Assembly: GCF_016862915.1 (NCBI RefSeq)
Contig: NZ_BONW01000013.1
Span: 310,001 to 374,000, forward strand
Source of the DNA: Plantactinospora endophytica
Lineage (GTDB): Bacteria > Actinomycetota > Actinomycetes > Mycobacteriales > Micromonosporaceae
DNA: 64,000 nt
Reading direction: 5' to 3'
Shown: positions 1-64,000 of the stretch, piece after piece
Numbering within the stretch: position 1 is the stretch's first letter
Layout: the number at the start of each line of letters is the position of its first letter
Position numbers and translations under genes: made by a program
The notes under the pieces: generated by a model
The model's database searches: none
What the model was told of the DNA's origin: nothing
The model's input: only the letters and a program-made list of their open reading frames with translations

Positions 1-66
1 GGTCAGGCAGACCTCGTCGGCGCACGCCGGCCGGGGCGCCGGATCGGTCGCGGAATCCCCGGTCAT
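1..66 (-). CDS. HypC-like hydrogenase maturation chaperone, N-terminus only (partial)
   Basis: The minus strand reads ATG at 66 and stays open to the window edge for 22 codons, ending in a Cys-Leu-Thr. Its start codon overlaps the stop of the SIS gene in an ATGA arrangement, so the two are probably co-translated. A Cys-Leu-Thr close to the N-terminus is what I would expect for the actinobacterial HypC/HupF chaperones, whose N-terminal Cys helps deliver the Fe(CN)2CO unit of [NiFe] hydrogenase. As I recall, SIS proteins sit beside hyp genes in some actinobacteria. Only 22 codons are visible, so the family call is an inference; that a gene starts here is much more certain. Confidence 0.45.
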   Translation of the reverse strand, partial: MTGDSATDPAPRPACADEVCLT

Positions 67-662
67 CGCACCGCCTCCCGGGCACTACTGTGCGGCGCCG
101 GCTGGTCCAGGAAGACCTGCACCAGTTCCCAGAGGATGTGGTAGACGGTCACGTGGATCTCCTTGGCGATCCGTGGGTCGTCGGTCCGGGCCGCGAACCA
201 GTGCCGCACGCCGGGCAGCACCGGCTCGGTCGTACCGGTCAGCGCGACGGTCAGCAGTCCGCCGCTCACCGCCTCGGCCAGGCCCCGCCGGACGCTCCGG
301 CAGAGCGGGCTCGGACCGATGCCGACCGCGATGTCGCCCGGGCGCCCCAGCATCCGCAACTGCGCCGCGAACGCCTGGCCGTGGCCGTGGGCCCGGGTCA
401 CGGCGGTCAGCGCGGCGCCGTCGTTGACCAGCGAGATCGCCGGTAACGCCCGGGCACCGACGACGGCCGGATGGACGAACTCGACCGCCAGGTGTGCCGC
501 GTCGGCGGCCCCCGCACCGGTACCGAAGGCCAGTAGTCGGCCGCCGGCCCGGAACCGGGCGGCCATCTCGTGGGCGGCACCGGCGATCAGTGGTGCTTCC
601 TCGGCGACCGCCTCGGCCGGCGGTAGGCGACGGGCGAACGCCAGGTCGGACGGAGCTGTCAC
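63..662 (-). CDS. SIS-domain protein, phosphoheptose isomerase (GmhA) type
   Basis: This 199-residue protein fits the small single-domain SIS family that binds phosphosugars (GmhA-like, sedoheptulose-7-phosphate isomerases and DiaA-type regulators). The glycine-rich sugar-phosphate loop is visible around residues 45-55 (FGTGAGAADAAH), followed by the EFVHP stretch also seen in GmhA relatives. The start is GTG at 662, with a purine-rich AAGGGA about six bases upstream. The stop overlaps the ATG of the next gene, a probable HypC, so the likely context is hydrogenase maturation rather than LPS heptose synthesis, which actinomycetes lack. A substrate cannot be named from sequence. Confidence 0.75.
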   Translation of the reverse strand: MTAPSDLAFARRLPPAEAVAEEAPLIAGAAHEMAARFRAGGRLLAFGTGAGAADAAHLAVEFVHPAVVGARALPAISLVNDGAALTAVTRAHGHGQAFAAQLRMLGRPGDIAVGIGPSPLCRSVRRGLAEAVSGGLLTVALTGTTEPVLPGVRHWFAARTDDPRIAKEIHVTVYHILWELVQVFLDQPAPHSSAREAVR

Positions 663-819
663 GCGATCCCTTCTTCGGCCGAGGACGGCACCGGCCGTCG
701 ACTGTGGCTGCGGTGACGGTCGGCCCGGATGACGGAACGGTACCGCGACTCGAAGAAGTTTGTCCGGTTTTCACCCGGAGTGGAGCGCGCGCGCCCACTG
801 TAGGAGGCGCAACGGCGGC

Positions 820-1710
820 TCACCGCTGCCCGGCGTCCCTGGGCCGCAGCAGCTCGAACACGCTGGAGAAGCTCTCCTCCCCGTGGCCGTCGGCCGACCG
901 TCTGTCGAGCAGGGCCCGCAACGGTTCGTGTACGTCGCCGCCCACCCCGTTGGCCCGGCTGATCCGGACGAGGTTGTCCACCGCGACCCGGTTCAGGTCG
1001 ACCGTGGAAACGCCGCCGTCGTAGGCCCTCGCCCCGGCCTCCCGGGCCAGCTCGGGCAGGAACTGTGCCATTCCGGTCAGCCACCTGGAAGCCAGTGGGG
1101 CGAAGTCCGCCGGAGCGGTACCCAGTGCGTCGAGCAGCGCCGCGGCGTGCAGGAATCCGGTGAGGGCCGCGTACCCGGTGCCCAGCAGGGCGAGGTCGTG
1201 GATCTCCGCCAGACCGGGATCCGCGCCGAAGTAGTGGCTGGACGCCATGACGTCCAGTTCGGCGCGGTAGGTGGTGAAGGCCCGCTCGGAACCGCTGTAG
1301 AGGAAGAATCCTTCCGGGGTGGCGACTGTCTGCGGCAGCGCCATCATCGCGCCGTCGAGATAGTCGGCACCGTGGTCGGTCGCCCAGGAGGCCAGCTCCC
1401 GGGCCTGCTCCGGGGCGCCGTTGGCGAGGTTGACCAGGACCCGGCCGGACAGGGCGGAGGCGGCCGGTCCGAGTACCCGCCGTACGGCGTCGTAGTCGAG
1501 CAGTGGGACCACCACCAGCGGACTGGCCGCGACCGCCTCGGCGGGGGTGGCCGCGTGGACGGCGCCCTGCGCGACGAGGCCGTCCGCCTTTCCCGTGGTG
1601 CGGTTCCACACGGTCGTCGGGTACCCGGCGCGGAGGAACGCGGCGGCGATCGGCGTGCCCATCCGGCCCAACCCGAGGACCGTCACGTTCGGCCTGCCCT
1701 GCTCAGACAT
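820..1710 (-). CDS. NAD(P)-dependent imine reductase-like oxidoreductase (second of a pair)
   Basis: 296 residues, the usual size for the imine reductase/reductive aminase branch of the 6-phosphogluconate dehydrogenase-like superfamily. A Rossmann dinucleotide motif GLGRMG lies at residues 13-18, followed by WNRTTGK, where a small polar set after the second strand suggests NADP(H). The mostly helical C-terminal half would form the domain-swapped dimer known for this family. The ATG at 1710 overlaps the end of the upstream paralogue by 8 bases, so the two are one transcription unit. The substrate is unknown; beta-hydroxyacid dehydrogenase activity is a less likely alternative. Confidence 0.8.
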   Translation of the reverse strand: MSEQGRPNVTVLGLGRMGTPIAAAFLRAGYPTTVWNRTTGKADGLVAQGAVHAATPAEAVAASPLVVVPLLDYDAVRRVLGPAASALSGRVLVNLANGAPEQARELASWATDHGADYLDGAMMALPQTVATPEGFFLYSGSERAFTTYRAELDVMASSHYFGADPGLAEIHDLALLGTGYAALTGFLHAAALLDALGTAPADFAPLASRWLTGMAQFLPELAREAGARAYDGGVSTVDLNRVAVDNLVRISRANGVGGDVHEPLRALLDRRSADGHGEESFSSVFELLRPRDAGQR

Positions 1711-2596
1711 TGCTGGCGCCCTTCCGGATCGTCTCGACCACGCTCGCGATGCCGTCGCCGCCGAACCCCGCGCCCGCCGCCCGGTCGAGCAACGCCTTGA
1801 CCAGCTCCGGCACGTCCGTGCCGACGCCCTGGGCGGCGCTGGTGTCGAGAAGGTGCTGCATCGCCGCCGCGTGCACCCGTACGGTTCCGTCGTCGTCCGG
1901 GTAGCGGCCGTCCTCGATCTGGCGGGCGTGGTCGGCCATCAGCGAGGTGACGAACGGCATGTGGCCGGTCGCCACCGTGGCGAAGGCGGTCGGGTCGACG
2001 CCTTCCGCGCCGACCAGGGCGACGGCGTGGTAGAAGCCCGCCAGGGCACCCCAGGCAAGACCGAACAACGCGGTGTCGTACAGCGCGGCCAGCGCCGGGT
2101 CGGCACCGAGGTGTACGGCGTTGCCCAGGCTCGTCAGCACCGTCCGGTGCTCGGCGAACGCCGCCGGGGAGCCACTGAAGACGAACAGCGCCTCGGGCCG
2201 CCCGACCAGGCGGGTACCGCTCATCGCGGCGCCGTCCAGGTACGCCGCGCCGTACCCGGCCGCCCAGTCGGCCATCCTGCCTGCCTCCTCGGTCGTGCCG
2301 GAGGTCAGGTTGACCAGTACCCGGCCGCGCAGGCTCCCGGCCACCGGATCGAGCAGGCTCCGCACGATCCCGTAGTCCGGTAGGCGGACCACCACCAGGG
2401 TGCTCGCCGCGACCGCGTCGGCCACGGTGGCCGCACCGAGGGCACCCTGCGCGACGAGCGCGTCGGTCTTCTCCGCGCTGCGGTTCCACCCGGTCGTCCG
2501 GTAGCCGGCGGCCAGGAAAGCCTGGGCCAGCCGGGTGCCCATCTGACCCAGCCCGATGACCGACACCGTGCGCGACTGCTTTTTGTTCTCCGACAT
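1703..2596 (-). CDS. NAD(P)-dependent imine reductase-like oxidoreductase (first of a pair)
   Basis: 297 residues with a GLGQMG dinucleotide-binding motif near residue 14 and the same layout as its downstream neighbour: Rossmann domain, long inter-domain helix, helical dimerisation domain. Shared blocks such as WNRS/T, LVAQGA, GRVLVNL and GADYLDG-like segments show that the two genes are paralogues. I chose ATG 2596 because an AGGAG lies eight bases before it; the frame stays open another 21 codons upstream without a better site. The gene diverges from an AfsR-type regulator 148 bp away, which may control it. Family members reduce cyclic imines or perform reductive amination with NADPH. Confidence 0.8.
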   Translation of the reverse strand: MSENKKQSRTVSVIGLGQMGTRLAQAFLAAGYRTTGWNRSAEKTDALVAQGALGAATVADAVAASTLVVVRLPDYGIVRSLLDPVAGSLRGRVLVNLTSGTTEEAGRMADWAAGYGAAYLDGAAMSGTRLVGRPEALFVFSGSPAAFAEHRTVLTSLGNAVHLGADPALAALYDTALFGLAWGALAGFYHAVALVGAEGVDPTAFATVATGHMPFVTSLMADHARQIEDGRYPDDDGTVRVHAAAMQHLLDTSAAQGVGTDVPELVKALLDRAAGAGFGGDGIASVVETIRKGASNV

Positions 2597-2744
2597 CCGA
2601 GCGCTCCTCGTTCCATGTGCGACAGGTGCCCGGGTGGATGACCCGAGCTGCGAGAACACCGTGCCTGCCGCCGCTGTCGGTCGGCTGTCGAGTCGCTGGC
2701 GGAACTCCGGCGGGCTCTGTCGAACGGTGGATTAGCGTGCTGCC

Positions 2745-5700
2745 ATGTACTTCTCCGTGCTGGGCCCGCTCACCGTCTCGACGACGGCGGGGGCGACCGT
2801 CGACATCCCCGAGGCGAAGGTCCGCGCGTTGCTGGCCGACCTGCTCGTGCACGCGGGACGTCCGGTGTCGGTCGACCGGCTGGTGCACGACCTGTGGGGG
2901 GACAGGCTGCCCGGCAACCCGGCCGGTGCCCTACAGACCAAGGTCTCCCGGCTGCGTCGTGCCCTGGCCCAGGCCGAACCCGGCGCGGAGGCGCTGGTGG
3001 TGTCCCGCCCCCCGGGGTACCTGTTGCGGATCGACCCCGGTGCGCTCGACGCGGACAGGTTCGTCGAGCTGACGACCACCGCGTACGCCACCGTGGATCC
3101 TCGCGCCAGAGCGGAGCTGCTGCACGAAGCGCTCGCACTGTGCCGGGGAGATGCCTTCGCCGACCTGGTCGACGCGGAGTTCGTCCGCACGGCCGCCGGG
3201 CGGCTCGCGGAGCAACGGCTGGCCGCGATCGAGGCACTGGCCGAAACCCGACTGGAGCTGGGCGAGCACCACGCGCTGATCGGCGAACTGGGGGAGTTGG
3301 TGGCGCGCCATCCGCTGCGGGAGCGGCTGCGGGCCGTCCAGCTACGTGCCCTGTACCGGGCCGGGCGGCGGGCCGAGGCGTTGGCCGGCTACGCCGAGCT
3401 GCGCAAACACCTGGCCGACGAGCTGGGCGTGGACCCCGGCCCAGAGCTGACCAGTCTCCACCAGGCGATCCTCGAACACGACGCAGCACTGGAGACCTCT
3501 CTTCCGGCCCGGACGAGGGTCAGCGGAGAACCGCCGGCGCCGCCGTCGACCCCGCTCACCGACCTGATCGGCAGGAGTACGGCGGTGACCGCCGTACGCG
3601 AACTGCTCGCCGTCAACCGGCTGGTGACCCTGACCGGCCCTAACGGGGTGGGGAAGACCCGGCTGGCGGAGGAGACGGCAGGACAACTGGTTGACGCCTA
3701 CCCCGACGGCGTCCGGTACGTCAGCCTGGCCGGATCCACCGGAGCGGCCGAGCAGTTGAGTGCCGCCCTGGAAGTCCGGGAGGACGGCGCGGTGACCCTG
3801 GCGGAGGCGCTGCGTACCCGACGACTCCTGCTGCTGCTCGACAACTGCGAGCACGTGGTCGACTCGACGGCCGACATCGTCCACCGGCTGCTGGCCACCG
3901 CTCCCGGCCTGCGGATCCTGGCCACCAGCAGAGAGCCGCTCGGGCTGGCCGGTGAGACGGTGTGGACGGTGCCGCCGCTGACGCAGTCCGACGCCGAGCG
4001 CCTGTTCGCCGAACGTGTCGCGGCGAACGTTCCCGGGTTCGTCGTCGGTGCGGACAACGCGGAGGACGTCGCGACGATCTGTCGCCGCCTCGACCGGCTT
4101 CCCCTCGCGCTGGAGTTGGCCGCCACGCGGGTCCGGGCGCTCGGCGTACCCGAGCTGTCCGCCCGGCTGGACGACCGGTTCCGGCTGCTGGCCAACGGCC
4201 ACCGTGGCGTGCCACCACGCCAGCGGTCCCTGCGCGCGGTCATCGACTGGAGCTGGGACCTGCTCGACGACGGCGAGCGGATGGTTCTGCGGCGCTTGGC
4301 GGTGCACGCCGACGGCTGCACCCTGGATGCCGCCGAGGCGGTGTGTGGCCGTGAACAGGACGCGCTCGCCCCGCTCATCCGACTGGTGGACCATTCCCTC
4401 GTCACCGTCGGCGACGGCCCCCGGTACCGCCTGCCGGAGTCGGTCGCGGCGTACGCGCTCGAACGCCTGGCGGAGGCGGGCGAGTCCGAGATCACGCAAC
4501 TGCGCCACCACGCCTACTACACCGCCCTCGCCGAACGGGCCGACGCCGAGCTGCGCGGCCCCGGCCAGCAGCGTTGGCTGACGCGTCTGGACCAGGAAAC
4601 GGCGAACCTCCGGGTCGCCCTGGACCGTGCCGTGCACCGGCAGAGCCCGGCCGACGCGACACGTCTCGCCCTCGCCCTGGTCTGGTACTGGTTCCTGCGC
4701 GGGCGACTGGGCGAGGCTCGGCGGTCGCTGGCCGAGGTGCTGGCCGTCGCCGCCGACCTTCCGGCGCACCTCCGCGCCCGTGTCGCGCTCTGGCACGCCG
4801 GCTTCACGCTGCTGGCCGGAGCCGACAGCGATGCCGTTCACGGTCCGCCGGGTCCGGTCTCCGACGGAGACACCGCCGACCCGACCGGTCTCGCCCGGGC
4901 CGAGTGGTTCCTCGGCTACGCGCTCTTCACCAGCGGCGGAGACCTCGCCCGCAGCGAGATCCTGGTGGACGGGGCGCTGACGACCTTTCGCACCGTCGGC
5001 GACCGCTGGGGAATCGCCGCGGCGCAGAGCACCCGGGCGAAGCAGGCCCTCATGCGAGGTGACCTCGCCGCGCTACGCAGCAGCGGTGAACACGGCCATT
5101 GCCTGTTCGAGGAGTTGGACGACCGCTGGGGGCGGCTGCACACCAGCTATCCGCTGGCGGCCCTGGCCGAGATCACCGGCGGTTACCAGCGTGCCGTCCA
5201 GATACACCAGGATGGGCTGCGGCTGGCCGAGGAACTGGGACTCTGGACGGAGGCCGCCGACCGACTCACCGGCCTCGGCAGGATCGCGCTGCTGCTCGGC
5301 AACGTCGAGCGAGCCGGAGAACTCCACCGGAGGGCGATGGACCTGGCCGCCGAGCACGGCTACCGGGCGGGCGAGATACACGCCGAGATCGGCCTGGCTC
5401 TCGGCGCCCGGCGGGAGGGCAGGTTCGACGCCGCCGAGGAGCACCTTCTCGCGGTGCTGGACTGGCACCGTACGGTCGAGTTCGGTCCCGGACCCGCGCT
5501 GCTCCTGGCCGAACTCGGCTTCCTCGCAGAGCTTCGGGGCGACGGACACACCGCTCTGGCGCGGCACCGGGAGGGACTGGTCGTCGCCCGGTCCGGCGGC
5601 GACCCCCGGGCCCTCGCGCTCGCCTTCGAGGGCCTGGCCGGCGCGCGATCCCTCGCCGGGCAGCCCGTGGCCGCCGCCCGCCTGCTGGGCGCCGCCGCCC

Positions 5701-5918
5701 GGATCCGCGAATCGACCGGGGCGCCGATGCCGGAGGCCGAGCGCTTCGACGTCGACCGCATCACCGCGAGAACCCTGGCGGCCCTCGGCGAGGCATCCTT
5801 CACCGCAGAGTTCGAGGCGGGCATCGGCGAGGATTCCATCATTGCGGAGTCCGCGGCGGGTATCGGCGAGGATTCCATCGCTGTGGAGTTCGCGGCGGCC
5901 CTCGGCGAGGACTCGTAG
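2745..5918 (+). CDS. AfsR/SARP-type transcriptional regulator with NB-ARC and TPR-like domains
   Basis: A 1057-residue multidomain regulator. Residues 1-90 form an OmpR-like winged-helix domain that would bind DNA direct repeats, and residues 95-245 are a bacterial transcriptional activation domain. A STAND/NB-ARC ATPase follows with Walker A GPNGVGKT near residue 298 and Walker B LLLLDNCEH near 362. The C-terminal half is helical and TPR-like. This is the AfsR architecture, in which ATP binding and phosphorylation modulate activation. The last 45 residues are three and a half copies of a 13-residue acidic repeat, listed separately. It diverges from the imine-reductase pair, the most obvious local targets. 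No strong Shine-Dalgarno precedes the ATG. Confidence 0.88.
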   Translation: MYFSVLGPLTVSTTAGATVDIPEAKVRALLADLLVHAGRPVSVDRLVHDLWGDRLPGNPAGALQTKVSRLRRALAQAEPGAEALVVSRPPGYLLRIDPGALDADRFVELTTTAYATVDPRARAELLHEALALCRGDAFADLVDAEFVRTAAGRLAEQRLAAIEALAETRLELGEHHALIGELGELVARHPLRERLRAVQLRALYRAGRRAEALAGYAELRKHLADELGVDPGPELTSLHQAILEHDAALETSLPARTRVSGEPPAPPSTPLTDLIGRSTAVTAVRELLAVNRLVTLTGPNGVGKTRLAEETAGQLVDAYPDGVRYVSLAGSTGAAEQLSAALEVREDGAVTLAEALRTRRLLLLLDNCEHVVDSTADIVHRLLATAPGLRILATSREPLGLAGETVWTVPPLTQSDAERLFAERVAANVPGFVVGADNAEDVATICRRLDRLPLALELAATRVRALGVPELSARLDDRFRLLANGHRGVPPRQRSLRAVIDWSWDLLDDGERMVLRRLAVHADGCTLDAAEAVCGREQDALAPLIRLVDHSLVTVGDGPRYRLPESVAAYALERLAEAGESEITQLRHHAYYTALAERADAELRGPGQQRWLTRLDQETANLRVALDRAVHRQSPADATRLALALVWYWFLRGRLGEARRSLAEVLAVAADLPAHLRARVALWHAGFTLLAGADSDAVHGPPGPVSDGDTADPTGLARAEWFLGYALFTSGGDLARSEILVDGALTTFRTVGDRWGIAAAQSTRAKQALMRGDLAALRSSGEHGHCLFEELDDRWGRLHTSYPLAALAEITGGYQRAVQIHQDGLRLAEELGLWTEAADRLTGLGRIALLLGNVERAGELHRRAMDLAAEHGYRAGEIHAEIGLALGARREGRFDAAEEHLLAVLDWHRTVEFGPGPALLLAELGFLAELRGDGHTALARHREGLVVARSGGDPRALALAFEGLAGARSLAGQPVAAARLLGAAARIRESTGAPMPEAERFDVDRITARTLAALGEASFTAEFEAGIGEDSIIAESAAGIGEDSIAVEFAAALGEDS
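5781..5915 (+). repeat. 39-bp in-frame tandem repeat at the 3' end of the AfsR-type gene
   Basis: Units start at 5781, 5820, 5859 and, partially, 5898. Each full unit encodes 13 residues of the form (A/G)-(L/I)-G-E-(A/D)-S followed by seven variable residues. The last two full copies are closest to each other, with GGCGAGGATTCCATC shared. Copy number change would lengthen or shorten the protein without breaking its frame. Confidence 0.85.
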
Positions 5919-6097
5919 GCGTTCGTCGGCGGCTCGACGAGCCCGTCGGGTCACCCGACCCGGCCGCCGGCCCGCAGCGATCCGGCCAGCTCGGCGGCGC
6001 GTCGTCAGTGCGTCGTCAGGTCGGGCACCACCACGGTTCACGCAATGTTGATCAACTGGGCGGAGGCTGTCCGGGCGAACCAACCCGTACCACCCTT

Positions 6098-6102
6098 GGG
6101 AG
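6098..6102 (+). promoter_or_regulatory. Ribosome binding site that selects the ATG at 6111
   Basis: GGGAG eight bases before ATG 6111. The frame is open from an earlier ATG at 6045 that has no such site, and the shorter product begins with a standard signal peptide, so 6111 is preferred. Confidence 0.6.
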
Positions 6103-6110
6103 CCCGACAC

Positions 6111-7964
6111 ATGCGTGACAGCGCTCGATTGCTCCGGCCCGGTCCGATGTTCCGGCGTGGCCGATCCGCCCTGGTCGCGGTGGTGGCCGCCGGCCTGCTG
6201 CTGGCCGGTGGCGCGGCCTCGCCGGCCGCTGCGGGCGCGCCGGTCTTCGGCGCGGCCGACGCTCGGCCGGGTACGCCGGTCCCGGTGCAACTGTTGTCCA
6301 TCACGGACCTGCACGGCTACTTCGGCGAATACACCACGACGGTGCCCGGGGCCCGGGCCGGCGAGCCGGCCGCCCAGGTCGGCGGCGGCGCCTACCTGAC
6401 GGCACACCTCAAGCAGCGCCAGGCCGGGCAGCGGAACTCGATCCTCTTCTCCGCCGGGGACGACTTCAGCGGTTGGCCGAACGAGACCGGGTGGTTCTGG
6501 AACGAGCCGACCATCGAGTACCTGAACTCGATCGGGCTCGACTTCTCCACGGTCGGCAACCACGAGATGGACCGGGGCTACGAGTTCCTCCGGCACATGG
6601 ACGACGGCACCTGCCGGTGGCGCCCCGACAACGACGTCTGCTTCACCGACTCCACCGGCCGACGGTTCCACGGCGCGGACTACGACTACTACTCCGGCAG
6701 CCTGGTGGACGACCGCAGCGGCAAGCCGAAGCTGCCGCCGTACCACGTCGAGTACGTCAGCGACGGGCGCGGCGGCCGGCTGCCGGTCGGCTTCGTGCAC
6801 GCCACCACCAAGCTGATGTCCGAGGAGCAGATGTCCTACACCCCGAAGGGGTTCGACTTCCTCGACGAGGCCGACACGGTCAACAGGTACGCGGCGGTGC
6901 TGCGCCGGCAGGGCGTACGGGCCATCGTCGCGGTCGTCCACGAGGGCTTCTCCCAGCAGTCCGGCGCCGGGTACGACGAGTGCGTCAACCCGTTCGGCCC
7001 GATGGTCGACGCCAACGCCCGGATCACCCCGGACGTCGACGCGATCGTCACCGGGCACTGGCACGCACTGGTCAACTGCATGCTCCCCGACCCGGCCGGC
7101 AACCCGCGCCCGGTGGTGGAGGCGGCCAACCACGGCCGGCTGTTCAACGAGATCAACCTTCAGCTCGACCCGCGTACCGGCGAGGTGCTGCGGGACCGGA
7201 CGACCTCGGTCAACCACCCCAACACCCGGGACGTGACCCCGGACCCGGAGACGCTGCGGATCGCCGACTACTGGCGGTCGGAGCTGGCGAAGCGGTCGAA
7301 CCTGCCGGTCGCGCGGGTGACCGCCGACCTGACCCGGGCCCCGGGCGACGGCGCCGAGTCGAGCATGTACAACGTCACCGCCGACGCGTTCCTCTGGGCC
7401 GCGAACTCCGACGGCAGGGCCGACCTGGCGGTCGCGATGCCCGGCATCCTGCGCCGGGACGTCCGGTACGCCGCCGACCCGGCCAACCCGGCCGACGCCC
7501 CGGGCCGGGTGCTCTTCTCCGAACTCGCGCTCGGCACCGTCTACGACAGCGGCATCGGGGTGGGACTGGTCCGGGGCGACGTGACCGGCGCACAGCTCGA
7601 CCAGCTTCTGGAGAGCCAGTGGCAGCAGGCGGCGGACGGCGCGGTGACGTACCGGCAGATGGCGGTGTCGGACAACGTCCGGTACCGCTACGACCTGTCC
7701 AGGCCGGTCGGTGACCGGGTCGACCCCGACAGCGTGCGGATCGGCGGGAAACCGCTGCGGCTCAGCTCGACCTACCGGGTCGCGACCCTGGCGAACAACT
7801 TCTTCGCCAAGAACGCCACACCCGGCTTCACCGCGCTGTTCGAGGCGCGCAAGCAGGACCGCAGCCTGTACAACGGCGGCGACGCCCTCTGGCGCTACCT
7901 GGAGAAGATGTCCCCGGTCCGCCCGCCCGCGCTGGGCCGGGCGACCCCGGCACCGGCCCGCTGA
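6111..7964 (+). CDS. Secreted UshA-like 5'-nucleotidase / metallophosphoesterase
   Basis: 617 residues from ATG 6111. A basic start, a hydrophobic stretch at about residues 20-40 and an ASPAAAG-like site indicate Sec export. The calcineurin-like metal motifs appear in order: SITDLHGYF (about residue 65), SAGDDF (about 119), GNHEMDRG (about 149), VVHEG (about 278) and GHWH (about 315), so the two-metal site looks complete. The C-terminal half matches the 5'-nucleotidase substrate-recognition domain. Such enzymes hydrolyse nucleotides or UDP-sugars outside the cell to recover phosphate and nucleosides. It stands alone, followed by a strong hairpin cluster. I see no cell-wall anchor at the C-terminus. 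Confidence 0.88.
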   Translation: MRDSARLLRPGPMFRRGRSALVAVVAAGLLLAGGAASPAAAGAPVFGAADARPGTPVPVQLLSITDLHGYFGEYTTTVPGARAGEPAAQVGGGAYLTAHLKQRQAGQRNSILFSAGDDFSGWPNETGWFWNEPTIEYLNSIGLDFSTVGNHEMDRGYEFLRHMDDGTCRWRPDNDVCFTDSTGRRFHGADYDYYSGSLVDDRSGKPKLPPYHVEYVSDGRGGRLPVGFVHATTKLMSEEQMSYTPKGFDFLDEADTVNRYAAVLRRQGVRAIVAVVHEGFSQQSGAGYDECVNPFGPMVDANARITPDVDAIVTGHWHALVNCMLPDPAGNPRPVVEAANHGRLFNEINLQLDPRTGEVLRDRTTSVNHPNTRDVTPDPETLRIADYWRSELAKRSNLPVARVTADLTRAPGDGAESSMYNVTADAFLWAANSDGRADLAVAMPGILRRDVRYAADPANPADAPGRVLFSELALGTVYDSGIGVGLVRGDVTGAQLDQLLESQWQQAADGAVTYRQMAVSDNVRYRYDLSRPVGDRVDPDSVRIGGKPLRLSSTYRVATLANNFFAKNATPGFTALFEARKQDRSLYNGGDALWRYLEKMSPVRPPALGRATPAPAR

Positions 7965-7990
7965 GGCCGGTCGGCGACGCCGGACGGGCC

Positions 7991-8021
7991 GGGTGCGGAC
8001 GGCCACACACCGTCCGCACCC
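7991..8021 (+). terminator. Strong hairpin after the nucleotidase gene
   Basis: Perfect 12-bp arms GGGTGCGGACGG and CCGTCCGCACCC around a 7-base loop, 27 bp after the stop codon. There is no T-tract, as is common for actinomycete terminators. Flanking GGGC/GCCC can extend the stem. Confidence 0.7.
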
Positions 8022-8050
8022 AGCCCGGTCCGGCTCCGCCCGGAACGTCA

Positions 8051-8072
8051 GGTCCGCTCGGGGGTACGGACC
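8051..8072. terminator. Short hairpin between convergent genes
   Basis: GGTCCG and CGGACC arms separated by 10 bases, lying between the stronger hairpins at 7991 and 8089. It may simply add to a bidirectional termination zone. Confidence 0.35.
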
Positions 8073-8088
8073 TTCAGCTCGGCTGGAG

Positions 8089-8156
8089 CCGCTTGGTCAG
8101 GGGCGCCCGTACGTGTCACGCCGACGACACGCCGGAGTCGGCCCCCGACCAAGCGG
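8089..8156. terminator. Long nested stem-loop at the 3' end of the lipoprotein gene
   Basis: The 16-base arms CCGCTTGGTCAGGGGC and GCCCCCGACCAAGCGG pair with one mismatch. The loop holds a second inverted repeat, CGTGTC/GACACG (8112-8131). It ends one base before the lipoprotein stop codon and works on either strand, so it probably terminates the lipoprotein transcript. Confidence 0.6.
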
Positions 8157-8157
8157 A

Positions 8158-9063
8158 TCATGGGGGCGGGGAGGAAGTCAGGGCTGCTTGCTTGAGGTGT
8201 CGAAGGCGGGCCAGGTCCTGCTGTAGGGGAGCGGTGAGCAGCGCAGCCTCGGCAGCGGCCTGTGCCTGTTCCGTCGCTTCGCGCAGGCGAGCACGCTCCT
8301 GGCAGGCGGCGTCCGCACCGGCGGCGGCCAACTCGGCACGCGCCACCTCGCGCACCGCCGCGTCGTCGGTGGCCTGGCGCGCCCGTTGCGCGAGCTGCTC
8401 GCGCAACTCGCCGGGGGTCGCCGCCCGGTAACCCGACTCGGCGACGCACGCCGACCAGGACGCCACTGCGGCGTTCACCGCCGGATCCTTGCCGGTCCGC
8501 TCGATCGCCTGGTTGCTGAGCGACTGGAACGTGTAGTAGAGGGTGTCCCAGTCGGCGGCGAAGACCTTCGTCCGGGCCACCGTCACGCAGCCGCCGACGG
8601 CCACCGACACCTGCTCGCCACCGGGCAGCGACAGCGTGACCAGGTCGTCCTGGCTGCCGACGAGCGCCCGGTCGTACGTGGGATCGGTCTGCGGAGTGTC
8701 CGTCGCCGCAGGCCGCTGACGCTGCTGTATCTCCGCCGGCACGATCCCGTACCCGTGGGTGGCAGCGGTACGCGTGTCGAGCAGCGCGTACGGGTTGTCC
8801 GGCTCCACGTCGGCCGACCCACCGCCTACGGGCTGGTAGTCGAAGCCGCGCTCGCGCATACATTCCACGGTCCGGTTCTCGAGCGCGTCGTGGATCACCC
8901 GCTCCTCCTCGGGCGTGTAGTACACCGCGCTGGCGAAGGGATACAGCCGGGCCGGGCGGGCCCGGTCGGCGGCGGGGTCTCCCCCACAGCCGACCAGGCC
9001 CACCGCAACGAGTGCCGCCGCCGCGAACGCGGAGAGAGCACGTCGGATCAGGGGGTGCACCAC
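8158..9063 (-). CDS. Putative secreted lipoprotein of unknown function
   Basis: About 301 residues from a GTG-GTG pair at 9063/9060, with GGAG six bases before the first. The N-terminus has two arginines, a hydrophobic stretch and a lipobox ending LVGC at about residue 23, so it should be lipidated at the outer membrane face. The mature part has two related Cys segments, CMRERGFDY and SACVAESGY, then an Ala/Arg/Gln-rich helical tail that may form a coiled coil. I recognise no enzyme motif. Its start overlaps the end of the I36-like inhibitor gene by 16 bases, so the two are probably made together. Confidence 0.7.
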   Translation of the reverse strand: MVHPLIRRALSAFAAAALVAVGLVGCGGDPAADRARPARLYPFASAVYYTPEEERVIHDALENRTVECMRERGFDYQPVGGGSADVEPDNPYALLDTRTAATHGYGIVPAEIQQRQRPAATDTPQTDPTYDRALVGSQDDLVTLSLPGGEQVSVAVGGCVTVARTKVFAADWDTLYYTFQSLSNQAIERTGKDPAVNAAVASWSACVAESGYRAATPGELREQLAQRARQATDDAAVREVARAELAAAGADAACQERARLREATEQAQAAAEAALLTAPLQQDLARLRHLKQAALTSSPPP

Positions 9064-9419
9064 TTGTTGCTCCAGGCGTGGTGCCAGAGGGACGAACCGC
9101 TCAGCGTCCGCCAGCCCGTGCCACGGGCGAGCGGGTAGCGGGCGCCGCCGCGGTTGAGGGCGGAGTAGATGTACACGGTGCAACTGTTGCCGTTGTTGTA
9201 GATCGATTCCGCGCCGTTCCAGGTGGCGTATTGGCGCAGGTTGTTGTTGTCCCCGTAGACGGGGCCGGCCGTGCCGACCCAGTTCTCGTTGGTGTAGGCA
9301 CACGCCGCCCCCGAGGGGCAGGGGTCCGCGCTGGCCGGTGCGGCGGTGATGCCGACCAGCGCGGTGCTCAGCATGGCTGTGGCGCCGAGCGTCGCGAGGA
9401 TCCGCTTCGGTGAACGCAT
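9048..9419 (-). CDS. Secreted peptidase inhibitor I36-like protein
   Basis: 123 residues with a clear Sec signal peptide (basic MRSPKR, hydrophobic segment, cleavage around APASAD at residue 32). The mature part begins DPCPSGAACAYTNENWVG and contains four Cys residues, GDNNNLR, a VYIYSALNRGG segment and a closing WCTP. This matches the small crystallin-fold I36 family (SMI, an inhibitor of metalloproteases from Streptomyces). The same family label covers many secreted proteins with no shown inhibitor activity, so the target is open. It is followed by an overlapping lipoprotein gene and preceded by an AfsR-type regulator in the same direction. Confidence 0.75.
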   Translation of the reverse strand: MRSPKRILATLGATAMLSTALVGITAAPASADPCPSGAACAYTNENWVGTAGPVYGDNNNLRQYATWNGAESIYNNGNSCTVYIYSALNRGGARYPLARGTGWRTLSGSSLWHHAWSNKWCTP

Positions 9420-9553
9420 GGTGCGTCTCCGTTTCGTGGCAGGGGTAACTGTCGTCAGTAGACTGCCGACCGGCGCTGTACCTGCGCTGACACCCGGCTG
9501 AACCCGGACGCGTGAAAAAATTCAGCGGCGGACCGTGCCGATCCGTCGGAAAG

Positions 9554-12500
9554 CTACGACGCACCCGCCCGTACCGTCTCGGCATCGACGGTGGACCGCA
9601 GCGCCCGGGCCTCGGCTGCGGCCCGGTCTGCCGCCGGGCCGTCACCGGTCCGCCTGCGTGCCTCGGCGAGCAGGTCCAGCGCCTGCGCGCCCCAGTACGG
9701 CATCCGGAGCCGGCGCCAGAGCCCGCAGGCCCGCTCCAACAGCGCGCGGGCCTCCTCGACCCGGTGCTGGTGCAGCCGCATGGTGGCGAGGCTGACCAGC
9801 ACCATCGCCAGACCGAACCGGCTGTCGAACCGCTCGAAGACGCGGTTGGCCTGCCGCAGCAGGGTTTCGGCCTGCGCGTACTCGCCGGTGAGCGCGTGGG
9901 CATGCCCCAGCAACTGCACGGCGTACGCCTCGACCAGCCGGTCGCCCAGCGCGGCGCTGATCTCCCGGGCCTGGCGGAACGACTCCGCCGCCTCGACCGC
10001 CTCGCCCCGGGCGAGCTGCACCAGCCCGATACCGCGCAGCGCCTGCGCCTCGACCGCCCGATATCCGGCGACCCGGCTGCGGCGCAGACACTCGGTGTAC
10101 CGGGTCGCGGCCTGGTCGAGGCGTCCCTGCTCGAACCAGACCGCGCCGACGCCCTGCTCGGCGTAGATCTCGCCGTTGCGGTTACCGGCGCGACGGGCAG
10201 CCTCGGCGGCGGCGGTGAACGACTCGATACTGCGGGTGTAGTGGCCGGCCAGGCGTTGCAGGTAGCCGAGACCGACCAGTGCGGCGACGGCGTACCCGAG
10301 ATCGCCGGTCTGCCGGGACAGCGCCAGCGCCTCGGTGAAACAGTCGAGGGCGGCGGCGTGGTCGTCGCGGATGGTGTGCAGCTCGCCGAGGTTACGGACC
10401 ATCGCCAGGATCGCGGGTACGGCGTCCACGGCGCGGGCCGCGGCGAGTGCCCGGCTGTGCGTGTCGAACCAGTGGTCGTGGAAGTTCCTCGTCTCCAGGA
10501 ACTCCGCCATGCTCGCCGCGAGCCCGCAGGCCGCCACCGCCTCGCCGACCGTGGCGGCCTGCCGGACCAGCGCGACCAGCGCCGCAAGCTCCCGGGCGAA
10601 CCAGGTCGGCGGGTCGGCCCGGATGGCCGACAGCCGGTCCTCGGGCAGCGGGTACCGGGGCGCGTCCAGGGGCGGGGCACCGACGATCCCGGTCGCCACC
10701 CGACCCGCCTCCTCGGCGGCGACCAGGTAGCCGGCGAGGAGGCGACGCACCGCCCCGGCCCGCGCCGCCGCCGTCTCCTCGGCCGCCGCCCGTTCGCGGC
10801 CGAAGAGCCGGACGAGTTCGTGGAAACGGAACCGGACCTCGCCGGTACCGCCGTCGGTGACGACCGGATCGAGCAGCCGTGCGTCGGCGACCCGTTCGAC
10901 GATCTCCTCGGCCTCGTCCGGCGGCAGGTCGAGCACACAGGCCGCCGCCCAGGCGGGGAAGTCCGGCACGTCGCCCAGGCTGAGCAGGCGTACCGCCCGC
11001 CGTTGCGGGTCGGTCAGCCCGCCGTAGCTGACCGCCAACGTCGCGCGTACCTCCAGGTCACCGGCGCGCAGCGCGTCCAACCTGGCCCGTTCGTCGGACA
11101 GTTCGGCGGCCAGCCGGCCCGGTTGCAGGTGCGGGCGTTCGGCGAGGCGGGCCGCGGCGATCCGTACCGCGAGCGGGTGGTCCCCGCACAGCCGCGCGAT
11201 CCGGTCGGCGGCCACGGGTGCCGCCGCGAGCCGGTCCTCCCCGGCGATGCTGCCCAACAGCCGCAGCGACTCCGCGCGGGTCAGCACCCCCAGCTCGACC
11301 CGGGTCGCGTCGTCGAGCCCGACGAGCCGGGAGCGGCTGGTCAGCAGCACCGCCGAGCCGCCCGCGCCCGGAACCAACGGCCGCACCTGGTGCTCGTGCG
11401 CCGCGTCGTCCAGCATCACCAGGATGCGCCGGTCGGCGGCCATCGACCGGTACAGCAGCAGTCGCTCGGTCAGGTCGTCGGGCAGCAGCGCGCCGGTCAC
11501 GCCCAGACCGCGGAGCAGGTGCCCGAGTGCCTCACGCGGCGGCATCGGATCTGCCTGGCTTCCGCGCAGGTCGACGAAGAGCTGCCCGTCCGGAAAGGCG
11601 GCACGCAGGTCGTGCGCCACCCGGATGCCGAGCGTCGACTTGCCGATCCCACCCGCACCGGTCACCAGCGCCACGGCCGGAAAGTCGCCGACCCGGTCCA
11701 GGGCGGCCCGCAGCGCCTCCGCCTCGGTGCCGCGTCCCACGAATCCCGCCACCGCCGGCGGCAGCGAACAGCTCGTCACCGTGGCGAACCGTCCGCCCAC
11801 CGGCACCCCCCGGTCGGCGGGCGGGTCGGGCCTCGGCGCGGTACCCCGCAGGATCGACCGGACCGTTTCCTGGAGTTCCTCGCTGGGATCCAGGCCCAGT
11901 TCGTCACGGAGCAGCCGCTGCCCTTCCCGGTACGCCGCGAGCGCCTCGGCCGGTTGGCCGCAGCCGGCCAGCGCCAGCACGAGCCGGCGCCGGAACCCTT
12001 CGTGCAGTGGCCGCTCCGCCACCGCGCCGCGCAGCTCCGCCACCAGGTCACCGTGCCGCCCCCGGGCGAGGTCGAGGTCGACGCGGCGCTCCTGGGCGGC
12101 GCACCGGAGGTCCTCCAGCGCGGCGGCCTCCACGCCGAGCATCGCGCCGGTGACGTCCGCGAGGGCGTTGCCGCGCCAGAGCGCCAGCGCCTCGCGCAGC
12201 AGTTCGGCCTGCTCGGCCGGCCCGCCGTCGCTGGTCCGCGCCGCTTCGGCCGCCGCCACGAGCCGGGTGAACCGCAGGGCGTCGACCCGATCCGGCTCGA
12301 CGTCGAGCAGGTACGCCTCACCGCGCGTCCGTACCACCGGTTCCGCACAGCCGGCGGCGAGCAGGGCCTTGCGGATCCGGGAGACGTAGACCTGCACCTG
12401 GTTGCGGGCGCCTCCGGGTGGCTCGCCCTCCCAGAGCGCCTCGACGATCCGCCACACCGGCACCGGCTCGCCGGCACGCAGCGCGAGTACCGCGACGAGG

Positions 12501-12598
12501 GCACGGATCCGGGGGCCCGCCAGCGGTACGGACACGGCTCCGACGTGGACCTCGACGGGGCCGAGGACGGCGAACTCGGGTCGGACTGGACTGGGCAC
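9554..12598 (-). CDS. AfsR/SARP-type transcriptional regulator with NB-ARC and TPR domains
   Basis: About 1014 residues. The order is winged-helix DNA-binding domain (residues 5-95, FAVLGPVEV to YVSRIRKALL), activation domain (100-245), NB-ARC ATPase with GAGGIGKST near residue 315 and ILVMLDD near 392, then tetratricopeptide-like repeats from about 690 to the end. It is a second AfsR-type regulator only 4 kb from the first, but the two differ enough not to be a recent duplicate. The frame is open to a codon at 12778, yet the GTG at 12598 carries the best ribosome binding site in the region and puts the start just before the conserved domain. Targets are unknown; the downstream secreted-protein genes are candidates. 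Confidence 0.85.
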   Translation of the reverse strand: MPSPVRPEFAVLGPVEVHVGAVSVPLAGPRIRALVAVLALRAGEPVPVWRIVEALWEGEPPGGARNQVQVYVSRIRKALLAAGCAEPVVRTRGEAYLLDVEPDRVDALRFTRLVAAAEAARTSDGGPAEQAELLREALALWRGNALADVTGAMLGVEAAALEDLRCAAQERRVDLDLARGRHGDLVAELRGAVAERPLHEGFRRRLVLALAGCGQPAEALAAYREGQRLLRDELGLDPSEELQETVRSILRGTAPRPDPPADRGVPVGGRFATVTSCSLPPAVAGFVGRGTEAEALRAALDRVGDFPAVALVTGAGGIGKSTLGIRVAHDLRAAFPDGQLFVDLRGSQADPMPPREALGHLLRGLGVTGALLPDDLTERLLLYRSMAADRRILVMLDDAAHEHQVRPLVPGAGGSAVLLTSRSRLVGLDDATRVELGVLTRAESLRLLGSIAGEDRLAAAPVAADRIARLCGDHPLAVRIAAARLAERPHLQPGRLAAELSDERARLDALRAGDLEVRATLAVSYGGLTDPQRRAVRLLSLGDVPDFPAWAAACVLDLPPDEAEEIVERVADARLLDPVVTDGGTGEVRFRFHELVRLFGRERAAAEETAAARAGAVRRLLAGYLVAAEEAGRVATGIVGAPPLDAPRYPLPEDRLSAIRADPPTWFARELAALVALVRQAATVGEAVAACGLAASMAEFLETRNFHDHWFDTHSRALAAARAVDAVPAILAMVRNLGELHTIRDDHAAALDCFTEALALSRQTGDLGYAVAALVGLGYLQRLAGHYTRSIESFTAAAEAARRAGNRNGEIYAEQGVGAVWFEQGRLDQAATRYTECLRRSRVAGYRAVEAQALRGIGLVQLARGEAVEAAESFRQAREISAALGDRLVEAYAVQLLGHAHALTGEYAQAETLLRQANRVFERFDSRFGLAMVLVSLATMRLHQHRVEEARALLERACGLWRRLRMPYWGAQALDLLAEARRRTGDGPAADRAAAEARALRSTVDAETVRAGAS

Positions 12599-12606
12599 GG
12601 TACGGA

Positions 12607-12613
12607 CACCTCC
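12607..12613 (-). promoter_or_regulatory. Ribosome binding site for the AfsR-type gene at 12598
   Basis: GGAGGTG on the minus strand ends eight bases before the GTG at 12598. It decides this start over the upstream in-frame codon at 12778. Confidence 0.65.
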
Positions 12614-12817
12614 GTCGGAAACCGCGACGTGACCACCCTGGGGCTCCGCCGTCCGGGAAGCTGCCCGGCGGCGATTCACCTGAGGGGCTTGGCTGGCGTC
12701 CGCGACGGTCTCGGACTGTGCTGCGGCGGCTCCGGCGTCACCGTCGAGCGGATCCCGACGGAAGGGCGGGAACGACACCCCTCGATCGTCCAGGGTACGG
12801 TGCGGCGCCCCGGGTAC

Positions 12818-13102
12818 TCAGATCAGTACCCTGACCCGGAGTTCGTACTCGCCCCGCCGGTAGTTGCAGGCGTGGTCGAAGATCAGTCCTTGCCGCTCCA
12901 GTTCCTCGCCCACGTCCTCGCACTCGGCTCTCGTCGGGTAGGTGCCCCAGTAGGTCCACTCGACCAGTGCGCTCGTCGCCGCACCGTGCGGGACCTTCGT
13001 CGCTCCGGCCGCAGCGGGACCGGCCAGCGCGACGGTCGTCAGCGTCGCGCCGAGGGCCAGTGGAACGGTCATCAGCAGCTTGGACAAACGCGAACGGAAC
13101 AT
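12818..13102 (-). CDS. Small secreted protein of unknown function
   Basis: 94 residues: a signal peptide (RSRLSKLLMTVPLALG, cleavage near GPAAAGA at about residue 34) and a mature peptide of about 60 residues. Two Cys are spaced 17 apart in a segment with TYPTRAECEDVG and DHACNYR, which could form one disulfide. No enzyme motif is seen. Similar tiny Cys-bearing exported proteins are common in actinomycetes and mostly lack a known role. It reads in the same direction as the AfsR-type gene that begins 219 bp further on. Confidence 0.65.
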   Translation of the reverse strand: MFRSRLSKLLMTVPLALGATLTTVALAGPAAAGATKVPHGAATSALVEWTYWGTYPTRAECEDVGEELERQGLIFDHACNYRRGEYELRVRVLI

Positions 13103-13564
13103 GGGTGCACCCTTCGGTCGGATCCGAGGTCAAGCTGTTCCCAGCTACCCGGATGTCGAGGTTGACAGCGCGGAATCCAGGTCCGGCCGATCCCCGGCCG
13201 GTCCGCCGGATCGCTGTTCGGACATCGTGCGGCCCGGTCGGTCCGCATGGTCGGTGGCGTAGGTGTCGTCGGCTTCGCCTACCGGCGGCCGAGGTCCGGG
13301 TAGGGGGCTGCGATCTTCTCCGCGGGCACGAGAGTGGCGGCCGGGATCCGGTGGAGGGCTGCGTCGCCGGAGGAAGCGACGCAGCCAGGCCGGCTGACGC
13401 CGTCCGGTTCGACAACAGTCGGCCTGTGGTGAAAGTACCTTTCGTCGATACATGCTTGGTACACCGTCGTTTGGGTGGATGCCGGCAGGGGCGGGTCCGG
13501 TGCGTTCGGCGGGGTTGCCGACGGACGCGCGGGCAGGGGTCGGCAGCGGGCACGCTTGCGGACC
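13103..13564. other. Intergenic stretch without a convincing gene
   Basis: Between the MFS gene and the small secreted protein gene. The only short frames here have codon use unlike the neighbours. It holds one strong inverted repeat (13357-13386) and otherwise presumably the promoter of the small secreted protein. Confidence 0.5.
13357..13386. terminator. Perfect 10-bp hairpin downstream of the MFS gene
   Basis: Arms GGCTGCGTCG and CGACGCAGCC around a 10-base loop, about 180 bases past the MFS stop in its direction of transcription. It fits an actinomycete terminator without a T-tract. Confidence 0.5.
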
Positions 13565-14809
13565 TCACCTGCCGGGGTGGGCCTCGGCGGCGTGTGGCTC
13601 CAGGTCCGGTCCCCGGGTACCGCCGAACTCGCCGACCTGAGCCGCCGTCCGAGTGGGGGAGCGGCGGGACAGCAGGTATCCGGCCGATGCGGCCACCAGG
13701 CCGGCCAGCCCGGCCGCCGCGAAGCCGCTCGCCGGCACGGAGAGGTCGATCGCCACGCCGACGAGCGGGGATCCGAGCGCGAAACCAGCGCTCTGCGCCG
13801 AGGACTGCAAGCCTGTCGCCTCACCCCGTACGCCGGCCGGCGCCAGCCGGCTCACCGCGTCGGCCACCGTGGCGAGGGTCGGCGCGGTGAGCAGCCCGGT
13901 GCCGACGACGGCCACGCACAACCAGGGCCAGTCGCGGGCGAGTCCGGCGGGCACGGTCACGAGCCCGAGCAGGCCGAGCAGCAGCCAGGTGGGCATCGGC
14001 CGGGTCAACCCGCCGTAGACCAGTCCACCGGCGACGGACGACACGCCGAACACCACCACGACCACGGCGGCCCAGGACACCTGACCCGCTTCCCGCAACG
14101 TGGCGACGATGGCCAGGTCGACGCCGCTGAGCAGGGTCGTCGTCCCGAACGCCATCGTCAGCGCGGCGATCATCCCGGCGCTGAGCCACTGCCGGCGCGG
14201 CGGCCGTCCGGCGGCGCCGGCAGCCGCCTCGTCCTCGGCCCGTACCGGAGGGTTGAGCAGGGCGATCCCGGCACCGCCGGCCACGATCGCGGCGCCGACC
14301 CCCCACGCCACCACCTCGGGGGACGTCGTCGCCGCACCCAGGATCACCACCGCCGGGCCCACGATGTACGACAGCTCGCCCTGCACCGATTCCAGCGCGA
14401 ACGCGGCCCGGCGCTGCTCCGCCCTCGTCATCGCGGCGATCGCCTGCCTGGTCACCGCCTGGGCCGGCACCATCAGCAGACCCGCCACGAAGCTGGCGCC
14501 GAGCAGGAACCCGTACGACAGGAGCGGCACGCTCAGCCAGAACGCGACCTGCACCAGGACGGTCACCAGCAGCACGGTGCGCAGGCCCCGCGAGTCGATC
14601 ATGCGGCCGAGCAGCGGCCCACCCACCGCCACTCCGGCGGTCAGGGCCGCCGCGACACCGCCCGCCGCCGCGTAACTCAGCTCCAGGCCCAGCACGACGT
14701 ACAGGGTCAGCGCCATCACGTCGGCCGTGATCGCGGTCCGGGCAAGCAGCGAGACGCCCAGCAGCGATGCCATTCCTGGCACGGCGAGCACCTGCCGGTA
14801 TCCGGTCAT
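13565..14809 (-). CDS. Major facilitator superfamily transporter
   Basis: 414 residues, almost all hydrophobic, consistent with 12 membrane segments in two halves and a charged central loop near residues 195-215 (VRAEDEAAAG to RPPRRQW). The loop after segment two carries GRMIDSRGLR, the typical MFS G-x-x-x-D-x-x-G-R signature. It resembles the drug/small-molecule exporter branch. It is divergently arranged with a LysR-type regulator 72 bp away, the standard arrangement for a regulator that senses the transported compound. The substrate is not predictable from sequence. Confidence 0.82.
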   Translation of the reverse strand: MTGYRQVLAVPGMASLLGVSLLARTAITADVMALTLYVVLGLELSYAAAGGVAAALTAGVAVGGPLLGRMIDSRGLRTVLLVTVLVQVAFWLSVPLLSYGFLLGASFVAGLLMVPAQAVTRQAIAAMTRAEQRRAAFALESVQGELSYIVGPAVVILGAATTSPEVVAWGVGAAIVAGGAGIALLNPPVRAEDEAAAGAAGRPPRRQWLSAGMIAALTMAFGTTTLLSGVDLAIVATLREAGQVSWAAVVVVVFGVSSVAGGLVYGGLTRPMPTWLLLGLLGLVTVPAGLARDWPWLCVAVVGTGLLTAPTLATVADAVSRLAPAGVRGEATGLQSSAQSAGFALGSPLVGVAIDLSVPASGFAAAGLAGLVAASAGYLLSRRSPTRTAAQVGEFGGTRGPDLEPHAAEAHPGR

Positions 14810-14822
14810 TCCTGTGACGCTA

Positions 14823-14837
14823 GATCCTTTGTCGGAT
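14823..14837. promoter_or_regulatory. Inverted repeat in the MFS/LysR divergent promoter
   Basis: GATCC and GGATC arms separated by six bases, between the two start codons. It may be part of a LysR binding site, though the arms are short. Confidence 0.35.
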
Positions 14838-14868
14838 CATAGGAAGTGCCACTTTTGTTGGAGCTGCC

Positions 14869-14883
14869 ATAATGATTTCTTAT
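14869..14883. promoter_or_regulatory. A/T-rich T-N11-A type box overlapping the LysR start
   Basis: ATAATGATTTCTTAT has ATAA/TTAT arms and fits the T-N11-A pattern of LysR-type boxes. It overlaps the ATG of the regulator gene, so binding would repress the regulator itself. Confidence 0.4.
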
Positions 14884-15724
14884 GGCAAGAGATCTCGAGA
14901 TCGTCCTGCTCCGGTCGTTCGTCACCGCCGTGCAGGTGGGCAGCATCAGCCGTGCCGCGACCACGCTCGGACACACCCAGCCCGCGCTCAGCCAGCAGCT
15001 ACGCAAGCTCGAAAATGTCGTCGGCCGGCCACTGCTGCACCGGTCACCGGCCGGCGTCTCGCCGACCCGGGCGGGTGAGGAGCTTCTGCCGTACGCCGAA
15101 CGCATCCTCTCGCTCTCCCTACAGGCGCTCACCGAAACCGGGCGCGCGCTCACCGGGCACTGCGGCGTCGGGATGCTCGAGGACCTCGCCGCGTCCCGGC
15201 TCTCGCAGGCCCTCGCCGACCTCGCCCGGCTGCACCCCGGCGCGACGCTGGAGGTGCTCAGCCTCTCCAGGGCCGCGATGCGGGAAGCCTACGACGCCAG
15301 CCGGGTCCACCTCGTGCTCGACGAGGTGCCGGACCTTCCCGGCCCACCCCGCTGGACGGTCCGCCGCCCACTGGTCTGGGCCGTCGGCCACGGTGTGGAG
15401 GTGACGGCCGATCCGCTGCCGGTGGTGCTGTTCTCCAACACGTGCGCCTGGCGTACCTCGGTGCTGGAGACGTTGGAGCGTACCGAGCGACCCTGGCGGG
15501 TGGCGTTCGAGAGCAACAGCCTGGTCGGGGTGCTCGCCGCGGTCCGGGCCGGGCTCGGCGTCGCGGCGCTCATGCCCGGCAACCTCGAACCGGCCATGGT
15601 CTGCCACGATCCGAACGCCCTGCCGGCCCTGCCCGACGTCGAGCTCGGTCTCGCGCGGCATCCACGGACCGAGGGTGACCCGCTGATCAACGCCGTGGAG
15701 ACCGCGCTACGTCGGATGCTCTGA
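14882..15724 (+). CDS. LysR-family transcriptional regulator
   Basis: 280 residues. The N-terminal helix-turn-helix is clear (LRSFVTAVQVGSISRAA, then TQPALSQQLRKLE, then GRPLLHRSPAGVSPTRAGE), followed by a linker helix and a substrate-binding domain from about residue 95. The ATG at 14882 has no Shine-Dalgarno; GGAG at 14860 is better placed for an out-of-frame ATG at 14872. The mRNA may be leaderless, or the start weakly used. The divergent MFS gene is the likely target. Confidence 0.83.
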   Translation: MARDLEIVLLRSFVTAVQVGSISRAATTLGHTQPALSQQLRKLENVVGRPLLHRSPAGVSPTRAGEELLPYAERILSLSLQALTETGRALTGHCGVGMLEDLAASRLSQALADLARLHPGATLEVLSLSRAAMREAYDASRVHLVLDEVPDLPGPPRWTVRRPLVWAVGHGVEVTADPLPVVLFSNTCAWRTSVLETLERTERPWRVAFESNSLVGVLAAVRAGLGVAALMPGNLEPAMVCHDPNALPALPDVELGLARHPRTEGDPLINAVETALRRML

Positions 15725-15745
15725 ACCCGCCGCCCCCACGTCCGC

Positions 15746-15776
15746 TCGGCAGTTCGTGACCGGGAACTCCTGCCGA
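15746..15776. terminator. Hairpin between convergent LysR and TPR genes
   Basis: TCGGCAG and CTGCCGA arms with a further GTTC/GAAC pairing inside. It lies in the 63 bp between two convergent stop codons and can serve both. Confidence 0.5.
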
Positions 15777-15787
15777 TGGGCCGCGGT

Positions 15788-16243
15788 TCAGCCGAGCTGC
15801 TGGGTCAACCGGTCCAGGCCGCCCTTGATCAGCCGACCGTACTCGTCGTCGCCGAGCGCGCCGATCCGCGCCTGGGCAAGCTGGAGATGCTCGCGGGCAC
15901 GGCCGAGGTCGCCGAGTTTGCGGTAGCAGTCGGCCAGGTTGAGGTGCAACGACGGGTACAGACCGGCCACCGGCAGCGTCACCCCGGCCTCGGCGGTGCG
16001 GGCGTCGGTGAGCAGCTCGGCCGCCGCCAGTGCTCGCTGGTCCCAGACCAACTCCTGGTGTACGTCGTCCTGCACGTCGGCCATCGAGTGCGCGAGGACG
16101 CAGACGTGCAGAGGATCGCCCCGCTCTCCGCCGATCTCGTCCCAGAGCTGCGCGAACAGGTCGCGCGCGGCCTCACGCCGGCCTTGCTGATGATGCAACT
16201 GCACCCCTTGGTTGATCCGGAGCATCGTTGCGTCGGTGGTCAT
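15788..16243 (-). CDS. Small TPR-like helical protein at the end of the sugar-uptake operon
   Basis: 151 residues with helical repeats: QGVQLHHQQGRREAARDLFAQLW near the start and a canonical TPR unit LHLNLADCYRKLGDLGRAREHLQLA near residues 100-122. ATG 16243 has AGGAG eight bases upstream, and an upstream frame extension lacks such a site. It follows the second permease gene by 62 bp and is probably the last gene of that operon, although a TPR protein is not a usual part of an ABC importer. No signal peptide or membrane segment is seen, so it should be cytosolic. Confidence 0.7.
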   Translation of the reverse strand: MTTDATMLRINQGVQLHHQQGRREAARDLFAQLWDEIGGERGDPLHVCVLAHSMADVQDDVHQELVWDQRALAAAELLTDARTAEAGVTLPVAGLYPSLHLNLADCYRKLGDLGRAREHLQLAQARIGALGDDEYGRLIKGGLDRLTQQLG

Positions 16244-16305
16244 CGGCTGCTCCTGCACGGTGCGTTCGGCGGCGACGGCATGGACCGTATCCTTCCCCAG
16301 GGGCA

Positions 16306-17157
16306 TCACCCCTTGATGCCGACCGAGGCGATCCCGCCGACGAGTTTCTCCTGCGCCACGAAGTAGAGCACGATCGGTGGCACCATCATGATCAGGTTTG
16401 CCGCCATCAGCAGGTTCAGTTTGGGGTTCGCCCGCGACACCATGTTCGCCATCCCGATCGCCACCGTGTAGTCCTCGTTGCGCAGCAGGTAGATGAGCGG
16501 GCCCAGCAGGTCGTTCCACGAGGTGAGGAACGAGAAGACCACGCAGACGGCGAGTACCGGCCGGCACAGCGGCAGCACGACGTGCCAGAAGACCTGGAGA
16601 CGGTTGCAGCCGTCCACCGTCGCCGCGAGTTCGAGTTCCCGTGGCAGGGTGCGGATGTACTGCCGGATCAGGAAGATGAAGAACGCGTTCCCGAAGAAGG
16701 CGGGCACGACCAGCGGCAGGATGGTGCCGTACCAGCCGAGCTTGAAGTACATGAGGAACTGCGGGATGAGCAGTACGTGCCACGGGATCAGCAGCGTCAC
16801 GATGAGTACGCCGAACAGGAACTCGCGGCCCCGGAACCGCAGCCGCGCGAACGCGTAGCCGACCAGTGAGCAGGAGATGACGGTCCCGACGATGTTCAGC
16901 GCGACGATCACCAGCGTGTTGAGGGTGTACCGCAGGAACGGCCGCGCGGGGTCGCTCAGGGCGCGACCGAAGTTCTCCCAGTGCCAGTCGCCGGTGGGAA
17001 ACCACTGCGTCGGCGAGGTGAAGACCGGGGCGTAGTCGGGCTTCAGGGCGACGGTGATCATCCACCCGAGCGGCAGCAGGATCGTGAAACTGAGCGCCAG
17101 CAGCAACAGGTACGCGAGCGAGCCCGACATCACCCGGCTGGCCGATCGTCCGGTCAT
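16306..17157 (-). CDS. ABC sugar transporter permease (MalG/carbohydrate permease 2 type)
   Basis: 283 residues with six membrane segments. The cytoplasmic EAA-type loop is visible as LELAATVDGCNRLQVFWHV, the site that contacts the ATPase. The family-typical early segment WENFGRAL after the first membrane helix is present. Start ATG 17157 shares one base with the stop of the first permease gene (TGATG), indicating translational coupling. Together with the other permease and the lipoprotein it forms a CUT1-type importer for oligosaccharides. Confidence 0.88.
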   Translation of the reverse strand: MTGRSASRVMSGSLAYLLLLALSFTILLPLGWMITVALKPDYAPVFTSPTQWFPTGDWHWENFGRALSDPARPFLRYTLNTLVIVALNIVGTVISCSLVGYAFARLRFRGREFLFGVLIVTLLIPWHVLLIPQFLMYFKLGWYGTILPLVVPAFFGNAFFIFLIRQYIRTLPRELELAATVDGCNRLQVFWHVVLPLCRPVLAVCVVFSFLTSWNDLLGPLIYLLRNEDYTVAIGMANMVSRANPKLNLLMAANLIMMVPPIVLYFVAQEKLVGGIASVGIKG

Positions 17158-18134
17158 CACCGTTCTCCCGATTCTTCGTATACCCACCGGTTCGAGGTTT
17201 TCAGGATCGCGACGATGAGTACGCCGGCCACCACCACGAACACCCAGGCCAGCGCGGACGCGTAGCCGAACCGACCGTTCCGGAAGCCCTCGTTCCACAG
17301 GTAGAGCAGGTAGAACGAGAGCGATCCGCCGCTGCCGCCCCGACTGCCGCCGAGCACGTAGGCGATGTCGAACATCTGGAACGCCCCGATGATCCCGTTG
17401 AGCAGGGTGAAGAGCAGCGTCGGCGTGATCATCGGAAGCGTGATCCGGAAGAAGGCCCGGATCGGACCGGCGCCGTCGATCCGGGCGACCTCGTAGAGTT
17501 CCGGCGGCACGTTCTGGAGGCCGGCGAGGTAGATGATGGCGCCCGTTCCGGTGCTCCAGAGCCCGATCAGCACCACCGCGGGCACCGACCAGCGCGGGCT
17601 CGACAGCCAGCCGGGCGGGTCGGCGACGCCGAGCAGCCGCAGCGCGTCGTTCACCGGGCCGTCCGGGTTCAGCAACTGCGACCAGAGGACCGCGACCGCC
17701 ACCCCGCTGAGCACGGCGGGCAGGAACAGGATGGTGCGGAAGATCCGCATGCCCGGCAGCTTGAGGTTGAGCAGCAGCGCGAGCGCGAGCCCGGCGACCT
17801 GGAACAGCGGTACCCCGATGAGCACGTAGGTCAGCGTCACCGTGACCGAGTTGCGGAAGTCGCGGCTACCGAACATGTCGGAGTAGTTGTCCAGGCCGAC
17901 GAAGTTCGGCGACGAGGAGAGGCTCCAGTCGGTCAGGCTGATCACGATCGAGGCGACGATCGGTCCGACGGTGAAGGCCAGCATCCCGATCAGCCACGGG
18001 CTGGCGAACAGGATTCCGGCCCGCGCCTCCCGCCGCTCCGACGCCGAACGGCGTCGCCGCCCGGAAGACCGTCCTACCGCCCGGTCGGGTGGCGGCGAAG
18101 CTGGCGGTACGTTCACCGCCACCCCGGCCGTCAT
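17157..18134 (-). CDS. ABC sugar transporter permease (MalF/UgpA type)
   Basis: 325 residues with a charged cytoplasmic N-terminus (RRRRSASERREARAG) and six membrane segments. The EAA loop reads YEVARIDGAGPIRAFFRITLP, and NFVGLDNYSDMF follows the first helix, as in this family. The ATG at 18134 overlaps the TGA of the binding-protein gene (ATGA). No ATPase gene is present in the operon; actinomycete CUT1 importers commonly borrow a shared MsiK-type ATPase encoded elsewhere. Confidence 0.88.
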   Translation of the reverse strand: MTAGVAVNVPPASPPPDRAVGRSSGRRRRSASERREARAGILFASPWLIGMLAFTVGPIVASIVISLTDWSLSSSPNFVGLDNYSDMFGSRDFRNSVTVTLTYVLIGVPLFQVAGLALALLLNLKLPGMRIFRTILFLPAVLSGVAVAVLWSQLLNPDGPVNDALRLLGVADPPGWLSSPRWSVPAVVLIGLWSTGTGAIIYLAGLQNVPPELYEVARIDGAGPIRAFFRITLPMITPTLLFTLLNGIIGAFQMFDIAYVLGGSRGGSGGSLSFYLLYLWNEGFRNGRFGYASALAWVFVVVAGVLIVAILKTSNRWVYEESGER

Positions 18135-19393
18135 TTGATGTTCTCCCAGGTCTCCCATTCCCGGTCGAGCTTGTTCTGCAGCTCGGGAGCCTCCTTCTCG
18201 ATGGCGCCGCGTGGGTCGGCCTCGCCGGTGGCCATCTGGTCGTACAGGTCGCCGAGGGTCGCGAGGACCTCCCAGTACCCGGGGACGAACAGCCCCGGCC
18301 GCTTGCTCGTGGACAGGACGCTCACCACCTCCTTGCGGGAGGCGTTGTCACCGGCCCAGGTCGCGAGCATCGTGGCGTCCAGTGGCGGCTGGTCGGTCTT
18401 CTCCATCCGGATCCGGTTGCCCTCGGTGGCGATGAAGGCGACCAGTGCCTTCGCCGTCGCGGGGTTCTTCGAGGCGGAGAAGGCGCCGTACTTGTCGGTG
18501 CCGACGAAGACGAACGACGGGTCGCCGGCCTTCTCCACCGGGGGCGGTGCCGCACCCCAGCGGAACTTGCCCTGCTCCAGCGTTTTCGCGGCGAACTCCA
18601 TGTCCGTGATGGCCATCGCCAGCTTGCCGCCGCCGAGCATGTCGCCGGGGGAGACGAGTTCGGCCTCGGCCGGCGACGGCGAGACCTTGTCGCGACCGAG
18701 TCCGGCCAGCACCTCGTACAGGTGGATCGTCGAGCTGTCGTTGACCAGCCCGCTGATCTTCTTGCCGTCGTCGCTGAAGTGGGTGCGCCGGTCGGACCAG
18801 GTGTACGGCGCTCCGGCGGAGGAGCCGAAGACGCCGTCGAGGCCGGCCTTCAGCGCCCGGGCCATCGTCGCGTACTCGTCGATCGTCATCGGCTTGTCGG
18901 CCGCCGGGTAGGCCACCTTGGCCTTGTCGAAGAGGTCCTTGTTGTAGACGAGTACGACCGAGCCGGTCAGCGAGCCGAGGCAGTAGAGCTTCCCGTCGAG
19001 TTCGCACTCACTGAGCGCCACCTGGTTCATGTTGTCGGTCTTGATGCCCTCCGACTTGATGACGTCGTCGAGCGGCATCATGCTGCCGGCTTTCATCCAC
19101 CGCGGCTCGTAGACGAAGCCGACGTCCGGGGGCTCCTGGGCGAGGATCGCCGTGTCGATCTTGGTTACGTAGCCGTCCTCCGGCACCTCGGTCAGTTCCA
19201 CGGTGGTACCGGGGTACTTCGCCTCGAAGCCGGCCTTGACGGACTCGAGGAACTCCGGCACGGGGTCCTCGAGATACCACAGCGACACGGTCCCGCCGAT
19301 CTTCGTCGGGTCCGTCGGCGTACCGCTCTCCTGACAGCCGGCCAGGGCGAGCGCCGCGACGACGCCCAGGGCCGCCTTACTCCTGAATCGCAT
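18131..19393 (-). CDS. ABC sugar transporter substrate-binding lipoprotein
   Basis: 420 residues. A short basic start, a hydrophobic run and the lipobox ALAGC with Cys at residue 20 show a lipid-anchored binding protein. The mature part has the family-1 oligosaccharide-binding layout: GGTVSLWYLEDP at the first strand, ILAQEPPDVGFVYEP in the first lobe and LAMAITDMEF in the second. ATG 19393 has AGGAGA seven bases upstream. It lies 123 bp after the fused glycosidase gene in the same direction, so the cargo is likely a fructose-containing sugar; this is inferred from the neighbour only. Confidence 0.88.
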   Translation of the reverse strand: MRFRSKAALGVVAALALAGCQESGTPTDPTKIGGTVSLWYLEDPVPEFLESVKAGFEAKYPGTTVELTEVPEDGYVTKIDTAILAQEPPDVGFVYEPRWMKAGSMMPLDDVIKSEGIKTDNMNQVALSECELDGKLYCLGSLTGSVVLVYNKDLFDKAKVAYPAADKPMTIDEYATMARALKAGLDGVFGSSAGAPYTWSDRRTHFSDDGKKISGLVNDSSTIHLYEVLAGLGRDKVSPSPAEAELVSPGDMLGGGKLAMAITDMEFAAKTLEQGKFRWGAAPPPVEKAGDPSFVFVGTDKYGAFSASKNPATAKALVAFIATEGNRIRMEKTDQPPLDATMLATWAGDNASRKEVVSVLSTSKRPGLFVPGYWEVLATLGDLYDQMATGEADPRGAIEKEAPELQNKLDREWETWENIK

Positions 19394-19516
19394 CTCTATC
19401 TCCTCTCGATGAATTCGATGAAGCTGCGGGACCGACCGCCGGGAGAGCCCGTGCGCGCACGCGGGCTTCCGTCCGGGTCCGGTGACGGTCGGGGGTGCGG
19501 GGTGGGACGGCGTCGG

Positions 19517-22327
19517 TCATGACCCGACGCCGCTGAGTTGGATCCGGTGGAACTCCGCCCCCGTCGCCGCCGAGTCCAGCCAGATGCCGTCCGAGCAGTC
19601 CAGTTCCGGATAGACCCGGCAGGTCAGCACGCAGGAGTCGGCCGCGAAGACCTCGACGACGGAGTGGTCGACGTAGACGGTGACCGTCGGGTCGCCCGCG
19701 CCGGGGGACAGCGGCGGCAGCACGGCCGAGTGCCGCTCGACGAGTTCGTCGCCGCGCAGCACGCCGGCCACCAGCCGGCCGTCGCGTACCCCGACCCAGA
19801 ACTCGTCCCCGTCACCGTTGCGACCCAGCCGGGCACCGGCACGCCCGGCCTGCGGCGACAACCCGAACCGAAGCCGGTACTCCGGCGCGATGCCCCCGGC
19901 GAGCCGCACCGGGTCGTCCGGGGTGACGGTGAGGGTGTCCTCGTCGTACAGCGGAGGACCCCAGAGCGCATCGAGTTCGGCGGCCGGGCGCATCAGCAGC
20001 CGCCCGTCCGCGACGGCCAGTTCCCGGGGCAGGCTGAGCGCGCCGGCGAACCCGTCCGAGGCTTCGCCCGCGTCCTCCTGAATCCACCCCCACAGCAGGG
20101 TCCGGCCCGGTACGCCCTCCGCGACCGCGGGTGCGTAGAAGACGTTCCCGGCGTCCATCAGTCCCATCGAGGTCGGCTCGAACCGCTCCCCGTCGAAGTC
20201 CCCGACGAACCAGACGGCGTACGGGCAGAGCGGACCCGGCCCCTGCGGCAACTGGGCCGAGAGGATGAGTACCCACGCGTCGTCGATGCGCACGAGCTGC
20301 GGGCACTCCCAGACCGGTCCGGTGTCGAGGTCGAGGGGTGCCACGCCGGGGCCGGGCCGAATGCCGCCCGGCCGGGAGTAGACGATGCCCCGGTAGGACC
20401 AGGTGAGCGTGTCGGTCGACTCCCACGCGACCACCGCGCCACGGCCGGCCGGTTCGGAGGTCTGGATGCCGGTGCCGAGCAGCATCACCCAGCGGTCGTC
20501 GTGCCGGACCAGGAACGGGTCGCGTTGGTGGCGGGTACCGTGTTGGTCGCCGGCCGCCGGGACGATCGCGGTCGCGGGCTCGAGCCGGAGGTGGTCGAGG
20601 GTCGCGTCACCGACGGCCCGGACCTGCGCCTGCGCCTGGGTCGGGCCGGTGCCGGTGACGCCGGTGTAGAAGAACACCGGCTGCCCGTCGATGATCCGGG
20701 CGCAGCCGGACCAGCAGCCGTCCGCGTCGGGTCCGTCGGCCGTCGGCCGCAGCGCCACTCCCCGGTCCGTCCAGTGCACGAGGTCGTCCGAGACCGCGTG
20801 GCCCCAGCGCATCAGTCCCCACTTCGGCGCATCGGGGTTGTACTGGTAGTACAGGTGGTACCTGCCGTCCCAGTACAGCGGGCCGCAGGGGTCGTTGAGC
20901 CAGTTGCCCGGCGCGGTCACGTGGTATCGCGGGCGCCCCACGCCACCCCCCTGCACGGTGACGACGTCGGCCTCGTCCCGGACCGGCGTCCCCGGGCTTC
21001 CGGCCGACGCCCGCGCCGACAGTGCCCCCGGTGCGGCGAGGGCGGCGGTCCGGCGGGCCAGTGCGGAGATCGCCGAGTTGTCGTAGCCGAACAGGGCCGA
21101 CCGGGTACGGTCCCGCAGCGGTCCGACGAAGTGCTCCGGCAGGCGGGCCGCACCGAGGACGACCCCGGCGACGGAGCCGGCGGTCGCCCCGTTCGAGTCG
21201 GTGTCCCAGCCGCCCTGCACCGTCAGCCCGACAGTGGTGGCGTAGTCGCCGTCGCCCCAGAGCAGACCGGCGGCGATCAGCGCGGCGTTGTTGACGGTGT
21301 GCACCCAACCGTAGGAGCCCCAGCGCCGCTGGATGGTGTCCAACGCCGTCTCCCAGGTCGCGCCGGAGTCGCGCAGGTCCCGGACGGCCGTCAGCGTCTC
21401 GTACAGGCGCGAGCCCGGTGGTACGGAGAGCAGCGAGCGGTCGAACGCCTCCCGTACCGTGCCGGCGGTGAACGCGCTCGCCACGATCGCCGCCGCCCAC
21501 ATCTCGCCGTAGACGCCGTTCGCCGTGTGCGACAGCGAGGCGTCCTGATAGGCGAGCCGGACCGCGTCCCGGGGCCGGCCCGGGTTGGTCCAGCCGAAGG
21601 CGTCGCCACGGATCAACGCCCCGATCCACTCCCGGTACGGGTTGCGGTGCGTGGCCGCCCGCTCGACCGGTACCCCGCCGAGCAGGTTGCGGTAGGTGGC
21701 CCGCTCGGCGGTGTAGGTCTGGAGGAAAGGCAGCAGCGTCAACCAGGCGTCGGCGACGTGTCGCGGTTCGAGCCCGTCGCCGTGCTGTTCCAGCAGGTGC
21801 AGGCCGAGGATGGCGTAGTCGATGTCGTCGTCGCGGGCGGAACCGCGTACCCGGCCACGGGTGGTGTGCACCCAGTTCTCCCGCAGTACGAAGCCGTCGG
21901 GCATCGGGTCGAGGGCCGGGATGTACCCGCGCAGCGGCCACGCCCCGGCCCGCTCCAGGTAGTCGCGCAGGTGTGCGGAGGTCCAGTGCTGGCCGTTCTC
22001 GACCGGCTTGCCGAGGTTGCAGCCCGCGATCCTGCCGAGCCAGCCGCCGCGTACCTTGTCCTCCAGTTCCGTCCCGACGGGTGCGGGTCGGTGCGGGTCG
22101 CTCGGCAGGCTGGCGAGGATGGCGTCGAGGCCCTCGGGTTCCTGGTAGGGCCAGTCCGCCCGACGCGGCGCGTCGAGTACCCGTTGGTAGAGCTGTTCGA
22201 GTGCGGTGGTGTCGCCGGGGTCGAGGGCGGCGAGTTCGGCGGCGAGCTCGTCGACCTGGTACCCGGTCTCCCGGGCCTGGGCGAGCTCGTCGTGGACCAG
22301 GTCGTAGGCGCTCAATGGGTCGTGCAC
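19517..22327 (-). CDS. Fusion protein: ADP-ribosylglycohydrolase-like domain plus GH32 fructosidase
   Basis: About 936 residues from GTG 22327 (GAGGA close upstream; the start is not certain). Residues about 85-435 form an ADP-ribosylglycohydrolase/DraG-type domain with the metal-binding runs SARDDDIDYAILG and GGWDTDSNGATAGSVAG. Residues about 465-936 form a GH32 enzyme with all three catalytic landmarks: WLNDPCG (nucleophile Asp, about 474), RDPF (about 603) and WECPQL (acid/base Glu, about 676). A C-terminal beta-sandwich carries VYVDHSVVEVF. There is no signal peptide, so it should act in the cytoplasm on imported fructosides such as sucrose or short fructans. I found no credible internal start, so this appears to be one polypeptide. 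Confidence 0.82.
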   Translation of the reverse strand: MHDPLSAYDLVHDELAQARETGYQVDELAAELAALDPGDTTALEQLYQRVLDAPRRADWPYQEPEGLDAILASLPSDPHRPAPVGTELEDKVRGGWLGRIAGCNLGKPVENGQHWTSAHLRDYLERAGAWPLRGYIPALDPMPDGFVLRENWVHTTRGRVRGSARDDDIDYAILGLHLLEQHGDGLEPRHVADAWLTLLPFLQTYTAERATYRNLLGGVPVERAATHRNPYREWIGALIRGDAFGWTNPGRPRDAVRLAYQDASLSHTANGVYGEMWAAAIVASAFTAGTVREAFDRSLLSVPPGSRLYETLTAVRDLRDSGATWETALDTIQRRWGSYGWVHTVNNAALIAAGLLWGDGDYATTVGLTVQGGWDTDSNGATAGSVAGVVLGAARLPEHFVGPLRDRTRSALFGYDNSAISALARRTAALAAPGALSARASAGSPGTPVRDEADVVTVQGGGVGRPRYHVTAPGNWLNDPCGPLYWDGRYHLYYQYNPDAPKWGLMRWGHAVSDDLVHWTDRGVALRPTADGPDADGCWSGCARIIDGQPVFFYTGVTGTGPTQAQAQVRAVGDATLDHLRLEPATAIVPAAGDQHGTRHQRDPFLVRHDDRWVMLLGTGIQTSEPAGRGAVVAWESTDTLTWSYRGIVYSRPGGIRPGPGVAPLDLDTGPVWECPQLVRIDDAWVLILSAQLPQGPGPLCPYAVWFVGDFDGERFEPTSMGLMDAGNVFYAPAVAEGVPGRTLLWGWIQEDAGEASDGFAGALSLPRELAVADGRLLMRPAAELDALWGPPLYDEDTLTVTPDDPVRLAGGIAPEYRLRFGLSPQAGRAGARLGRNGDGDEFWVGVRDGRLVAGVLRGDELVERHSAVLPPLSPGAGDPTVTVYVDHSVVEVFAADSCVLTCRVYPELDCSDGIWLDSAATGAEFHRIQLSGVGS

Positions 22328-22519
22328 GTCGTCCTCGGTTCCGTCCTGCCGGTGATGCAGGACAATTGGCGCGATGGATGTGCGTGCCCCGCGACACCCG
22401 GCGGGACGAAGCGGCCGACGGCCGGGCCGAGGACCGCGTCGGGGATGCGGTCGCGTGGTTCGGTCATCGGGCTTCACTCCCTCGAACGTCAGGAGGCCGT
22501 GGTGGGAGAACACGATAGC

Positions 22520-22537
22520 GCGCAAATGGATTTGCGC
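22520..22537. promoter_or_regulatory. Perfect LacI-type operator upstream of the GH32 operon
   Basis: GCGCAAATGGATTTGCGC has perfect 8-bp arms around a GG centre. It lies about 190 bp upstream of the fused glycosidase start and between the divergent operon and the LacI gene, so it is the likely operator of the uptake operon. Confidence 0.7.
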
Positions 22538-22671
22538 TAGTGCCGAAGAGACCGGGACGCCCTGTTCCGGCCCGAGGTCATCGATAATTCCTGAAGGTCG
22601 GAAAACTGATGTTTGACAAGCCTGAGGACCTCAGCGCAGACTGCTCAGCACCATCAGAGCCAGCCCCGGGA

Positions 22672-22689
22672 CACCAAAACGATTTGCGC
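22672..22689. promoter_or_regulatory. Second, degenerate LacI-type operator upstream of the regulator gene
   Basis: A CAAAACGATTTG core followed by CGC repeats the half site ATTTGCGC of the operator at 22520, with a CG centre. It sits 14 bases before the LacI ribosome binding site and would allow autorepression. Confidence 0.6.
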
Positions 22690-22713
22690 TGTCCACCCTC
22701 GCAAGGAGTGCGA

Positions 22714-23709
22714 ATGCCCCGACCCCGCATCGCAGACGTCGCGGAGATCGCCGGGGTGAGCCCGACGACCGTGTCGCACGCGCTGAGCGGTCGGCGGCCC
22801 GTCTCCGCCGAGGCCAGGGAGCGGGTCCAGGCCGCGGTCAAGGAGTTGAACTACCGGGCCAACCAACTCGCGGTGAGCCTGCGGACCCAACGCACCCAGA
22901 CCGTCGCGTTCGTCATGTCCGACATCACCAACCCCTTCTATCCGATGGTCGCCCGCGGCGTGCAGGACGCGATCAGCGACGCCGGCTACCAGGTGGTGGT
23001 CTGCAGTACCGACGGCGACGCCGCCCGGGAGGCCGCGTTCATCACCGACATGGTCAGCCGGGCGGTCGACGGACTGATCATCGACCTGTTCCGTACCCCC
23101 GCCGAGGCGCTCGGGGGACTGCTGGGCCCACACACCCCGGTGGTCATGCTCGGCCCGATGAAGGCACCGCCGATCGCCGACCGGGTGCACGGCGACGACC
23201 GGGTCAGCGTGGCCGAGGCGACCCGGCACCTGCTGCGCCAGGGACGTACCCGGATCGCCTTCGTCGGCGCGACCGGGATCGGCCCCGCCGCCGGCCGGCT
23301 CGGCGGCTACGAGGACGCGCTACTCGGCGCCGGGCTGGCCCTCGACCCGAAACTCGTGATCAGATCCGACTACACCCGTCGCGGCGCCCGCGCCGCCGTC
23401 GCGGCAGCCCTCGCCGACGACCCCACCCTCGACGCGATCGTCTGCGTCAACGACCTCGCCGCCATCGGCGCGATCGACGCCCTCCAGGCCGCCGGACGTA
23501 CCGTCCCCGACGACGTGGCGGTGACCGGATTCGACGACATCGACGCCGCCGCCCTCGTCCGCCCCGCACTGACCACCATCGACAACCGCGCCTACGAGAA
23601 GGGGACGGTCTGCGGCCGGCTGCTTCTGCAACGGATAACCGGAGAACTCGACGGCCCCGTCCGGGACATCGTCGTACCCGGCGCCCTCGTCGTGCGGGAG
23701 TCGGCGTGA
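22714..23709 (+). CDS. LacI-family transcriptional regulator of the fructoside operon
   Basis: 331 residues. The first 55 form the LacI headpiece (IADVAEIAGVSPTTVSHALSG, then the hinge NYRANQLAVSLR), followed by a periplasmic-binding-protein-like effector domain (SDITNPFYPMVARGVQDA, VTGFDDIDAA). ATG 22714 follows AAGGAG at 22703-22708; an in-frame upstream ATG at 22609 lacks a site and would add residues before the headpiece. It diverges from the glycosidase-transporter operon and is flanked by two matching palindromes. The inducer is probably a fructoside or its phosphate, by inference from the operon. Confidence 0.88.
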   Translation: MPRPRIADVAEIAGVSPTTVSHALSGRRPVSAEARERVQAAVKELNYRANQLAVSLRTQRTQTVAFVMSDITNPFYPMVARGVQDAISDAGYQVVVCSTDGDAAREAAFITDMVSRAVDGLIIDLFRTPAEALGGLLGPHTPVVMLGPMKAPPIADRVHGDDRVSVAEATRHLLRQGRTRIAFVGATGIGPAAGRLGGYEDALLGAGLALDPKLVIRSDYTRRGARAAVAAALADDPTLDAIVCVNDLAAIGAIDALQAAGRTVPDDVAVTGFDDIDAAALVRPALTTIDNRAYEKGTVCGRLLLQRITGELDGPVRDIVVPGALVVRESA

Positions 23710-23998
23710 CCCGCGCCTGCGCCCCCGCCCCGAACCGTCGGTACCCGCCAGCCGCTCGCCGCCCGGGCAGGTCCGTTCACGGCCGGGCGCCTGAGCCGCC
23801 AGGCCTTACCCCTACCGCCGGACGCGACCGGGCCGGACCGCGTCACCACCGTCGGACCGCCGGCCGGCCGGTACCTGTGCCGTTTCCACCGGCCCGCGTT
23901 CCCGAGCCGGCCCGACCGGCTGCGGAGCCGGTGTCGAAGCTGCTTCCGGTCCCGCAACGGTGCCCCGGTTCCGGCAGGGCGCACATCGGGAGGCTCCG

Positions 23999-24907
23999 AT
24001 GAGCACCGTGGTCGTCGTCGGCTCGGTCAACGTCGACCTGGTGGCCGTGGGCGACCGCATGCCGCTGCCCGGCGAGACCGTCGTGATGTCACGGTTCACC
24101 GAGACGCACGGCGGCAAGGGCGGAAACCAGGCCGCCGCTGCGGCCACCCTCGGCGCGACCACCCACCTGGTCGCCGCCCTCGGCGACGACCAGCGGGGTA
24201 CGGCCGCCCGGGCCGACCTGGCCAACCGAGGGGTGCTCGTCGACGCGGTGTCGACGGTTCCGGGTCCGACCGGGATTGCCATCGTCCTGGTCGACGAGGC
24301 GGGGGAGAACTCCATCGCCATCGTCGCGGGCGCCAACGCCGAGGTGACCCCGGCACTGGTCACCTCGGCGTTGGCGGACGTGCGGGGCGACGACGTCGTC
24401 GTGGTCGCCTGCCTGGAGGTCCCGCTCGACGCCGTCCAGGCCGCTGCGGCGACCGCGCGGGCACGCGGCTGGTGCTTCCTGCTCAACCCCGCCCCGGCCC
24501 GCCCACTGCCGGCAGCCCTGCTCGGGCTCGTCTCGGTACTCACGCCCAACGAGTCGGAACTGTCCGCGCTCGGCGGAGTGGACCGGCTGCTCGGGATGGG
24601 CGTGCAGGCCGTGGTGGTCACCCGGGGCGATGCCGGGTGCACGATCCACCCGGCCGGCGCGGACCCGATCTCCGTACCCGCCTGCCCGGCAGCCGTCGTC
24701 GACACCACCGGCGCCGGAGACGTCTTCACCGCCGCCCTGGCGGTCGCACTCTCCGAGGGGCAGCCGCTGGACGAGGCGGCCCGTTCGGCGACGGCGGCCG
24801 GAGCGATCGCGACGGAGGGCTTCGGCGCCCGTGGTTCCGTGCCGAGCCTGTCCCAGGTACGGGCCCGGATGACCGAAAGGGCAACGCCGAACCACCGGAA
24901 TCGGTGA
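23999..24907 (+). CDS. PfkB-family sugar kinase, ribokinase type
   Basis: 302 residues. The ribokinase signatures are present: GSVNVDLV at the N-terminus, the GGKGGNQAAAAATLG substrate motif at about residues 40-54 and the DTTGAGD anion hole with catalytic Asp near 235-241. ATG 23999 has GGGAGG six bases upstream. It would phosphorylate a free sugar with ATP. By sequence it looks like ribokinase; beside a GH32 enzyme, fructose would be a logical substrate, and beside the ADP-ribosylglycohydrolase domain, ribose would be. It lies 289 bp after the LacI gene in the same direction, and that gap shows no gene. Confidence 0.83.
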   Translation: MSTVVVVGSVNVDLVAVGDRMPLPGETVVMSRFTETHGGKGGNQAAAAATLGATTHLVAALGDDQRGTAARADLANRGVLVDAVSTVPGPTGIAIVLVDEAGENSIAIVAGANAEVTPALVTSALADVRGDDVVVVACLEVPLDAVQAAAATARARGWCFLLNPAPARPLPAALLGLVSVLTPNESELSALGGVDRLLGMGVQAVVVTRGDAGCTIHPAGADPISVPACPAAVVDTTGAGDVFTAALAVALSEGQPLDEAARSATAAGAIATEGFGARGSVPSLSQVRARMTERATPNHRNR

Positions 24908-24930
24908 TCGCCCGGGTACCACGGCATCCT

Positions 24931-24972
24931 GCTCGGTGCTCGGTGCTCGGTGCTCGGTGCTCGGTGCTCGAT
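24931..24972 (+). repeat. Heptanucleotide tandem repeat (GCTCGGT)6
   Basis: Five perfect copies of GCTCGGT from 24931 and a sixth with one change (GCTCGAT), in the interval between the kinase and ArsR genes. A shorter CGGTGGT duplication follows at about 24981-24994. It is not within a coding region that I accept. Confidence 0.9.
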
Positions 24973-25064
24973 GCTGTGGCCGGTGGTCGGTGGTCGGCTT
25001 CGTGACTGCCCGGGCGCCCTGGTGCGGGCTGACTGAAGACGGTCTCGGTCGTTGGCGTTGCCAA

Positions 25065-25088
25065 AAGCGTAACGTGTCGGTTACGCTT
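25065..25088. promoter_or_regulatory. Perfect palindrome at the ArsR gene start (probable operator)
   Basis: AAGCGTAAC and GTTACGCTT form perfect 9-bp arms around a 6-base spacer, ending five bases before the GTG start. Size, symmetry and position fit an autoregulatory operator for the winged-helix dimer encoded next. Confidence 0.75.
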
Positions 25089-25093
25089 CCTCT

Positions 25094-25456
25094 GTGGACG
25101 AGGTGGCCGGTGCGATCGCCGATCCGGTACGGCGGGAGATCCTGCTGATGCTGCGCGACGAACCACTCACGGCCGGTCAGATCGCCGACCGGTTCGTGAT
25201 CAGCCGGCCGGCCGTCAGCCGTCACCTGCGCGTCCTGCGCGAGGCCGGCCTGGTGCGCGACACGGCCGACGGGCGCCGACGTGTCTACACACTGGTCACC
25301 GCCCCGCTCGACGAACTGACCGGGTGGCTGGGGCGGCTGACCCGCCCGGCCGGCTGGCAGCACCGCCTCGACGCACTGGAGACCGAGGTCTACCGCACCC
25401 GCCGCGAGCGGCACACGGCCGCCGCGCAGCACCCGTCTCAGAAGGAGACCGCATGA
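25094..25456 (+). CDS. ArsR-family helix-turn-helix regulator
   Basis: 120 residues with the SdpR/ArsR fold typical of regulators paired with AHSA1 proteins: AIADPVRREILLMLRD, then LTAGQIADRF, the recognition helix SRPAVSRHLRVLREAGLV and the wing DGRRRVYTL. No metal-binding Cys pair is present, so it is not a metal sensor of the ArsR/SmtB kind. The GTG at 25094 has no Shine-Dalgarno because the palindrome abuts it, which suggests a leaderless or nearly leaderless mRNA. The stop overlaps the next start (ATGA). Confidence 0.85.
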   Translation: MDEVAGAIADPVRREILLMLRDEPLTAGQIADRFVISRPAVSRHLRVLREAGLVRDTADGRRRVYTLVTAPLDELTGWLGRLTRPAGWQHRLDALETEVYRTRRERHTAAAQHPSQKETA

Positions 25457-25932
25457 GCCCCACACCCACCGGCCGGCTGCTCGGCGACGACCTCGTGCTG
25501 ACCCGCACGTTCCGCGCTCCCATGGCCGACGTCTGGGCGAGCCTGACCGATCCGGCGCGCACGGCACGCTGGTTCGGCCCGTGGCAGGGCGACGCGGCGC
25601 CGGGACGCACGATCAAGGTGCAGATGGCGCACGAGGAGGGCCAGCCCTGGATGGAGTTCACCATCGACGCGTGCGAGCCGCCACGTCGGCTGGCGGTCTC
25701 CGCCGTGGACGAGCACGGGAGCTGGCACCTGGACATGGTGCTGGTCGAGAGTGCGGGCGTGACCGAACTGCGGTTCACGCAGCACCTGACCGATACCGAG
25801 GGCGTCGGCGACGTCGGTCCGGGCTGGGAGTACTACCTCGACGCGCTGGTGGCGTCGCGCGACGGCCAGCCGATGCCGAACTTCGACGACTACTACCCGG
25901 CGATGAAAGAGCACTTCGAGGCGCTGCGGTAG
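25453..25932 (+). CDS. SRPBCC/AHSA1-domain protein
   Basis: 159 residues. The START-like AHSA1 fold is recognisable from TRTFRAPMADVWASLTDPARTARWFGP at residues 15-40, the EFTIDACEPPRRL strand pair and the C-terminal helix GWEYYLDAL. Such proteins bind hydrophobic ligands and commonly travel with an ArsR regulator. ATG 25453 has GAAGGAG six bases upstream and overlaps the ArsR stop. An in-frame extension to 25324 overlaps the regulator and has no site, so I rejected it. Its ligand is unknown. Confidence 0.83.
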   Translation: MSPTPTGRLLGDDLVLTRTFRAPMADVWASLTDPARTARWFGPWQGDAAPGRTIKVQMAHEEGQPWMEFTIDACEPPRRLAVSAVDEHGSWHLDMVLVESAGVTELRFTQHLTDTEGVGDVGPGWEYYLDALVASRDGQPMPNFDDYYPAMKEHFEALR

Positions 25933-26079
25933 CGAAGGTCTCCGACGGCCCGCCGACGCTCGTCGGCTACGACGCAGCCGGGGCGGGGCGGCCGAGCACG
26001 CGCTACCGGACCTGAACCGGGTCGACAGGTGACGGCGCCGCGCCGCGCGGCGGTGGAGTCGGTGCGACACGCGCTCCGG

Positions 26080-27015
26080 TCACCACGACGTGAGGAGGGA
26101 GTCGTCGTGCTCGCGCCGCTGCCATTCTTCGGCGAGGCGGGCGAGCCGACCCGGGCCGGCCATGCCGCGGACGACCGCGACCTTGTCGTCGCGGACGTCC
26201 AGGACCACCACGCCGACGACCCGATCCTCGATCGCGGCGATCACGGCGGGGGAGCCGTTGACCACACCGGCATGCATCGCCAGGGGGCCGCCGACCAGTT
26301 TCCGCTTCGCCCGGGTCGGCTTGAAGCCGGCTCGCAGGGCGGCGGCGACCCGCTCCGGTACCGAGTACCGCAGCAGTTTTCCGGCCTGCCCGGCACCGTC
26401 GGAGATCGCGGTCGCGTCGTCGGTGAGCAGTGCGACCAGTCGTTCGGTGCGGCCGGAGGACGCGGCGTCGACGAAGGCTTCGACGATTCGGCGGGCGGCG
26501 GCGAGGTCGATCTCACCGACGACGCGCTCGGCGGCGATCCGGCGCCGGGCGCGGTGGGCGTACTGCTGGCTCGCGGACTCGGTGATGTCGAGGATCCCGG
26601 CGATCTCCGCGTGCGTGTGGGAGAAGGCCTCGCGCAGGACGTAGACGGCCCGCTCGACCGGCGGGACGCGTTCCATCAGCGTCAGCACCGCCAGGGTCAC
26701 CGATTCGCGCTGCTCGACGGCGTCGGCGGGGCCAAGCATCGGGTCGCCGTCCAGCAGGGGTTCGGGCAGCCAGTCGCCGACCGCCCGTTCGCGGCGCATC
26801 GTCGCCGAACGGAGCCGGTCGAGGGAGAGGTTGGTGAGCACCTTCGTCAGCCACGCCTCGGGGACCTCGATGTGTTCCCGGTCGGCGGCATGCCAGCGCA
26901 GGAACGTGTCCTGCACCGCGTCCTCGGCGTCCGCGGCCGAGCCGAGGAGACGGTACGCGAGCGAGGCCAACCGGTTCCGGTTGGCCTCGAAACGCTCCAT
27001 CGAGGCAATGTCCAT
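26080..27015 (-). CDS. sigJ: ECF41-type RNA polymerase sigma factor with SnoaL-like C-terminal domain (SigJ type)
   Basis: 311 residues. Region 2 is seen at residues 10-75 (LASLAYRLLGSAADAEDAVQDTFLRW) and region 4 at about 110-165 (LREAFSHTHAEIAGILDITESASQQYAHRAR). A SnoaL/NTF2-like extension of about 110 residues follows. The ECF41 hallmark WLPEP lies in the linker, and SDGAGQAGK matches the DGGGK-type motif known to control activity in this group. ECF41 factors lack a separate anti-sigma factor and are linked to an oxidoreductase or similar gene; here an FAD oxidoreductase gene ends 10 bp upstream in the same direction, as expected. Confidence 0.87.
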   Translation of the reverse strand: MDIASMERFEANRNRLASLAYRLLGSAADAEDAVQDTFLRWHAADREHIEVPEAWLTKVLTNLSLDRLRSATMRRERAVGDWLPEPLLDGDPMLGPADAVEQRESVTLAVLTLMERVPPVERAVYVLREAFSHTHAEIAGILDITESASQQYAHRARRRIAAERVVGEIDLAAARRIVEAFVDAASSGRTERLVALLTDDATAISDGAGQAGKLLRYSVPERVAAALRAGFKPTRAKRKLVGGPLAMHAGVVNGSPAVIAAIEDRVVGVVVLDVRDDKVAVVRGMAGPGRLARLAEEWQRREHDDSLLTSW

Positions 27016-27025
27016 GCGGGTCGCG

Positions 27026-28216
27026 TCAGTTGGCGACCGGATGGGCAGTGCGGAGCGGCGCTGTCGTCAGGCGGTGTCTGCGAGCCGGCAGTCCGTACGT
27101 CGGGTTGCTCATGTTCCACGCGGCGCCCCTGAGCACGAATGCCTTCAGGCGCGCTGCCGGACGGCCGCGCAGTGCCCAGGACTTCGCGCGTGCCTCGCCG
27201 TCGACGGCCTGGAAGACGGCGTCCCTGCCGCCGAGACTCACGCAGTTGCCGAGGTATGCCAGCGACGTCTTCGAGATCTTGTGACCGGTCAGGTCCCCGA
27301 CGATCGCTGCCGTCGCCTGCATCCTGGTGAATCCGGCCGAGGCGCACGACATCGGCAGCGGCCTACCGTTGTCGCCGATGGCGTACGCGCTGTCACCGGC
27401 GGCGTAGACCTCCGGGTGCGAGACGGAGCGCATCATCCGGTCGACCGTGATCCGACCGTCGTCCTCGACCCTGAGCCCGCTGGCGGCGGCGATGGGATGG
27501 ACGGCGAAACCGGCCGCCCACACCGACGCGTCGGCGGCGAAGACGGTGCCGTCGGCGGCGACGGCACCGGATTCCTCGACGCGCGTGATGGTGGTGTGCT
27601 GGTGGACGGCGATGCCGAACCGGTCGAAGGCGCGCAGTAGGTGACGACGCCCCTTCGGGCCCAGCCAACCGCCCAGCTCGCCGCTGGTGGCGAGGGTGAC
27701 CCGGAGCCCGGGACGGGATTCGGCGATCTCGGTGGCGACCTCGATCGCGGTCAGGTTGCCGCCGACGACCAGCACCGTTCCGTCCTCGCCCAGCTCGTCC
27801 AGACGGCGGCGCAGCCGCAGCGCCGCCGGCCGTCCGGCGACGTCGAAGGCGTGCTCGTGCACGCCCGGCACGCCCTGGTCGCCGACGGTGCTGCCGAGCG
27901 TGTAGAGAAGGGTGTCGTACTCGATCCGGTCCTCGCCCTCTCCGCCGGTCACGGTGACGGTTCGCTGCCCGGCGTCGACGGCGGTGACGCGCGCCAGTCG
28001 TAGCCGGATGCCGGTGCCCGCGAACATCTCCGCCAGCCCGTGGCGACGCGGCTCCTGGCCGGCCGCGAGCTGGTGCAGGCGCATCCGCTCGACGAAGTCG
28101 GGTTCGGCGTTGACCACGGTGATCTCGAAGTCGTCCGGGTGGAGGTGGCGGGCAAGGTATCCGGCTGCGGAGGCTCCGGCGTACCCGGCGCCGAGGACGG
28201 TGATGCGGTGCCGCAT
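27026..28216 (-). CDS. FAD-dependent NAD(P)H oxidoreductase (NDH-2 / AIF-like)
   Basis: 396 residues. An FAD-binding Rossmann motif GAGYAGASAAGYLA begins at residue 8, a second dinucleotide fold follows near residue 157 (VVGGNLTAIEVATEIAE), and the flavin-contacting VYAAGDSAYA lies near 285. This is the two-dinucleotide-binding-domain fold of type II NADH dehydrogenases and ferredoxin reductases. ATG 28216 has GGGAG eight bases upstream; the longer frame to 29101 is not coding-like. It precedes the ECF41 sigma gene by 10 bp, and a candidate ECF promoter lies just upstream, so the sigma factor may drive its own operon. Confidence 0.85.
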   Translation of the reverse strand: MRHRITVLGAGYAGASAAGYLARHLHPDDFEITVVNAEPDFVERMRLHQLAAGQEPRRHGLAEMFAGTGIRLRLARVTAVDAGQRTVTVTGGEGEDRIEYDTLLYTLGSTVGDQGVPGVHEHAFDVAGRPAALRLRRRLDELGEDGTVLVVGGNLTAIEVATEIAESRPGLRVTLATSGELGGWLGPKGRRHLLRAFDRFGIAVHQHTTITRVEESGAVAADGTVFAADASVWAAGFAVHPIAAASGLRVEDDGRITVDRMMRSVSHPEVYAAGDSAYAIGDNGRPLPMSCASAGFTRMQATAAIVGDLTGHKISKTSLAYLGNCVSLGGRDAVFQAVDGEARAKSWALRGRPAARLKAFVLRGAAWNMSNPTYGLPARRHRLTTAPLRTAHPVAN

Positions 28217-28248
28217 GTCTCTGCTCCCGTCTGTTCGCGTGCCTTCTG

Positions 28249-28275
28249 AACGGGACGGCACCCGAATTGCTGACA
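28249..28275 (-). promoter_or_regulatory. Candidate ECF41-type promoter of the oxidoreductase-sigJ operon
   Basis: On the minus strand TGTCAGC, a 16-base spacer and CGTT, close to the ECF41 pattern as I recall it (TGTCACA, about 16 bases, CGTC). It lies about 33 bases before the ATG at 28216. Confidence 0.4.
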
Positions 28276-28650
28276 GAACCCGGCTATGACGTGGGTCACC
28301 ACCATCTGGGCGGCGGTTGCCCGCCCGCCGGGCCGGCGCCCCCTGTCCGTGCCCGTGCCCGTGCCTGTGGAGCACCGCGACCGCGCGGCACCGGCATTGA
28401 TAACGGAAAACTGCTCTTGGGTTTCTTTGGCGGGCAATCCGATTCCCTCCCGCGAAAACTGTTATCAGGCGCCGCTGTACGAGTCGGGCTTTGTGGAACC
28501 TGTCCGCATTGGGCGATGGGATGCTCGGCCCGTTATGCATTGACATCCACCTCTTGAATGACTCGAAACAATCTGGCAATATGTCGTACGTCCGCCTGAG
28601 CGGCTCCTCCGTGTCCCACTTGACGTCCTCGGGGCAATCCGGGCCAATCA

Positions 28651-28664
28651 TGTTAGCGGTAACA
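28651..28664. promoter_or_regulatory. LacI-type operator upstream of the arabinofuranosidase gene
   Basis: TGTTAGCGGTAACA has perfect 5-bp arms around GCGG and resembles, from memory, TGTTAGCGCTAACA-type sites found before actinomycete hemicellulase genes. It lies 145 bp before the GH62 start. Confidence 0.55.
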
Positions 28665-28808
28665 CCGTTCGGTTCCCGTACCCCCGGAAGGACAGATCGC
28701 CGGCCACCCCGCGCCTCTGCCCGTGCCCGTTCCGGGAATGCGAGGAACGCCACCACTCCCACCCGTGGCTCACCGCGCCCCGGGTGGTTCGGGTAAAGGA
28801 GAAACACC

Positions 28809-30371
28809 ATGGATGTCGTGGCGCAGGCGCCACCAGTTCCGCCGGCTCCAGGGCCGGCCCGCCAGAGTACGGTCCGCGTTCCGCGACGCCGCGGGCGGTT
28901 TGCGCTCGTCGTCGCCCTGGTGGCCGCCCTCGTCGCCACCGCTGCGGTCGCCTTCGGTCCGGCGCCGGCATCGGCGGCGACGGTCGACACGAGCGCGTGG
29001 TACGTGTTGGTCAACCGCAACAGCGGCAAGGCCCTGGACGTGTACAACCTCGCCACGAACGACGGTGCGCGGATCGTGCAGTGGGCGCGGAACAACGGCA
29101 ACCAGCAGCAGTGGCAGTTCGTGGACTCGGGCGGCGGCTACTACCGGCTGCGGTCGCGGCTGTCCGGCAAGGTGCTGGACGTCTACAACTGGTCGACCGC
29201 CAACGGTGCCAGCATCGTGCAGTGGGCCGACAGCAACGGGGCGAACCAGCAGTTCCGGTTGGCCGACTCCGACGGCGGCTACGTCCGGCTGATCAACCGG
29301 AACAGCAACAAGACGGTGGAGGTGCAGGGCGCCTCGACCGCCGACGGCGGGAACGTCGTGCAGTACGACGACTGGAACGGCAACAACCAGCAGTGGCAAC
29401 TCGTCCGCGTCGACGGTGGCGGCACCCCCACCACGCCGCCGACGACACCGCCGCCGTCGGGCACCTGCAACCTTCCGTCGACGTACCGCTGGACGTCCAC
29501 CGGCGCGCTGGCGCAACCGAGGTCGGGGTGGGTCTCGCTCAAGGACTTCACCTACGCCCCCTACAACGGCGGGCATCTGGTCTACGCGACGACGCACGAC
29601 ACGGGTACGACCTGGGGCTCGATGAACTTCAGCGTCTTCTCGAACTGGTCCAACATGGGCTCGGCCAGCCAGAACGCGATGTCCTCGGCCACCGTCGCGC
29701 CCACCCTCTTCTACTTCGCCCCGAGGAACATCTGGGTACTCGCCTACCAGTGGGGTGGGACCGCCTTCTCCTACCGGACGTCGAGCAACCCCACGAACGC
29801 GAATGGCTGGTCCTCGCCGCAGACGCTCTTCACCGGAAGCATCTCCAACTCCAGTACCGGGCCCATCGACCAGACCCTCATCGGCGACGGCACGAACATG
29901 TACCTCTTCTTCGCCGGAGACAACGGCAGGATCTACCGGGCCAGCATGCCGATCGGTAACTTCCCGGGCAGCTTCGGCTCCAGCTACACGACGATCATGA
30001 CCGACTCGACGAACAACCTCTTCGAAGGAGTTCAGGTCTACAAGCTCCAGGGCCAGAACCGGTACCTCATGCTCGTCGAGGCGATCGGCTCCCAGGGCCG
30101 CTACTTCCGGTCGTTCACCGCCACCAGCCTCGGCGGCTCCTGGACCCCACAGGCCACGAGCGAGAGCAGTCCCTTCGCCGGCAAGGCCAACAGCGGCGCC
30201 ACCTGGACCAACGACATCAGCCACGGCGAACTGATCCGCAGCAACGCGGACCAGACCATGACGGTCGACCCCTGCAACCTGCAACTGCTCTACCAGGGAC
30301 GTTCGCCCAACTCCGGTGGCGACTACGGTCTCCTGCCCTACCGGCCGGGTCTGCTGACCCTGCAACGCTGA
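28809..30371 (+). CDS. Secreted alpha-L-arabinofuranosidase, CBM13 (ricin-type) plus GH62
   Basis: 520 residues. A long basic N-region and a hydrophobic segment (residues 32-52, ending PAPASAA) direct secretion. Residues 60-200 are a CBM13 beta-trefoil with three Q-x-W-type units (QQWQF, QQFRL, QQWQL) that would bind xylan or galactose-type sugars. A Gly/Thr/Pro linker leads to a GH62 catalytic domain at 215-520, a five-bladed propeller enzyme that removes arabinose from arabinoxylan. Landmarks are [11 protein letters not shown] (base Asp, about 244), GPIDQT (about 351) and FEGVQVYK with VEAIG, which hold the candidate acid Glu. AAGGAG lies seven bases before the ATG. Confidence 0.9.
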
Positions 30372-30382
30372 TGAGGTGACAC

Positions 30383-30399
30383 AGGTCCGGCTCGGACCT
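30383..30399 (+). terminator. Compact hairpin after the GH62 gene
   Basis: AGGTCCG and CGGACCT arms with a three-base loop, 11 bp after the stop codon. Confidence 0.55.
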
Positions 30400-30484
30400 T
30401 CCCGGTCGTTCGCGGGCGACGGCGTGTGCCGGCTCGGGTGAGCGTCGTCGCGGCCGGCGATCAGGATCGGGTGGAGCTGGCGCG

Positions 30485-30514
30485 GGCGGGCTCGGTTGCA
30501 CGGCCGAGCCCGCC
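30485..30514 (-). terminator. Perfect 11-bp hairpin before the convergent hydrolase gene end
   Basis: GGCGGGCTCGG and CCGAGCCCGCC arms with an 8-base loop, in the gap between convergent genes; it most likely ends the hydrolase transcript. Confidence 0.55.
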
Positions 30515-30607
30515 TCGGGCCGGCCAGCGCGTCTGGTCGGCGCTCGACCCCGGCCTGACCACCACACGTACCGGCGCTGTTCCGCTCGCCCCGGACGCCC
30601 GCGACGA

Positions 30608-31483
30608 TCAGGCGCCGTCGAGTACCTCGCGAAGCCGCGCCGCGAACTCCTCGGGCTTGCCCGCGTAACCGAGCTGACCACCGAGGAAGCCGCCGTGGTG
30701 GCTGGGGAACACGGCAGCCTCCTGACCGAGCAGCGCCGCGATGCCCAGGGCGGTACGCGCCGTGTACGTCTCCGCCGACTCCTCGCCGACCGCGATCACG
30801 ATCCGGGTCGGTGCCGCGTTGAGCACGCTCGCGTCGGGCCGGTAGTCGGTGACCGCCCACGAGTTCTTCGACAGCAGCGGATCGTCGCGCGTACCGTCGT
30901 CGTCGGTCGACATGCCGAACATCGCCGGATCGGGCGCCGGCTGCGCGAAGTATGCCTCGGTGAATTCGCCCTGCCAGGACGTCATCGCGATGAACGCGGC
31001 CATGCCCGCGCCGGTGCCCTTCGTCTGGTACGCCTCGTGGAAGGCTGCGCGGGCGCGCTCGGCGGCCGTGGCGTCGGGAAGTACGGCGTTGATCGGCGGC
31101 TCGTGCGCCACCAGCGTGACGACGTCGCCGGGGTAGGCCGCGACCCACTCCAGGGCGGTCACCGCACCGCCGCTGCTGGCGAACACGTCGACCGGACCGG
31201 CGCCGAGCGCCTCGACCAGCAGGTGCAGGTCGCCGGCCTGCTGCTGCGGCGTGTGGTCGAACCGGCCGTCGTTGCGGACGCTGCGGCCCAGCCCGCGCGG
31301 GTCGTAGGTGACGACCGTGCGGTCCGTGAAGTGTGCGGCGAGCGCTTCGAAGCCCTCCGCCGTCATCGGCTGCCCGATCATGAGCAACGCGGGATGCCCG
31401 CCGACCGGGGGCAGCGGGCCACGGACGTCGTAGACCAGGTCGACGCCGGGTACGGCGAGAGTATGCGTCTGGATATTCGTCAT
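30608..31483 (-). CDS. Alpha/beta-hydrolase fold protein
   Basis: 291 residues. The fold is visible from the oxyanion region MIGQPM, the strand VVTYDPRGLGRS, the nucleophile elbow VFASSGGAV (Ser at about residue 106) and the catalytic His in FPSHHGGFLGG near residue 268. The elbow has Ala and Gly around the Ser, as in the haloperoxidase/esterase-like group. I chose ATG 31483 because it precedes the first strand of the domain; no strong ribosome site is seen. It diverges from a PadR regulator 157 bp away, which could control it. The substrate is unknown. Confidence 0.8.
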   Translation of the reverse strand: MTNIQTHTLAVPGVDLVYDVRGPLPPVGGHPALLMIGQPMTAEGFEALAAHFTDRTVVTYDPRGLGRSVRNDGRFDHTPQQQAGDLHLLVEALGAGPVDVFASSGGAVTALEWVAAYPGDVVTLVAHEPPINAVLPDATAAERARAAFHEAYQTKGTGAGMAAFIAMTSWQGEFTEAYFAQPAPDPAMFGMSTDDDGTRDDPLLSKNSWAVTDYRPDASVLNAAPTRIVIAVGEESAETYTARTALGIAALLGQEAAVFPSHHGGFLGGQLGYAGKPEEFAARLREVLDGA

Positions 31484-31603
31484 GCCGGTGAGCCTACGGT
31501 CGGTGAGGAGGGATCGTGGTGCGGTGGGCGCAGGTCGCCGACCGCGCTCGACCAGCACCTTCCGTGGGTCGGCCGGGCTCCGTCGCCCGGTTCGGAGACA
31601 CGC

Positions 31604-31634
31604 TTGACTAATACATCGATCATCTAGATATAGT
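31604..31634 (+). promoter_or_regulatory. Sigma-70-like promoter of the PadR gene
   Basis: TTGACT at 31604-31609, with TATAGT at 31629-31634 (spacer 19) or GATATA at 31627-31632 (spacer 17). A start site about seven bases further on falls on or next to the ATG at 31641, so the transcript may be leaderless. The A/T-rich TCTAGATA over the -10 could also bind the regulator. Confidence 0.5.
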
Positions 31635-31640
31635 GGTGTC

Positions 31641-32000
31641 ATGAGTCGAAAGAAGCCGGGGCTGCCGATGCGCGAGCCCACCTACTTCATCCTGGCCGCC
31701 CTTCAGGACGAGCCGTTGCACGGCTACGCGATCGTCAAGCAGGCGGAGGAGTTGTCCGGCGGACGGGTACGCCTGTTGGCGGGCACTCTCTACGCCGCGT
31801 TGGACCGGCTCACCAGCGAAGAGATGGTGCGGGTGGCGGAAGAGTCGGTGGTCAACGGCCGCGCCCGCCGCACCTACGAGCTGACCGAGCAGGGGCTGGT
31901 GGCACTGCGCGAGGAAGCGGAGCGGATGGCGGCAGCCGCACAGGCGGTACGCGGTCGGCAGGTGCGGTCGGTCGCGGCGGTTCGGACGGTGCTGACGTGA
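31641..32000 (+). CDS. PadR-family transcriptional regulator
   Basis: 119 residues with the PadR winged helix: PTYFILAALQDEPLHGYAIVKQAEELSGGRVRLLAGTLYAALDRLTSEEMV, then the wing ARRTYELTEQG, and a short C-terminal dimerisation helix. PadR proteins repress transporters or stress genes and release on binding small aromatic or drug-like ligands. The stop overlaps the GTG of the following membrane-protein gene, a frequent PadR partnership in actinomycetes. Confidence 0.87.
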   Translation: MSRKKPGLPMREPTYFILAALQDEPLHGYAIVKQAEELSGGRVRLLAGTLYAALDRLTSEEMVRVAEESVVNGRARRTYELTEQGLVALREEAERMAAAAQAVRGRQVRSVAAVRTVLT

Positions 32001-32899
32001 CCGACCTCGAACGTCGTTACCGGTGGCTGCTGAAGGCGTACCCGCGCTCCTACCGCGAGTACCGCGCGGACGAGATCCTGGAGATCGTGCTGGCCGGCGC
32101 CGACGAGAAGCAGCGGCGGCCGAGCGTACGGGAATCGTGGGCTCTGGTGGTCGGCGGTCTGCGCGCCCGCACCGGCGTGGACCGACTCGACGCCCGGGCA
32201 GCCCGTTCCTCCACGTTGCGGCTGTGCACCCTGGCACTACTCATCTACGGGCTGACGCGTTGGACCGAAACGCCGATTTCCTGGCTTGCGGCTCTGTCGT
32301 CCGAGCACCCGTATCCCATACTCCCGTGGCACGTCGTCATGCCCACGACGCTGGCCATCGCGATCCTCATGACGGCGTGGGGTAGGTACAGGTCGGCGTT
32401 CGGCGCAATGGTGGTGGCGGTGCTGACGTCGCTCTGGGAGGTCAAGCCGTGGTCGTCCCCCGGCCGCGCCGAATACTTCTGGTACGGGTCGGACACCCTT
32501 GTCTGGTCTCTGCTGCTGCCCTTGCTGGCCCTGCTCCCACTGCTCCGGGCGCCACGAAGGGCCGTGACGAGGCCGTGGATCTGGCCCCTGCTCGGCGTGC
32601 TGGCAGTCGCGGCATCGACGCCAAATCCGATCAACGGTTGGTCGGACGCTCCGACGATGTCCCTCTACGCGTTCGCGCTGCTGGCTGTCGTCGCCGCGCC
32701 GATCGACGCACGGATGCCGGCTGTCGCCTTCACGCTTCTCCTGGTCCCGGCCCTGACCCGCGCCACATTCCACGTGCTCATCGTCGGAAAGGCCCCGGTG
32801 CTCAGCATTTCCGGTACCCCGCTGCTCATTCTCGTCGGACTCATGGCGGCCACGCTCGCCGCCGGCATGATCGCGGGCCGCCGCCAGGCCCGCGTGTAG
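31997..32899 (+). CDS. PadR-associated integral membrane protein of unknown function
   Basis: 300 residues. The cytoplasmic N-terminus ERRYRWLLKAYPRSYREYRADEILEIVL is a short helical motif often found in membrane proteins encoded next to PadR regulators. About seven membrane segments follow from residue 75 onwards. The GTG start overlaps the PadR stop (GTGA), so the proteins are made in step. No transporter or enzyme motif is recognisable. It may be part of a PadR-governed envelope-stress or export system, but that is only an inference from the pairing. Confidence 0.72.
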   Translation: MTDLERRYRWLLKAYPRSYREYRADEILEIVLAGADEKQRRPSVRESWALVVGGLRARTGVDRLDARAARSSTLRLCTLALLIYGLTRWTETPISWLAALSSEHPYPILPWHVVMPTTLAIAILMTAWGRYRSAFGAMVVAVLTSLWEVKPWSSPGRAEYFWYGSDTLVWSLLLPLLALLPLLRAPRRAVTRPWIWPLLGVLAVAASTPNPINGWSDAPTMSLYAFALLAVVAAPIDARMPAVAFTLLLVPALTRATFHVLIVGKAPVLSISGTPLLILVGLMAATLAAGMIAGRRQARV

Positions 32900-32955
32900 A
32901 CCCGGAAGTCGTCACCGCCTCCCCGGCCACCGACCGCGGCGGCACCGCATACGCA

Positions 32956-32986
32956 CCAGGCCACGCCCGAGCGGGGCGTGGCCTGG
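32956..32986. terminator. Strong bidirectional hairpin between convergent genes
   Basis: CCAGGCCACGCCC and GGGCGTGGCCTGG are perfect 13-bp arms around a 5-base loop, between the convergent membrane-protein and serine-hydrolase stops. Confidence 0.8.
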
Positions 32987-33021
32987 CGCGTGTCCCACCT
33001 GCTCGACGACGGGCCGGATGT

Positions 33022-34314
33022 CTAGTCGTCGATCGCCTGGTACGTCGTGGTCCAGAAGTCGTGGATGAGGCGTGCCGCGTTCGGGACGGACATTCCGACC
33101 TGGGTGAGCAGGATTCCGGTGAGCTGGTTGTCGGGGTCGGCGTAACTGGAGGTGCCGCTACCGCCGTCCCAGCCGAACTGGCCGACGGGCGCGTAGTCGC
33201 CACGGTAGGTGCGGACGGCCATTCCGAAGCCCCAGCCGCCGTGCTGGCCCTGGCCGAACGAGATGTGGACGTTGTCGCGGGCCATGGCGGTCCGGGCGGC
33301 CTGCTGCTCGGGGGTGAGCCGGTTGGTGGTCATCAGCTCGACGGCGGGTCGGGACAGGATCCGCTGGTTGCCGTGCGTGCCGTGGTTGAGCAGCATCCGG
33401 AAGTAGGCGTGGTAGTCGTCGACGGTGGAGACCAGTCCACCGCCGCCGCCGGGGAACGCCGGAGGCTGGCCCCACCGTCCGCCCGCAGCCTCGTCCCACA
33501 CCGTGAACTCACCGGTCTGTGGGTTGGGGGCGTAGAGGATCGGCAGTCGGTCGATCTTGTCGGCGGGTACGTAAAACCCGGTGTCTTTCATACCCAGCGG
33601 GTCGAAGACGCGTTCGCGCAGGAAGGTCTCGAACGGCTGGCCGGTGACGCGGGCGACGAGGACGCCGAGAAGGTCGCTGCCGATGTGGTACTGCCAGCGT
33701 TCTCCGGGCTGGTGCATGAGCGGAAGTGTGCCGAGGCGGCGCAGCCACTCGTCGGGCTCGGGCATCGGCTCCGGAAGGTCGGGGGTGAGGCCCTGTTCGA
33801 AGATCGCGCCCATGATCGGGGTGCCGAGGGAGGTCATGTCCATGCCGAGCCCGAACGTGGAGGTCAGCACGTCCCGTACGATGATCGGCCGCCGGGCGGG
33901 CACCGTGTCGTCGAGCGGGCCGTCGATCCGTTTGAGTACCTGCCGGTCGGCGAGTTCGGGTAGCCACGGTTCCACCGGGTCGTCGAGCCGGAGCCGGCAC
34001 TCGTCGAGCAGGACCATCGCCGCCGCGATCGATACCGGCTTGGACGTCGACGCCATCCGGAAGATGGTGTCCCGGCGCATCGGCGCGCCGCCGTCGTGCC
34101 GCATCGTCCCGATCGCTTCGACGTGCGTCTCGCCGCCCCGGCTGACCAGGGCGACCAGCCCGGGAATCGTCCCGGAGTCGACGTGCCGGACCAGTACGTC
34201 GCGCAGTCTGCGCAGCCCTGCTCCGGAGAAACCGCTGCGCCGGTCGGCAAGGGTGGTGGACCTGGTGGTCCGTTCGTCCGCGAGTCGTGCCGAGGAGGTG
34301 CTGTTCTTCGTCAT
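33022..34314 (-). CDS. Serine hydrolase, class C beta-lactamase/esterase family
   Basis: 430 residues. The S-x-x-K nucleophile motif appears as MASTSK near residue 98, the Y-x-x position as QYHIGSD near residue 212, and a Gly-rich WDGGSGTSSY near residue 390 stands where the third motif is expected. This fits family VIII esterases and penicillin-binding-protein-like hydrolases rather than a true beta-lactamase. No signal peptide is visible, so it is likely intracellular. ATG 34314 is chosen before the first domain helix; the frame upstream to 34728 is not coding-like. Three CTGACAC-type heptamers lie just upstream. Confidence 0.82.
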   Translation of the reverse strand: MTKNSTSSARLADERTTRSTTLADRRSGFSGAGLRRLRDVLVRHVDSGTIPGLVALVSRGGETHVEAIGTMRHDGGAPMRRDTIFRMASTSKPVSIAAAMVLLDECRLRLDDPVEPWLPELADRQVLKRIDGPLDDTVPARRPIIVRDVLTSTFGLGMDMTSLGTPIMGAIFEQGLTPDLPEPMPEPDEWLRRLGTLPLMHQPGERWQYHIGSDLLGVLVARVTGQPFETFLRERVFDPLGMKDTGFYVPADKIDRLPILYAPNPQTGEFTVWDEAAGGRWGQPPAFPGGGGGLVSTVDDYHAYFRMLLNHGTHGNQRILSRPAVELMTTNRLTPEQQAARTAMARDNVHISFGQGQHGGWGFGMAVRTYRGDYAPVGQFGWDGGSGTSSYADPDNQLTGILLTQVGMSVPNAARLIHDFWTTTYQAIDD

Positions 34315-34900
34315 GCGACCACCATCGGCGTCCGGCCCGCCACGCCACTGACACGTCCCTGACACGATCACTGACGCGTGGTGCAACTCGGCGGCGCGCG
34401 GCGGAACCGACCTCGATCCAGCCGTTCGATGGGATGGTCGGGGATGCGCGATGTCGTCACGGTGGAGCCGGCGACGGGCGGGGTCGCCGCAGGCCGTCGG
34501 CCTCGACGCGGCAGTGCGCGTCGGGGAGGAGCCGGCCCCGAATCGGTTCGGAATGGCCGGACAGGATGTCCGACGGCTCGTGAGTCGGCGCGTCGAGACT
34601 GACCGGCGGGTAGACCCGACTCGCACCGACCGGCGATGGGTGGCCTCGCCAGCGCCATCGTCTCTCCGCGAAAGCCGGTGACCCCATTTCGAACTGCTCT
34701 CGCAGTCGTTCCCTAACGCATGTCGCATTCTGCGGTTGTTGGGCAGAGCCGTAGGTGCCTCGCTTGTCGGGCAGCACTTTCCGGCGAAGCCTGTCGTGCG
34801 GTGCCCACCCTCGAAAGGCGTCGTAGCGCGGTGCGTCCATCGGGGGGTTCCGCACGTTCGGGTGAGGTACGGTCGACAATTGGCGGGATATTGTCTGGCC
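34315..34900. other. Intergenic region between divergent serine hydrolase and GGDEF-EAL genes
   Basis: No gene is supported. It holds the heptamer direct repeats at 34348-34377 near the left gene and a stretch of lower G+C from about 34680 to 34900 before the right gene. Short frames crossing it have atypical codon use. Confidence 0.5.
34348..34377 (-). repeat. Three direct heptamers upstream of the serine hydrolase
   Basis: CTGACAC at 34348 and 34359 and CTGACGC at 34371 (G[T/C]GTCAG on the minus strand), spaced 11 and 12 bases apart, about one helical turn. This geometry is that of SARP-type activator sites, but the regulator is unknown. Confidence 0.6.
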
Positions 34901-37267
34901 GTGACGCCAGAGGCGCTTCGGTCAACGGCGAGTCCCGCGGTCGATTTCGCTGGTGCGAGGGATTGTCAAGCTGCCCGGCGATATCTGATGGCCACCACCG
35001 CAGTTGCCGCCCTCGGCACCGCCTGGTGCGTGGCACACCTCACCGTCGGCGCCGGCACCGAGGCGCTCGCGTACATTTTCGTGCCGCTCGGCGGCGTGCT
35101 CGCCACCGCGTCCGTCCTGCACATGCTGCGCGGCGGCGCTCTCGATCCGGTCGCCCGACGGTTCTGGCGCGCCGTGCTCGTCGCGGCGGCAGTGATCACG
35201 ATCGGTTACGGCTGGCTGGCGGTGGACATGCTGACGCACGCCGCCCAGGCCCGTACGCGCAGCATGCCGTTACCGGCCGCGGCCTGTGTGGCGATCGGGT
35301 TCGGCATCGCCATCTGGGCGGTGGCCCGGGTACCGGTCGTCCTGACCCGGGGCACCGAGCGGTGGCGCGTGGTGCTCGACCGTACGATCGCGTTCCTCGG
35401 CTGCGCGACCACGCTGTGGTACGTCGGGTTGGCCCCGATGCTCTCCGCCGACGAGCCGTGGAGCCCGCAGGCGATGGTGCTGGTCGGGTTGGCGTTCCTG
35501 GTCACGCTCGGCGCCGCGACGAAGGTGTCGTATGTCGCGGGCGGCCCCGTCGACCGCGCCGCGATACGGCTCGTCGCGGCCAGCGGTGGCGTCATCGCCG
35601 GCATCGTGGCCGTGCTCGCGGTGCGGTTCGGGTACGCCGCCGGCATCCCGGCCCAGGCGATCGTCATGCCGCTGACCCCGGTGCTGGTCACGGCGGGGGT
35701 CGCGGCGCAGCGGCGGGCCGTACTCGGGGCTCGTCGCGGTCCGGCCCGAGGTGGCGTGCTGCTGCCCTACCTGGCCGTGGCGGCGATCGACCTGCCGCTG
35801 GTCGCGGTCGCGTTCGGTGCGCGGTTGAGCTGGCCGGTCCGGATGGTCCTGGTCGCCGCCGTGGTGGTGACCGGGCTGGTCGGGGCCCGGCAGTTCATCG
35901 CGTTCCGGGAGAACGCCCGGCTGCTTCGGAACACGCGCGTCCAGGAGGAGCGGCTTCAGTACGAGGTCAGTCACGACGGTCTGACCGGGCTGGCCAACCG
36001 GGCGCTGTTCCGGGACCGGCTCGCGACCGCGCTGGCCACGACGGCGCCGGCGTCGGTGCTGCTGGTGGACCTGGACGACTTCAAGACCGTCAACGACCTG
36101 CTCGGCCACGGCGTCGGGGACCGGTTGCTGGTCTCGGTCGCGCAGTTGCTGCGCGCCGAGGTCGGGGACGACGGCCTGCCGGTGCGGGTCGCGGGCGACG
36201 AGTTCGCGGTGCTGCTCACCGGCGCCGACGCCGACCCGGAGGAGCTGGCCGGCCGGTTGCTGACCGCCCTCAACCGGCCGATCAGCGAGCACCGTCTGCT
36301 GGTGCAGGCCAGCATCGGCATCGCCACCGCCGTGCCCGGCGCCACCGTCGACTCGGTACTCCGGGACGCCGACGTCGCGATGTACACCGCCAAACAGCGG
36401 GGCAAGGCGAGCTTCGTGCGGTACGTCCCGGGCATGGGGGAGCCGGTGTTGGCGCACATGCAGCTCGGCGGCGAGCTGTGGCGGGCACTGGGCAACAACG
36501 AGTTCCGGTTGGTCTACCAGCCGATCCTGCGACTGGACAGCGACCGGGTGGTCGGTGTCGAGGCGCTGGTCCGCTGGCATCACCCGAGTCGTGGTGTCGT
36601 CGGCCCGGCCGAGTTCATCCCGGCGGCCGAACGGACCGGTCTGATCGTGCCACTGGGTCGGTTCGTGCTGCGGGAGACCTGCCGCCAGGCGGCGGCGTGG
36701 TCGGCCGAGTTCGGCCCGGAGGCGCTCGAGGAGGCGGGGCTGAACGTCTCCGCGCGGCAACTGCACGACCCCGACTTCGTGTCCGACGTGACCGCCGCGC
36801 TCGCCGACAGCGGGCTGCCGTGTGAGCGGCTGGTGCTCGAGGTGACCGAGTCGGCGGTACTTCGCGGTCAGCAGGTCTCCCGGGCGCTGTTCGAACTCGA
36901 CAGTATGGGGATCCGGCTGTCGCTTGACGACTTCGGCACCGGTGAATCCTCACTGAGCCTGTTGCGCGCCTTTCCGGCCGCGATCGTGAAGCTGGACAAG
37001 TCGTTCGTCGACGGTATCGAGATCGACGACGGTCAGGCCGCCGCTGCCGACGCCCGGCAGGCGGTCGCCCGGGCGGTGATCCAGCTCGCCCACGCGTTCG
37101 GCCTGGACACCATCGCGGAGGGGATCGAGAACGCCGAGCAGGCGGCCGTACTCCGTCAACTCGGTTACACCCGTGGCCAGGGCTACCACCTGGCCCGGCC
37201 GATGACCGCCGAGGGCGTGTCCCGGCTGCTGGCCCGCCAGCAGGCGGTGCTGGCCGCAGAGCACTGA
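34901..37267 (+). CDS. Membrane-bound GGDEF-EAL cyclic-di-GMP protein
   Basis: About 788 residues from GTG 34901; ATG 34988 is an alternative, and neither has a strong ribosome site. The N-terminal third has about eight hydrophobic segments forming a membrane sensor. A GGDEF domain follows (HDGLTGLANRALF, LDDFKTVND, and the active-site loop as VAGDEF), then an EAL domain with EALVRW, NVSARQL, DDFGTGESSL, KLDKSFVDG and EGIE. The residues for both synthesis and hydrolysis of cyclic-di-GMP appear kept, so it may be bifunctional. It stands alone; the signal it senses is not evident. Confidence 0.85.
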   Translation: MTPEALRSTASPAVDFAGARDCQAARRYLMATTAVAALGTAWCVAHLTVGAGTEALAYIFVPLGGVLATASVLHMLRGGALDPVARRFWRAVLVAAAVITIGYGWLAVDMLTHAAQARTRSMPLPAAACVAIGFGIAIWAVARVPVVLTRGTERWRVVLDRTIAFLGCATTLWYVGLAPMLSADEPWSPQAMVLVGLAFLVTLGAATKVSYVAGGPVDRAAIRLVAASGGVIAGIVAVLAVRFGYAAGIPAQAIVMPLTPVLVTAGVAAQRRAVLGARRGPARGGVLLPYLAVAAIDLPLVAVAFGARLSWPVRMVLVAAVVVTGLVGARQFIAFRENARLLRNTRVQEERLQYEVSHDGLTGLANRALFRDRLATALATTAPASVLLVDLDDFKTVNDLLGHGVGDRLLVSVAQLLRAEVGDDGLPVRVAGDEFAVLLTGADADPEELAGRLLTALNRPISEHRLLVQASIGIATAVPGATVDSVLRDADVAMYTAKQRGKASFVRYVPGMGEPVLAHMQLGGELWRALGNNEFRLVYQPILRLDSDRVVGVEALVRWHHPSRGVVGPAEFIPAAERTGLIVPLGRFVLRETCRQAAAWSAEFGPEALEEAGLNVSARQLHDPDFVSDVTAALADSGLPCERLVLEVTESAVLRGQQVSRALFELDSMGIRLSLDDFGTGESSLSLLRAFPAAIVKLDKSFVDGIEIDDGQAAAADARQAVARAVIQLAHAFGLDTIAEGIENAEQAAVLRQLGYTRGQGYHLARPMTAEGVSRLLARQQAVLAAEH

Positions 37268-37318
37268 GGCGACAGCCCGTCCGGCCCAGATCCGTGACGA
37301 TCCGTGCAAGGCGCGGGA

Positions 37319-37358
37319 AATCCGGCCCCGGCGGTGCCTCCGCCGCGAGGACCGGATT
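37319..37358. terminator. Nested hairpin between convergent genes
   Basis: Outer arms AATCCGG/CCGGATT enclose an inner GGCGG-TGCCT-CCGCC stem, 50 bp after the GGDEF-EAL stop and before the convergent membrane-protein stop. Confidence 0.55.
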
Positions 37359-37422
37359 CTCCACGCCCCGCTGCCGCGACCCGTCCCGACCGGTACCTCC
37401 CGAGCGAGCCGGTCGCCGTCGC

Positions 37423-38715
37423 CTACCCGGCGCGGCCCGCTCGCCGGCCCGCCGCACGGATGCGGCGGCTGATCCGTCGAACGGTCAGGACGAGCGCGGC
37501 GAGCAGTCCGGCAACCGAGGCGTACGCCCACCACTGCGCCTGCCAGAGTGCCGGCGTGATGGCGGGGCCGCCGAGGCTGCCCTGCTGGAGCAGGTCGCGG
37601 GCGTAGTCGGGGCAGCCGAGTCCGGCGGCGGGGAGGGGCAGGACCCGGGTACCGGTCTCCGTGACCGCGACCGTGTCGCAGGGACGGTCGTCGTGGAACT
37701 GCTGGACGACGGGCTCACCGTCGCGCCAGGCGATGACGCTGGGGAAGCCGGGCCGGCCGCGTACGGTCTCGTCGACGACCGTACCGGTGGCCAGGTCGAG
37801 GCGCTGGAGATGCCAGGTCTGGTCGGCGCAGTACGCCGCCCAGGCACAGCCGTCACCGACGGCGAGCAGGAGCTGGGCGTCGTCGGGCGTCCACGCGGCG
37901 GGCCCGGCGAGCCGCTGCCGCTCGGTGAGGGTCACGGTACGCAGCGGGCTCGCCGTGCGGGTGTCGACGATGGTCAACACGCTGTCGCGGTCGGGGAGCG
38001 AGGTGTGCAGGGCGAGCCTGCTGCCGTCCGGCGAGAAAGCCGCCTGCCACTGCGCGGCCTCCGGGACGGTGGCGATGCTCCGCGTGGTGCCGTCGGCGAC
38101 GTCGACGAGGACGATCTCGTCCTCCGGGCCGTCGAGCGGCTGGCCCTGCGGGTCGTGGACGATGCCGCCGTCGTCGCCGAAGACGCCGACCGCGGCCCGG
38201 CTGTCCGGAGCCCACACCGCCGGTGGGTAGCCACGGAGCCGGCGGTCCAGCTTCCGCGTCCCGCCGCCGACGAGATCGCGCAGGTGCCGGCCGAGCAGCC
38301 AGCGCCCGTCCGGGGAGAGCGCGCCGCCCTCCTCGCCCGGCGACAGGTAGTCCAGCCGATAGCTGTCGTCCCGTCCGATCAGGACCAGGGCGCTCTCCAG
38401 GTTCAGGCTGTGGCCGGTGGTGAAGGTCAGCTTGACCGGCCCGTTCGGACCGCCGTCCAGGGTGCGCTGCCACAGGTACGGCTCGGCGACCGACGCCGGC
38501 AGTCCCGCCGGGTCCGCTCCGCCGACGTCGAGGGCGGTTCCGGACCGTGCCGGCGGCCAGCCGACGGCCGTGGCCAGCAGCAGGCAGGCCAGCACGGCGG
38601 CGGTCCGGCGCCGTCGCCGACGGAGCCGGCCGCGCCGCCACAACAGGTCCGGAGAGGGTACCGGGGGAGCGACCTCCGCCGCGTCGAGGAGCGCCTGCGT
38701 CAACCGGGCGGTCAT
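37423..38715 (-). CDS. Membrane-anchored protein with propeller-like ectodomain, probable anti-sigma partner
   Basis: 430 residues. A short cytoplasmic N-terminus (TQALLDAAEVAPP) precedes an arginine cluster and a membrane segment at about residues 38-55. About 330 residues follow with WD40/PD40-like strands (GALSPDGRWLLGRH, PAVWAPDSRAAVGV, AAFSPDGSRLALH, AAWTPDDAQLLLAV). A second hydrophobic segment (WAYASVAGLLAALVLTV) and an arginine-rich tail close the protein. Its ATG overlaps the stop of a SigE-family sigma gene and has AGGAGGT upstream. That pairing suggests a membrane anti-sigma factor that senses outside conditions through the propeller, though the cytoplasmic domain is too short to identify a known anti-sigma fold. 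Confidence 0.75.
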   Translation of the reverse strand: MTARLTQALLDAAEVAPPVPSPDLLWRRGRLRRRRRRTAAVLACLLLATAVGWPPARSGTALDVGGADPAGLPASVAEPYLWQRTLDGGPNGPVKLTFTTGHSLNLESALVLIGRDDSYRLDYLSPGEEGGALSPDGRWLLGRHLRDLVGGGTRKLDRRLRGYPPAVWAPDSRAAVGVFGDDGGIVHDPQGQPLDGPEDEIVLVDVADGTTRSIATVPEAAQWQAAFSPDGSRLALHTSLPDRDSVLTIVDTRTASPLRTVTLTERQRLAGPAAWTPDDAQLLLAVGDGCAWAAYCADQTWHLQRLDLATGTVVDETVRGRPGFPSVIAWRDGEPVVQQFHDDRPCDTVAVTETGTRVLPLPAAGLGCPDYARDLLQQGSLGGPAITPALWQAQWWAYASVAGLLAALVLTVRRISRRIRAAGRRAGRAG

Positions 38716-39230
38716 CGGGGTACCTCCTGCGGGTCGACGAGATCGGCGGCGACGACCCGCAGCCGGGCGAGCGCGTCGCGGGTCTGGCTCTTGACGGTGC
38801 CGACGCTGATACCGAGCACCTCTGCCGTCTGTGCCTCGCTGAGGTCCTCGAAGTAGCGCAGCACCAGCACCGCCCGCTGCCTCGGGGCGAGCCGACGCAG
38901 AGCCTGCCGGACCACGATCGCGGTCTCCAGCGGCCCGTGCGGGTCGAACCCGGCGGGCTCGGGCAGTCGCTCGACCGGTACCGGCTCCCGTCGCCACCGC
39001 CGCCACCACGAGATGTGCTGGTGGTAGAGGGCCCGCCGCACGTACGCGTCCGGGTCGCCGTCGGCCAGGATCCGCTCCCACCGCGAAGCCACCCCGACGA
39101 GGGTCTGTTGGACCAGGTCCTGGGCCAGATGCGTGTCGCCGCTCAGCAGCAGCGCCGTACGCGACAGCGCCGCGCCGCGCGCCTGTACGTAGTCGCGGAA
39201 CGAGTCGGCGGCCGAAGGTATGCGGGGCAC
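38712..39230 (-). CDS. SigE-family ECF RNA polymerase sigma factor
   Basis: About 172 residues from GTG 39230, the usual length for this actinobacterial ECF group. Region 2 is FRDYVQARGAALSRTALLLSGDTHLAQDLVQQTLVGVASRW, and region 4 is LRRLAPRQRAVLVLRYFEDLSEAQTAEVLGISVGTVKSQTRDALARLR. The frame continues upstream, but those codons are not typical and lie outside the family. The stop overlaps the start of the membrane partner, indicating a sigma/anti-sigma operon. Confidence 0.85.
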   Translation of the reverse strand: MPRIPSAADSFRDYVQARGAALSRTALLLSGDTHLAQDLVQQTLVGVASRWERILADGDPDAYVRRALYHQHISWWRRWRREPVPVERLPEPAGFDPHGPLETAIVVRQALRRLAPRQRAVLVLRYFEDLSEAQTAEVLGISVGTVKSQTRDALARLRVVAADLVDPQEVPR

Positions 39231-39723
39231 ATTACCTACACGCGTGGAACGCCGCGTTTGGAGGGGTGTGGCCGCGGGCGCGTCCGGCTCGCGGACGAGA
39301 CGCGCCGCGATCCGGGCGGACGTGTCCGACTCCCTCTTCCGCTTCGCCGGCAGCACCTGTCGCTGAGCCCGCCGAGGACGGTAGGGCCGCCGGGGTGGGA
39401 ACGATGAAGATGGTAAATGCGTAGTGCGGGGTACGGCGCCGGTTTTCTCCACCCGCACCACGATCGCGCGCGAACATTCAACAGGGCTGCGAACGGACCC
39501 GCGCCCATAGCGCAATTTCACTTATGACTCTCGACGGCCGATCCGGGATGCTGGAAGCTGATTCGAGATTTCCGGACCGCCGGACCGGTCGCGCCGGGTC
39601 CACCCTCGGTCGTGCGGAAATCCGTCTGTCGTCACCTTCGATTCCGATCGAATCGCCCGCCAATCCCCCTGGCGGGACATCGCCGGTAAATCCCCCCTCG
39701 CTGGGGCGTGCGGAAGGATCGCC
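39231..39723. other. Divergent intergenic region before the Tat-exported repeat protein
   Basis: No gene is supported. It must hold the promoters of the sigma factor and of the Tat-exported protein. Two inverted repeats lie close together near its right end (39639-39676), and G+C drops locally around 39420-39660. Confidence 0.5.
39639..39676. promoter_or_regulatory. Two adjacent inverted repeats upstream of the Tat-exported protein
   Basis: CGATTC/GAATCG (39639-39655) is followed at once by CCCGCCA/TGGCGGG (39656-39676), ending 47 bases before the GTG. They could be operator sites or 5'-leader hairpins. Confidence 0.4.
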
Positions 39724-42700
39724 GTGAGTCAGTCCGAGCAGACACCGATCAGCCGACGTCGGCTCCTCCGCGCGGGCGTACTGCTGGGCGCCGGTGCCGC
39801 CCTACCCGTGACGACCGCCGAGGCGGGCTCGACCACGGTTCCGGTCGGAACGGCGGCCGACCCGCTCGCCCACGAGGTCGCCGTCGCCGAGCGGCTGATG
39901 GCGGATCCGTCCGCTCCCGTCCGCTGGCTCGACCCGGTCGCGCTCGACGGCTCGCCGGGCCAGGCATTCGCGAGCCACCGGGCCAGGGCCGCCGGCATCG
40001 CCAAGTACTTTGCCAGCACCCGCCCGCTGAGCACCGTCAACGGTACGGCCGACGAGAACAACACGGTCACGCTGATCGCGCACTTCCACGCCGTCGCCGA
40101 CGACCCGGACTTCGCCGTCGGCGGGGTACCGAGTCGGACGGCAGCACCGCAGGCGCTGCGCCGGCTCGACCAGGGCGACGGGGAGGTGGGCACCCGGCGC
40201 GACTACGACATGGCCCTGAAGGGGCTGATGGTCCTCGCGTACCGGTACCGGCACCTGCTGACCGACGAGGATTTCAACTTCCTCCTGGACCGGCTGGTGC
40301 CGGCGCACCTGTCGGGTGGACACCCGCCGGAGATCGAGATCGTCGAGGTCACCTTCCTCAACATCGACATCCCGGAGACCGAGAACCACCTGCTGATGAT
40401 CGAGAGCAGTCGGTACCTGGTCAACCAACTCCTGCACGACCGGACCGGCGAGGCGAGGTTCGACAACTCGGCGAACGGACTCACCGGCTGGCTGCTGGGC
40501 TACCTTCAGGTGCTCGTCAAGCACGACTTCCTGGAGTTCAACTCCCGCCCGTACGCCCGGCACGCGCTGCACCCGCTGTTCAACCTGCACGAGTTCGCCC
40601 GCGACGAGAAGATCAGGACCGCGGCGCAGATCGTGCTCGACTACGTCATGGTGAAGTTCGCCGTGTCGAGCAACCGTGGGCGTCGGGTCAGCCCGTACCG
40701 GCGGCAGCAGCACCGGATCAGTCACCACGCCAACGAGCGCAACTTCCTGTACGCCGCCAGCGGCGACCAGACCGCCGGCTACTTCCTGGCCTACACCGGC
40801 CTGATCGATGCCCAGAACCAGCCGACCGGATTTCCCTCGTCGCTGGACTTCCCCGCGCTCATCGCGTCGACTGCGGCGTACCGTCCGCCGCCGGCCGCGT
40901 ACATCCTGGCGATGAACCACGACAACCCGGAGTACCTGCACCGGTTCCACCACGGAACGCGGCCCCGACTACGGGGCTCGACCGACATCGCCGACGCCGG
41001 CCTCGAAATCTACTTCCGATCGCCGTCGTTCCTGCTCTCGGCCGGCGGAACCTTCCTGAACAGCGGGTACGGGCACGACGAGATCGACATCGGCGTGGAG
41101 GCATGGGAGCAGACCTCACGTGCGCAGGCGACGACGTTGATCCCCACCCGGGTGGACACCAGGTTCCACGACCTGATCCGCTTCGAGCCGTACCCGGACC
41201 CGTTCGTCGACCCGTACGCCGACGACCCCGAGGATCCCGACACCTTCCGGGCCCAGGCGGTCAACATCGGCGTGCACCGCCGGATCGCTGCCGGCGCCAA
41301 CCTGCGGCCCGCCGAGAAGAAGACCATCGAGGAGCACTCGACCTCGACCTACCCGGCGCTCGCCCCGCACGTCGGTCGACTGCTGATCGGCTGGAAGGGG
41401 TCCGGCAACGACAACCTCAACGTCGCCAAGGTGCTCGACACCAACCTGCTCGGCATCGACGGCGTCGAGGGCGTCGAGGAGGTGGTCACCCTCGGCGACT
41501 CGACCGACAGGTCACCGGCGCTGGCCTCGCACGACGGGCGGCTCTTCCTGGCCTGGCGCGGCTCCGGCAACAACCAGCTCAACCTGGCGTTCTCGACCGA
41601 TGCCGGCCGCACCTTCCAGGGCACGACGACGCTCGGCGACTCCAGCGAGCACAGCCCGGCGCTGGTGTCGCACGGGGGCCGGCTGCTCCTCGCCTGGACC
41701 GGCCGGGGCAACGAGCAGTTGAACGTGGCCAGGGTGGTGCTGATCGGCAACACGGCGGGCGGGTTCGGCATCGAGGGGGTCGAGGACAAGGTCGTACTCG
41801 ACGAGACGAGCAGCGACGCCCCGGCACTGGCCTCGCACAACGGCCGGCTCTTCCTGGCCTGGAAGGGATCCGGCAACGACAACCTGAACCTGAAGTTCTC
41901 CGCCGACAACGGCGCGAGCTTCCACGGGACGTACACCTTCTCGGAGACCAGCCACCACGCTCCGGCCCTGGCGTCGCACGGCGGTCGGCTCTTCCTCGGC
42001 TGGGCCGGCCGGGGCGACGAGAAACTGAACGTGGCCAGGGTGGTGCTGATCGGCAACACGGCGGGCGCGTTCGGCATCGAGGGCCTGGACGGCAAGGTCG
42101 TACTCGACGAGATCAGCACCCAGCCCGTGGCCCTGGCGTCGCACAACGGACTGCTCTTCCTCGGCTGGAAGGGCGAGGGCGAGGACAAGCTGAACCTCCG
42201 GGTCTCCCGGACCGGCGCCTTCGAACCGGTCGGCCCCTGGATCTTCAGCAACCTCGCCCACCTCGGCTTCTACGTCGCCGTCTACCGGACGCCGCCCGCG
42301 CGACCCGAACAACTCCTCTTCCCGCTGGACAACCTCGCGCTGCTCTACGCCCGGGAGGCGGCCGGGATGGACTTCGACACCTTCCGGAACCTGACGACGA
42401 GCCGCAACAGCCACCTGCCGGCCAGACTCGACTACGGCAGCGCCTACGAGTTCCACACCCCGGACGACAAGCACTTCACCCTCTGGTACCTGCTCGTCGC
42501 ACAGAAGTACGACGCCCGGGTGATCGACCAGAGCGAGCCGGTCACCGACCTCGGCACGCTTCCGCTGGTGAGCGGCGAATACCTGCGGGCACCCGGCGGC
42601 CACGACGGGCTGGTCGAGATCCGGCACCCGGGCGCCGAACAGTCGCCGATCAGGCTCGACTTCCGCACGGCTAACGCGCCGGTACGCGCCGACAACCGCG

Positions 42701-43188
42701 CCAGCATCCCCCAGCCGTGGATCGAGCGTGGCCTGGCGCTCTTCGCCCTCGCCGAGAGGTTCGAGCAGGACGCGAAGCGCAGGGAAGGGCAGGCCGCGCT
42801 CACCGACGCGACACGCCTCTACGACGAACTGCTCCGGCTGAACCCGGGCCAGAACGGCCCTTCCCTCGCCCCCGCCGTCATCCGCGCACTCGGCTGGTGC
42901 GGCGTGGACTTCAGCGTTCGGGAGACCGAGCTGCGCGACTGGCTCACCAACCCGCAGTACACGCCGTACCCGGCGATCTCCCAGGCGCTGCTGCTGTCCG
43001 GGTGGCGGCTGCGGGCGCCGGTCTTCCTGGACGTCATCGTCTGGAACTACGAGCGGACCCGACGGGTGACCTCGCCGCGTACCGTCGCCGAGGTGCGGAC
43101 CGACGTGCTCAGGGCAGCCATCCTGGAGGGCTCGAACTCCCGCTACGGCACCCGGGTGACGAACTTCGAGCAACTCCTCCGGCCCTGA
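39724..43188 (+). CDS. Large Tat-exported protein with a six-fold repeat propeller, function unknown
   Basis: 1154 residues. The start is GTG 39724, with AAGGA six bases upstream. A twin-arginine signal SRRRLLRAGVLLGAGAA opens the protein. Residues 40-530 form a helical and mixed domain I do not recognise, with His-rich patches (HRISHHANERN, HRFHHGTR). Residues 536-841 are six repeats of 42-60 residues with the core PAL-x-SH-x-GRL-x-LAW-x-GSGN-x-x-LN, alternating long and short, consistent with a six-bladed beta-propeller. Residues 842-1154 form another undescribed domain. Tat export suggests folding or cofactor loading before export. It may be a cell-surface carbohydrate-active or lectin-like protein, but no catalytic motif supports a specific activity. 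Confidence 0.78.
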   Translation: MSQSEQTPISRRRLLRAGVLLGAGAALPVTTAEAGSTTVPVGTAADPLAHEVAVAERLMADPSAPVRWLDPVALDGSPGQAFASHRARAAGIAKYFASTRPLSTVNGTADENNTVTLIAHFHAVADDPDFAVGGVPSRTAAPQALRRLDQGDGEVGTRRDYDMALKGLMVLAYRYRHLLTDEDFNFLLDRLVPAHLSGGHPPEIEIVEVTFLNIDIPETENHLLMIESSRYLVNQLLHDRTGEARFDNSANGLTGWLLGYLQVLVKHDFLEFNSRPYARHALHPLFNLHEFARDEKIRTAAQIVLDYVMVKFAVSSNRGRRVSPYRRQQHRISHHANERNFLYAASGDQTAGYFLAYTGLIDAQNQPTGFPSSLDFPALIASTAAYRPPPAAYILAMNHDNPEYLHRFHHGTRPRLRGSTDIADAGLEIYFRSPSFLLSAGGTFLNSGYGHDEIDIGVEAWEQTSRAQATTLIPTRVDTRFHDLIRFEPYPDPFVDPYADDPEDPDTFRAQAVNIGVHRRIAAGANLRPAEKKTIEEHSTSTYPALAPHVGRLLIGWKGSGNDNLNVAKVLDTNLLGIDGVEGVEEVVTLGDSTDRSPALASHDGRLFLAWRGSGNNQLNLAFSTDAGRTFQGTTTLGDSSEHSPALVSHGGRLLLAWTGRGNEQLNVARVVLIGNTAGGFGIEGVEDKVVLDETSSDAPALASHNGRLFLAWKGSGNDNLNLKFSADNGASFHGTYTFSETSHHAPALASHGGRLFLGWAGRGDEKLNVARVVLIGNTAGAFGIEGLDGKVVLDEISTQPVALASHNGLLFLGWKGEGEDKLNLRVSRTGAFEPVGPWIFSNLAHLGFYVAVYRTPPARPEQLLFPLDNLALLYAREAAGMDFDTFRNLTTSRNSHLPARLDYGSAYEFHTPDDKHFTLWYLLVAQKYDARVIDQSEPVTDLGTLPLVSGEYLRAPGGHDGLVEIRHPGAEQSPIRLDFRTANAPVRADNRASIPQPWIERGLALFALAERFEQDAKRREGQAALTDATRLYDELLRLNPGQNGPSLAPAVIRALGWCGVDFSVRETELRDWLTNPQYTPYPAISQALLLSGWRLRAPVFLDVIVWNYERTRRVTSPRTVAEVRTDVLRAAILEGSNSRYGTRVTNFEQLLRP
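41329..42246 (+). repeat. Six tandem propeller-blade repeats inside the Tat-exported protein
   Basis: Blades start at 41329, 41509, 41650, 41815, 41956 and 42121. Long blades carry an insert ending GIEG, and short ones carry FS-x-D-x-G. Blades 3-4 and 5-6 are close copies 306 bp apart, sharing an identical 39-base run (41722-41760 and 42028-42066). Confidence 0.85.
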
Positions 43189-43251
43189 CAGCACATCGCT
43201 GGTCGGCCAGGTCGAGCGCGATCGGGAGGCCTCCCCGCCGGGGGCGCAGGC

Positions 43252-44229
43252 TCACCGGTCCGGCCCGGCCGGTGGGGCGGGCGGCGGCAGGAACCGACCC
43301 TGGGCCGCAGCCACGACCGACCGTACGGCGATGCCGCCGATCAGCGCCGAGACGGCCGCCAGCACGAGGTACGGGTAGACGCGGTGGCCGGGCGGTTTGC
43401 CGGCGGTGATCCAGTGCAGGGCGGTCGTCGCCACCGCCGCCCAGGCGAACGTGAACGCCCAGAAGCCCGGGGCGAACCGCAGCCTCAGATAGAGCGGAAG
43501 CAGCCGGATCTGCGCGAGGACCAGCAGCAGCCCGTACCCGGAGACCAGCGTCACCCAGATGTCGACCCGGCCGCCGTTGCGGGCGAAGAGCGCGAGCGCG
43601 GCCACGGCGGAGGGGGCCACCTCGATCGCCAGGGTCGGTACGAGCGGAGCCGGCAGCGGTGACCCGACGAAGAGACGGTTCAGGATCAGCGAGCCGAGCA
43701 CGAGCCAGCAGATGAACCCGAGCCCGAGCATGACGTCCGCCAGGGTGCGCTGCCCGACGGCGGACGCGGCTGCCGAGGCGATGAACCCGCCGGCCACGGT
43801 CGGCAGGAAGTAGCCGGGATGGATCTGGTCGACGTCGATCCGGCCGTAGATCCACTGCCCGGTTATCCAGCCGCCGAAGAGGAGCGTGAGGATCAGGAAG
43901 ACGTCGACGAGTACCCGCCCGACGCCCGGGGCGTGCGGGACGACGCCCTGCGCGGCGAGCAGCAGCGGGGTGACGACGGCGAGCGAGAGGAACGCCCCGG
44001 CCACCGGATCCCGCGCGTCGTCGACGAGGGCTCTCGGCCTGGGCAGCACGTACGCCGCGTACGCCAGCAGCACGGCGAGCCAGGTCAGGGCGGCGAGTGC
44101 CAGCAGGGCGTTGCCGATCCAGGTCGGTACGTGGCCGCTGAGCCCGGCCACGATCCAGGTGTTGCCCAGGCCGGCGAAGCCGAAGGGGATGCTGAAGAAG
44201 TTCGGCGGAATCCGGCGGCCGGCGGCCAT
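43252..44229 (-). CDS. TehA/SLAC1-type (TDT family) transporter or channel
   Basis: 325 residues with about ten membrane segments. The N-terminus IPPNFFSIPFGFAGLGNTW is the family's opening motif, in which the Phe-Gly stretch lines the pore, and the segment HPGYFLPTVAGGFIAS matches a later conserved helix. Members move anions, C4-dicarboxylates or tellurite-related ions. ATG 44229 has GGAGG six bases upstream. It is convergent with the Tat-exported protein gene and stands alone. Confidence 0.84.
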   Translation of the reverse strand: MAAGRRIPPNFFSIPFGFAGLGNTWIVAGLSGHVPTWIGNALLALAALTWLAVLLAYAAYVLPRPRALVDDARDPVAGAFLSLAVVTPLLLAAQGVVPHAPGVGRVLVDVFLILTLLFGGWITGQWIYGRIDVDQIHPGYFLPTVAGGFIASAAASAVGQRTLADVMLGLGFICWLVLGSLILNRLFVGSPLPAPLVPTLAIEVAPSAVAALALFARNGGRVDIWVTLVSGYGLLLVLAQIRLLPLYLRLRFAPGFWAFTFAWAAVATTALHWITAGKPPGHRVYPYLVLAAVSALIGGIAVRSVVAAAQGRFLPPPAPPAGPDR

Positions 44230-44480
44230 CCCACACCTCCCTCGGCGGGGCGGTCCCGCTCCGGTGATCCGGGTTCCATCCTGCCCACAGTCCGATCCGC
44301 CGCGTGGCCGATTCGGTCACTCACCGTGCGACGTCCGGCGGCTCGGCGGAGGTACCCGGGGCGGGCGCCGGCCGCCGTCCCGAACGGTTGCGCTCCGGTG
44401 CGACGTTCCTCGCGGATTCGGTGCGTCTGGGTGGTTGGGCCGGCGGTGGGTGCCGGTCGGGTCACGGCGTCCGCCAGGAC

Positions 44481-45443
44481 CTACCGCTGAACCCAACGCT
44501 GGTACGCGGCCAGGTCGACGTTGCCGCCACAGATGATCGTGACCACGTGCCGGCCGGCGAAGCGGTCAGGGTCCTCCAGGATCGCGGCGACGCCGAGCGC
44601 TGCCGAGGGTTCGACGACCAGCCCCGCGTGCTCCAGCAGCATCCGCATCCCGGTGACGATCGACGCCTCGGAGACGAGGACCGCGTCGTCGACCACCTGG
44701 AGAAGATCGTCCAGGACTGCCGGAATGGGGTACCGGCCGGCGACGCCGTCGGCGATGGTGTCGGTCGAGTCGGTGGTGACGACCCTGCGCTCGTGCCAGG
44801 ACAGTGTCATGGCAGGTGCGCCGAGCGGCTGTACGCAGATCACCTCGACTCCCGGTGCCAAGGCCCGGAGGACGTGGCCGACGCCGGTGGCCATGGCGCC
44901 GCCGCCGAGGGCGATCAGGACGGCGTCGCCGGAGGACAGCGCGTTCACCAGCTCCAGGCCGATGGTCGCTGCGCCCTCGCAGGTCTCGATGTCCAGGCTG
45001 TCCTCGACCAGCCGGACGCCGCGCTGTTCCGCGAGGTCCACCGCCCGGGTACGGGCCAGCTCGAAGTCGCCGTCCACCACTTCCAGCTGCGCGCCGAGGG
45101 CACGGATCCGGTCGAGCTTGACCGTCGGCGCGAAGCGCGACGCCACCACCGTCACGTCCAGGCCCCGGCGACGACCCGACCAGCCCAGCGCCTGACCGAG
45201 GTTGCCGGCGCTGGCGCAGACGGCCGCCATTCCGCCCTGTTCGGCCAGCCGGCTCGTGACCAGTTCGGTGCCCCGGCCCTTGAAACTGCGTACCGGGTTC
45301 GCCGTCTCCAACTTGATGCTCGTCGTGCAGCCGAGCTGGCGTCCCAGGGGTTCACACCGGTACAGCGGCGTGGTCAGGAAGACCGGATCGATCACGTTGC
45401 GGGCCGCGCGGATCCGGTCGAGGTCGAGGCGGGTCTGGCGCAC
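44481..45443 (-). CDS. PLP-dependent threonine/serine dehydratase-like enzyme
   Basis: 320 residues of PLP fold type II. The cofactor lysine is in NPVRSFKGRG at about residue 53, the substrate loop is CASAGNLGQ near 80, and the phosphate-binding loop is ALGGGAMATG near 170. No C-terminal ACT domain is present, so it would not be feedback-controlled like biosynthetic IlvA; catabolic threonine/serine dehydratase or racemase-type activity is plausible. GTG 45443 is chosen as the last candidate before the family start; it lacks a clear ribosome site, so the N-terminus is uncertain by a few codons. Confidence 0.8.
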   Translation of the reverse strand: MRQTRLDLDRIRAARNVIDPVFLTTPLYRCEPLGRQLGCTTSIKLETANPVRSFKGRGTELVTSRLAEQGGMAAVCASAGNLGQALGWSGRRRGLDVTVVASRFAPTVKLDRIRALGAQLEVVDGDFELARTRAVDLAEQRGVRLVEDSLDIETCEGAATIGLELVNALSSGDAVLIALGGGAMATGVGHVLRALAPGVEVICVQPLGAPAMTLSWHERRVVTTDSTDTIADGVAGRYPIPAVLDDLLQVVDDAVLVSEASIVTGMRMLLEHAGLVVEPSAALGVAAILEDPDRFAGRHVVTIICGGNVDLAAYQRWVQR

Positions 45444-45784
45444 GGCCAGTGACGGTACCCGACAGCCGGGCGCGGTGCGCCGCACAGGACGGCGCGACCT
45501 GATCGTGGCGAGCGACCGCGCCGCGACCGAGCGCGCCACCAGGGACTGACCAACTCCTCAGGACCGTTGTCGGGGAGGCTCGGAAGTCGGCCCCCGTCAC
45601 GATCAGCAGCAGCGGCGACAGTCGACGCATGCCACCACCCTCTCACCCCGGGCCGCCAGCTTGTCGGGGGGCTCGGCTCGGTCCGGAGCCGGCGGCTACG
45701 GCAGGGCAGGGCCGGGCACGGGCGCCGCGTCACCGGCAACACCGTCAGCGGCATCAGCGACGGGCAACCGTGCCCAGCAGCGAC
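45444..45784. other. Intergenic region without a supported gene
   Basis: Between two leftward genes. A 92-codon minus-strand frame beginning MRRLSPLLLIV has a hydrophobic start, but it overlaps the dehydratase start and lacks a matching downstream domain. I see no clear hairpin or operator. Confidence 0.4.
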
Positions 45785-46660
45785 CTACCTGGCCGGTACC
45801 ACGTCGGCCGGGCGCCGCACCTCCACCTCGACGCCGTAGTCGAACAGTTCGAGGGTCGCGGTGTACGAGCCGGTGTCGGTCCGCCCCTTCGCCGAGGACT
45901 GCCAGGTGCCGGTGAGCGTCACCTTCGCGATCCGGCCGTTGCCGTCCCGGATGATGTCGCCGGACGTGCTGCTCGACCCGTCGTCGTCCCGGCTGGCGTA
46001 CTCGAAGTGCAGCGTGCCGTCCGGGTTCTCCGTCACTGTCGCGTCGACGCCGCGCAGCGCCGCGAACAGGGCCGCCGGATCGGGCGCGGCGGCGCCGAGC
46101 ACCGTGTCGGAGTCGCCGTAGAGCGACAGCCGGTCGTGCTTGCCCGGGTACTGGCCGTAGCGCCCGTACGTCTCGCCGGGCCCCTTGTCGGGCGGCAGCG
46201 GACCCTGCGGCGCCTCGCCGCCGACGTACCGGGTGCCGTCGACCAGCAGTTCGGTCATGACCGAGTCGTCCTGCGGCACTCGGACGTAGCCGGTGTCGGT
46301 CCTCGGGTCGAACGCGCCCTCGTAGGTCAGCCCGCTCGGCCCCGCCCCGGTGGTCAGCCGCATCCGGTAGCTGAGGTTCTCACTGGCGGTGACCGCCGCG
46401 ACCAGTTCCAGCCGGGGCACCGTCGCACCGGCCACCGTGGACTGCCCGGCCGACCCCGACTGCCCGGTCCCGCCCACCGTCAGCACGGCAGCGGTCACCC
46501 CGGCCAGACCCAGCACACCCACCGCGTACGCCGACCGCAGCAGGATCGTCCGGCGGTGGTGACGGCGCCGCGCCGCCCCGACGACGTCCGAGGTCAGGGC
46601 GATGCCTTCGACCTCCTGGCGCATGCCGGCGATCAGTTCGTGTTCGAGGTCGGTGGTCAT
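45785..46660 (-). CDS. Single-pass membrane protein paired with a SigE-family sigma factor
   Basis: 291 residues. A short cytoplasmic part (HELIAGMRQEVEGIALTSDVVGAARRRHHRR) precedes one membrane segment at about residues 40-62 and a Gly/Ser-rich linker. The exported domain of about 220 residues is beta-rich (LSYRMRLTTG, YEGAFDPRTDTGYVRV, GRIAKVTLTGTW), much like LolA/LppX-fold domains attached to actinobacterial sigma partners. The ATG overlaps the sigma stop. It probably holds the sigma factor at the membrane or modulates it. Confidence 0.74.
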   Translation of the reverse strand: MTTDLEHELIAGMRQEVEGIALTSDVVGAARRRHHRRTILLRSAYAVGVLGLAGVTAAVLTVGGTGQSGSAGQSTVAGATVPRLELVAAVTASENLSYRMRLTTGAGPSGLTYEGAFDPRTDTGYVRVPQDDSVMTELLVDGTRYVGGEAPQGPLPPDKGPGETYGRYGQYPGKHDRLSLYGDSDTVLGAAAPDPAALFAALRGVDATVTENPDGTLHFEYASRDDDGSSSTSGDIIRDGNGRIAKVTLTGTWQSSAKGRTDTGSYTATLELFDYGVEVEVRRPADVVPAR

Positions 46661-47181
46661 CGTGCCGCTCCGTTCAGAGCCGGGGCGTCGTCGACCGCCC
46701 AGGCAGCCATGACCTCGCGCAGCCGGGACAGCCCGCGTGAGGCGGTGGATTTGATGGTGCCGATCGAGCAGCCGAGCGTCTCGGCGGCCTCCGCCTCGCT
46801 CAACTGCTCCCAGTAGCGCAACACCAGCACCGTCCGCTGGCGTGGGGGCAGCGTGGCCAGTGCCTGGACGAGTGCCTGCCGCAGGTGCAGTGCGTCCGTA
46901 CCGTCGGACCGACCCGGTGGCTCGACACTGACCAGGACCTCCGGCCGGCGCCGGCGGCTGCGCCACTGGTCGACCGCGAGGTGGTACATCGTCCGACGCA
47001 GGTATCCCTCCTTGTCGCCGTGTATCCGGTTCCAGCGCCGCATCAGCCGTTCCAGCCCCGCCTGCAGCAGGTCCTCGGCGGCGGCGCGGCTGCCGGTCAG
47101 CAGCACCGCCGTGGCGAGTAAGGCGTCGCCCCGTTCCACCACGAGGGTGTCCAACCCGTCGAAGTTCTGTCTCCAACGCAC
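46657..47181 (-). CDS. SigE-family ECF RNA polymerase sigma factor
   Basis: 174 residues from GTG 47181, which has AAGGAG about eight bases upstream. Region 2 reads LDTLVVERGDALLATAVLLTG then EDLLQAGLERLMRRWNRI, and region 4 LPPRQRTVLVLRYWEQLSEAEAAETLGCSIGTIKS. It is a paralogue of the factor at 38712 with the same downstream layout (overlapping membrane partner), so two such modules lie within 10 kb. Confidence 0.86.
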   Translation of the reverse strand: MRWRQNFDGLDTLVVERGDALLATAVLLTGSRAAAEDLLQAGLERLMRRWNRIHGDKEGYLRRTMYHLAVDQWRSRRRRPEVLVSVEPPGRSDGTDALHLRQALVQALATLPPRQRTVLVLRYWEQLSEAEAAETLGCSIGTIKSTASRGLSRLREVMAAWAVDDAPALNGAAR

Positions 47182-47299
47182 GGGCTCTCCTTCCGTCGCC
47201 ACCAAGGACGACGGTTCCTCGGGAAAGGTTGACCGGACGTGCGGAGAACCCGGGTGCAGGACGGTGCCGGGCTCAGCGGTCTGCCACCGCCGCGTCCGC

Positions 47300-48451
47300 T
47301 CAGGAGGTCCGGCCGCGCGCCCGCGCGCCGTGCGGTGGCTCGTCGGCGGGTACCAGCGCGGCCGGGGCCGGGCTGTAGAGCCGGTCGCGGATGTCACCGT
47401 CCCAGCCGAGGAAGCCGCCGTCGGTGCCGGCGGCACTGCGCAGCCACTCCGGTACGCAGAACGCCCGCACGTCGAGGTCGGCGGTGATCGTACTGCCGTA
47501 GAGGGCGTCGACGTAGTGGGTGATCCAGGCGACGGCCGGCCCCAGGTCGTTGTCCCGGACGAGGGTGCGTACCTGCTCCGCGTGATCCCGGCCCCAACGC
47601 TGCCAGTACCGCCAGACGTCGGCGAACTGGGTGATCCGGAGTCCGCCCTCGGCGATGGCGCGTTCGAACCAGCAGTCGCGGAACAGGTGCAGTACGACGA
47701 AGAGGAACGCGTACTCGTGGCCGAGCGTCGGCAGCAGGTGCCGGGCGTGCGGCCCGACCTGGGTCTCCCGGGCGCTTCCCATCGCCTCCGCCATCGGCAG
47801 TTGCCAGCCGCTGCCGTGCCAGGTGAGACTCAGCGCCACGTCGACCTTGTAGACGGGGACACCGGATTCCGGGTCGATGCGGTGGAAGTGCGGGAGATGA
47901 TCCGGGTAGAGCCGGTACATGAGGACGGTTTGCCGGGGTAGCGGGACCAGCCGACCGAGATCCGGGTCGTACGTCTGCTCCGGCACGTAGCCGAGGCTCT
48001 GCAACGCCGCCCGGGCCGCCGGGATGTCGTCCGGATGGAGCATCAGGTCGAGGTCACCGAAGCTGCGGACACCTCGACCGTCGTAGAGGGTGTGTTGCAG
48101 CGCGATCCCCTTGTTGAACACCACCGGTACGCCGTGTTCCGCGAACCGGCCGGCGATCTCGACGCTCTCGTCCCGCAGTTTCTCGACCTTGTACCGGTTC
48201 CAGGCCAGCGAGCCGGCCAGCAGGTCGCGCATTCCGATCGGCAGGGTCCGGGTCAGCCCGGCACTGCGGTAGAACTCGGCCACCGCCGGTGTCATCTTGT
48301 GCCTGGCCGCGAGCGCGATCAGCAGGTCCGGGTCCGTCAACCCCTTCGCCAGGTCGACCGCCTGCTCGAACCAGGAATCCGAGAAGTCGGTGACCGCGAC
48401 CGATTCGAGGAGCTGCCAGACTCTCCGCTGCTCCTCGTTGACTTCCTGCAT
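47300..48451 (-). CDS. Nucleotidyltransferase-like protein of the NRPS cluster
   Basis: 383 residues resembling the uncharacterised nucleotidyltransferase family NTP_transf_5, often found in peptide natural-product clusters. The core is NKGIALQHTLYDGRGVRSFGDLDLMLHPDD, where the Asp pair in GDLDL (about residue 132) is the expected metal site and the Lys before it a family mark. AAGGAG precedes the ATG at 48451. It lies 102 bp after the dioxygenase gene in the same direction. It might modify the peptide or a sugar/phosphate on it, or confer self-protection by nucleotidylation; neither is shown. Confidence 0.72.
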   Translation of the reverse strand: MQEVNEEQRRVWQLLESVAVTDFSDSWFEQAVDLAKGLTDPDLLIALAARHKMTPAVAEFYRSAGLTRTLPIGMRDLLAGSLAWNRYKVEKLRDESVEIAGRFAEHGVPVVFNKGIALQHTLYDGRGVRSFGDLDLMLHPDDIPAARAALQSLGYVPEQTYDPDLGRLVPLPRQTVLMYRLYPDHLPHFHRIDPESGVPVYKVDVALSLTWHGSGWQLPMAEAMGSARETQVGPHARHLLPTLGHEYAFLFVVLHLFRDCWFERAIAEGGLRITQFADVWRYWQRWGRDHAEQVRTLVRDNDLGPAVAWITHYVDALYGSTITADLDVRAFCVPEWLRSAAGTDGGFLGWDGDIRDRLYSPAPAALVPADEPPHGARARGRTS

Positions 48452-48553
48452 GCTGCATCTCCTTCCGATAAGGGGTCGCGGTCCCCGTGGCAGCGGAGAC
48501 CGGCCGCGCGAGCTGATGGCCGCGCAGGCCGGGCCGTTCGTGGCCCACCACGG

Positions 48554-49381
48554 TCACAGCGGGTTCAGTTCGAGGCGCCGGTCGTCGTCCGGGACGATCG
48601 GCGCGGCGTTGCGGTCCACCAGGAACTCGGGCCGGGTCGGCGCCGGTGGGACGTTGCGCACCGAGTTGTACGTGATCAGCAGCAGCGCCCGCCGGTCCGC
48701 CGACCCGTTGTTGGACGAGGAGTGCACGATGCTCGGATGGAAGGCGTGCAGAGACCCGGCCGGGCCGGTGATCAGGCGGGTGCCCAGCTCGCCCGCCAAC
48801 TCTCCGGCGCGCTGTGGGGTGACGGTGTAGGCGAGGTCCGCCGAGACGTGCCGCTGCCAGTCGGAGCGCCCCGGATCGTTCCCGTCGGTGTGCGGGTCCT
48901 GTAGACCCAGCCGGTGCGAGCCGGGTATGACGGTCAGCGGTCCGTTCCCCTCGTGCACGGCGTCGAGCGAGATCGCGATGTTCACCGCGACCGGCCGGGG
49001 CATGCCGTCCTCCCGGTGCCAGAAGGAGAAGTCCTGGTGCCAGGGCCAGGCAGCGCCCTCGTGGGCCTGCTTGAGATTGACCTTGAACTGGTAGACGTAC
49101 ACCGGTCCGCCGACGAACGCCTCGGCAAGTTCCACCAGCAGCGGATGGCGGGTCAGCGCCGCGCACACCTCGTCGAAGCGGTGACAGCCGTGGACGGCGC
49201 GGACGACCCTTCCGCCCTTCTCCCAGACCACCTCCGGCCTGACCTCCCGGGCGATTGCTCCGACCCGATCCCGCAGCAGCTCGACCGCGGACCCGCCGAG
49301 CCGGTACGGGAGTGTGCACCAGCCGTCCCGCTCGTAGGCGGTGGTCAGCTCGCACAGGGCGGTGTCGGGGACGGGGCTCAT
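48554..49381 (-). CDS. PhyH-family Fe(II)/2-oxoglutarate dioxygenase
   Basis: 275 residues. The iron ligands are visible as H-x-D in PWHQDFSFWH (about residue 114) and the distal His in HPSIVHSSSNNG (about 219); the 2-oxoglutarate Arg is likely in SADRRALLL. The stretch VYVYQFKVNLKQAH with REDGMPRPVAVN and GPLTVIPGSH is close to EctD-like and free-amino-acid hydroxylases. GAGGAGG precedes the ATG, 13 bp after the NRPS stop. Being next to an A domain with a proline-like code, it may hydroxylate that residue or the finished peptide. Confidence 0.85.
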   Translation of the reverse strand: MSPVPDTALCELTTAYERDGWCTLPYRLGGSAVELLRDRVGAIAREVRPEVVWEKGGRVVRAVHGCHRFDEVCAALTRHPLLVELAEAFVGGPVYVYQFKVNLKQAHEGAAWPWHQDFSFWHREDGMPRPVAVNIAISLDAVHEGNGPLTVIPGSHRLGLQDPHTDGNDPGRSDWQRHVSADLAYTVTPQRAGELAGELGTRLITGPAGSLHAFHPSIVHSSSNNGSADRRALLLITYNSVRNVPPAPTRPEFLVDRNAAPIVPDDDRRLELNPL

Positions 49382-49394
49382 TCGTGGGTCCTCC

Positions 49395-52300
49395 TCAGGT
49401 GGTCTCCGGTGGGCGCATCCGGCGCAGGGCGGGCCGCGCCGGAACGGTCGGGTTCAGGCAGGCCGCGATCCCGCGTACCGTGGCGTCGTCGAACACGTCG
49501 CGGATGTCCAGTTCGCAGTGGAGTTCGGCCCGGATCCGGCTGATCAGGCGGGTGACGAGCAGCGAGTGGCCGCCGAGTCCGAAGAAGTCGTCGGCCGGGC
49601 CGACCTGTGGCACGCCCAGGACATCGGCGAAGATCCGGCACAGGGCGGCTTCCCGCGCGTTCGCCGGGCCGGGGCCGTCGGTCCTGGTCGCGTACACCGG
49701 AGGGGGCAGGGCCGCCCGGTCGACCTTGCCGTTCGGGGTGAGCGGTATCTGCGGCAGCACCACCACGGCCGCCGGCACCATGTAGTCGGGAAGCCGCCGC
49801 GCCGCGTACTCCCGCAGCCCGGCCGGGTCCGGTGCGTCGCCCCCGCCACCGACCACGTAGGCCACCAGGCGTCTGTCCCCCGGACGGTCCTCCCGGACCA
49901 GTGCGACGGCCCGGACGACTTCCGGCCGCTCCGCGAGCACCGCCTCCACCTCGCCCGGTTCGACCCGGAAGCCGCGCAGCTTCACCTGGAAGTCGGTACG
50001 GCCGAGGAAGTGCAGCGAGCCGTCGGGACGCCGGCGCACCAGGTCGCCGGTCCGGTACATCCGGGTTCCCGGCGCTCCGAACGGGTCGGCGACGAAACGT
50101 TCGGCGGTGAGTCCGGGGCGGTGCAGATAGCCCCGGGCGAGCTGGTCGCCGGCCAGGTACAGCTCACCGGCGACGCCGGGCGGTACCGGCGTCAGGGCCG
50201 GGTCCAGGACGTACGCCCTGGTGTTCCAGATCGGTGGGCCGATGGGCGGGTTGTCCCCGCCGGTCAGGCACGCGTCCGGCACGAGGCAGCCGGTGACGAC
50301 GTGCGTCTCGGTGGGGCCGTAGTAGTTGTAGAGCCGCCGCCCACCGCCCGGTGCGAAGAACCGGCGCAGTACGGGGCCGAGCGTGAGCGCCTCGCCGGCC
50401 TGCGCGACGTGGGCCAGGTACGGCAGCTCCAGGCCGAGCCGGTGCGCGGCGTCGGCCAGCGTCTCGACGACCGGTGTCGGGGCGAAGAGTTCACTGACCC
50501 GCATCCGGTGCAGCCACCGGACGAACTGCTCGGAGTCCTTCCGGCACTCGTCCAGGGGTACGGCGAGGGTCCTGCCCGTCGTCAGGGCCGACAGGATCTC
50601 CTGCGCCGCGGCGTCGAAGCTCAGGTTCGCGAACTGGGCCGTCGTACTGCCGACCCCGCCGGCCATGGTCTCGGCGTGCCAGGCCAGCAGGTTGACCATC
50701 GCCCGGGAGGGCAGCACCACTCCCTTGGGCCGCCCGGTCGAGCCGGACGTGTAGAGCACGTAGACGGGGTGCTCCGGCCGCACCGGCCGGATGCGCTCGT
50801 GGTCGCCGACGTCGGTGTCCGGCAGGGCGTCCAGCAGCTTCTTCGTCTCGGCACTGTCGATCACGAGCCGGGGACTGTCCCCGGGGGTTCCGGCGGTCGT
50901 GCTCTCGGTGGTGAGCACGCAGACGGGCCGACTGTCCCGCAACATGTACGCGATCCGCTCGGCCGGATAGCCGAGATCCAGCGGAAGGTAGGCCGCCCCC
51001 GTCTTGATCACCGCGATCGTGGCGACGATCAGGTCGAGCGATCGCGGTGTCCGGATCGCCACCACCGTCTCGGGCCCCGCACCGAGGCCGACCAGCAGCC
51101 GTGCCATCCGATTCGAGAGCGCACCCAGCTCCGCATAGCTCAGGGACCGGTCCTCATGGCGTACGGCGACGACGTCCGGCGTACGTGCGGCCTGGCGGTC
51201 GAGCAACTCCGGCAGGCACCGCCGGTCCACCGCCCTCGCCGTGTCGTTGCAGCCTTCGAGCAGGTGGTGCCGTTCCGGCTCGGGAAGCATGTCGAGCTGG
51301 CTCATCGGCACGTCGGGGTCGCGCACGGCGGACTGCATGAGCCGCAGGAGGTACCCGCCGATGCGTTCCACCGTCGAGCGGTCGAAGAGGTCGGTCGCGT
51401 ACTCGATGGTGATGTCGAGACCGTCCGGCTTCCTGTTCGGCGCCAGGCGCTCGGTGTAACTGACGGAGAGGTCGAACTTGGCGCTCCGGTTGGCCGCCTC
51501 CTCCAACTCCACGCCCAGCTCACCCAGCTCGTACGAGGGCGGCGCGGCGCCCTGGGACACCAGCAGGACCTGGAACAGGGGGTGCCGGGCCAGCGAACGG
51601 GACGGACCGATCGCCTCGACCACCAGCTCGAACGGCACCTCACGGTGGGCGAGGGCGGCGAGGTCGACGTCCCGCACCCGGCTGAGCAGCGTACGGAAGC
51701 CGGGGTCGCCGGAGGTGTCGGTGCGCAGCACGAGTGTGTTGACGAAGAAGCCGACCAGGTCTTCGAGCGCCGCGTCGTCGCGTCCGGCGACCGGGCAGCC
51801 GATCGGCAGGTCGGTGCCCGCGCCCAGTCGGGTGAGCAGGGCGCCGAGCACCGCCTGGAAGGCCATGTAGACGCTTGCCCCGAGGCTCCTGGCCAGCCCG
51901 ACCAGCTCGCGGTGCAGCCCGCCGTCGGCCTCGATCGTGACGGTCGCCCCACGATAGGAGGCCCGGGCCGGGCGGGGCCGGTCGAACGGCAGTTCGAGTT
52001 CTTCGGGCGCGCCGCTGAGCACGGACTGCCAGTAGCGCAGCGGAGCGCCGGCCGGGCTGGCGGGTTCCTCCGGGCGGTCCAGCAGCCGCCGGTGCCAGAG
52101 CGCGTAGTCCGCGTACTGGAGCGGCAGCTCGGCGAGGACGGGCACGGCGCCGTTGTGGCGGGCGCCGTAGGCGGCGACGAGATCCCGGGTCAGCGGGGCG
52201 GTGGACCAGCCGTCGAAGGAGATGTGGTGGACCACGAGCAGCAGTTGGTGCTCCGTCGGACCGGTACGGAGCAGCCGGGCCCGGAGCGGGAGGTCCGTGC

Positions 52301-54437
52301 TCAGCGCGAAGCCCTCCGCGAAGAACGCCTCGGCGAGCTGCCCGGCCTCGGCGGTGCTCGCGCACGCCGTCACGGGCAGCGCGGGCCGGGCGTCGGCGGG
52401 CGGCACGATCTCCTGCCACGGTTCGCCGGACTCCTCGGGGTACCTGGTGCGCAGCGGCTCGTGCCGGGCGACGACGTCGGCCAGCGCCGCCTCCAGCGCC
52501 GGCAGGTCGAGCGGGCCGTGCAGCCACAGCCGCAACGGGGTGTTGTAGGTGGCCGTACGCCCCTCCAGCCGGTTGAGGAACCACAGCCGCCGCTGCGCCG
52601 AGGACAGCGGCAGTCGCGCGGGACGCTCGGCGGGTACCGGACCGGGGCGGGCGACGGCTGGGCGGCGCAACCGGCCGGACAGCTCGCGGGCGGTGGGCGC
52701 GTCGAAGAACTCGCGTACGTCCGGTGCACCGCCGAACTCGTCGCGGATCCGGCCGATCAGGCGGATCGCCAGCAGGGAGTCGCCGCCGAGTTCGAAGAAG
52801 TCGTCGGTGGCGCCCACCTGGGGCACGCCGAGCAGTTCGGCGAACACGCCGCACAGCCGCTCCTCGGCGGCGGAGCCGGGTGCGACGGTGCCGGCCCCCG
52901 CCGCAGGCCCGGGAGCGGGGAGCGCGGCGCGGTCCACCTTGCCGTTCGGGGTCTGCGGCAGGGTGTGCAGCAGCATCACCGTGTGCGGAACCATGTGACG
53001 TGGGAGCCGCTCGGCGAGCAGGGCGCGGATGCGTCCGGGGTCCGGCTCGGCGCCGGTGAGCGGTACCACGTAGGCGGCGAGCCGCTGCTGCCCCGGCCGC
53101 TCCTCGCGGAGCACGACGACCGCCCGGGCGATGCCGGGCAACTCCTCGACAGCCGTCTCTATCTCGCCCAGTTCCACCCGATGACCGCGGATCTTCACCT
53201 GGTGGTCGACCCGGCCCACGAACTCCAGGCAGCCGTCGGCCGCCTGCCGGACCCGGTCGCCGGTGCGGTACATCCGCGTTCCGGCCGGGCCGAACGGGTC
53301 CGCGACGAACCGGGCGGCCGTCATCCCCGGCTGGCGGAGATAACCCCGGGCCACCCCGGCCCCGGCGAGGTACAGCTCGCCCACGGCCCCGTCCGGGACC
53401 GGCCGCAGCCGCTCGTCGAGCACGTGGACCCGGGTCTGCCGGATCGGCGTACCGATCGGCGGAGCGCCGTCCCGCTTCCGCTGGTCGAGGCTGTACGCCG
53501 TGGACCAGATCGTCGTCTCCGTCGGCCCGTACGCGTTGGTCAGCACGGCGCCGGCCGCGCGCATCCGTTCGGCCAGCGAGGCCGACAACGCCTCGCCGCC
53601 CGCCACCGCCCGCACCCGCGACAGGTCCACCGCCGACGTGTCCAGCAGGACCTCCCAGAGGGACGGCGTGGCCTGCATGACCGTGATCCCGGCCTGCCGG
53701 ATCAGGGCGGCGAGGCGCGCCGGGTCACGCTGCTCCGCCTCGGCGGCGAGCACCACGGTCGCGCCGCCGGTCAACGGCAGGAACAACTCCAGACCCGCGA
53801 TGTCGAAGCCGAGCGTGGTGACGGCCAGCAGCCGGTCGGCCGGATCGAGAGCGAGCCGCTGGCGGAAGTCGGCCAGCAGGTTGGCCAGGGCCGCGTACGT
53901 GACGACGACGCCCTTGGGCCGCCCGGTGGATCCGGAGGTGTGCAGCACGTAGGCGGGGTGCTCGGGATGCCGTACGCCCCGCAGCTCGGCGGCCTCGATG
54001 TCGGTGTCCGGGAGGGCGGCCAGCGCGGCGGCGGTCTCGGGGCTGCCCAGCCGGAGGTGGGGGACCGTGAGCCAGTCCGGGGCAGGTGCCGGCTCCGCTG
54101 CGGTCAGCGCCAGCACCGGCCTCGTGTCGTCGAGGATCGCTCCGTTGCGCCGTACCGGATGGGCGGGGTCGAAGGGGACGTACCCGGCGCCGGCCTTGCC
54201 CACCGCCAGCAGGGCGACCAGGAGGTCGGCGGTCCGGGGCAGCAGCAGCCCGACCAGGGACTCGGGGCCGGCGCCCCGCCGGATCAGCAGTCTGGCCAGG
54301 CGGTTGGCCCGGGAGTTGAGTTCGCCGTAGCGCAGCGGGACCCCGGCGCACACCACGGCGACGTCCTGCGGCGCCCGTACCGCGTGTTCCTCGAACAGTG
54401 CGACCGGCGTCGGTAGCGCGGTGTTCCGCTGCGTCAC
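49395..54437 (-). CDS. Non-ribosomal peptide synthetase, A-T-C-A-T
   Basis: 1680 residues from GTG 54437, which overlaps the MbtH stop. A1 (10-510) has [12 protein letters not shown] and FDIAGLE; my reading of its specificity residues is DILQVGAIWK, close to the glycine code. T1 has GGDSL near 551. The C domain has HHISFDG near 738. A2 has [11 protein letters not shown] near 1227 and FDAAAQE near 1276; I read DAQFAAYVVK, nearest to the proline code DVQLIAHVVK. T2 has GGHSL near 1621, and there is no thioesterase. Starting with an A domain makes it a loading or first-position enzyme, handing a dipeptide to the C-A-T-TE protein encoded upstream. Confidence 0.9.
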
Positions 54438-54667
54438 TCGGCGGCCCCCGGCCCGTCCTGTTGCCCCGTCGCGGCGACCAGGCTGCGGGGCCGCATGTCC
54501 TGCCACACCGCTTCGACGTGCGCGAGGCACTCGGCTCGCCGCTCGTCGCGCAGTACGGCCGACCAGCCCGCCGGCTCGGCCAGCGCGGCCGGCCACAGAG
54601 AGTACTGACCCTCGTCGTTCACCAGCACGTGGAACCGCGCCTCGTCGTCGTCGAACGGGTTGCTCAC
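54434..54667 (-). CDS. MbtH-like protein
   Basis: 77 residues with the full family signature: [27 protein letters not shown], then [17 protein letters not shown]. MbtH-like proteins bind adenylation domains and are often needed for their solubility and activity. GTG 54667 has GAGGAG upstream and lies 10 bp after one NRPS gene; the stop overlaps the start of the other. It likely serves one or more of the three A domains here. Confidence 0.93.
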
Positions 54668-54677
54668 GGCACTCTCC

Positions 54678-57600
54678 TCACGTCTCCTCGGAATCGTGGC
54701 CGGGCGGTGGCGTGCGGCCGGGGAGGATCCTGGCGAGCAACCGCCCGGTCTCCGCCGCCCCGGTGCTGAACAGGTCGTGGTGCCCGACGTCGAGGTTCAG
54801 CACCGTCAGCCGGCCGGCGACGAACCGCTGCCATGTCGACGGGTTCCCCGAGCGGGCGGCGACCAGGGTCATGTCGCCGCGCAGGAGTTCCGGCACGAAG
54901 GCGTACTGGAGACGGAGGTTGTTCATCCCGATCCTCAGTGCCGCCCGGATCCCGTGGTCGTTGGCATCGGCCAGCGGAGGGAAGCGCCGGCGCACCTCGT
55001 CCAGGACCCGACCGTCGAGTTCGGCCGGGTTCCGGGCGTTGCCGGCAGCGTCGTCGGGCGGGACGCCGAGCACGTTGTGCAGGGCCTCCCGGAGCGGCCG
55101 GCTCGCGGTTTCCGCCCCGGGCGGCTCCGGGTAGCCGTCGAGGACGACCAGGGCCGCCACCCGGTCCCCCTCCTGCTCCAACCGGGTGGCCATCCGGTGC
55201 GCCACCAGGCCGCCGAAGGACCAGCCGGCCAGGTGGTACGGGCCGGCTGGCTGGATCTTCCGTATCTGGGCCAGATAGTCCGCGGCCATCTCGTCGACGG
55301 TCCGGGGCGGTGCCGGCAGCGGGTCACCCGCCACCGCCTCGGCGAAGCCTCGGGCCTGTAGCGCGTGGACCGGCCGGCCGGTACCCAGAAACTCCAGGAT
55401 CCGGAAGTAGCACCAGCTCAGGCCGGTGCCGGGGTGGACGAGGAAGAGGGGTTCGCCCGGCCCGTCGGAGCGCAGTTCGAGTACCGGCCCGAAGGCTTTC
55501 TCCGCCGCCTCGCTCCGGGACAACTGCCGGGCCAGCGCGGCCGGGGTGGGATGGCGGAAGATGCTCTGCACGGGCAGGTTCACCGCGAGTTCGGCACGGA
55601 TGCGCCGGACCAGCCGGACGGCCAGCATCGAGTGTCCGCCCAACCGGAAGAAGTCGTCCTCCACCCCCACCTCGGGTACGCCCAACAGTTCCGCGTACAG
55701 CCGCACCAGGGCCCGTTCCACCCGGGTACCCGGCGCTCGGCCCGGCCGTACGTCGACCGGGGGCGGCGGCAGAGCCCGGCGGTCGAGCTTCCCGTTCGGG
55801 CTGAGCGGGAGCCGGTCCAGCACCACGACGGTGGCCGGCACCAGATGGCCGGGAAGCACGTCGGCAAGGCTCGCGAGCAGGGCTTGGGGGTGCACCGATC
55901 CGCGCGCCGACGGTCCGGCGGCCGGCGTGACGTACCCGACCAGCCGCTGGTCGCCCGGGGTGTCCTCGCGGACCACCACGCAGGCGCCACCGACCGACTC
56001 CTCGGCCAGCAGCGCGGCTTCCACCTCGCCGGGTTCCACCCGCTGGCCACGCAGCTTGACCTGGTCGTCGGCTCGGCCGAGGAAGACGAGCACGCCGTCC
56101 GGCGTCCAGCGGACCCGGTCACCGGTGCGGTACATCCGGCTTCCCGGCGGGCCGTAGGGGTCCGCCACGAACCGGGTCGACGTCAGCGCCGTCCGGGCCA
56201 GGTAGCCGTCGGCGAGCTGCACCCCGCTGAGGTACAACTCGCCGGCCAGCCCGACCGGGCACGGGGCCAGCCGGTCGTCCAGTACCCGCACCTGGGTGTT
56301 CCAGACCGGGCGGCCGATCGGCACCGGGCCCTGCTCGCCCGGCACGCAGTCGTGCCGGGTGACGTCGACGGCGGCCTCGGTCGGCCCGTACAGGTTCGTC
56401 AGGGCGACGCCCGGCAGGACCTGGTGGAAGGTGAGCACCGATTCGCGGGGAAGCGCCTCGCCGCTACAGAAGACGCGGCGCAGCCCGGCGCAGCGGGCGG
56501 CGGCCGGCTCGGTGAGGAACAGGTCCAACATCGACGGTACGAAGTGGACAATTGTGACGTGTCTGTCCACGATGGTACCTGCCAGGGCGGCCGGGTCACG
56601 ATGCTCGTCCGGCCCGGCCACCACCAGCGTCGCCCCCACCCGGAGCGGCCAGAAAAACTCCCAGACGGAGACGTCGAACCCGCTGGGAGTCTTCTGTAGG
56701 ACGCGGTCGTCGGCGGCGAGGGGACAGGCCGCCTGCATCCAGCGGAGCCGGTTGTCTATCGCGGCGTGCGAGACGACCACGCCCTTGGGGCGCCCGGTGG
56801 AACCGGAGGTGTAGATGACGTACGCCGGATGCCCCGGCCGGAGCGCCGGCCCGGTGCCGGAGGCTTCACCGGTGCCGGGCGCCGGGTCCGTCGTCAGCTC
56901 GTCCGGGGTGACCACGCGGACCTCGCCGCCGTCCAGCCGCGTGCACAGCTCCCGGTCGCCCAGTACGCAGACCGGCCGGGCGTCGTGCAGCATCATCCGC
57001 AGCCGCTCGTCCGGATCGCCGGGGGCCAGCGGCAGATAGGCGGCGCCCGCCTTCACCACCGCGAGCAGCGAGACGACCAGCGCGGCGGAGCGCGGAAGTC
57101 CCACGGCGACGACGGTCCCCGGACCCGCCCCCAACTCGCGCAGCCCGCCGGCCAGCCGATCCGACTGCTGGTCCAGCTCCGCGTACGTCAGCGAACCGTG
57201 CGCCGAGACGAGGGCGGTGGCCTGCGGGGTGCGTGCGGCCTGGGCACGGAACGCCGCCGGCAGCGTCGTCACGGGTAGCTGCCGGGCCGTGTCGTTCCAG
57301 GACGCCAGCACCTGATCCCGCTCGTCCGGAGTGAGCAGGGAGTGCGCGCTGATCGGCAGGCCGGGTGCCCGGACGGCCGCGTCGAGCAGCCGGGACAGCC
57401 GGTCGGCCAGCAACCCGGCCGTCTCGGCGCGGAAGATGTCGGCGGCGTACTCCAGGACCCCGGAGATCCCCCTCGGGGTGCCGTCGGCGTCGACGTGCTC
57501 GGTCAGTTGCAGGTTCAGGTCGGCCTTCGCCGCCGGCACGTCCACCGCCGGCCGCTCGACGGTGACCGCGCCGAAGTCGAGCTCCTGCCGCACTCTGGTG

Positions 57601-58664
57601 TCGAAGGCGAGCATGACCTGGAAGAACGGGTGCCGGTCCGCCGAACGCGGCGGGTTGAGCTCCTCCACCAACAGGTCGAACGGCAGGTCCTGATGCGCGT
57701 ACGCCGGCAGGGCCACACCCCTGACCCGGTGCAGCAGCTCCGTGAAGGACGGATCACCGGACAGGTCGGTACGCAGCACCAGCGTGTTGACGAAGAAGCC
57801 CACGAGATCGTCGAGTGCCTCGTCGGTACGCCCGGCCGTCACCGTGCCGAGCGGGATGTCGGTGCCCGCCCCCATCCTGCACAACAGCGCGCACAGTGCC
57901 GCCTGCACCACCATGAACACCGTGCAGTTCTGCTGCCGGGCGAGGTGCAGCAGTTCCCGGTGCCGGTCGGCGTCCCAGTCGACCGCGACGCCGGCCCCGG
58001 GGTGACCCGCGACGGCGGAGCGGGGACGGTCGACGGGCAGCGGCAGGGCGGCCGGGGCGCCGGCCAGGGTGTCGCGCCAGTAGCCGAGCTGCCGGCCGGC
58101 GACGCTCTCCGGGTCGTGCCGGTCGCCCAGCAGTTCCCGCTGCCAGAGCGTGTAGTCGGCGTACTGCACCGGCAGTTCCGGCCAGTCGGGCGGGCCGGCG
58201 CCGCCACTGCGGGAGCGGTACGCGGTCGCCAGGTCGCGCAGCAGCACCTCGATCGACCAGCCGTCGGCGACGATGTGGTGCAGCGTCAGCAGCAGCACGG
58301 CGTCGGCCGCCGCGCTCACGAAGAGGTCGGCCCGCAGCGGCGGCTCGTCCGCGAGTACGAACGGTGCCGACGCGGCGGCCTGGATGTGCGCGTCCAACTC
58401 CGTCGGCGCGACGGCGGTCACGGTCAGCTCCGGGCCCTCGGCCGGCGCGGCCAGTACCCGCTGCCAGGGCGTGCCGTCGGTGTCGGGGAAGACGGTGCGC
58501 AGCGACTCGTGCCGGGCGATCACGTCCCCGAGGGCGGCGCGTAGCGCGGCACGGTCCAGCGGTCCCCGCAGCCGCAGCACGACCGGCAGGTGGTAGGTCG
58601 GGTCGGCGCCGTAGAGCCGGTCGAGGAACCACAGCCGCTGCTGGGCGTGCGACAGCGGGATCAC
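54678..58664 (-). CDS. Non-ribosomal peptide synthetase, C-A-T-TE, serine-activating
   Basis: 1328 residues from GTG 58664, overlapping the ABC transporter stop. C domain: LSHAQQRLWFLDRL and HHIVADG (about 131). A domain: [11 protein letters not shown] (about 617) and FDVSVWEFFWPL (about 661); the specificity residues read DVWHFSLVDK, which as I recall is the serine code of EntF. T domain: GGHSM (about 1009). Thioesterase: GWSFGG with nucleophile Ser (about 1146) and His in GHHDLF (about 1294). It is the termination module, adding Ser and releasing the peptide by hydrolysis or cyclisation. The layout equals EntF, but no catechol gene is seen. Confidence 0.92.
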   Translation of the reverse strand: MIPLSHAQQRLWFLDRLYGADPTYHLPVVLRLRGPLDRAALRAALGDVIARHESLRTVFPDTDGTPWQRVLAAPAEGPELTVTAVAPTELDAHIQAAASAPFVLADEPPLRADLFVSAAADAVLLLTLHHIVADGWSIEVLLRDLATAYRSRSGGAGPPDWPELPVQYADYTLWQRELLGDRHDPESVAGRQLGYWRDTLAGAPAALPLPVDRPRSAVAGHPGAGVAVDWDADRHRELLHLARQQNCTVFMVVQAALCALLCRMGAGTDIPLGTVTAGRTDEALDDLVGFFVNTLVLRTDLSGDPSFTELLHRVRGVALPAYAHQDLPFDLLVEELNPPRSADRHPFFQVMLAFDTRVRQELDFGAVTVERPAVDVPAAKADLNLQLTEHVDADGTPRGISGVLEYAADIFRAETAGLLADRLSRLLDAAVRAPGLPISAHSLLTPDERDQVLASWNDTARQLPVTTLPAAFRAQAARTPQATALVSAHGSLTYAELDQQSDRLAGGLRELGAGPGTVVAVGLPRSAALVVSLLAVVKAGAAYLPLAPGDPDERLRMMLHDARPVCVLGDRELCTRLDGGEVRVVTPDELTTDPAPGTGEASGTGPALRPGHPAYVIYTSGSTGRPKGVVVSHAAIDNRLRWMQAACPLAADDRVLQKTPSGFDVSVWEFFWPLRVGATLVVAGPDEHRDPAALAGTIVDRHVTIVHFVPSMLDLFLTEPAAARCAGLRRVFCSGEALPRESVLTFHQVLPGVALTNLYGPTEAAVDVTRHDCVPGEQGPVPIGRPVWNTQVRVLDDRLAPCPVGLAGELYLSGVQLADGYLARTALTSTRFVADPYGPPGSRMYRTGDRVRWTPDGVLVFLGRADDQVKLRGQRVEPGEVEAALLAEESVGGACVVVREDTPGDQRLVGYVTPAAGPSARGSVHPQALLASLADVLPGHLVPATVVVLDRLPLSPNGKLDRRALPPPPVDVRPGRAPGTRVERALVRLYAELLGVPEVGVEDDFFRLGGHSMLAVRLVRRIRAELAVNLPVQSIFRHPTPAALARQLSRSEAAEKAFGPVLELRSDGPGEPLFLVHPGTGLSWCYFRILEFLGTGRPVHALQARGFAEAVAGDPLPAPPRTVDEMAADYLAQIRKIQPAGPYHLAGWSFGGLVAHRMATRLEQEGDRVAALVVLDGYPEPPGAETASRPLREALHNVLGVPPDDAAGNARNPAELDGRVLDEVRRRFPPLADANDHGIRAALRIGMNNLRLQYAFVPELLRGDMTLVAARSGNPSTWQRFVAGRLTVLNLDVGHHDLFSTGAAETGRLLARILPGRTPPPGHDSEET

Positions 58665-60442
58665 GGCGCGTACGCCCGGCTCTGCGCGGTGTACAGCTCG
58701 GCGTACTTCCCCTGGTTGCGGCTGAGTTCGTCGTGGGTGCCCAGCTCGGCCACCCGCCCCTGGTCGAGCACCACGATGAGGTCCGCCGCCCGGACCGTGG
58801 AGAACCGGTGCGAGACGAGCAGGGTGATGCCGCCGTCGCTGGTGTCGGCCGGGCGGGCGGGGCCGGTGAACCGCTCGTAGAGTTCGTGCTCCACCTGCGG
58901 ATCCAGCGCGGCGGTCGGCTCGTCCAGCACCGCCAGCAGCGGCTTGCGGCGCATCAGTGCCCGGCTCAGCGCCAGCCGCTGCCACTGGCCGTGCGAGAGT
59001 TCGGCACCCCCGAACGTCCGGCCGAGCATCGAGTCGAGTCCCTGCGGCAGCCGCTCCGTCACCTGCCGCGCCTGTGCCGCGTCCACCGCCACGCGTACCG
59101 CCTCGGTGTCGTCGACCTGCGACACGCTGCCGACCCCGACGGCGTGCCGGGCCCGGCCCTCCAGCTTGAAGAAGTCCTGGAAGGCGGCGGTCGTCCGGGC
59201 CCGCCAGTCGGCCAGCCTGAGCTGTCGCAGCGGTACGCCGTCGACCAGGATCTCGCCCTGCGCCGGTTCGTACATTCCGGTGAGCAGCTTGACCAGGGTG
59301 GTCTTTCCCGCGCCGTTGATGCCGACCACCGCCACCGTGGCGCCGGCCGGCAGGTGCAGGTCCACCCCGCGCAGCACGGGCTGGTCGGTGCCGGGGTAGC
59401 CGAAGGTCACCCCGCGCAGCCGGATGCCGTCGGTCAGCCGGGCCGGCACCGGTCTCGTACCGCCGTGCGCCTGCCGCTCGGTGTGCGTCTCCAGCCACCG
59501 GAAGTGGCGGACGGTGTGCCGCCCCTCGGCGAGTTGGGCGAGCCCGTTCACCGTGCCGGTGAGCTGCGTCCGCAGGTACGCCGAGAGGCTGGCCACCATC
59601 AGCAGGTCGCCCGGGGTTCCCCGGCCCTGGCTCACCTCGTGCGCGACGAAGGCGAGGGCGGCCAGATAACCGGCGGCGAAGCAGGTCCAGCCGGCGACCT
59701 GCCAGAGCGACGCGGCGCGCAGTGCGCGTACGAGTTGCCGGGTCGCGCGCTCCCAGTATTCGGCCGCGCGGCCGTCCACGTACCGGTCGCTGCCGCTGAT
59801 CCGAAGCTCCTTGGCCGCCTCCGCCGAGGTGGCCAGCCGGTGTAGCCGCAGCTCCCGGCGCTCGGCCCCGGCGCTGGAGTCCCGGGCACGGGCGAGCAGC
59901 GCCGACGCCCGGCGGGAGAAGTACAGCGGCGGAGCGGCCAGCAGCACCAGCGCGGCGAGCGCCGGGTGCACGTCGGCCAGCAGCCAGGCGCTCAGTCCCA
60001 GACTCAGCAGCGACGAGGCGGCACTGACCGCCCCCCAGCAGGCGCCCGCGAGGGTCTCGGTGCTCGACCGGATCTGGCTCAGCCGGTCCAGGAACTCCGT
60101 GCGTTCCAGATGTTCCAGCGTCGGGGCATCGGCGGTCATCGTGTGCAGCCGCTGGCAGAGTTCGAGGTCGACCCGCTCGGTCAGGTCGACCTGTAGGTTG
60201 TTCTGCACCCGCTGGGCCGAGGCGATCATGGCGTAGGCGAGGGCGCCGATCGAGGCGGCCAGCAGGATCCCGTGCCCTCCGCCGAGCCCGGCGGAGTCGG
60301 ACAGGTTGCGCACGGCCAGGCCGGTGGCGGCCACCGCCATGGCGTTCAGGAACGCCAGCACCAGGACGGTGGTGGTGGCCTTCGCGTCCGCCCGGTGGGC
60401 GATGCGCAGCATGGCGAGTACCACGCTGGCCCCGGCCCTCAC
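58661..60442 (-). CDS. ABC exporter half-transporter (TMD-NBD), second of a pair
   Basis: 593 residues. About six membrane segments fill residues 10-300, followed by an ATPase with Walker A GINGAGKTT (about 375), signature LSHGQWQRLALSRAL (the usual second Gly of LSGGQ replaced by His), Walker B LLAVLDEPTAALD and the H-loop SHRFSTV. GTG 60442 overlaps the stop of the first half-transporter and has GGAG eight bases upstream. The pair probably forms a heterodimer exporting the peptide made by the adjacent NRPS. Confidence 0.88.
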   Translation of the reverse strand: MRAGASVVLAMLRIAHRADAKATTTVLVLAFLNAMAVAATGLAVRNLSDSAGLGGGHGILLAASIGALAYAMIASAQRVQNNLQVDLTERVDLELCQRLHTMTADAPTLEHLERTEFLDRLSQIRSSTETLAGACWGAVSAASSLLSLGLSAWLLADVHPALAALVLLAAPPLYFSRRASALLARARDSSAGAERRELRLHRLATSAEAAKELRISGSDRYVDGRAAEYWERATRQLVRALRAASLWQVAGWTCFAAGYLAALAFVAHEVSQGRGTPGDLLMVASLSAYLRTQLTGTVNGLAQLAEGRHTVRHFRWLETHTERQAHGGTRPVPARLTDGIRLRGVTFGYPGTDQPVLRGVDLHLPAGATVAVVGINGAGKTTLVKLLTGMYEPAQGEILVDGVPLRQLRLADWRARTTAAFQDFFKLEGRARHAVGVGSVSQVDDTEAVRVAVDAAQARQVTERLPQGLDSMLGRTFGGAELSHGQWQRLALSRALMRRKPLLAVLDEPTAALDPQVEHELYERFTGPARPADTSDGGITLLVSHRFSTVRAADLIVVLDQGRVAELGTHDELSRNQGKYAELYTAQSRAYAP

Positions 60443-62316
60443 GCCGATGCTCCTTCCGGGCGGGCCGGCGCCGTGGCCCTGGCCGCACCGACTGCCGTCG
60501 ACCCGTCGCCGAACCGGTCCGCCTGGAGCCGGTACAGCCTCGCGTAGTGGCCGTCCAGGTCCATCAGCTCGCCGTGGTCGCCCGCTTCGGTGACCCGGCC
60601 ACCGGTCAGCAGCACGATCCGGTCGGCGTTGCGTACGGTCGACAGCCGGTGCGAGATCACCACCACGCTCACGTCCGGGACGGCGGCGATCACCTGCTGG
60701 TGGAAGCCCATCTCCGCCCGGACGTCCAGATGGGCGGTGGGTTCGTCGAGGATGAGCAGTCGGCGACCGTGGGCCACCGCGAACATCGCCCGGGCGATGG
60801 CGATCTTCTGCCACTGCCCGCCGGAGACGTCGACACCACCCCGGTGTTCCCGGCTGAGCAGGGTGTCCAGCCCGTGCGGAAGCCGCTCGACGAGGTCACC
60901 GGCACCCGCCGCCTCGACCGCGGCCATGATGCTCCCGTCGGTCGCCTCGGCCTCCGGCGCACCCAGGGCGATGTTCTCCCGGACGGTGAGCGGATAGTGC
61001 ACGAAGTCCTGGAAGACCGCGGAGATGCGGCGTCGCCAGGACGTGACGTCGAGCTGGGCCAGGTCGGTGCCGTCGACCCGTACCCGCCCCTCGGTCGGCT
61101 GTTGCAGCCCGGCGAGCACCTTCAGCATGGTGGTCTTCCCGGCGCCGTTCCGGCCGACGACGGCCAGCACCTCGCCGGGCCGGATCTCCAGGTCCAGGCC
61201 GTCGAGCACCCTGCGGTCGGTGCCCGGGTAGCAGAACCCGACCCCCTCGAAGCTGATGTGCGGGGCCGACTCGGGGGCCGGCCGCTCCCCGGGCTCCTGC
61301 TCTGCGGTCGCCCGCCCTGCGGTGGCCAGTTCGTGTGAGCGCAGCCGCTCGAACGCCTGCAACGCGCCGGTGGCGTACTCGATGTCGAACGCCTCGTGTC
61401 CCATCACCCCGGCAGCGAAGACCCCCCAGGCGGCGAGGACCATCGTCACCAGGCCACCGGCCGTCAGCTCGCCGCCCGCCAGGGCCGTACCCGGGACGTA
61501 CAGCGCCGCGAAGCCCGCTCCTCCGGCGAGGGCGAACGTGCTCCACTGCCGGCGCAGGATGCCCCGCCGCTCGCGCCAGATCTCGCCGAGCCACTCCTCG
61601 GCCTGTGCCCGGTGCCGGGTGTTCAGCCAGCCGCCGAAACCGAACAGCCGTACCTCCTTGGCGGCGGCGGAGCCGGTGAGCGTGTCCGACCAGTACGCCA
61701 TCCGGCTGCGGTCGCCGGCCCGCGCGTCCCAGATGGTGCCGAGCCGTACCCACTGCCGCCGGATGACGGCCCGCATCAGGAGGGTGAGGGTCAGCAGTAC
61801 CACCCCCAGCCAGGGCTCGTACCAGGCCAGCACCCCGGCACAGCCGACCGCCCCGGCCAGCCGCCCCAGCAGGACGAGTTGACCGACGGCGCCGGTCCCC
61901 GGGGTACGGGTACGCCAGCCGCCGAGCTCCGACACCCGGGCCACGTCCGTGCCGTACTCGCCGTCGTCGAGGTGGGAGATGCCCCTCGGTTCGGACACCC
62001 GGCGACGCAGGTCCGAGCGGAGTCGGCCGTCGATCCTGCGGGCGGCGAGTACGTCCAGCGGCTCGCGGCAGAGTTCCGTGCACTGCCCCGTCAGCACCAC
62101 GACCGCGACCAGGGCCAGGTGGGGCAGCATCTCGCCGACCGACCCCGCCTGTAGGGCGCGGGTGAGCAGCCACCCGATGGCCAGGGCGGTGGCGGCCGGG
62201 GCCAGGGCGGAGACCAGGTGTGCCAGCAGCAGCCCGGTCAGTGTCCCGCGCCCCGTACCGCTGAGCAGCCTCAGCAACTCGAGCCGTTGCCGCCCCACCG
62301 TTCGCCATCGGGTCAT
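60439..62316 (-). CDS. ABC exporter half-transporter (TMD-NBD), first of a pair
   Basis: 625 residues. A membrane domain covers about residues 20-310 and the ATPase follows: GRNGAGKTT (about 387), signature VSGGQWQKIAIARAM, RLLILDEPTAHLD and SHRLSTV, with a Q-loop FQDFVHYPLTVREN. The nucleotide-binding sites look complete. It starts six bases after the stop of the condensation-domain gene. Its placement before the NRPS genes in one operon argues for a role in exporting, or protecting against, the product. Confidence 0.88.
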   Translation of the reverse strand: MTRWRTVGRQRLELLRLLSGTGRGTLTGLLLAHLVSALAPAATALAIGWLLTRALQAGSVGEMLPHLALVAVVVLTGQCTELCREPLDVLAARRIDGRLRSDLRRRVSEPRGISHLDDGEYGTDVARVSELGGWRTRTPGTGAVGQLVLLGRLAGAVGCAGVLAWYEPWLGVVLLTLTLLMRAVIRRQWVRLGTIWDARAGDRSRMAYWSDTLTGSAAAKEVRLFGFGGWLNTRHRAQAEEWLGEIWRERRGILRRQWSTFALAGGAGFAALYVPGTALAGGELTAGGLVTMVLAAWGVFAAGVMGHEAFDIEYATGALQAFERLRSHELATAGRATAEQEPGERPAPESAPHISFEGVGFCYPGTDRRVLDGLDLEIRPGEVLAVVGRNGAGKTTMLKVLAGLQQPTEGRVRVDGTDLAQLDVTSWRRRISAVFQDFVHYPLTVRENIALGAPEAEATDGSIMAAVEAAGAGDLVERLPHGLDTLLSREHRGGVDVSGGQWQKIAIARAMFAVAHGRRLLILDEPTAHLDVRAEMGFHQQVIAAVPDVSVVVISHRLSTVRNADRIVLLTGGRVTEAGDHGELMDLDGHYARLYRLQADRFGDGSTAVGAARATAPARPEGASA

Positions 62317-62322
62317 CCGCCG

Positions 62323-63654
62323 TCATCCCTCCAGAGCCAGTGCGCAGCGGTCGGCCACCTGGCGCACGGTGGTGTCCGTTCCGTCGGCCAGCCGGTACAA
62401 CTGCTCGTGGAACCATCCGGCGAGCGCACGCAGCCGGGGCGCGGGCAACAGTTCGGGGTCGACGCGGAGCACGACCGGCATCTCGGCGCCCGGCCGGATC
62501 TTGATGTCGAAGCGGGGTCCGATCTGGCGGCTCGGCCGGCTCTGCACGATCCGGGGCGGCGGGTGACCGGCCAGCTCGGCGGCGGGCCGGGCCACGATGT
62601 CGGTCGGCATGAAGTTGAAGAAGTGGTCGAAGCCGAGATCGATCTCCCGCTCCCGACGCACCAGGTCGGTGACCGCGTCGAAGTCATAGGAGCCCATCCG
62701 GTACGCCCGCAGCGCCGATGCCTGCAGCCGGGCGGCGAGGTCGGCGTACTCCGCCCGGGGCGGGCCGAGGTCGACCGGGAGCGGGACGTACTGGTTCATG
62801 GAGCTGACGATGGACTTCCAGCGCGGGTGGGAGCGGTTGCCGGACTGCAACGTCAGCACCGGCTGCCGGGTGCAGGTGACGGCGGCGCACGCCACCGCGC
62901 TCAGCGAGAGCAGCAGGCTCTGCGGCGACGCCCCGGTACGCGCCGAGAGGAGTTCCAGTGCCGCCCGCGCGCCTGCCGAGTACAGGACGGCTTCGATCCG
63001 GCCCGGAACGTCCCCGTCGGACCGGGGGACCGGGAACTGCTTCTCCGGCAGGGTGCGCAGGAGTTCCTGCCAGTGCCGCAGCACCGTCGTCCGGTGGAGG
63101 TGCCGGGCCTGCGACCACTGCTCGGCGGCGAGGTCGGCCGGGGCGGGCGGAGTCTCGGCCAGCCATCGCCCACCCGTCGGGCTCGCCGACCCCAGCAGCG
63201 CCGACAGTTCGGCCGCCAGCCGGATCAGCCCGTACCCGTCGGAGACGATGTGGTCCACGACGATCACGACGGTACGCGGCCGTCCGTCCCGGGTGACCAC
63301 CGCGAACCGGCAGCCGAACTCGCTCTCCCGGGCGATCCGCTCCTCGGCCAGCCGGGCCGCGACCGTGGTCGCGTCGTCGTGCTCGACCACCTCGACGGCG
63401 ACCGTCTCCGGCGCGGGCCGGACGTGCTGACGCGGCCCCGCCGGAGAGTCGACGAACAGCGTACGCAGCGACTCGTGCCGGCGGCACAGCGTGCCGACCG
63501 CCCGGACGGCCTGGTCCGTGGTGGTACCGGCCGGCACCGGAACGCACTCCCGCAGGTACGTCTCCGACCAGCGCTCCAGCGGATAGCTCTCCATCACCCG
63601 CCACACGGACAGTTGACCGAAGGTCAGCGGAGCCGGCGTACGGTCGCCGGTCAT
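62323..63654 (-). CDS. Free-standing NRPS condensation domain
   Basis: 443 residues, the length of one condensation domain. The active-site motif reads VDHIVSDG near residue 133 rather than HH-x3-DG; the second, catalytic His is kept and the first is Asp. The N-terminal APLTFGQLSVWRVM corresponds to core C1, and GSYDFDAVTDLV with DLGFDHFFNF to later cores. The ATG at 63654 overlaps the stop of the carrier-protein gene, so the two are made together and may act as a pair. It could acylate the first residue, join a fragment in trans or mediate release; this cannot be decided here. Confidence 0.85.
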   Translation of the reverse strand: MTGDRTPAPLTFGQLSVWRVMESYPLERWSETYLRECVPVPAGTTTDQAVRAVGTLCRRHESLRTLFVDSPAGPRQHVRPAPETVAVEVVEHDDATTVAARLAEERIARESEFGCRFAVVTRDGRPRTVVIVVDHIVSDGYGLIRLAAELSALLGSASPTGGRWLAETPPAPADLAAEQWSQARHLHRTTVLRHWQELLRTLPEKQFPVPRSDGDVPGRIEAVLYSAGARAALELLSARTGASPQSLLLSLSAVACAAVTCTRQPVLTLQSGNRSHPRWKSIVSSMNQYVPLPVDLGPPRAEYADLAARLQASALRAYRMGSYDFDAVTDLVRREREIDLGFDHFFNFMPTDIVARPAAELAGHPPPRIVQSRPSRQIGPRFDIKIRPGAEMPVVLRVDPELLPAPRLRALAGWFHEQLYRLADGTDTTVRQVADRCALALEG

Positions 63655-63914
63655 GTCTCCGCCCCGTCGCGCAGCCGTCCGACCACGGCCCACAGCGCGG
63701 CGGGGGTGGCGAAGGTCTCGGCGTGCAGATCCTCGTCCGGGAACTGGACGGCGAACGCCTCCTCCACCTCGACGAGCAGCCCCACGGTGGCCAGGGAGTC
63801 CAGGCCCAGCGCGGGTAGGGACGACTCGGCGGTGAGCGGCGCGCCCTCCCCGAGCAGCGGCAGGTGCTGCCGGACCGCCTTCTCGAAGTCATCCGGCCAG
63901 TTGGCACTGGTCAT
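63651..63914 (-). CDS. Free-standing acyl/peptidyl carrier protein
   Basis: 87 residues. The phosphopantetheine site is ALGLDSLATVGLLVEVEEAF with Ser at residue 40. The acidic helix after it (VEVEEAFAVQFPDEDL) is acyl-carrier-like. ATG 63914 has AGGAGA six bases upstream. It would carry the unit used by the overlapping condensation-domain protein. The enzyme that loads it is not in the window and may lie beyond the right edge. The frame is open upstream of this ATG to the window edge. Confidence 0.88.
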   Translation of the reverse strand: MTSANWPDDFEKAVRQHLPLLGEGAPLTAESSLPALGLDSLATVGLLVEVEEAFAVQFPDEDLHAETFATPAALWAVVGRLRDGAET

Positions 63915-64000
63915 CGCGTTTCTCCTGTTCGGGCCGTGGGCGGCGAGGTCACGCCAGGTGTCCGGAGCGGTCCAGAGGTCACGCCAGTTGTACGGATCGG
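63915..64000 (-). other. Open frame upstream of the carrier protein, possibly the end of another gene
   Basis: Two readings are possible. In frame with the carrier protein, the DNA encodes DPYNWRDLWTAPDTWRDLAA with good third-position G/C and no stop. In another frame a coding end would stop at TGA overlapping the carrier ATG (ATGA). The strong AGGAGA supports initiation at 63914 either way. Confidence 0.35.
63945..64000. repeat. 30-bp imperfect direct repeat at the right edge
   Basis: GAGGTCACGCCAG followed by (G/T)TGT(C/A)CGGA(G/T)CGG occurs at 63945-63970 and 63975-64000. It may continue past the window. Read on the minus strand, it encodes the WRDL motif twice. Confidence 0.8.

Follow-up and report, generated by a model that had tools for sequence, protein, structure and literature searches.

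The NRPS genes at positions 47300-63914 of the window, by which we mean the whole stretch of 64,000 nucleotides that was analysed, raise the question of which peptide they make, which extra unit enters it, and whether the adjacent phosphonate genes serve the same pathway.

Extent and gene content of the operon

The initial annotation had described nine leftward genes encoding two NRPSs with the domain orders A-T-C-A-T and C-A-T-TE, an MbtH protein, an ABC exporter pair, a free C domain, a carrier protein, a PhyH oxygenase and a nucleotidyltransferase. All nine were confirmed as minus-strand genes within 47300-63914, and this gene set, including the domains of both NRPSs, was borne out. It was incomplete, however, since the window edge cuts the operon and also left the phosphonate neighbors out of view. 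Three more genes, for a ligase, a decarboxylase and an acyl-CoA-dehydrogenase-like protein (ACAD), are located just to the right of the edge. The complete operon consists of 12 genes transcribed in one direction, from 68044 down to 47300. Its features are listed in window numbering, with start codons picked by context.

47300..48451, minus strand: NTP_transf_5 nucleotidyltransferase, the operon's final gene (PF14907, E 3.1e-34)
48554..49381, minus strand: PhyH Fe/2-oxoglutarate oxygenase (PF05721)
49395..54437, minus strand: NRPS_B, A-T-C-A-T, with a Gly-type A1 and a proline/hydroxyproline-type A2 (Pfam domains, start codon, codes)
54434..54667, minus strand: MbtH-like protein (PF03621, E 2e-26)
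54678..58664, minus strand: NRPS_A, C-A-T-TE, terminating module with a serine-type A3 (Pfam domains, start GTG 58664)
58661..60442, minus strand: ABC2 exporter half, 593 aa (ABC_tran E 2.3e-26; ABC_membrane below its cut-off)
60439..62316, minus strand: ABC1 exporter half, 625 aa (ABC_tran E 6.8e-31; MsbA-like over 155-599)
62323..63654, minus strand: free-standing condensation domain (PF00668, E 6.3e-17)
63651..63914, minus strand: free-standing carrier protein, LGLDSLA motif (PF00550, E 3.3e-8; weak ACP family matches)
63979-65157, minus strand: ACAD, with its 3' end, 63979..64000, inside the window (loci L009/L010)
65157-66515, minus strand: BtrK-like carrier-bound decarboxylase, right of the window (loci L009/L010)
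66512-68044, minus strand: VinN-like ligase, right of the window (loci L009/L010)

With the starts chosen in this way, seven of the eight junctions in the nine-gene part are 4-base overlaps or gaps of 6 to 13 bases; the exception is the 102 bases between the PhyH and NTP_transf_5 genes.

The 12-gene operon recurs co-linearly in G427, a genome from another genus of the same family, at 72-85% identity, with an MbtH match that spans only 31 residues. Two genomes were found to carry it, the present one (G000) and G427, among the neighborhoods of 11 genomes that were read out of the 44 in the family in which an ACAD was matched. In G636, the NRPS pair (56-59%) occurs together with the ACAD and the carrier, and no ligase or decarboxylase of this type lies within 78.8 kb. 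Such NRPSs can thus work with another unit.

Predicted origin of the extra unit

The best PDB match of the ligase is VinN (3wvn, E 3.5e-126). Among the VinN recognition residues, Asp230 and Arg331 are retained and Ser299 is replaced by Thr (offset counted by hand), a D-T-R pattern that was present in 19/19 related ligases examined. BolO retains Ser299 according to the bolagladin paper (PMC7756342). Because of the change to Thr, 3-methyl-Asp or Glu could take the place of Asp. A fold III PLP decarboxylase of the BtrK type is present in the operon, with BtrK entries (7ru7, 2j66) as its best PDB matches (E 3e-45), and the free carrier protein (PF00550) has a DSL motif with the phosphopantetheine Ser.

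The ligase, decarboxylase, ACAD and free carrier match the gene set proposed for dehydro-beta-alanine (Dba) in bolagladin biosynthesis. The bol cluster of Burkholderia gladioli (BolO/BolC/BolN/BolQ) likewise combines a free VinN-type ligase, a free carrier, a BtrK-type decarboxylase and an ACAD-like enzyme feeding an NRPS; deletion of bolN led to loss of bolagladin, and deletion of bolQ to beta-Ala in place of Dba (PMC7756342). The authors proposed that BolQ oxidizes N-acyl-beta-alanyl-carrier to N-acyl-Dba-carrier, and they considered an NRPS fed with beta-aminoacyl starter units to be unprecedented to their knowledge (PMC7756342). By analogy, the extra unit postulated in the initial annotation, which lacked the ligase, decarboxylase and ACAD outside the window, can now be specified as very likely beta-alanine and then Dba. 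Vicenistatin and fluvirucin biosynthesis (VinN, VinL, VinO; FlvN) also uses a ligase and a decarboxylase on a free carrier protein, whereas there a second aminoacylation caps the unit, which serves as the starter of a polyketide (PMC11284099).

The ACAD sits in a clade of 35 rows (100/100), separate from 58 other ACADs, in a tree with flagged long branches that did not include the BolQ sequence. This clade takes in all 22 rows from decarboxylase-bearing loci, including a locus from the genus Burkholderia (G700). Of the 80 loci listed, 22 have an ACAD identity of at least 44%, and 12 of these hold a ligase and a decarboxylase close to the ACAD; the remaining 58 include none that do. The cassette of ligase, decarboxylase and ACAD, mostly with a carrier, is found in at least 12 named loci, with another NRPS-like match in 10/12.

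The canonical catalytic glutamate of an ACAD could not be placed in the alignment, which was read by eye for the usual Glu positions. The protein could therefore be a flavin oxygenase of ACAD fold instead of a desaturase, a reading that its weak PDB matches (best E 4.1e-14, with DszC among them) also favor, and the unit would then remain beta-alanine or be N- or alpha-hydroxylated. Since the gene set is of the bolagladin type, in which loss of the ACAD-like bolQ put beta-Ala in the place of Dba, and since the ACADs from decarboxylase-bearing loci form one clade, we regard this as improbable.

Proposed order of assembly and predicted product

A-domain pockets were read on the alignment by eye and partly by script. 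They gave codes for A1, A2 and A3 that we take to mean Gly-type, Pro-like and Ser, in line with the earlier hand reading. The A3 code of NRPS_A is DVWHFSLVDK (by eye and script). The A2 code was not met in the open literature searched; its pocket residues are identical in G000, G427 and G636 (by eye), and G438 agrees with them at the seven positions that could be read (script).

The Pro-like call for A2 gained support from the oxygenase encoded next to NRPS_B. The best PDB sequence match of PhyH is 7dzz (E 1.1e-49), and its model (pLDDT 91) is structurally closest to the trans-3/4-proline hydroxylase H11 (TM 0.86), which backs hydroxyproline (Hyp) as the A2 substrate. The leucine hydroxylase GriE is almost as near (5nci_A, TM 0.86, 33%). 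Fold and iron ligands are common to H11, GriE, EctD and the operon protein, in which H115, D117, H220 and R231 are invariant across 28 sequences. PhyH is thus a predicted L-proline 3- or 4-hydroxylase, with 34-38% identity to H11 and a TM up to 0.87, substrate and regiochemistry being predicted only. Its gene adjoins that of NRPS_B in each of the four genomes (G000, G427, G636 and G438) in which an NRPS_B relative at 55% or more was seen, a count that was taken from the neighborhoods seen rather than from a genome-wide NRPS_B search and is biased to adjacency because G438 was found via its PhyH.

We favor a position of the beta-amino acid within the chain because NRPS_B has neither a starter C domain nor a TE, NRPS_A begins with a C domain (Pfam), the genes for the carrier and the free C domain share 4 bases, and in G438 a 74% NRPS_B relative carries a fused C domain behind its last T. 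The free C domain has the motif DHIVSDG, in which the second His and DG are retained. The 12-gene operon probably makes and exports a small peptide of Gly, Hyp, Dba and Ser. By homology and pocket residues, the VinN-like ligase would load aspartate via its beta-carboxylate on the free carrier, and by homology the BtrK/VinO-like decarboxylase would convert beta-aspartyl-carrier to beta-alanyl-carrier. PhyH would hydroxylate proline, and NRPS_B, as its codes suggest, would load Gly and (hydroxy)Pro and join them on its second carrier domain. The free C domain may then transfer Gly-Hyp onto the beta-alanyl-carrier amine, after which the ACAD, in analogy with the role proposed for BolQ, would turn N-acyl-beta-alanyl-carrier into N-acyl-Dba-carrier. 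The C domain of NRPS_A would couple this chain to Ser, the TE would free a linear or cyclized product, and ABC1/ABC2 would export it. For the predicted linear core Gly-Hyp-Dba-Ser, C13H20N4O7, an [M+H]+ of 345.1405 was computed. The cassette appears to feed a mid-chain unit via the free C domain, in contrast to the starter of bolagladin.

The order was pieced together from these parts, and Dba could instead be N-terminal. NRPS_B starts with an A domain, without a C domain of its own, and the N-acyl-Dba unit of bolagladin is a starter (PMC7756342). The free C domain could accordingly serve A1, giving Dba-Gly-Hyp-Ser with an unseen N-cap, an order that we consider unlikely. A free Dba amine would be an unstable enamine, and Pfam matches to an acyltransferase, KAS III or FAS family able to cap Dba are absent from all 12 genes of the operon. 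In place of the fatty-acid and KAS III genes acylating the beta-alanyl unit in bol, the operon has a free C domain. The C domain fused behind NRPS_B in G438 also suits the mid-chain order better.

Phosphonate neighbors and known products

To the right of the operon, and divergent from it, lies a set of phosphonate genes.

70103-70990, divergent from the operon: PepM, carrying EDKQYPKRNS (PEP mutase 5unc as top PDB hit, E 1.6e-71)
77488-78633, divergent phosphonate set: Fe-ADH
78630-79985, divergent phosphonate set: phosphonopyruvate decarboxylase, Ppd (TIGR03297, above cut-off)
84198-86444, divergent phosphonate set: diiron oxidase-like protein
86437-88275, divergent phosphonate set: carbamoyltransferase
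88460-89182, divergent phosphonate set: dioxygenase

The PepM sequence fits EDK(X)5NS, which we take to be the PEP mutase motif. Ppd passes its NCBIfam cut-off (358 versus 312.5 bits), whereas PepM (TIGR02320, 290 bits, cut-off 320) and Fe-ADH (180 bits, cut-off 424) stay under theirs.

These genes may supply a C-P unit for attachment to the peptide, which would make the region one hybrid phosphonopeptide cluster. In both G000 and G427, a PepM orthologue (77%) lies 2.1-2.3 kb from the operon and head-to-head with it, followed by MT, Fe-ADH, Ppd, SGNH, diiron-like and carbamoyltransferase genes at 68-82%, while the outer flanks of the two genomes share only paralogue-like matches (31-40%) and no orthologues. 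The two parts also occur separately. In G428, the phosphonate set is present (PepM 81%, 15 other genes 65-85%) and the 59.7 kb examined contain no NRPS operon; the sole ACAD match of this genome (51%) belongs to a separate cassette cluster on a different contig. In G636, the NRPS pair is present and a search for PepM at E 1e-45 gave no match. Hence, a phosphonopeptide hybrid is no more than possible. For TauD (46%) and GT (29%), the G427 region offers weak matches, and orthologues of ADK, luciferase-like (24% at best), TolB, HTH, AsnS, ALDH and 2-hydroxyacid dehydrogenase genes were not found there; no gene to link the peptide and phosphonate moieties was identified. It is doubtful that operon and phosphonate genes form one pathway to a new phosphonopeptide class, in which Gly-Hyp-Dba-Ser would bear a C-P unit and Dba would be placed mid-chain by the free C domain between two NRPS proteins, not as an acylated starter.

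The predicted product is a small enamide peptide with a dedicated proline hydroxylase and exporter, encoded beside phosphonate genes. As in the initial annotation, no known product could be assigned to such a gene set, here from the open literature searched. It is very unlikely that the cluster has already been characterized in a record outside these sources, given that no ACAD above 60% identity occurs among the 80 named loci listed and that gene set and predicted units are unlike bolagladins and enamidonins/olenamidonins, the Dba peptides encountered in the literature searched. The operon modules are Gly/Pro-like/Ser, versus Ser, Val/Ile, Hse and Ser in bol, and the operon adds PhyH, NTP_transf_5 and an exporter pair in an actinobacterial host. 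Enamidonins and olenamidonins (Streptomyces) are Dba-containing peptides, as predicted here, but are described with L-Phe, two Dpr, Gly and a fatty acyl chain, a comparison made by structure (PMC11204786).

Sequence comparison at E 0.1 yielded no PDB relative for NTP_transf_5, a predicted tailoring enzyme. Its family, PF14907, is presumably related to PsmN, and by comparison with the action of PsmN on phosphoserine it may, speculatively, tailor the peptide product, possibly on its terminal Ser. In pseudomycoidin biosynthesis, PsmN is an annotated nucleotidyltransferase that tailors the phosphorylated C-terminal Ser (PMC9266682); that pathway makes a lasso peptide, versus an NRPS product here. 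At other loci, too, NTP_transf_5 genes lie close to ACADs belonging to the same subclade.

Extent of the operon

All nine leftward genes that the initial annotation had placed at 47300-63914 were recovered by domain searches and translations, closely packed on the minus strand. The tight spacing claimed for them held at seven of the eight junctions, which are 4-base overlaps or gaps of 6 to 13 bases, but 102 bases separate the PhyH oxygenase gene from the NTP_transf_5 gene; these distances rest on start codons picked by context. The limit of nine genes had to be revised, as the edge of the window cuts the operon. Contig C13 (710,791 bases; genome, 9.68 Mb), of which the window spans 310001-374000, carries beyond it three upstream genes in the same direction, which overlap each other by 1 to 4 bases. 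The operon therefore comprises 12 genes, 47300-68044 in window numbering, which is used throughout. The added genes, and those to the left of the operon, are as follows:

63979-65157, minus strand, acyl-CoA-dehydrogenase-like (ACAD) gene, 64 bases from the carrier gene
65157-66515, minus strand, pyridoxal phosphate (PLP) decarboxylase gene
66512-68044, minus strand, AMP ligase gene
46657-47436, left of the operon, ECF sigma factor
44481-45539, left of the operon, PLP-dependent (PALP) enzyme
43252-44229, left of the operon, SLAC1 transporter

Neither the ECF sigma factor nor the PALP enzyme had a match in 70 kb of G427, a genome from another genus of the family that carries the 12-gene operon. 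Read by eye, the carrier domains retain their serine, both NRPS condensation (C) domains retain HHxxxDG, the thioesterase (TE) has GWSFGG, and the motif of the free C domain is DHIVSDG. Among 397 genomes of the order, a sample without G427, no other match to the free C domain exceeded 34% identity.

The carrier-bound unit and its cassette

The best solved relative of the ligase is VinN (E = 3.5e-126). By a hand count on the alignment, with a 16-residue offset, Asp230 and Arg331 of VinN are retained and Ser299 is replaced by Thr, whereas Ser299 is kept in BolO according to the bolagladin report (PMC7756342). The D-T-R pattern was found in 19 of 19 related ligases examined, a set of matches of at least 200 bits with one in each of 19 stretches, G474 being left out as no ligase was found there. 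The acid that it loads may be Asp, 3-methyl-Asp, or Glu. Among solved structures, the decarboxylase is closest to BtrK (E = 3e-45), and none of the 28 viral-contig stretches that fit a pattern held a relative.

As described in PMC11284099, 3-methyl-aspartate is loaded by VinN and then decarboxylated by VinO on a free carrier protein. In bolagladin biosynthesis, the formation of dehydro-beta-alanine (Dba) from Asp is the proposed work of BolO, BolC, BolN, and the ACAD-like BolQ; deletion of bolN led to loss of bolagladin and deletion of bolQ to replacement of Dba by beta-alanine (PMC7756342). Since all four gene kinds are matched here by the ligase, carrier, decarboxylase, and ACAD, the "extra unit" of the initial annotation is, by analogy, most likely beta-alanine turned into Dba. 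An extra unit was anticipated there, but the predicted ligase and decarboxylase genes for it, and all except the 3' end of the ACAD gene, lie beyond the window. In the ACAD alignment, no canonical catalytic glutamate was found by eye.

The Dba peptides met in the portions of the open literature consulted are the bolagladins and the enamidonins/olenamidonins/autucedines. We do not read the operon as belonging to either the bolagladin or the enamidonin type, because its Gly, Pro-like, and Ser modules, with other A domains and without fatty-acyl genes, fit neither. Solanimycin was also set aside as a Dba peptide, its authors arguing for dehydro-alpha-alanine. The same portions of the literature yielded no described product with this gene set, as had been supposed.

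The ACAD alignment was scanned over genomes of 84,980 species, and the best 80 of 519 relatives were kept. Of the 22 loci whose ACAD identity is at least 44%, 12 have ligase and decarboxylase genes close to the ACAD, and none of the other 58 does. Another NRPS-like match was present in 10 of the 12; one neighborhood scan behind these counts and those for NTP_transf_5 left out G700 and G399. No ACAD above 62% identity occurred outside our own genome and G427, among the family genomes and these best 80 relatives. A tree built from 93 ACADs places each of the 22 rows that come from decarboxylase-bearing loci inside one clade of 35 rows (100/100), with G474 scored as decarboxylase-bearing although no VinN-type ligase was found in it. 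Within this clade, the decarboxylase label requires seven changes, and the tree tool warned of long branches. An ACAD match was present in 44 genomes of the family, and the family rows came from the 11 of these whose neighborhoods were read (our own, G427, G397, G469, G474, G531, G576, G549, G636, G428, and G618); a row had to align with at least 300 query residues to be kept, and G549 and L126 are one locus. The clade takes in the locus of G700, a genome that shares its genus with Burkholderia puraquae; this locus is at most a candidate for the bol cluster.

Related arrangements were seen elsewhere. In one species of our organism's genus (G397:C132, L048), a ligase, a decarboxylase, a carrier, and KAS III-like genes accompany two ACADs that belong to the clade; this may be a lipopeptide cluster of the bolagladin kind. 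In another species of our organism's genus (G399:C1, L045), a carrier, a ligase, and a decarboxylase lie with a C-domain gene beside NRPS genes, but no ACAD is present, and we read the locus as a beta-alanine version of the cassette. G636:C1 (L100, L101, L119) encodes relatives of both NRPSs together with an ACAD and a carrier; in place of the ligase and decarboxylase it has an ADK-like kinase, an aminotransferase-like gene, and two genes for NTP_transf_5, which may offer an alternative route to the carrier-bound unit.

Predicted peptide and its tailoring

The substrate claim of the initial annotation, Gly / Pro-like / Ser, agreed with codes read anew by eye from an A-domain alignment of three genomes (G000, our own; G427; and G636), with the final Lys assumed: DILQVGAIWK for A1 and DAQFAAYVVK for A2 of NRPS_B, and DVWHFSLVDK for A3 of NRPS_A. 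The pocket positions are those of GrsA, and by the code tables the three would denote glycine, a proline-like residue, and serine. When the codes were read by script, A3 came out the same, and so did A2 apart from its end, which was shifted, and position 278, which fell in a gap; the script missed A1 of G000, G427, and G438. PDB sequences compared with A2 were uninformative as to its substrate, and no paper was found in the open literature on the A-domain codes or on 7dzz, a PDB sequence match of PhyH.

The PhyH model (pLDDT 91 with 28 sequences; 35 with 3) was closest among solved structures to the trans-3/4-proline hydroxylase H11 (best E = 3.8e-28, TM 0.86, 38% identity), followed by the leucine hydroxylase GriE (TM up to 0.86, 31 to 33% identity). 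Four genomes were seen with an NRPS_B relative at 55% or more (G000, G427, G636, and G438), and PhyH adjoins it in all four, although this count is biased toward adjacency since G438 came from the PhyH search. In G438:C5 (L247, L248, L250), PhyH (75%) and NRPS_B (74%) lie in a different, larger NRPS cluster. PhyH and NRPS_B, for Gly-hydroxyproline, seem to be a movable pair, which fits hydroxyproline (Hyp) as the A2 residue. PhyH is a predicted proline hydroxylase.

NRPS_B has neither a starter C domain nor a release domain, and NRPS_A begins with C and ends with TE. The free C domain would transfer Gly-Hyp from NRPS_B to the beta-alanyl-carrier, the ACAD would act next on the N-acyl-beta-alanyl-carrier, the kind of substrate proposed for BolQ, and the C domain of NRPS_A would pass acyl-Dba to serine. 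With this order, no part is left over or needed twice. The G438 relative of NRPS_B (2169 aa) continues from its final carrier domain straight into a fused C domain, as the mid-chain order predicts. We infer the order Gly-Hyp-Dba-Ser, whose linear form has a computed composition of C13H20N4O7 and [M+H]+ of 345.1405.

NTP_transf_5 was found near the ACAD in four of six named loci of the operon's ACAD subclade (95/96), whereas none of the 16 other named loci whose ACAD identity is at least 44% had it. These searches covered at most 10 kb to either side and used a profile built from eight such proteins, one of them from L127, which is among the four. With added genome stretches, the count was 12 of 15 loci of the subclade, these stretches being longer (mostly 30 to 40 kb) and 7 of the 12 having supplied the profile. 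NTP_transf_5 had no relative among PDB sequences at E 0.1, and no paper on it was found in the open literature. Because PsmN, a nucleotidyltransferase-like protein, puts hexoses on a phosphorylated C-terminal Ser in pseudomycoidin (PMC9266682), our guess is that NTP_transf_5 may act at the terminal Ser.

Neighboring phosphonate genes

At a distance of 2.1 kb from the ligase gene, and head-to-head with it, a PEP mutase (PepM) gene starts a second gene set:

68862-69614 (L010:4862-5614), between the operon and PepM, ORF resembling an IS transposase remnant (translation read by eye; no Pfam match)
70103-93500 (L010, L051), beside the operon, phosphonate gene set, 16 genes of which are also in G428

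Behind PepM, about 23 kb hold genes that include those for an ADK-like kinase, flavin reductase, luciferase-like monooxygenase, methyltransferase, PsrA-like iron alcohol dehydrogenase (Fe-ADH), phosphonopyruvate decarboxylase (Ppd), glycosyltransferase, diiron oxidase-like protein, carbamoyltransferase, TauD-type dioxygenase, asparagine-synthase-like protein, aldehyde dehydrogenase, and 2-hydroxyacid dehydrogenase. The HO2 protein had no relative among PDB sequences at E 0.01. The ADK-type kinase was left out as an operon member, the copy here being common to the phosphonate set of G428.

In G427, the 12-gene operon is co-linear (72 to 85%), and head-to-head beside it are PepM (77%) and the methyltransferase, Fe-ADH, Ppd, SGNH protein, diiron-like protein, and carbamoyltransferase (68 to 82%); the TauD and glycosyltransferase matches reach only 46% and 29%. 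This matched layout, with only paralogue-like matches (31 to 40%) in the outer flanks of the two genomes, argues for the operon and phosphonate set as one inherited unit. However, G428 has the 16 phosphonate genes at 65 to 85% without the operon in 59.7 kb, and the NRPS pair of G636 (56 to 59%) occurs without PepM at E 1e-45; we consider a single hybrid pathway possible, though somewhat less likely than two neighbors. Elsewhere, on a different contig, G428 does have a cassette cluster of its own, whose ACAD is at 51%. PepM was detected at E 1e-45 in 27 of 354 family genomes, with at least 75% identity in three (G000, G428, and G427), two of which have it adjoining the operon. In G618:C2 (L116-L118), some 13 kb separate PepM, Ppd, and Fe-ADH (40 to 47%) from an ACAD that falls in the 35-row clade, without a decarboxylase in 59.7 kb.
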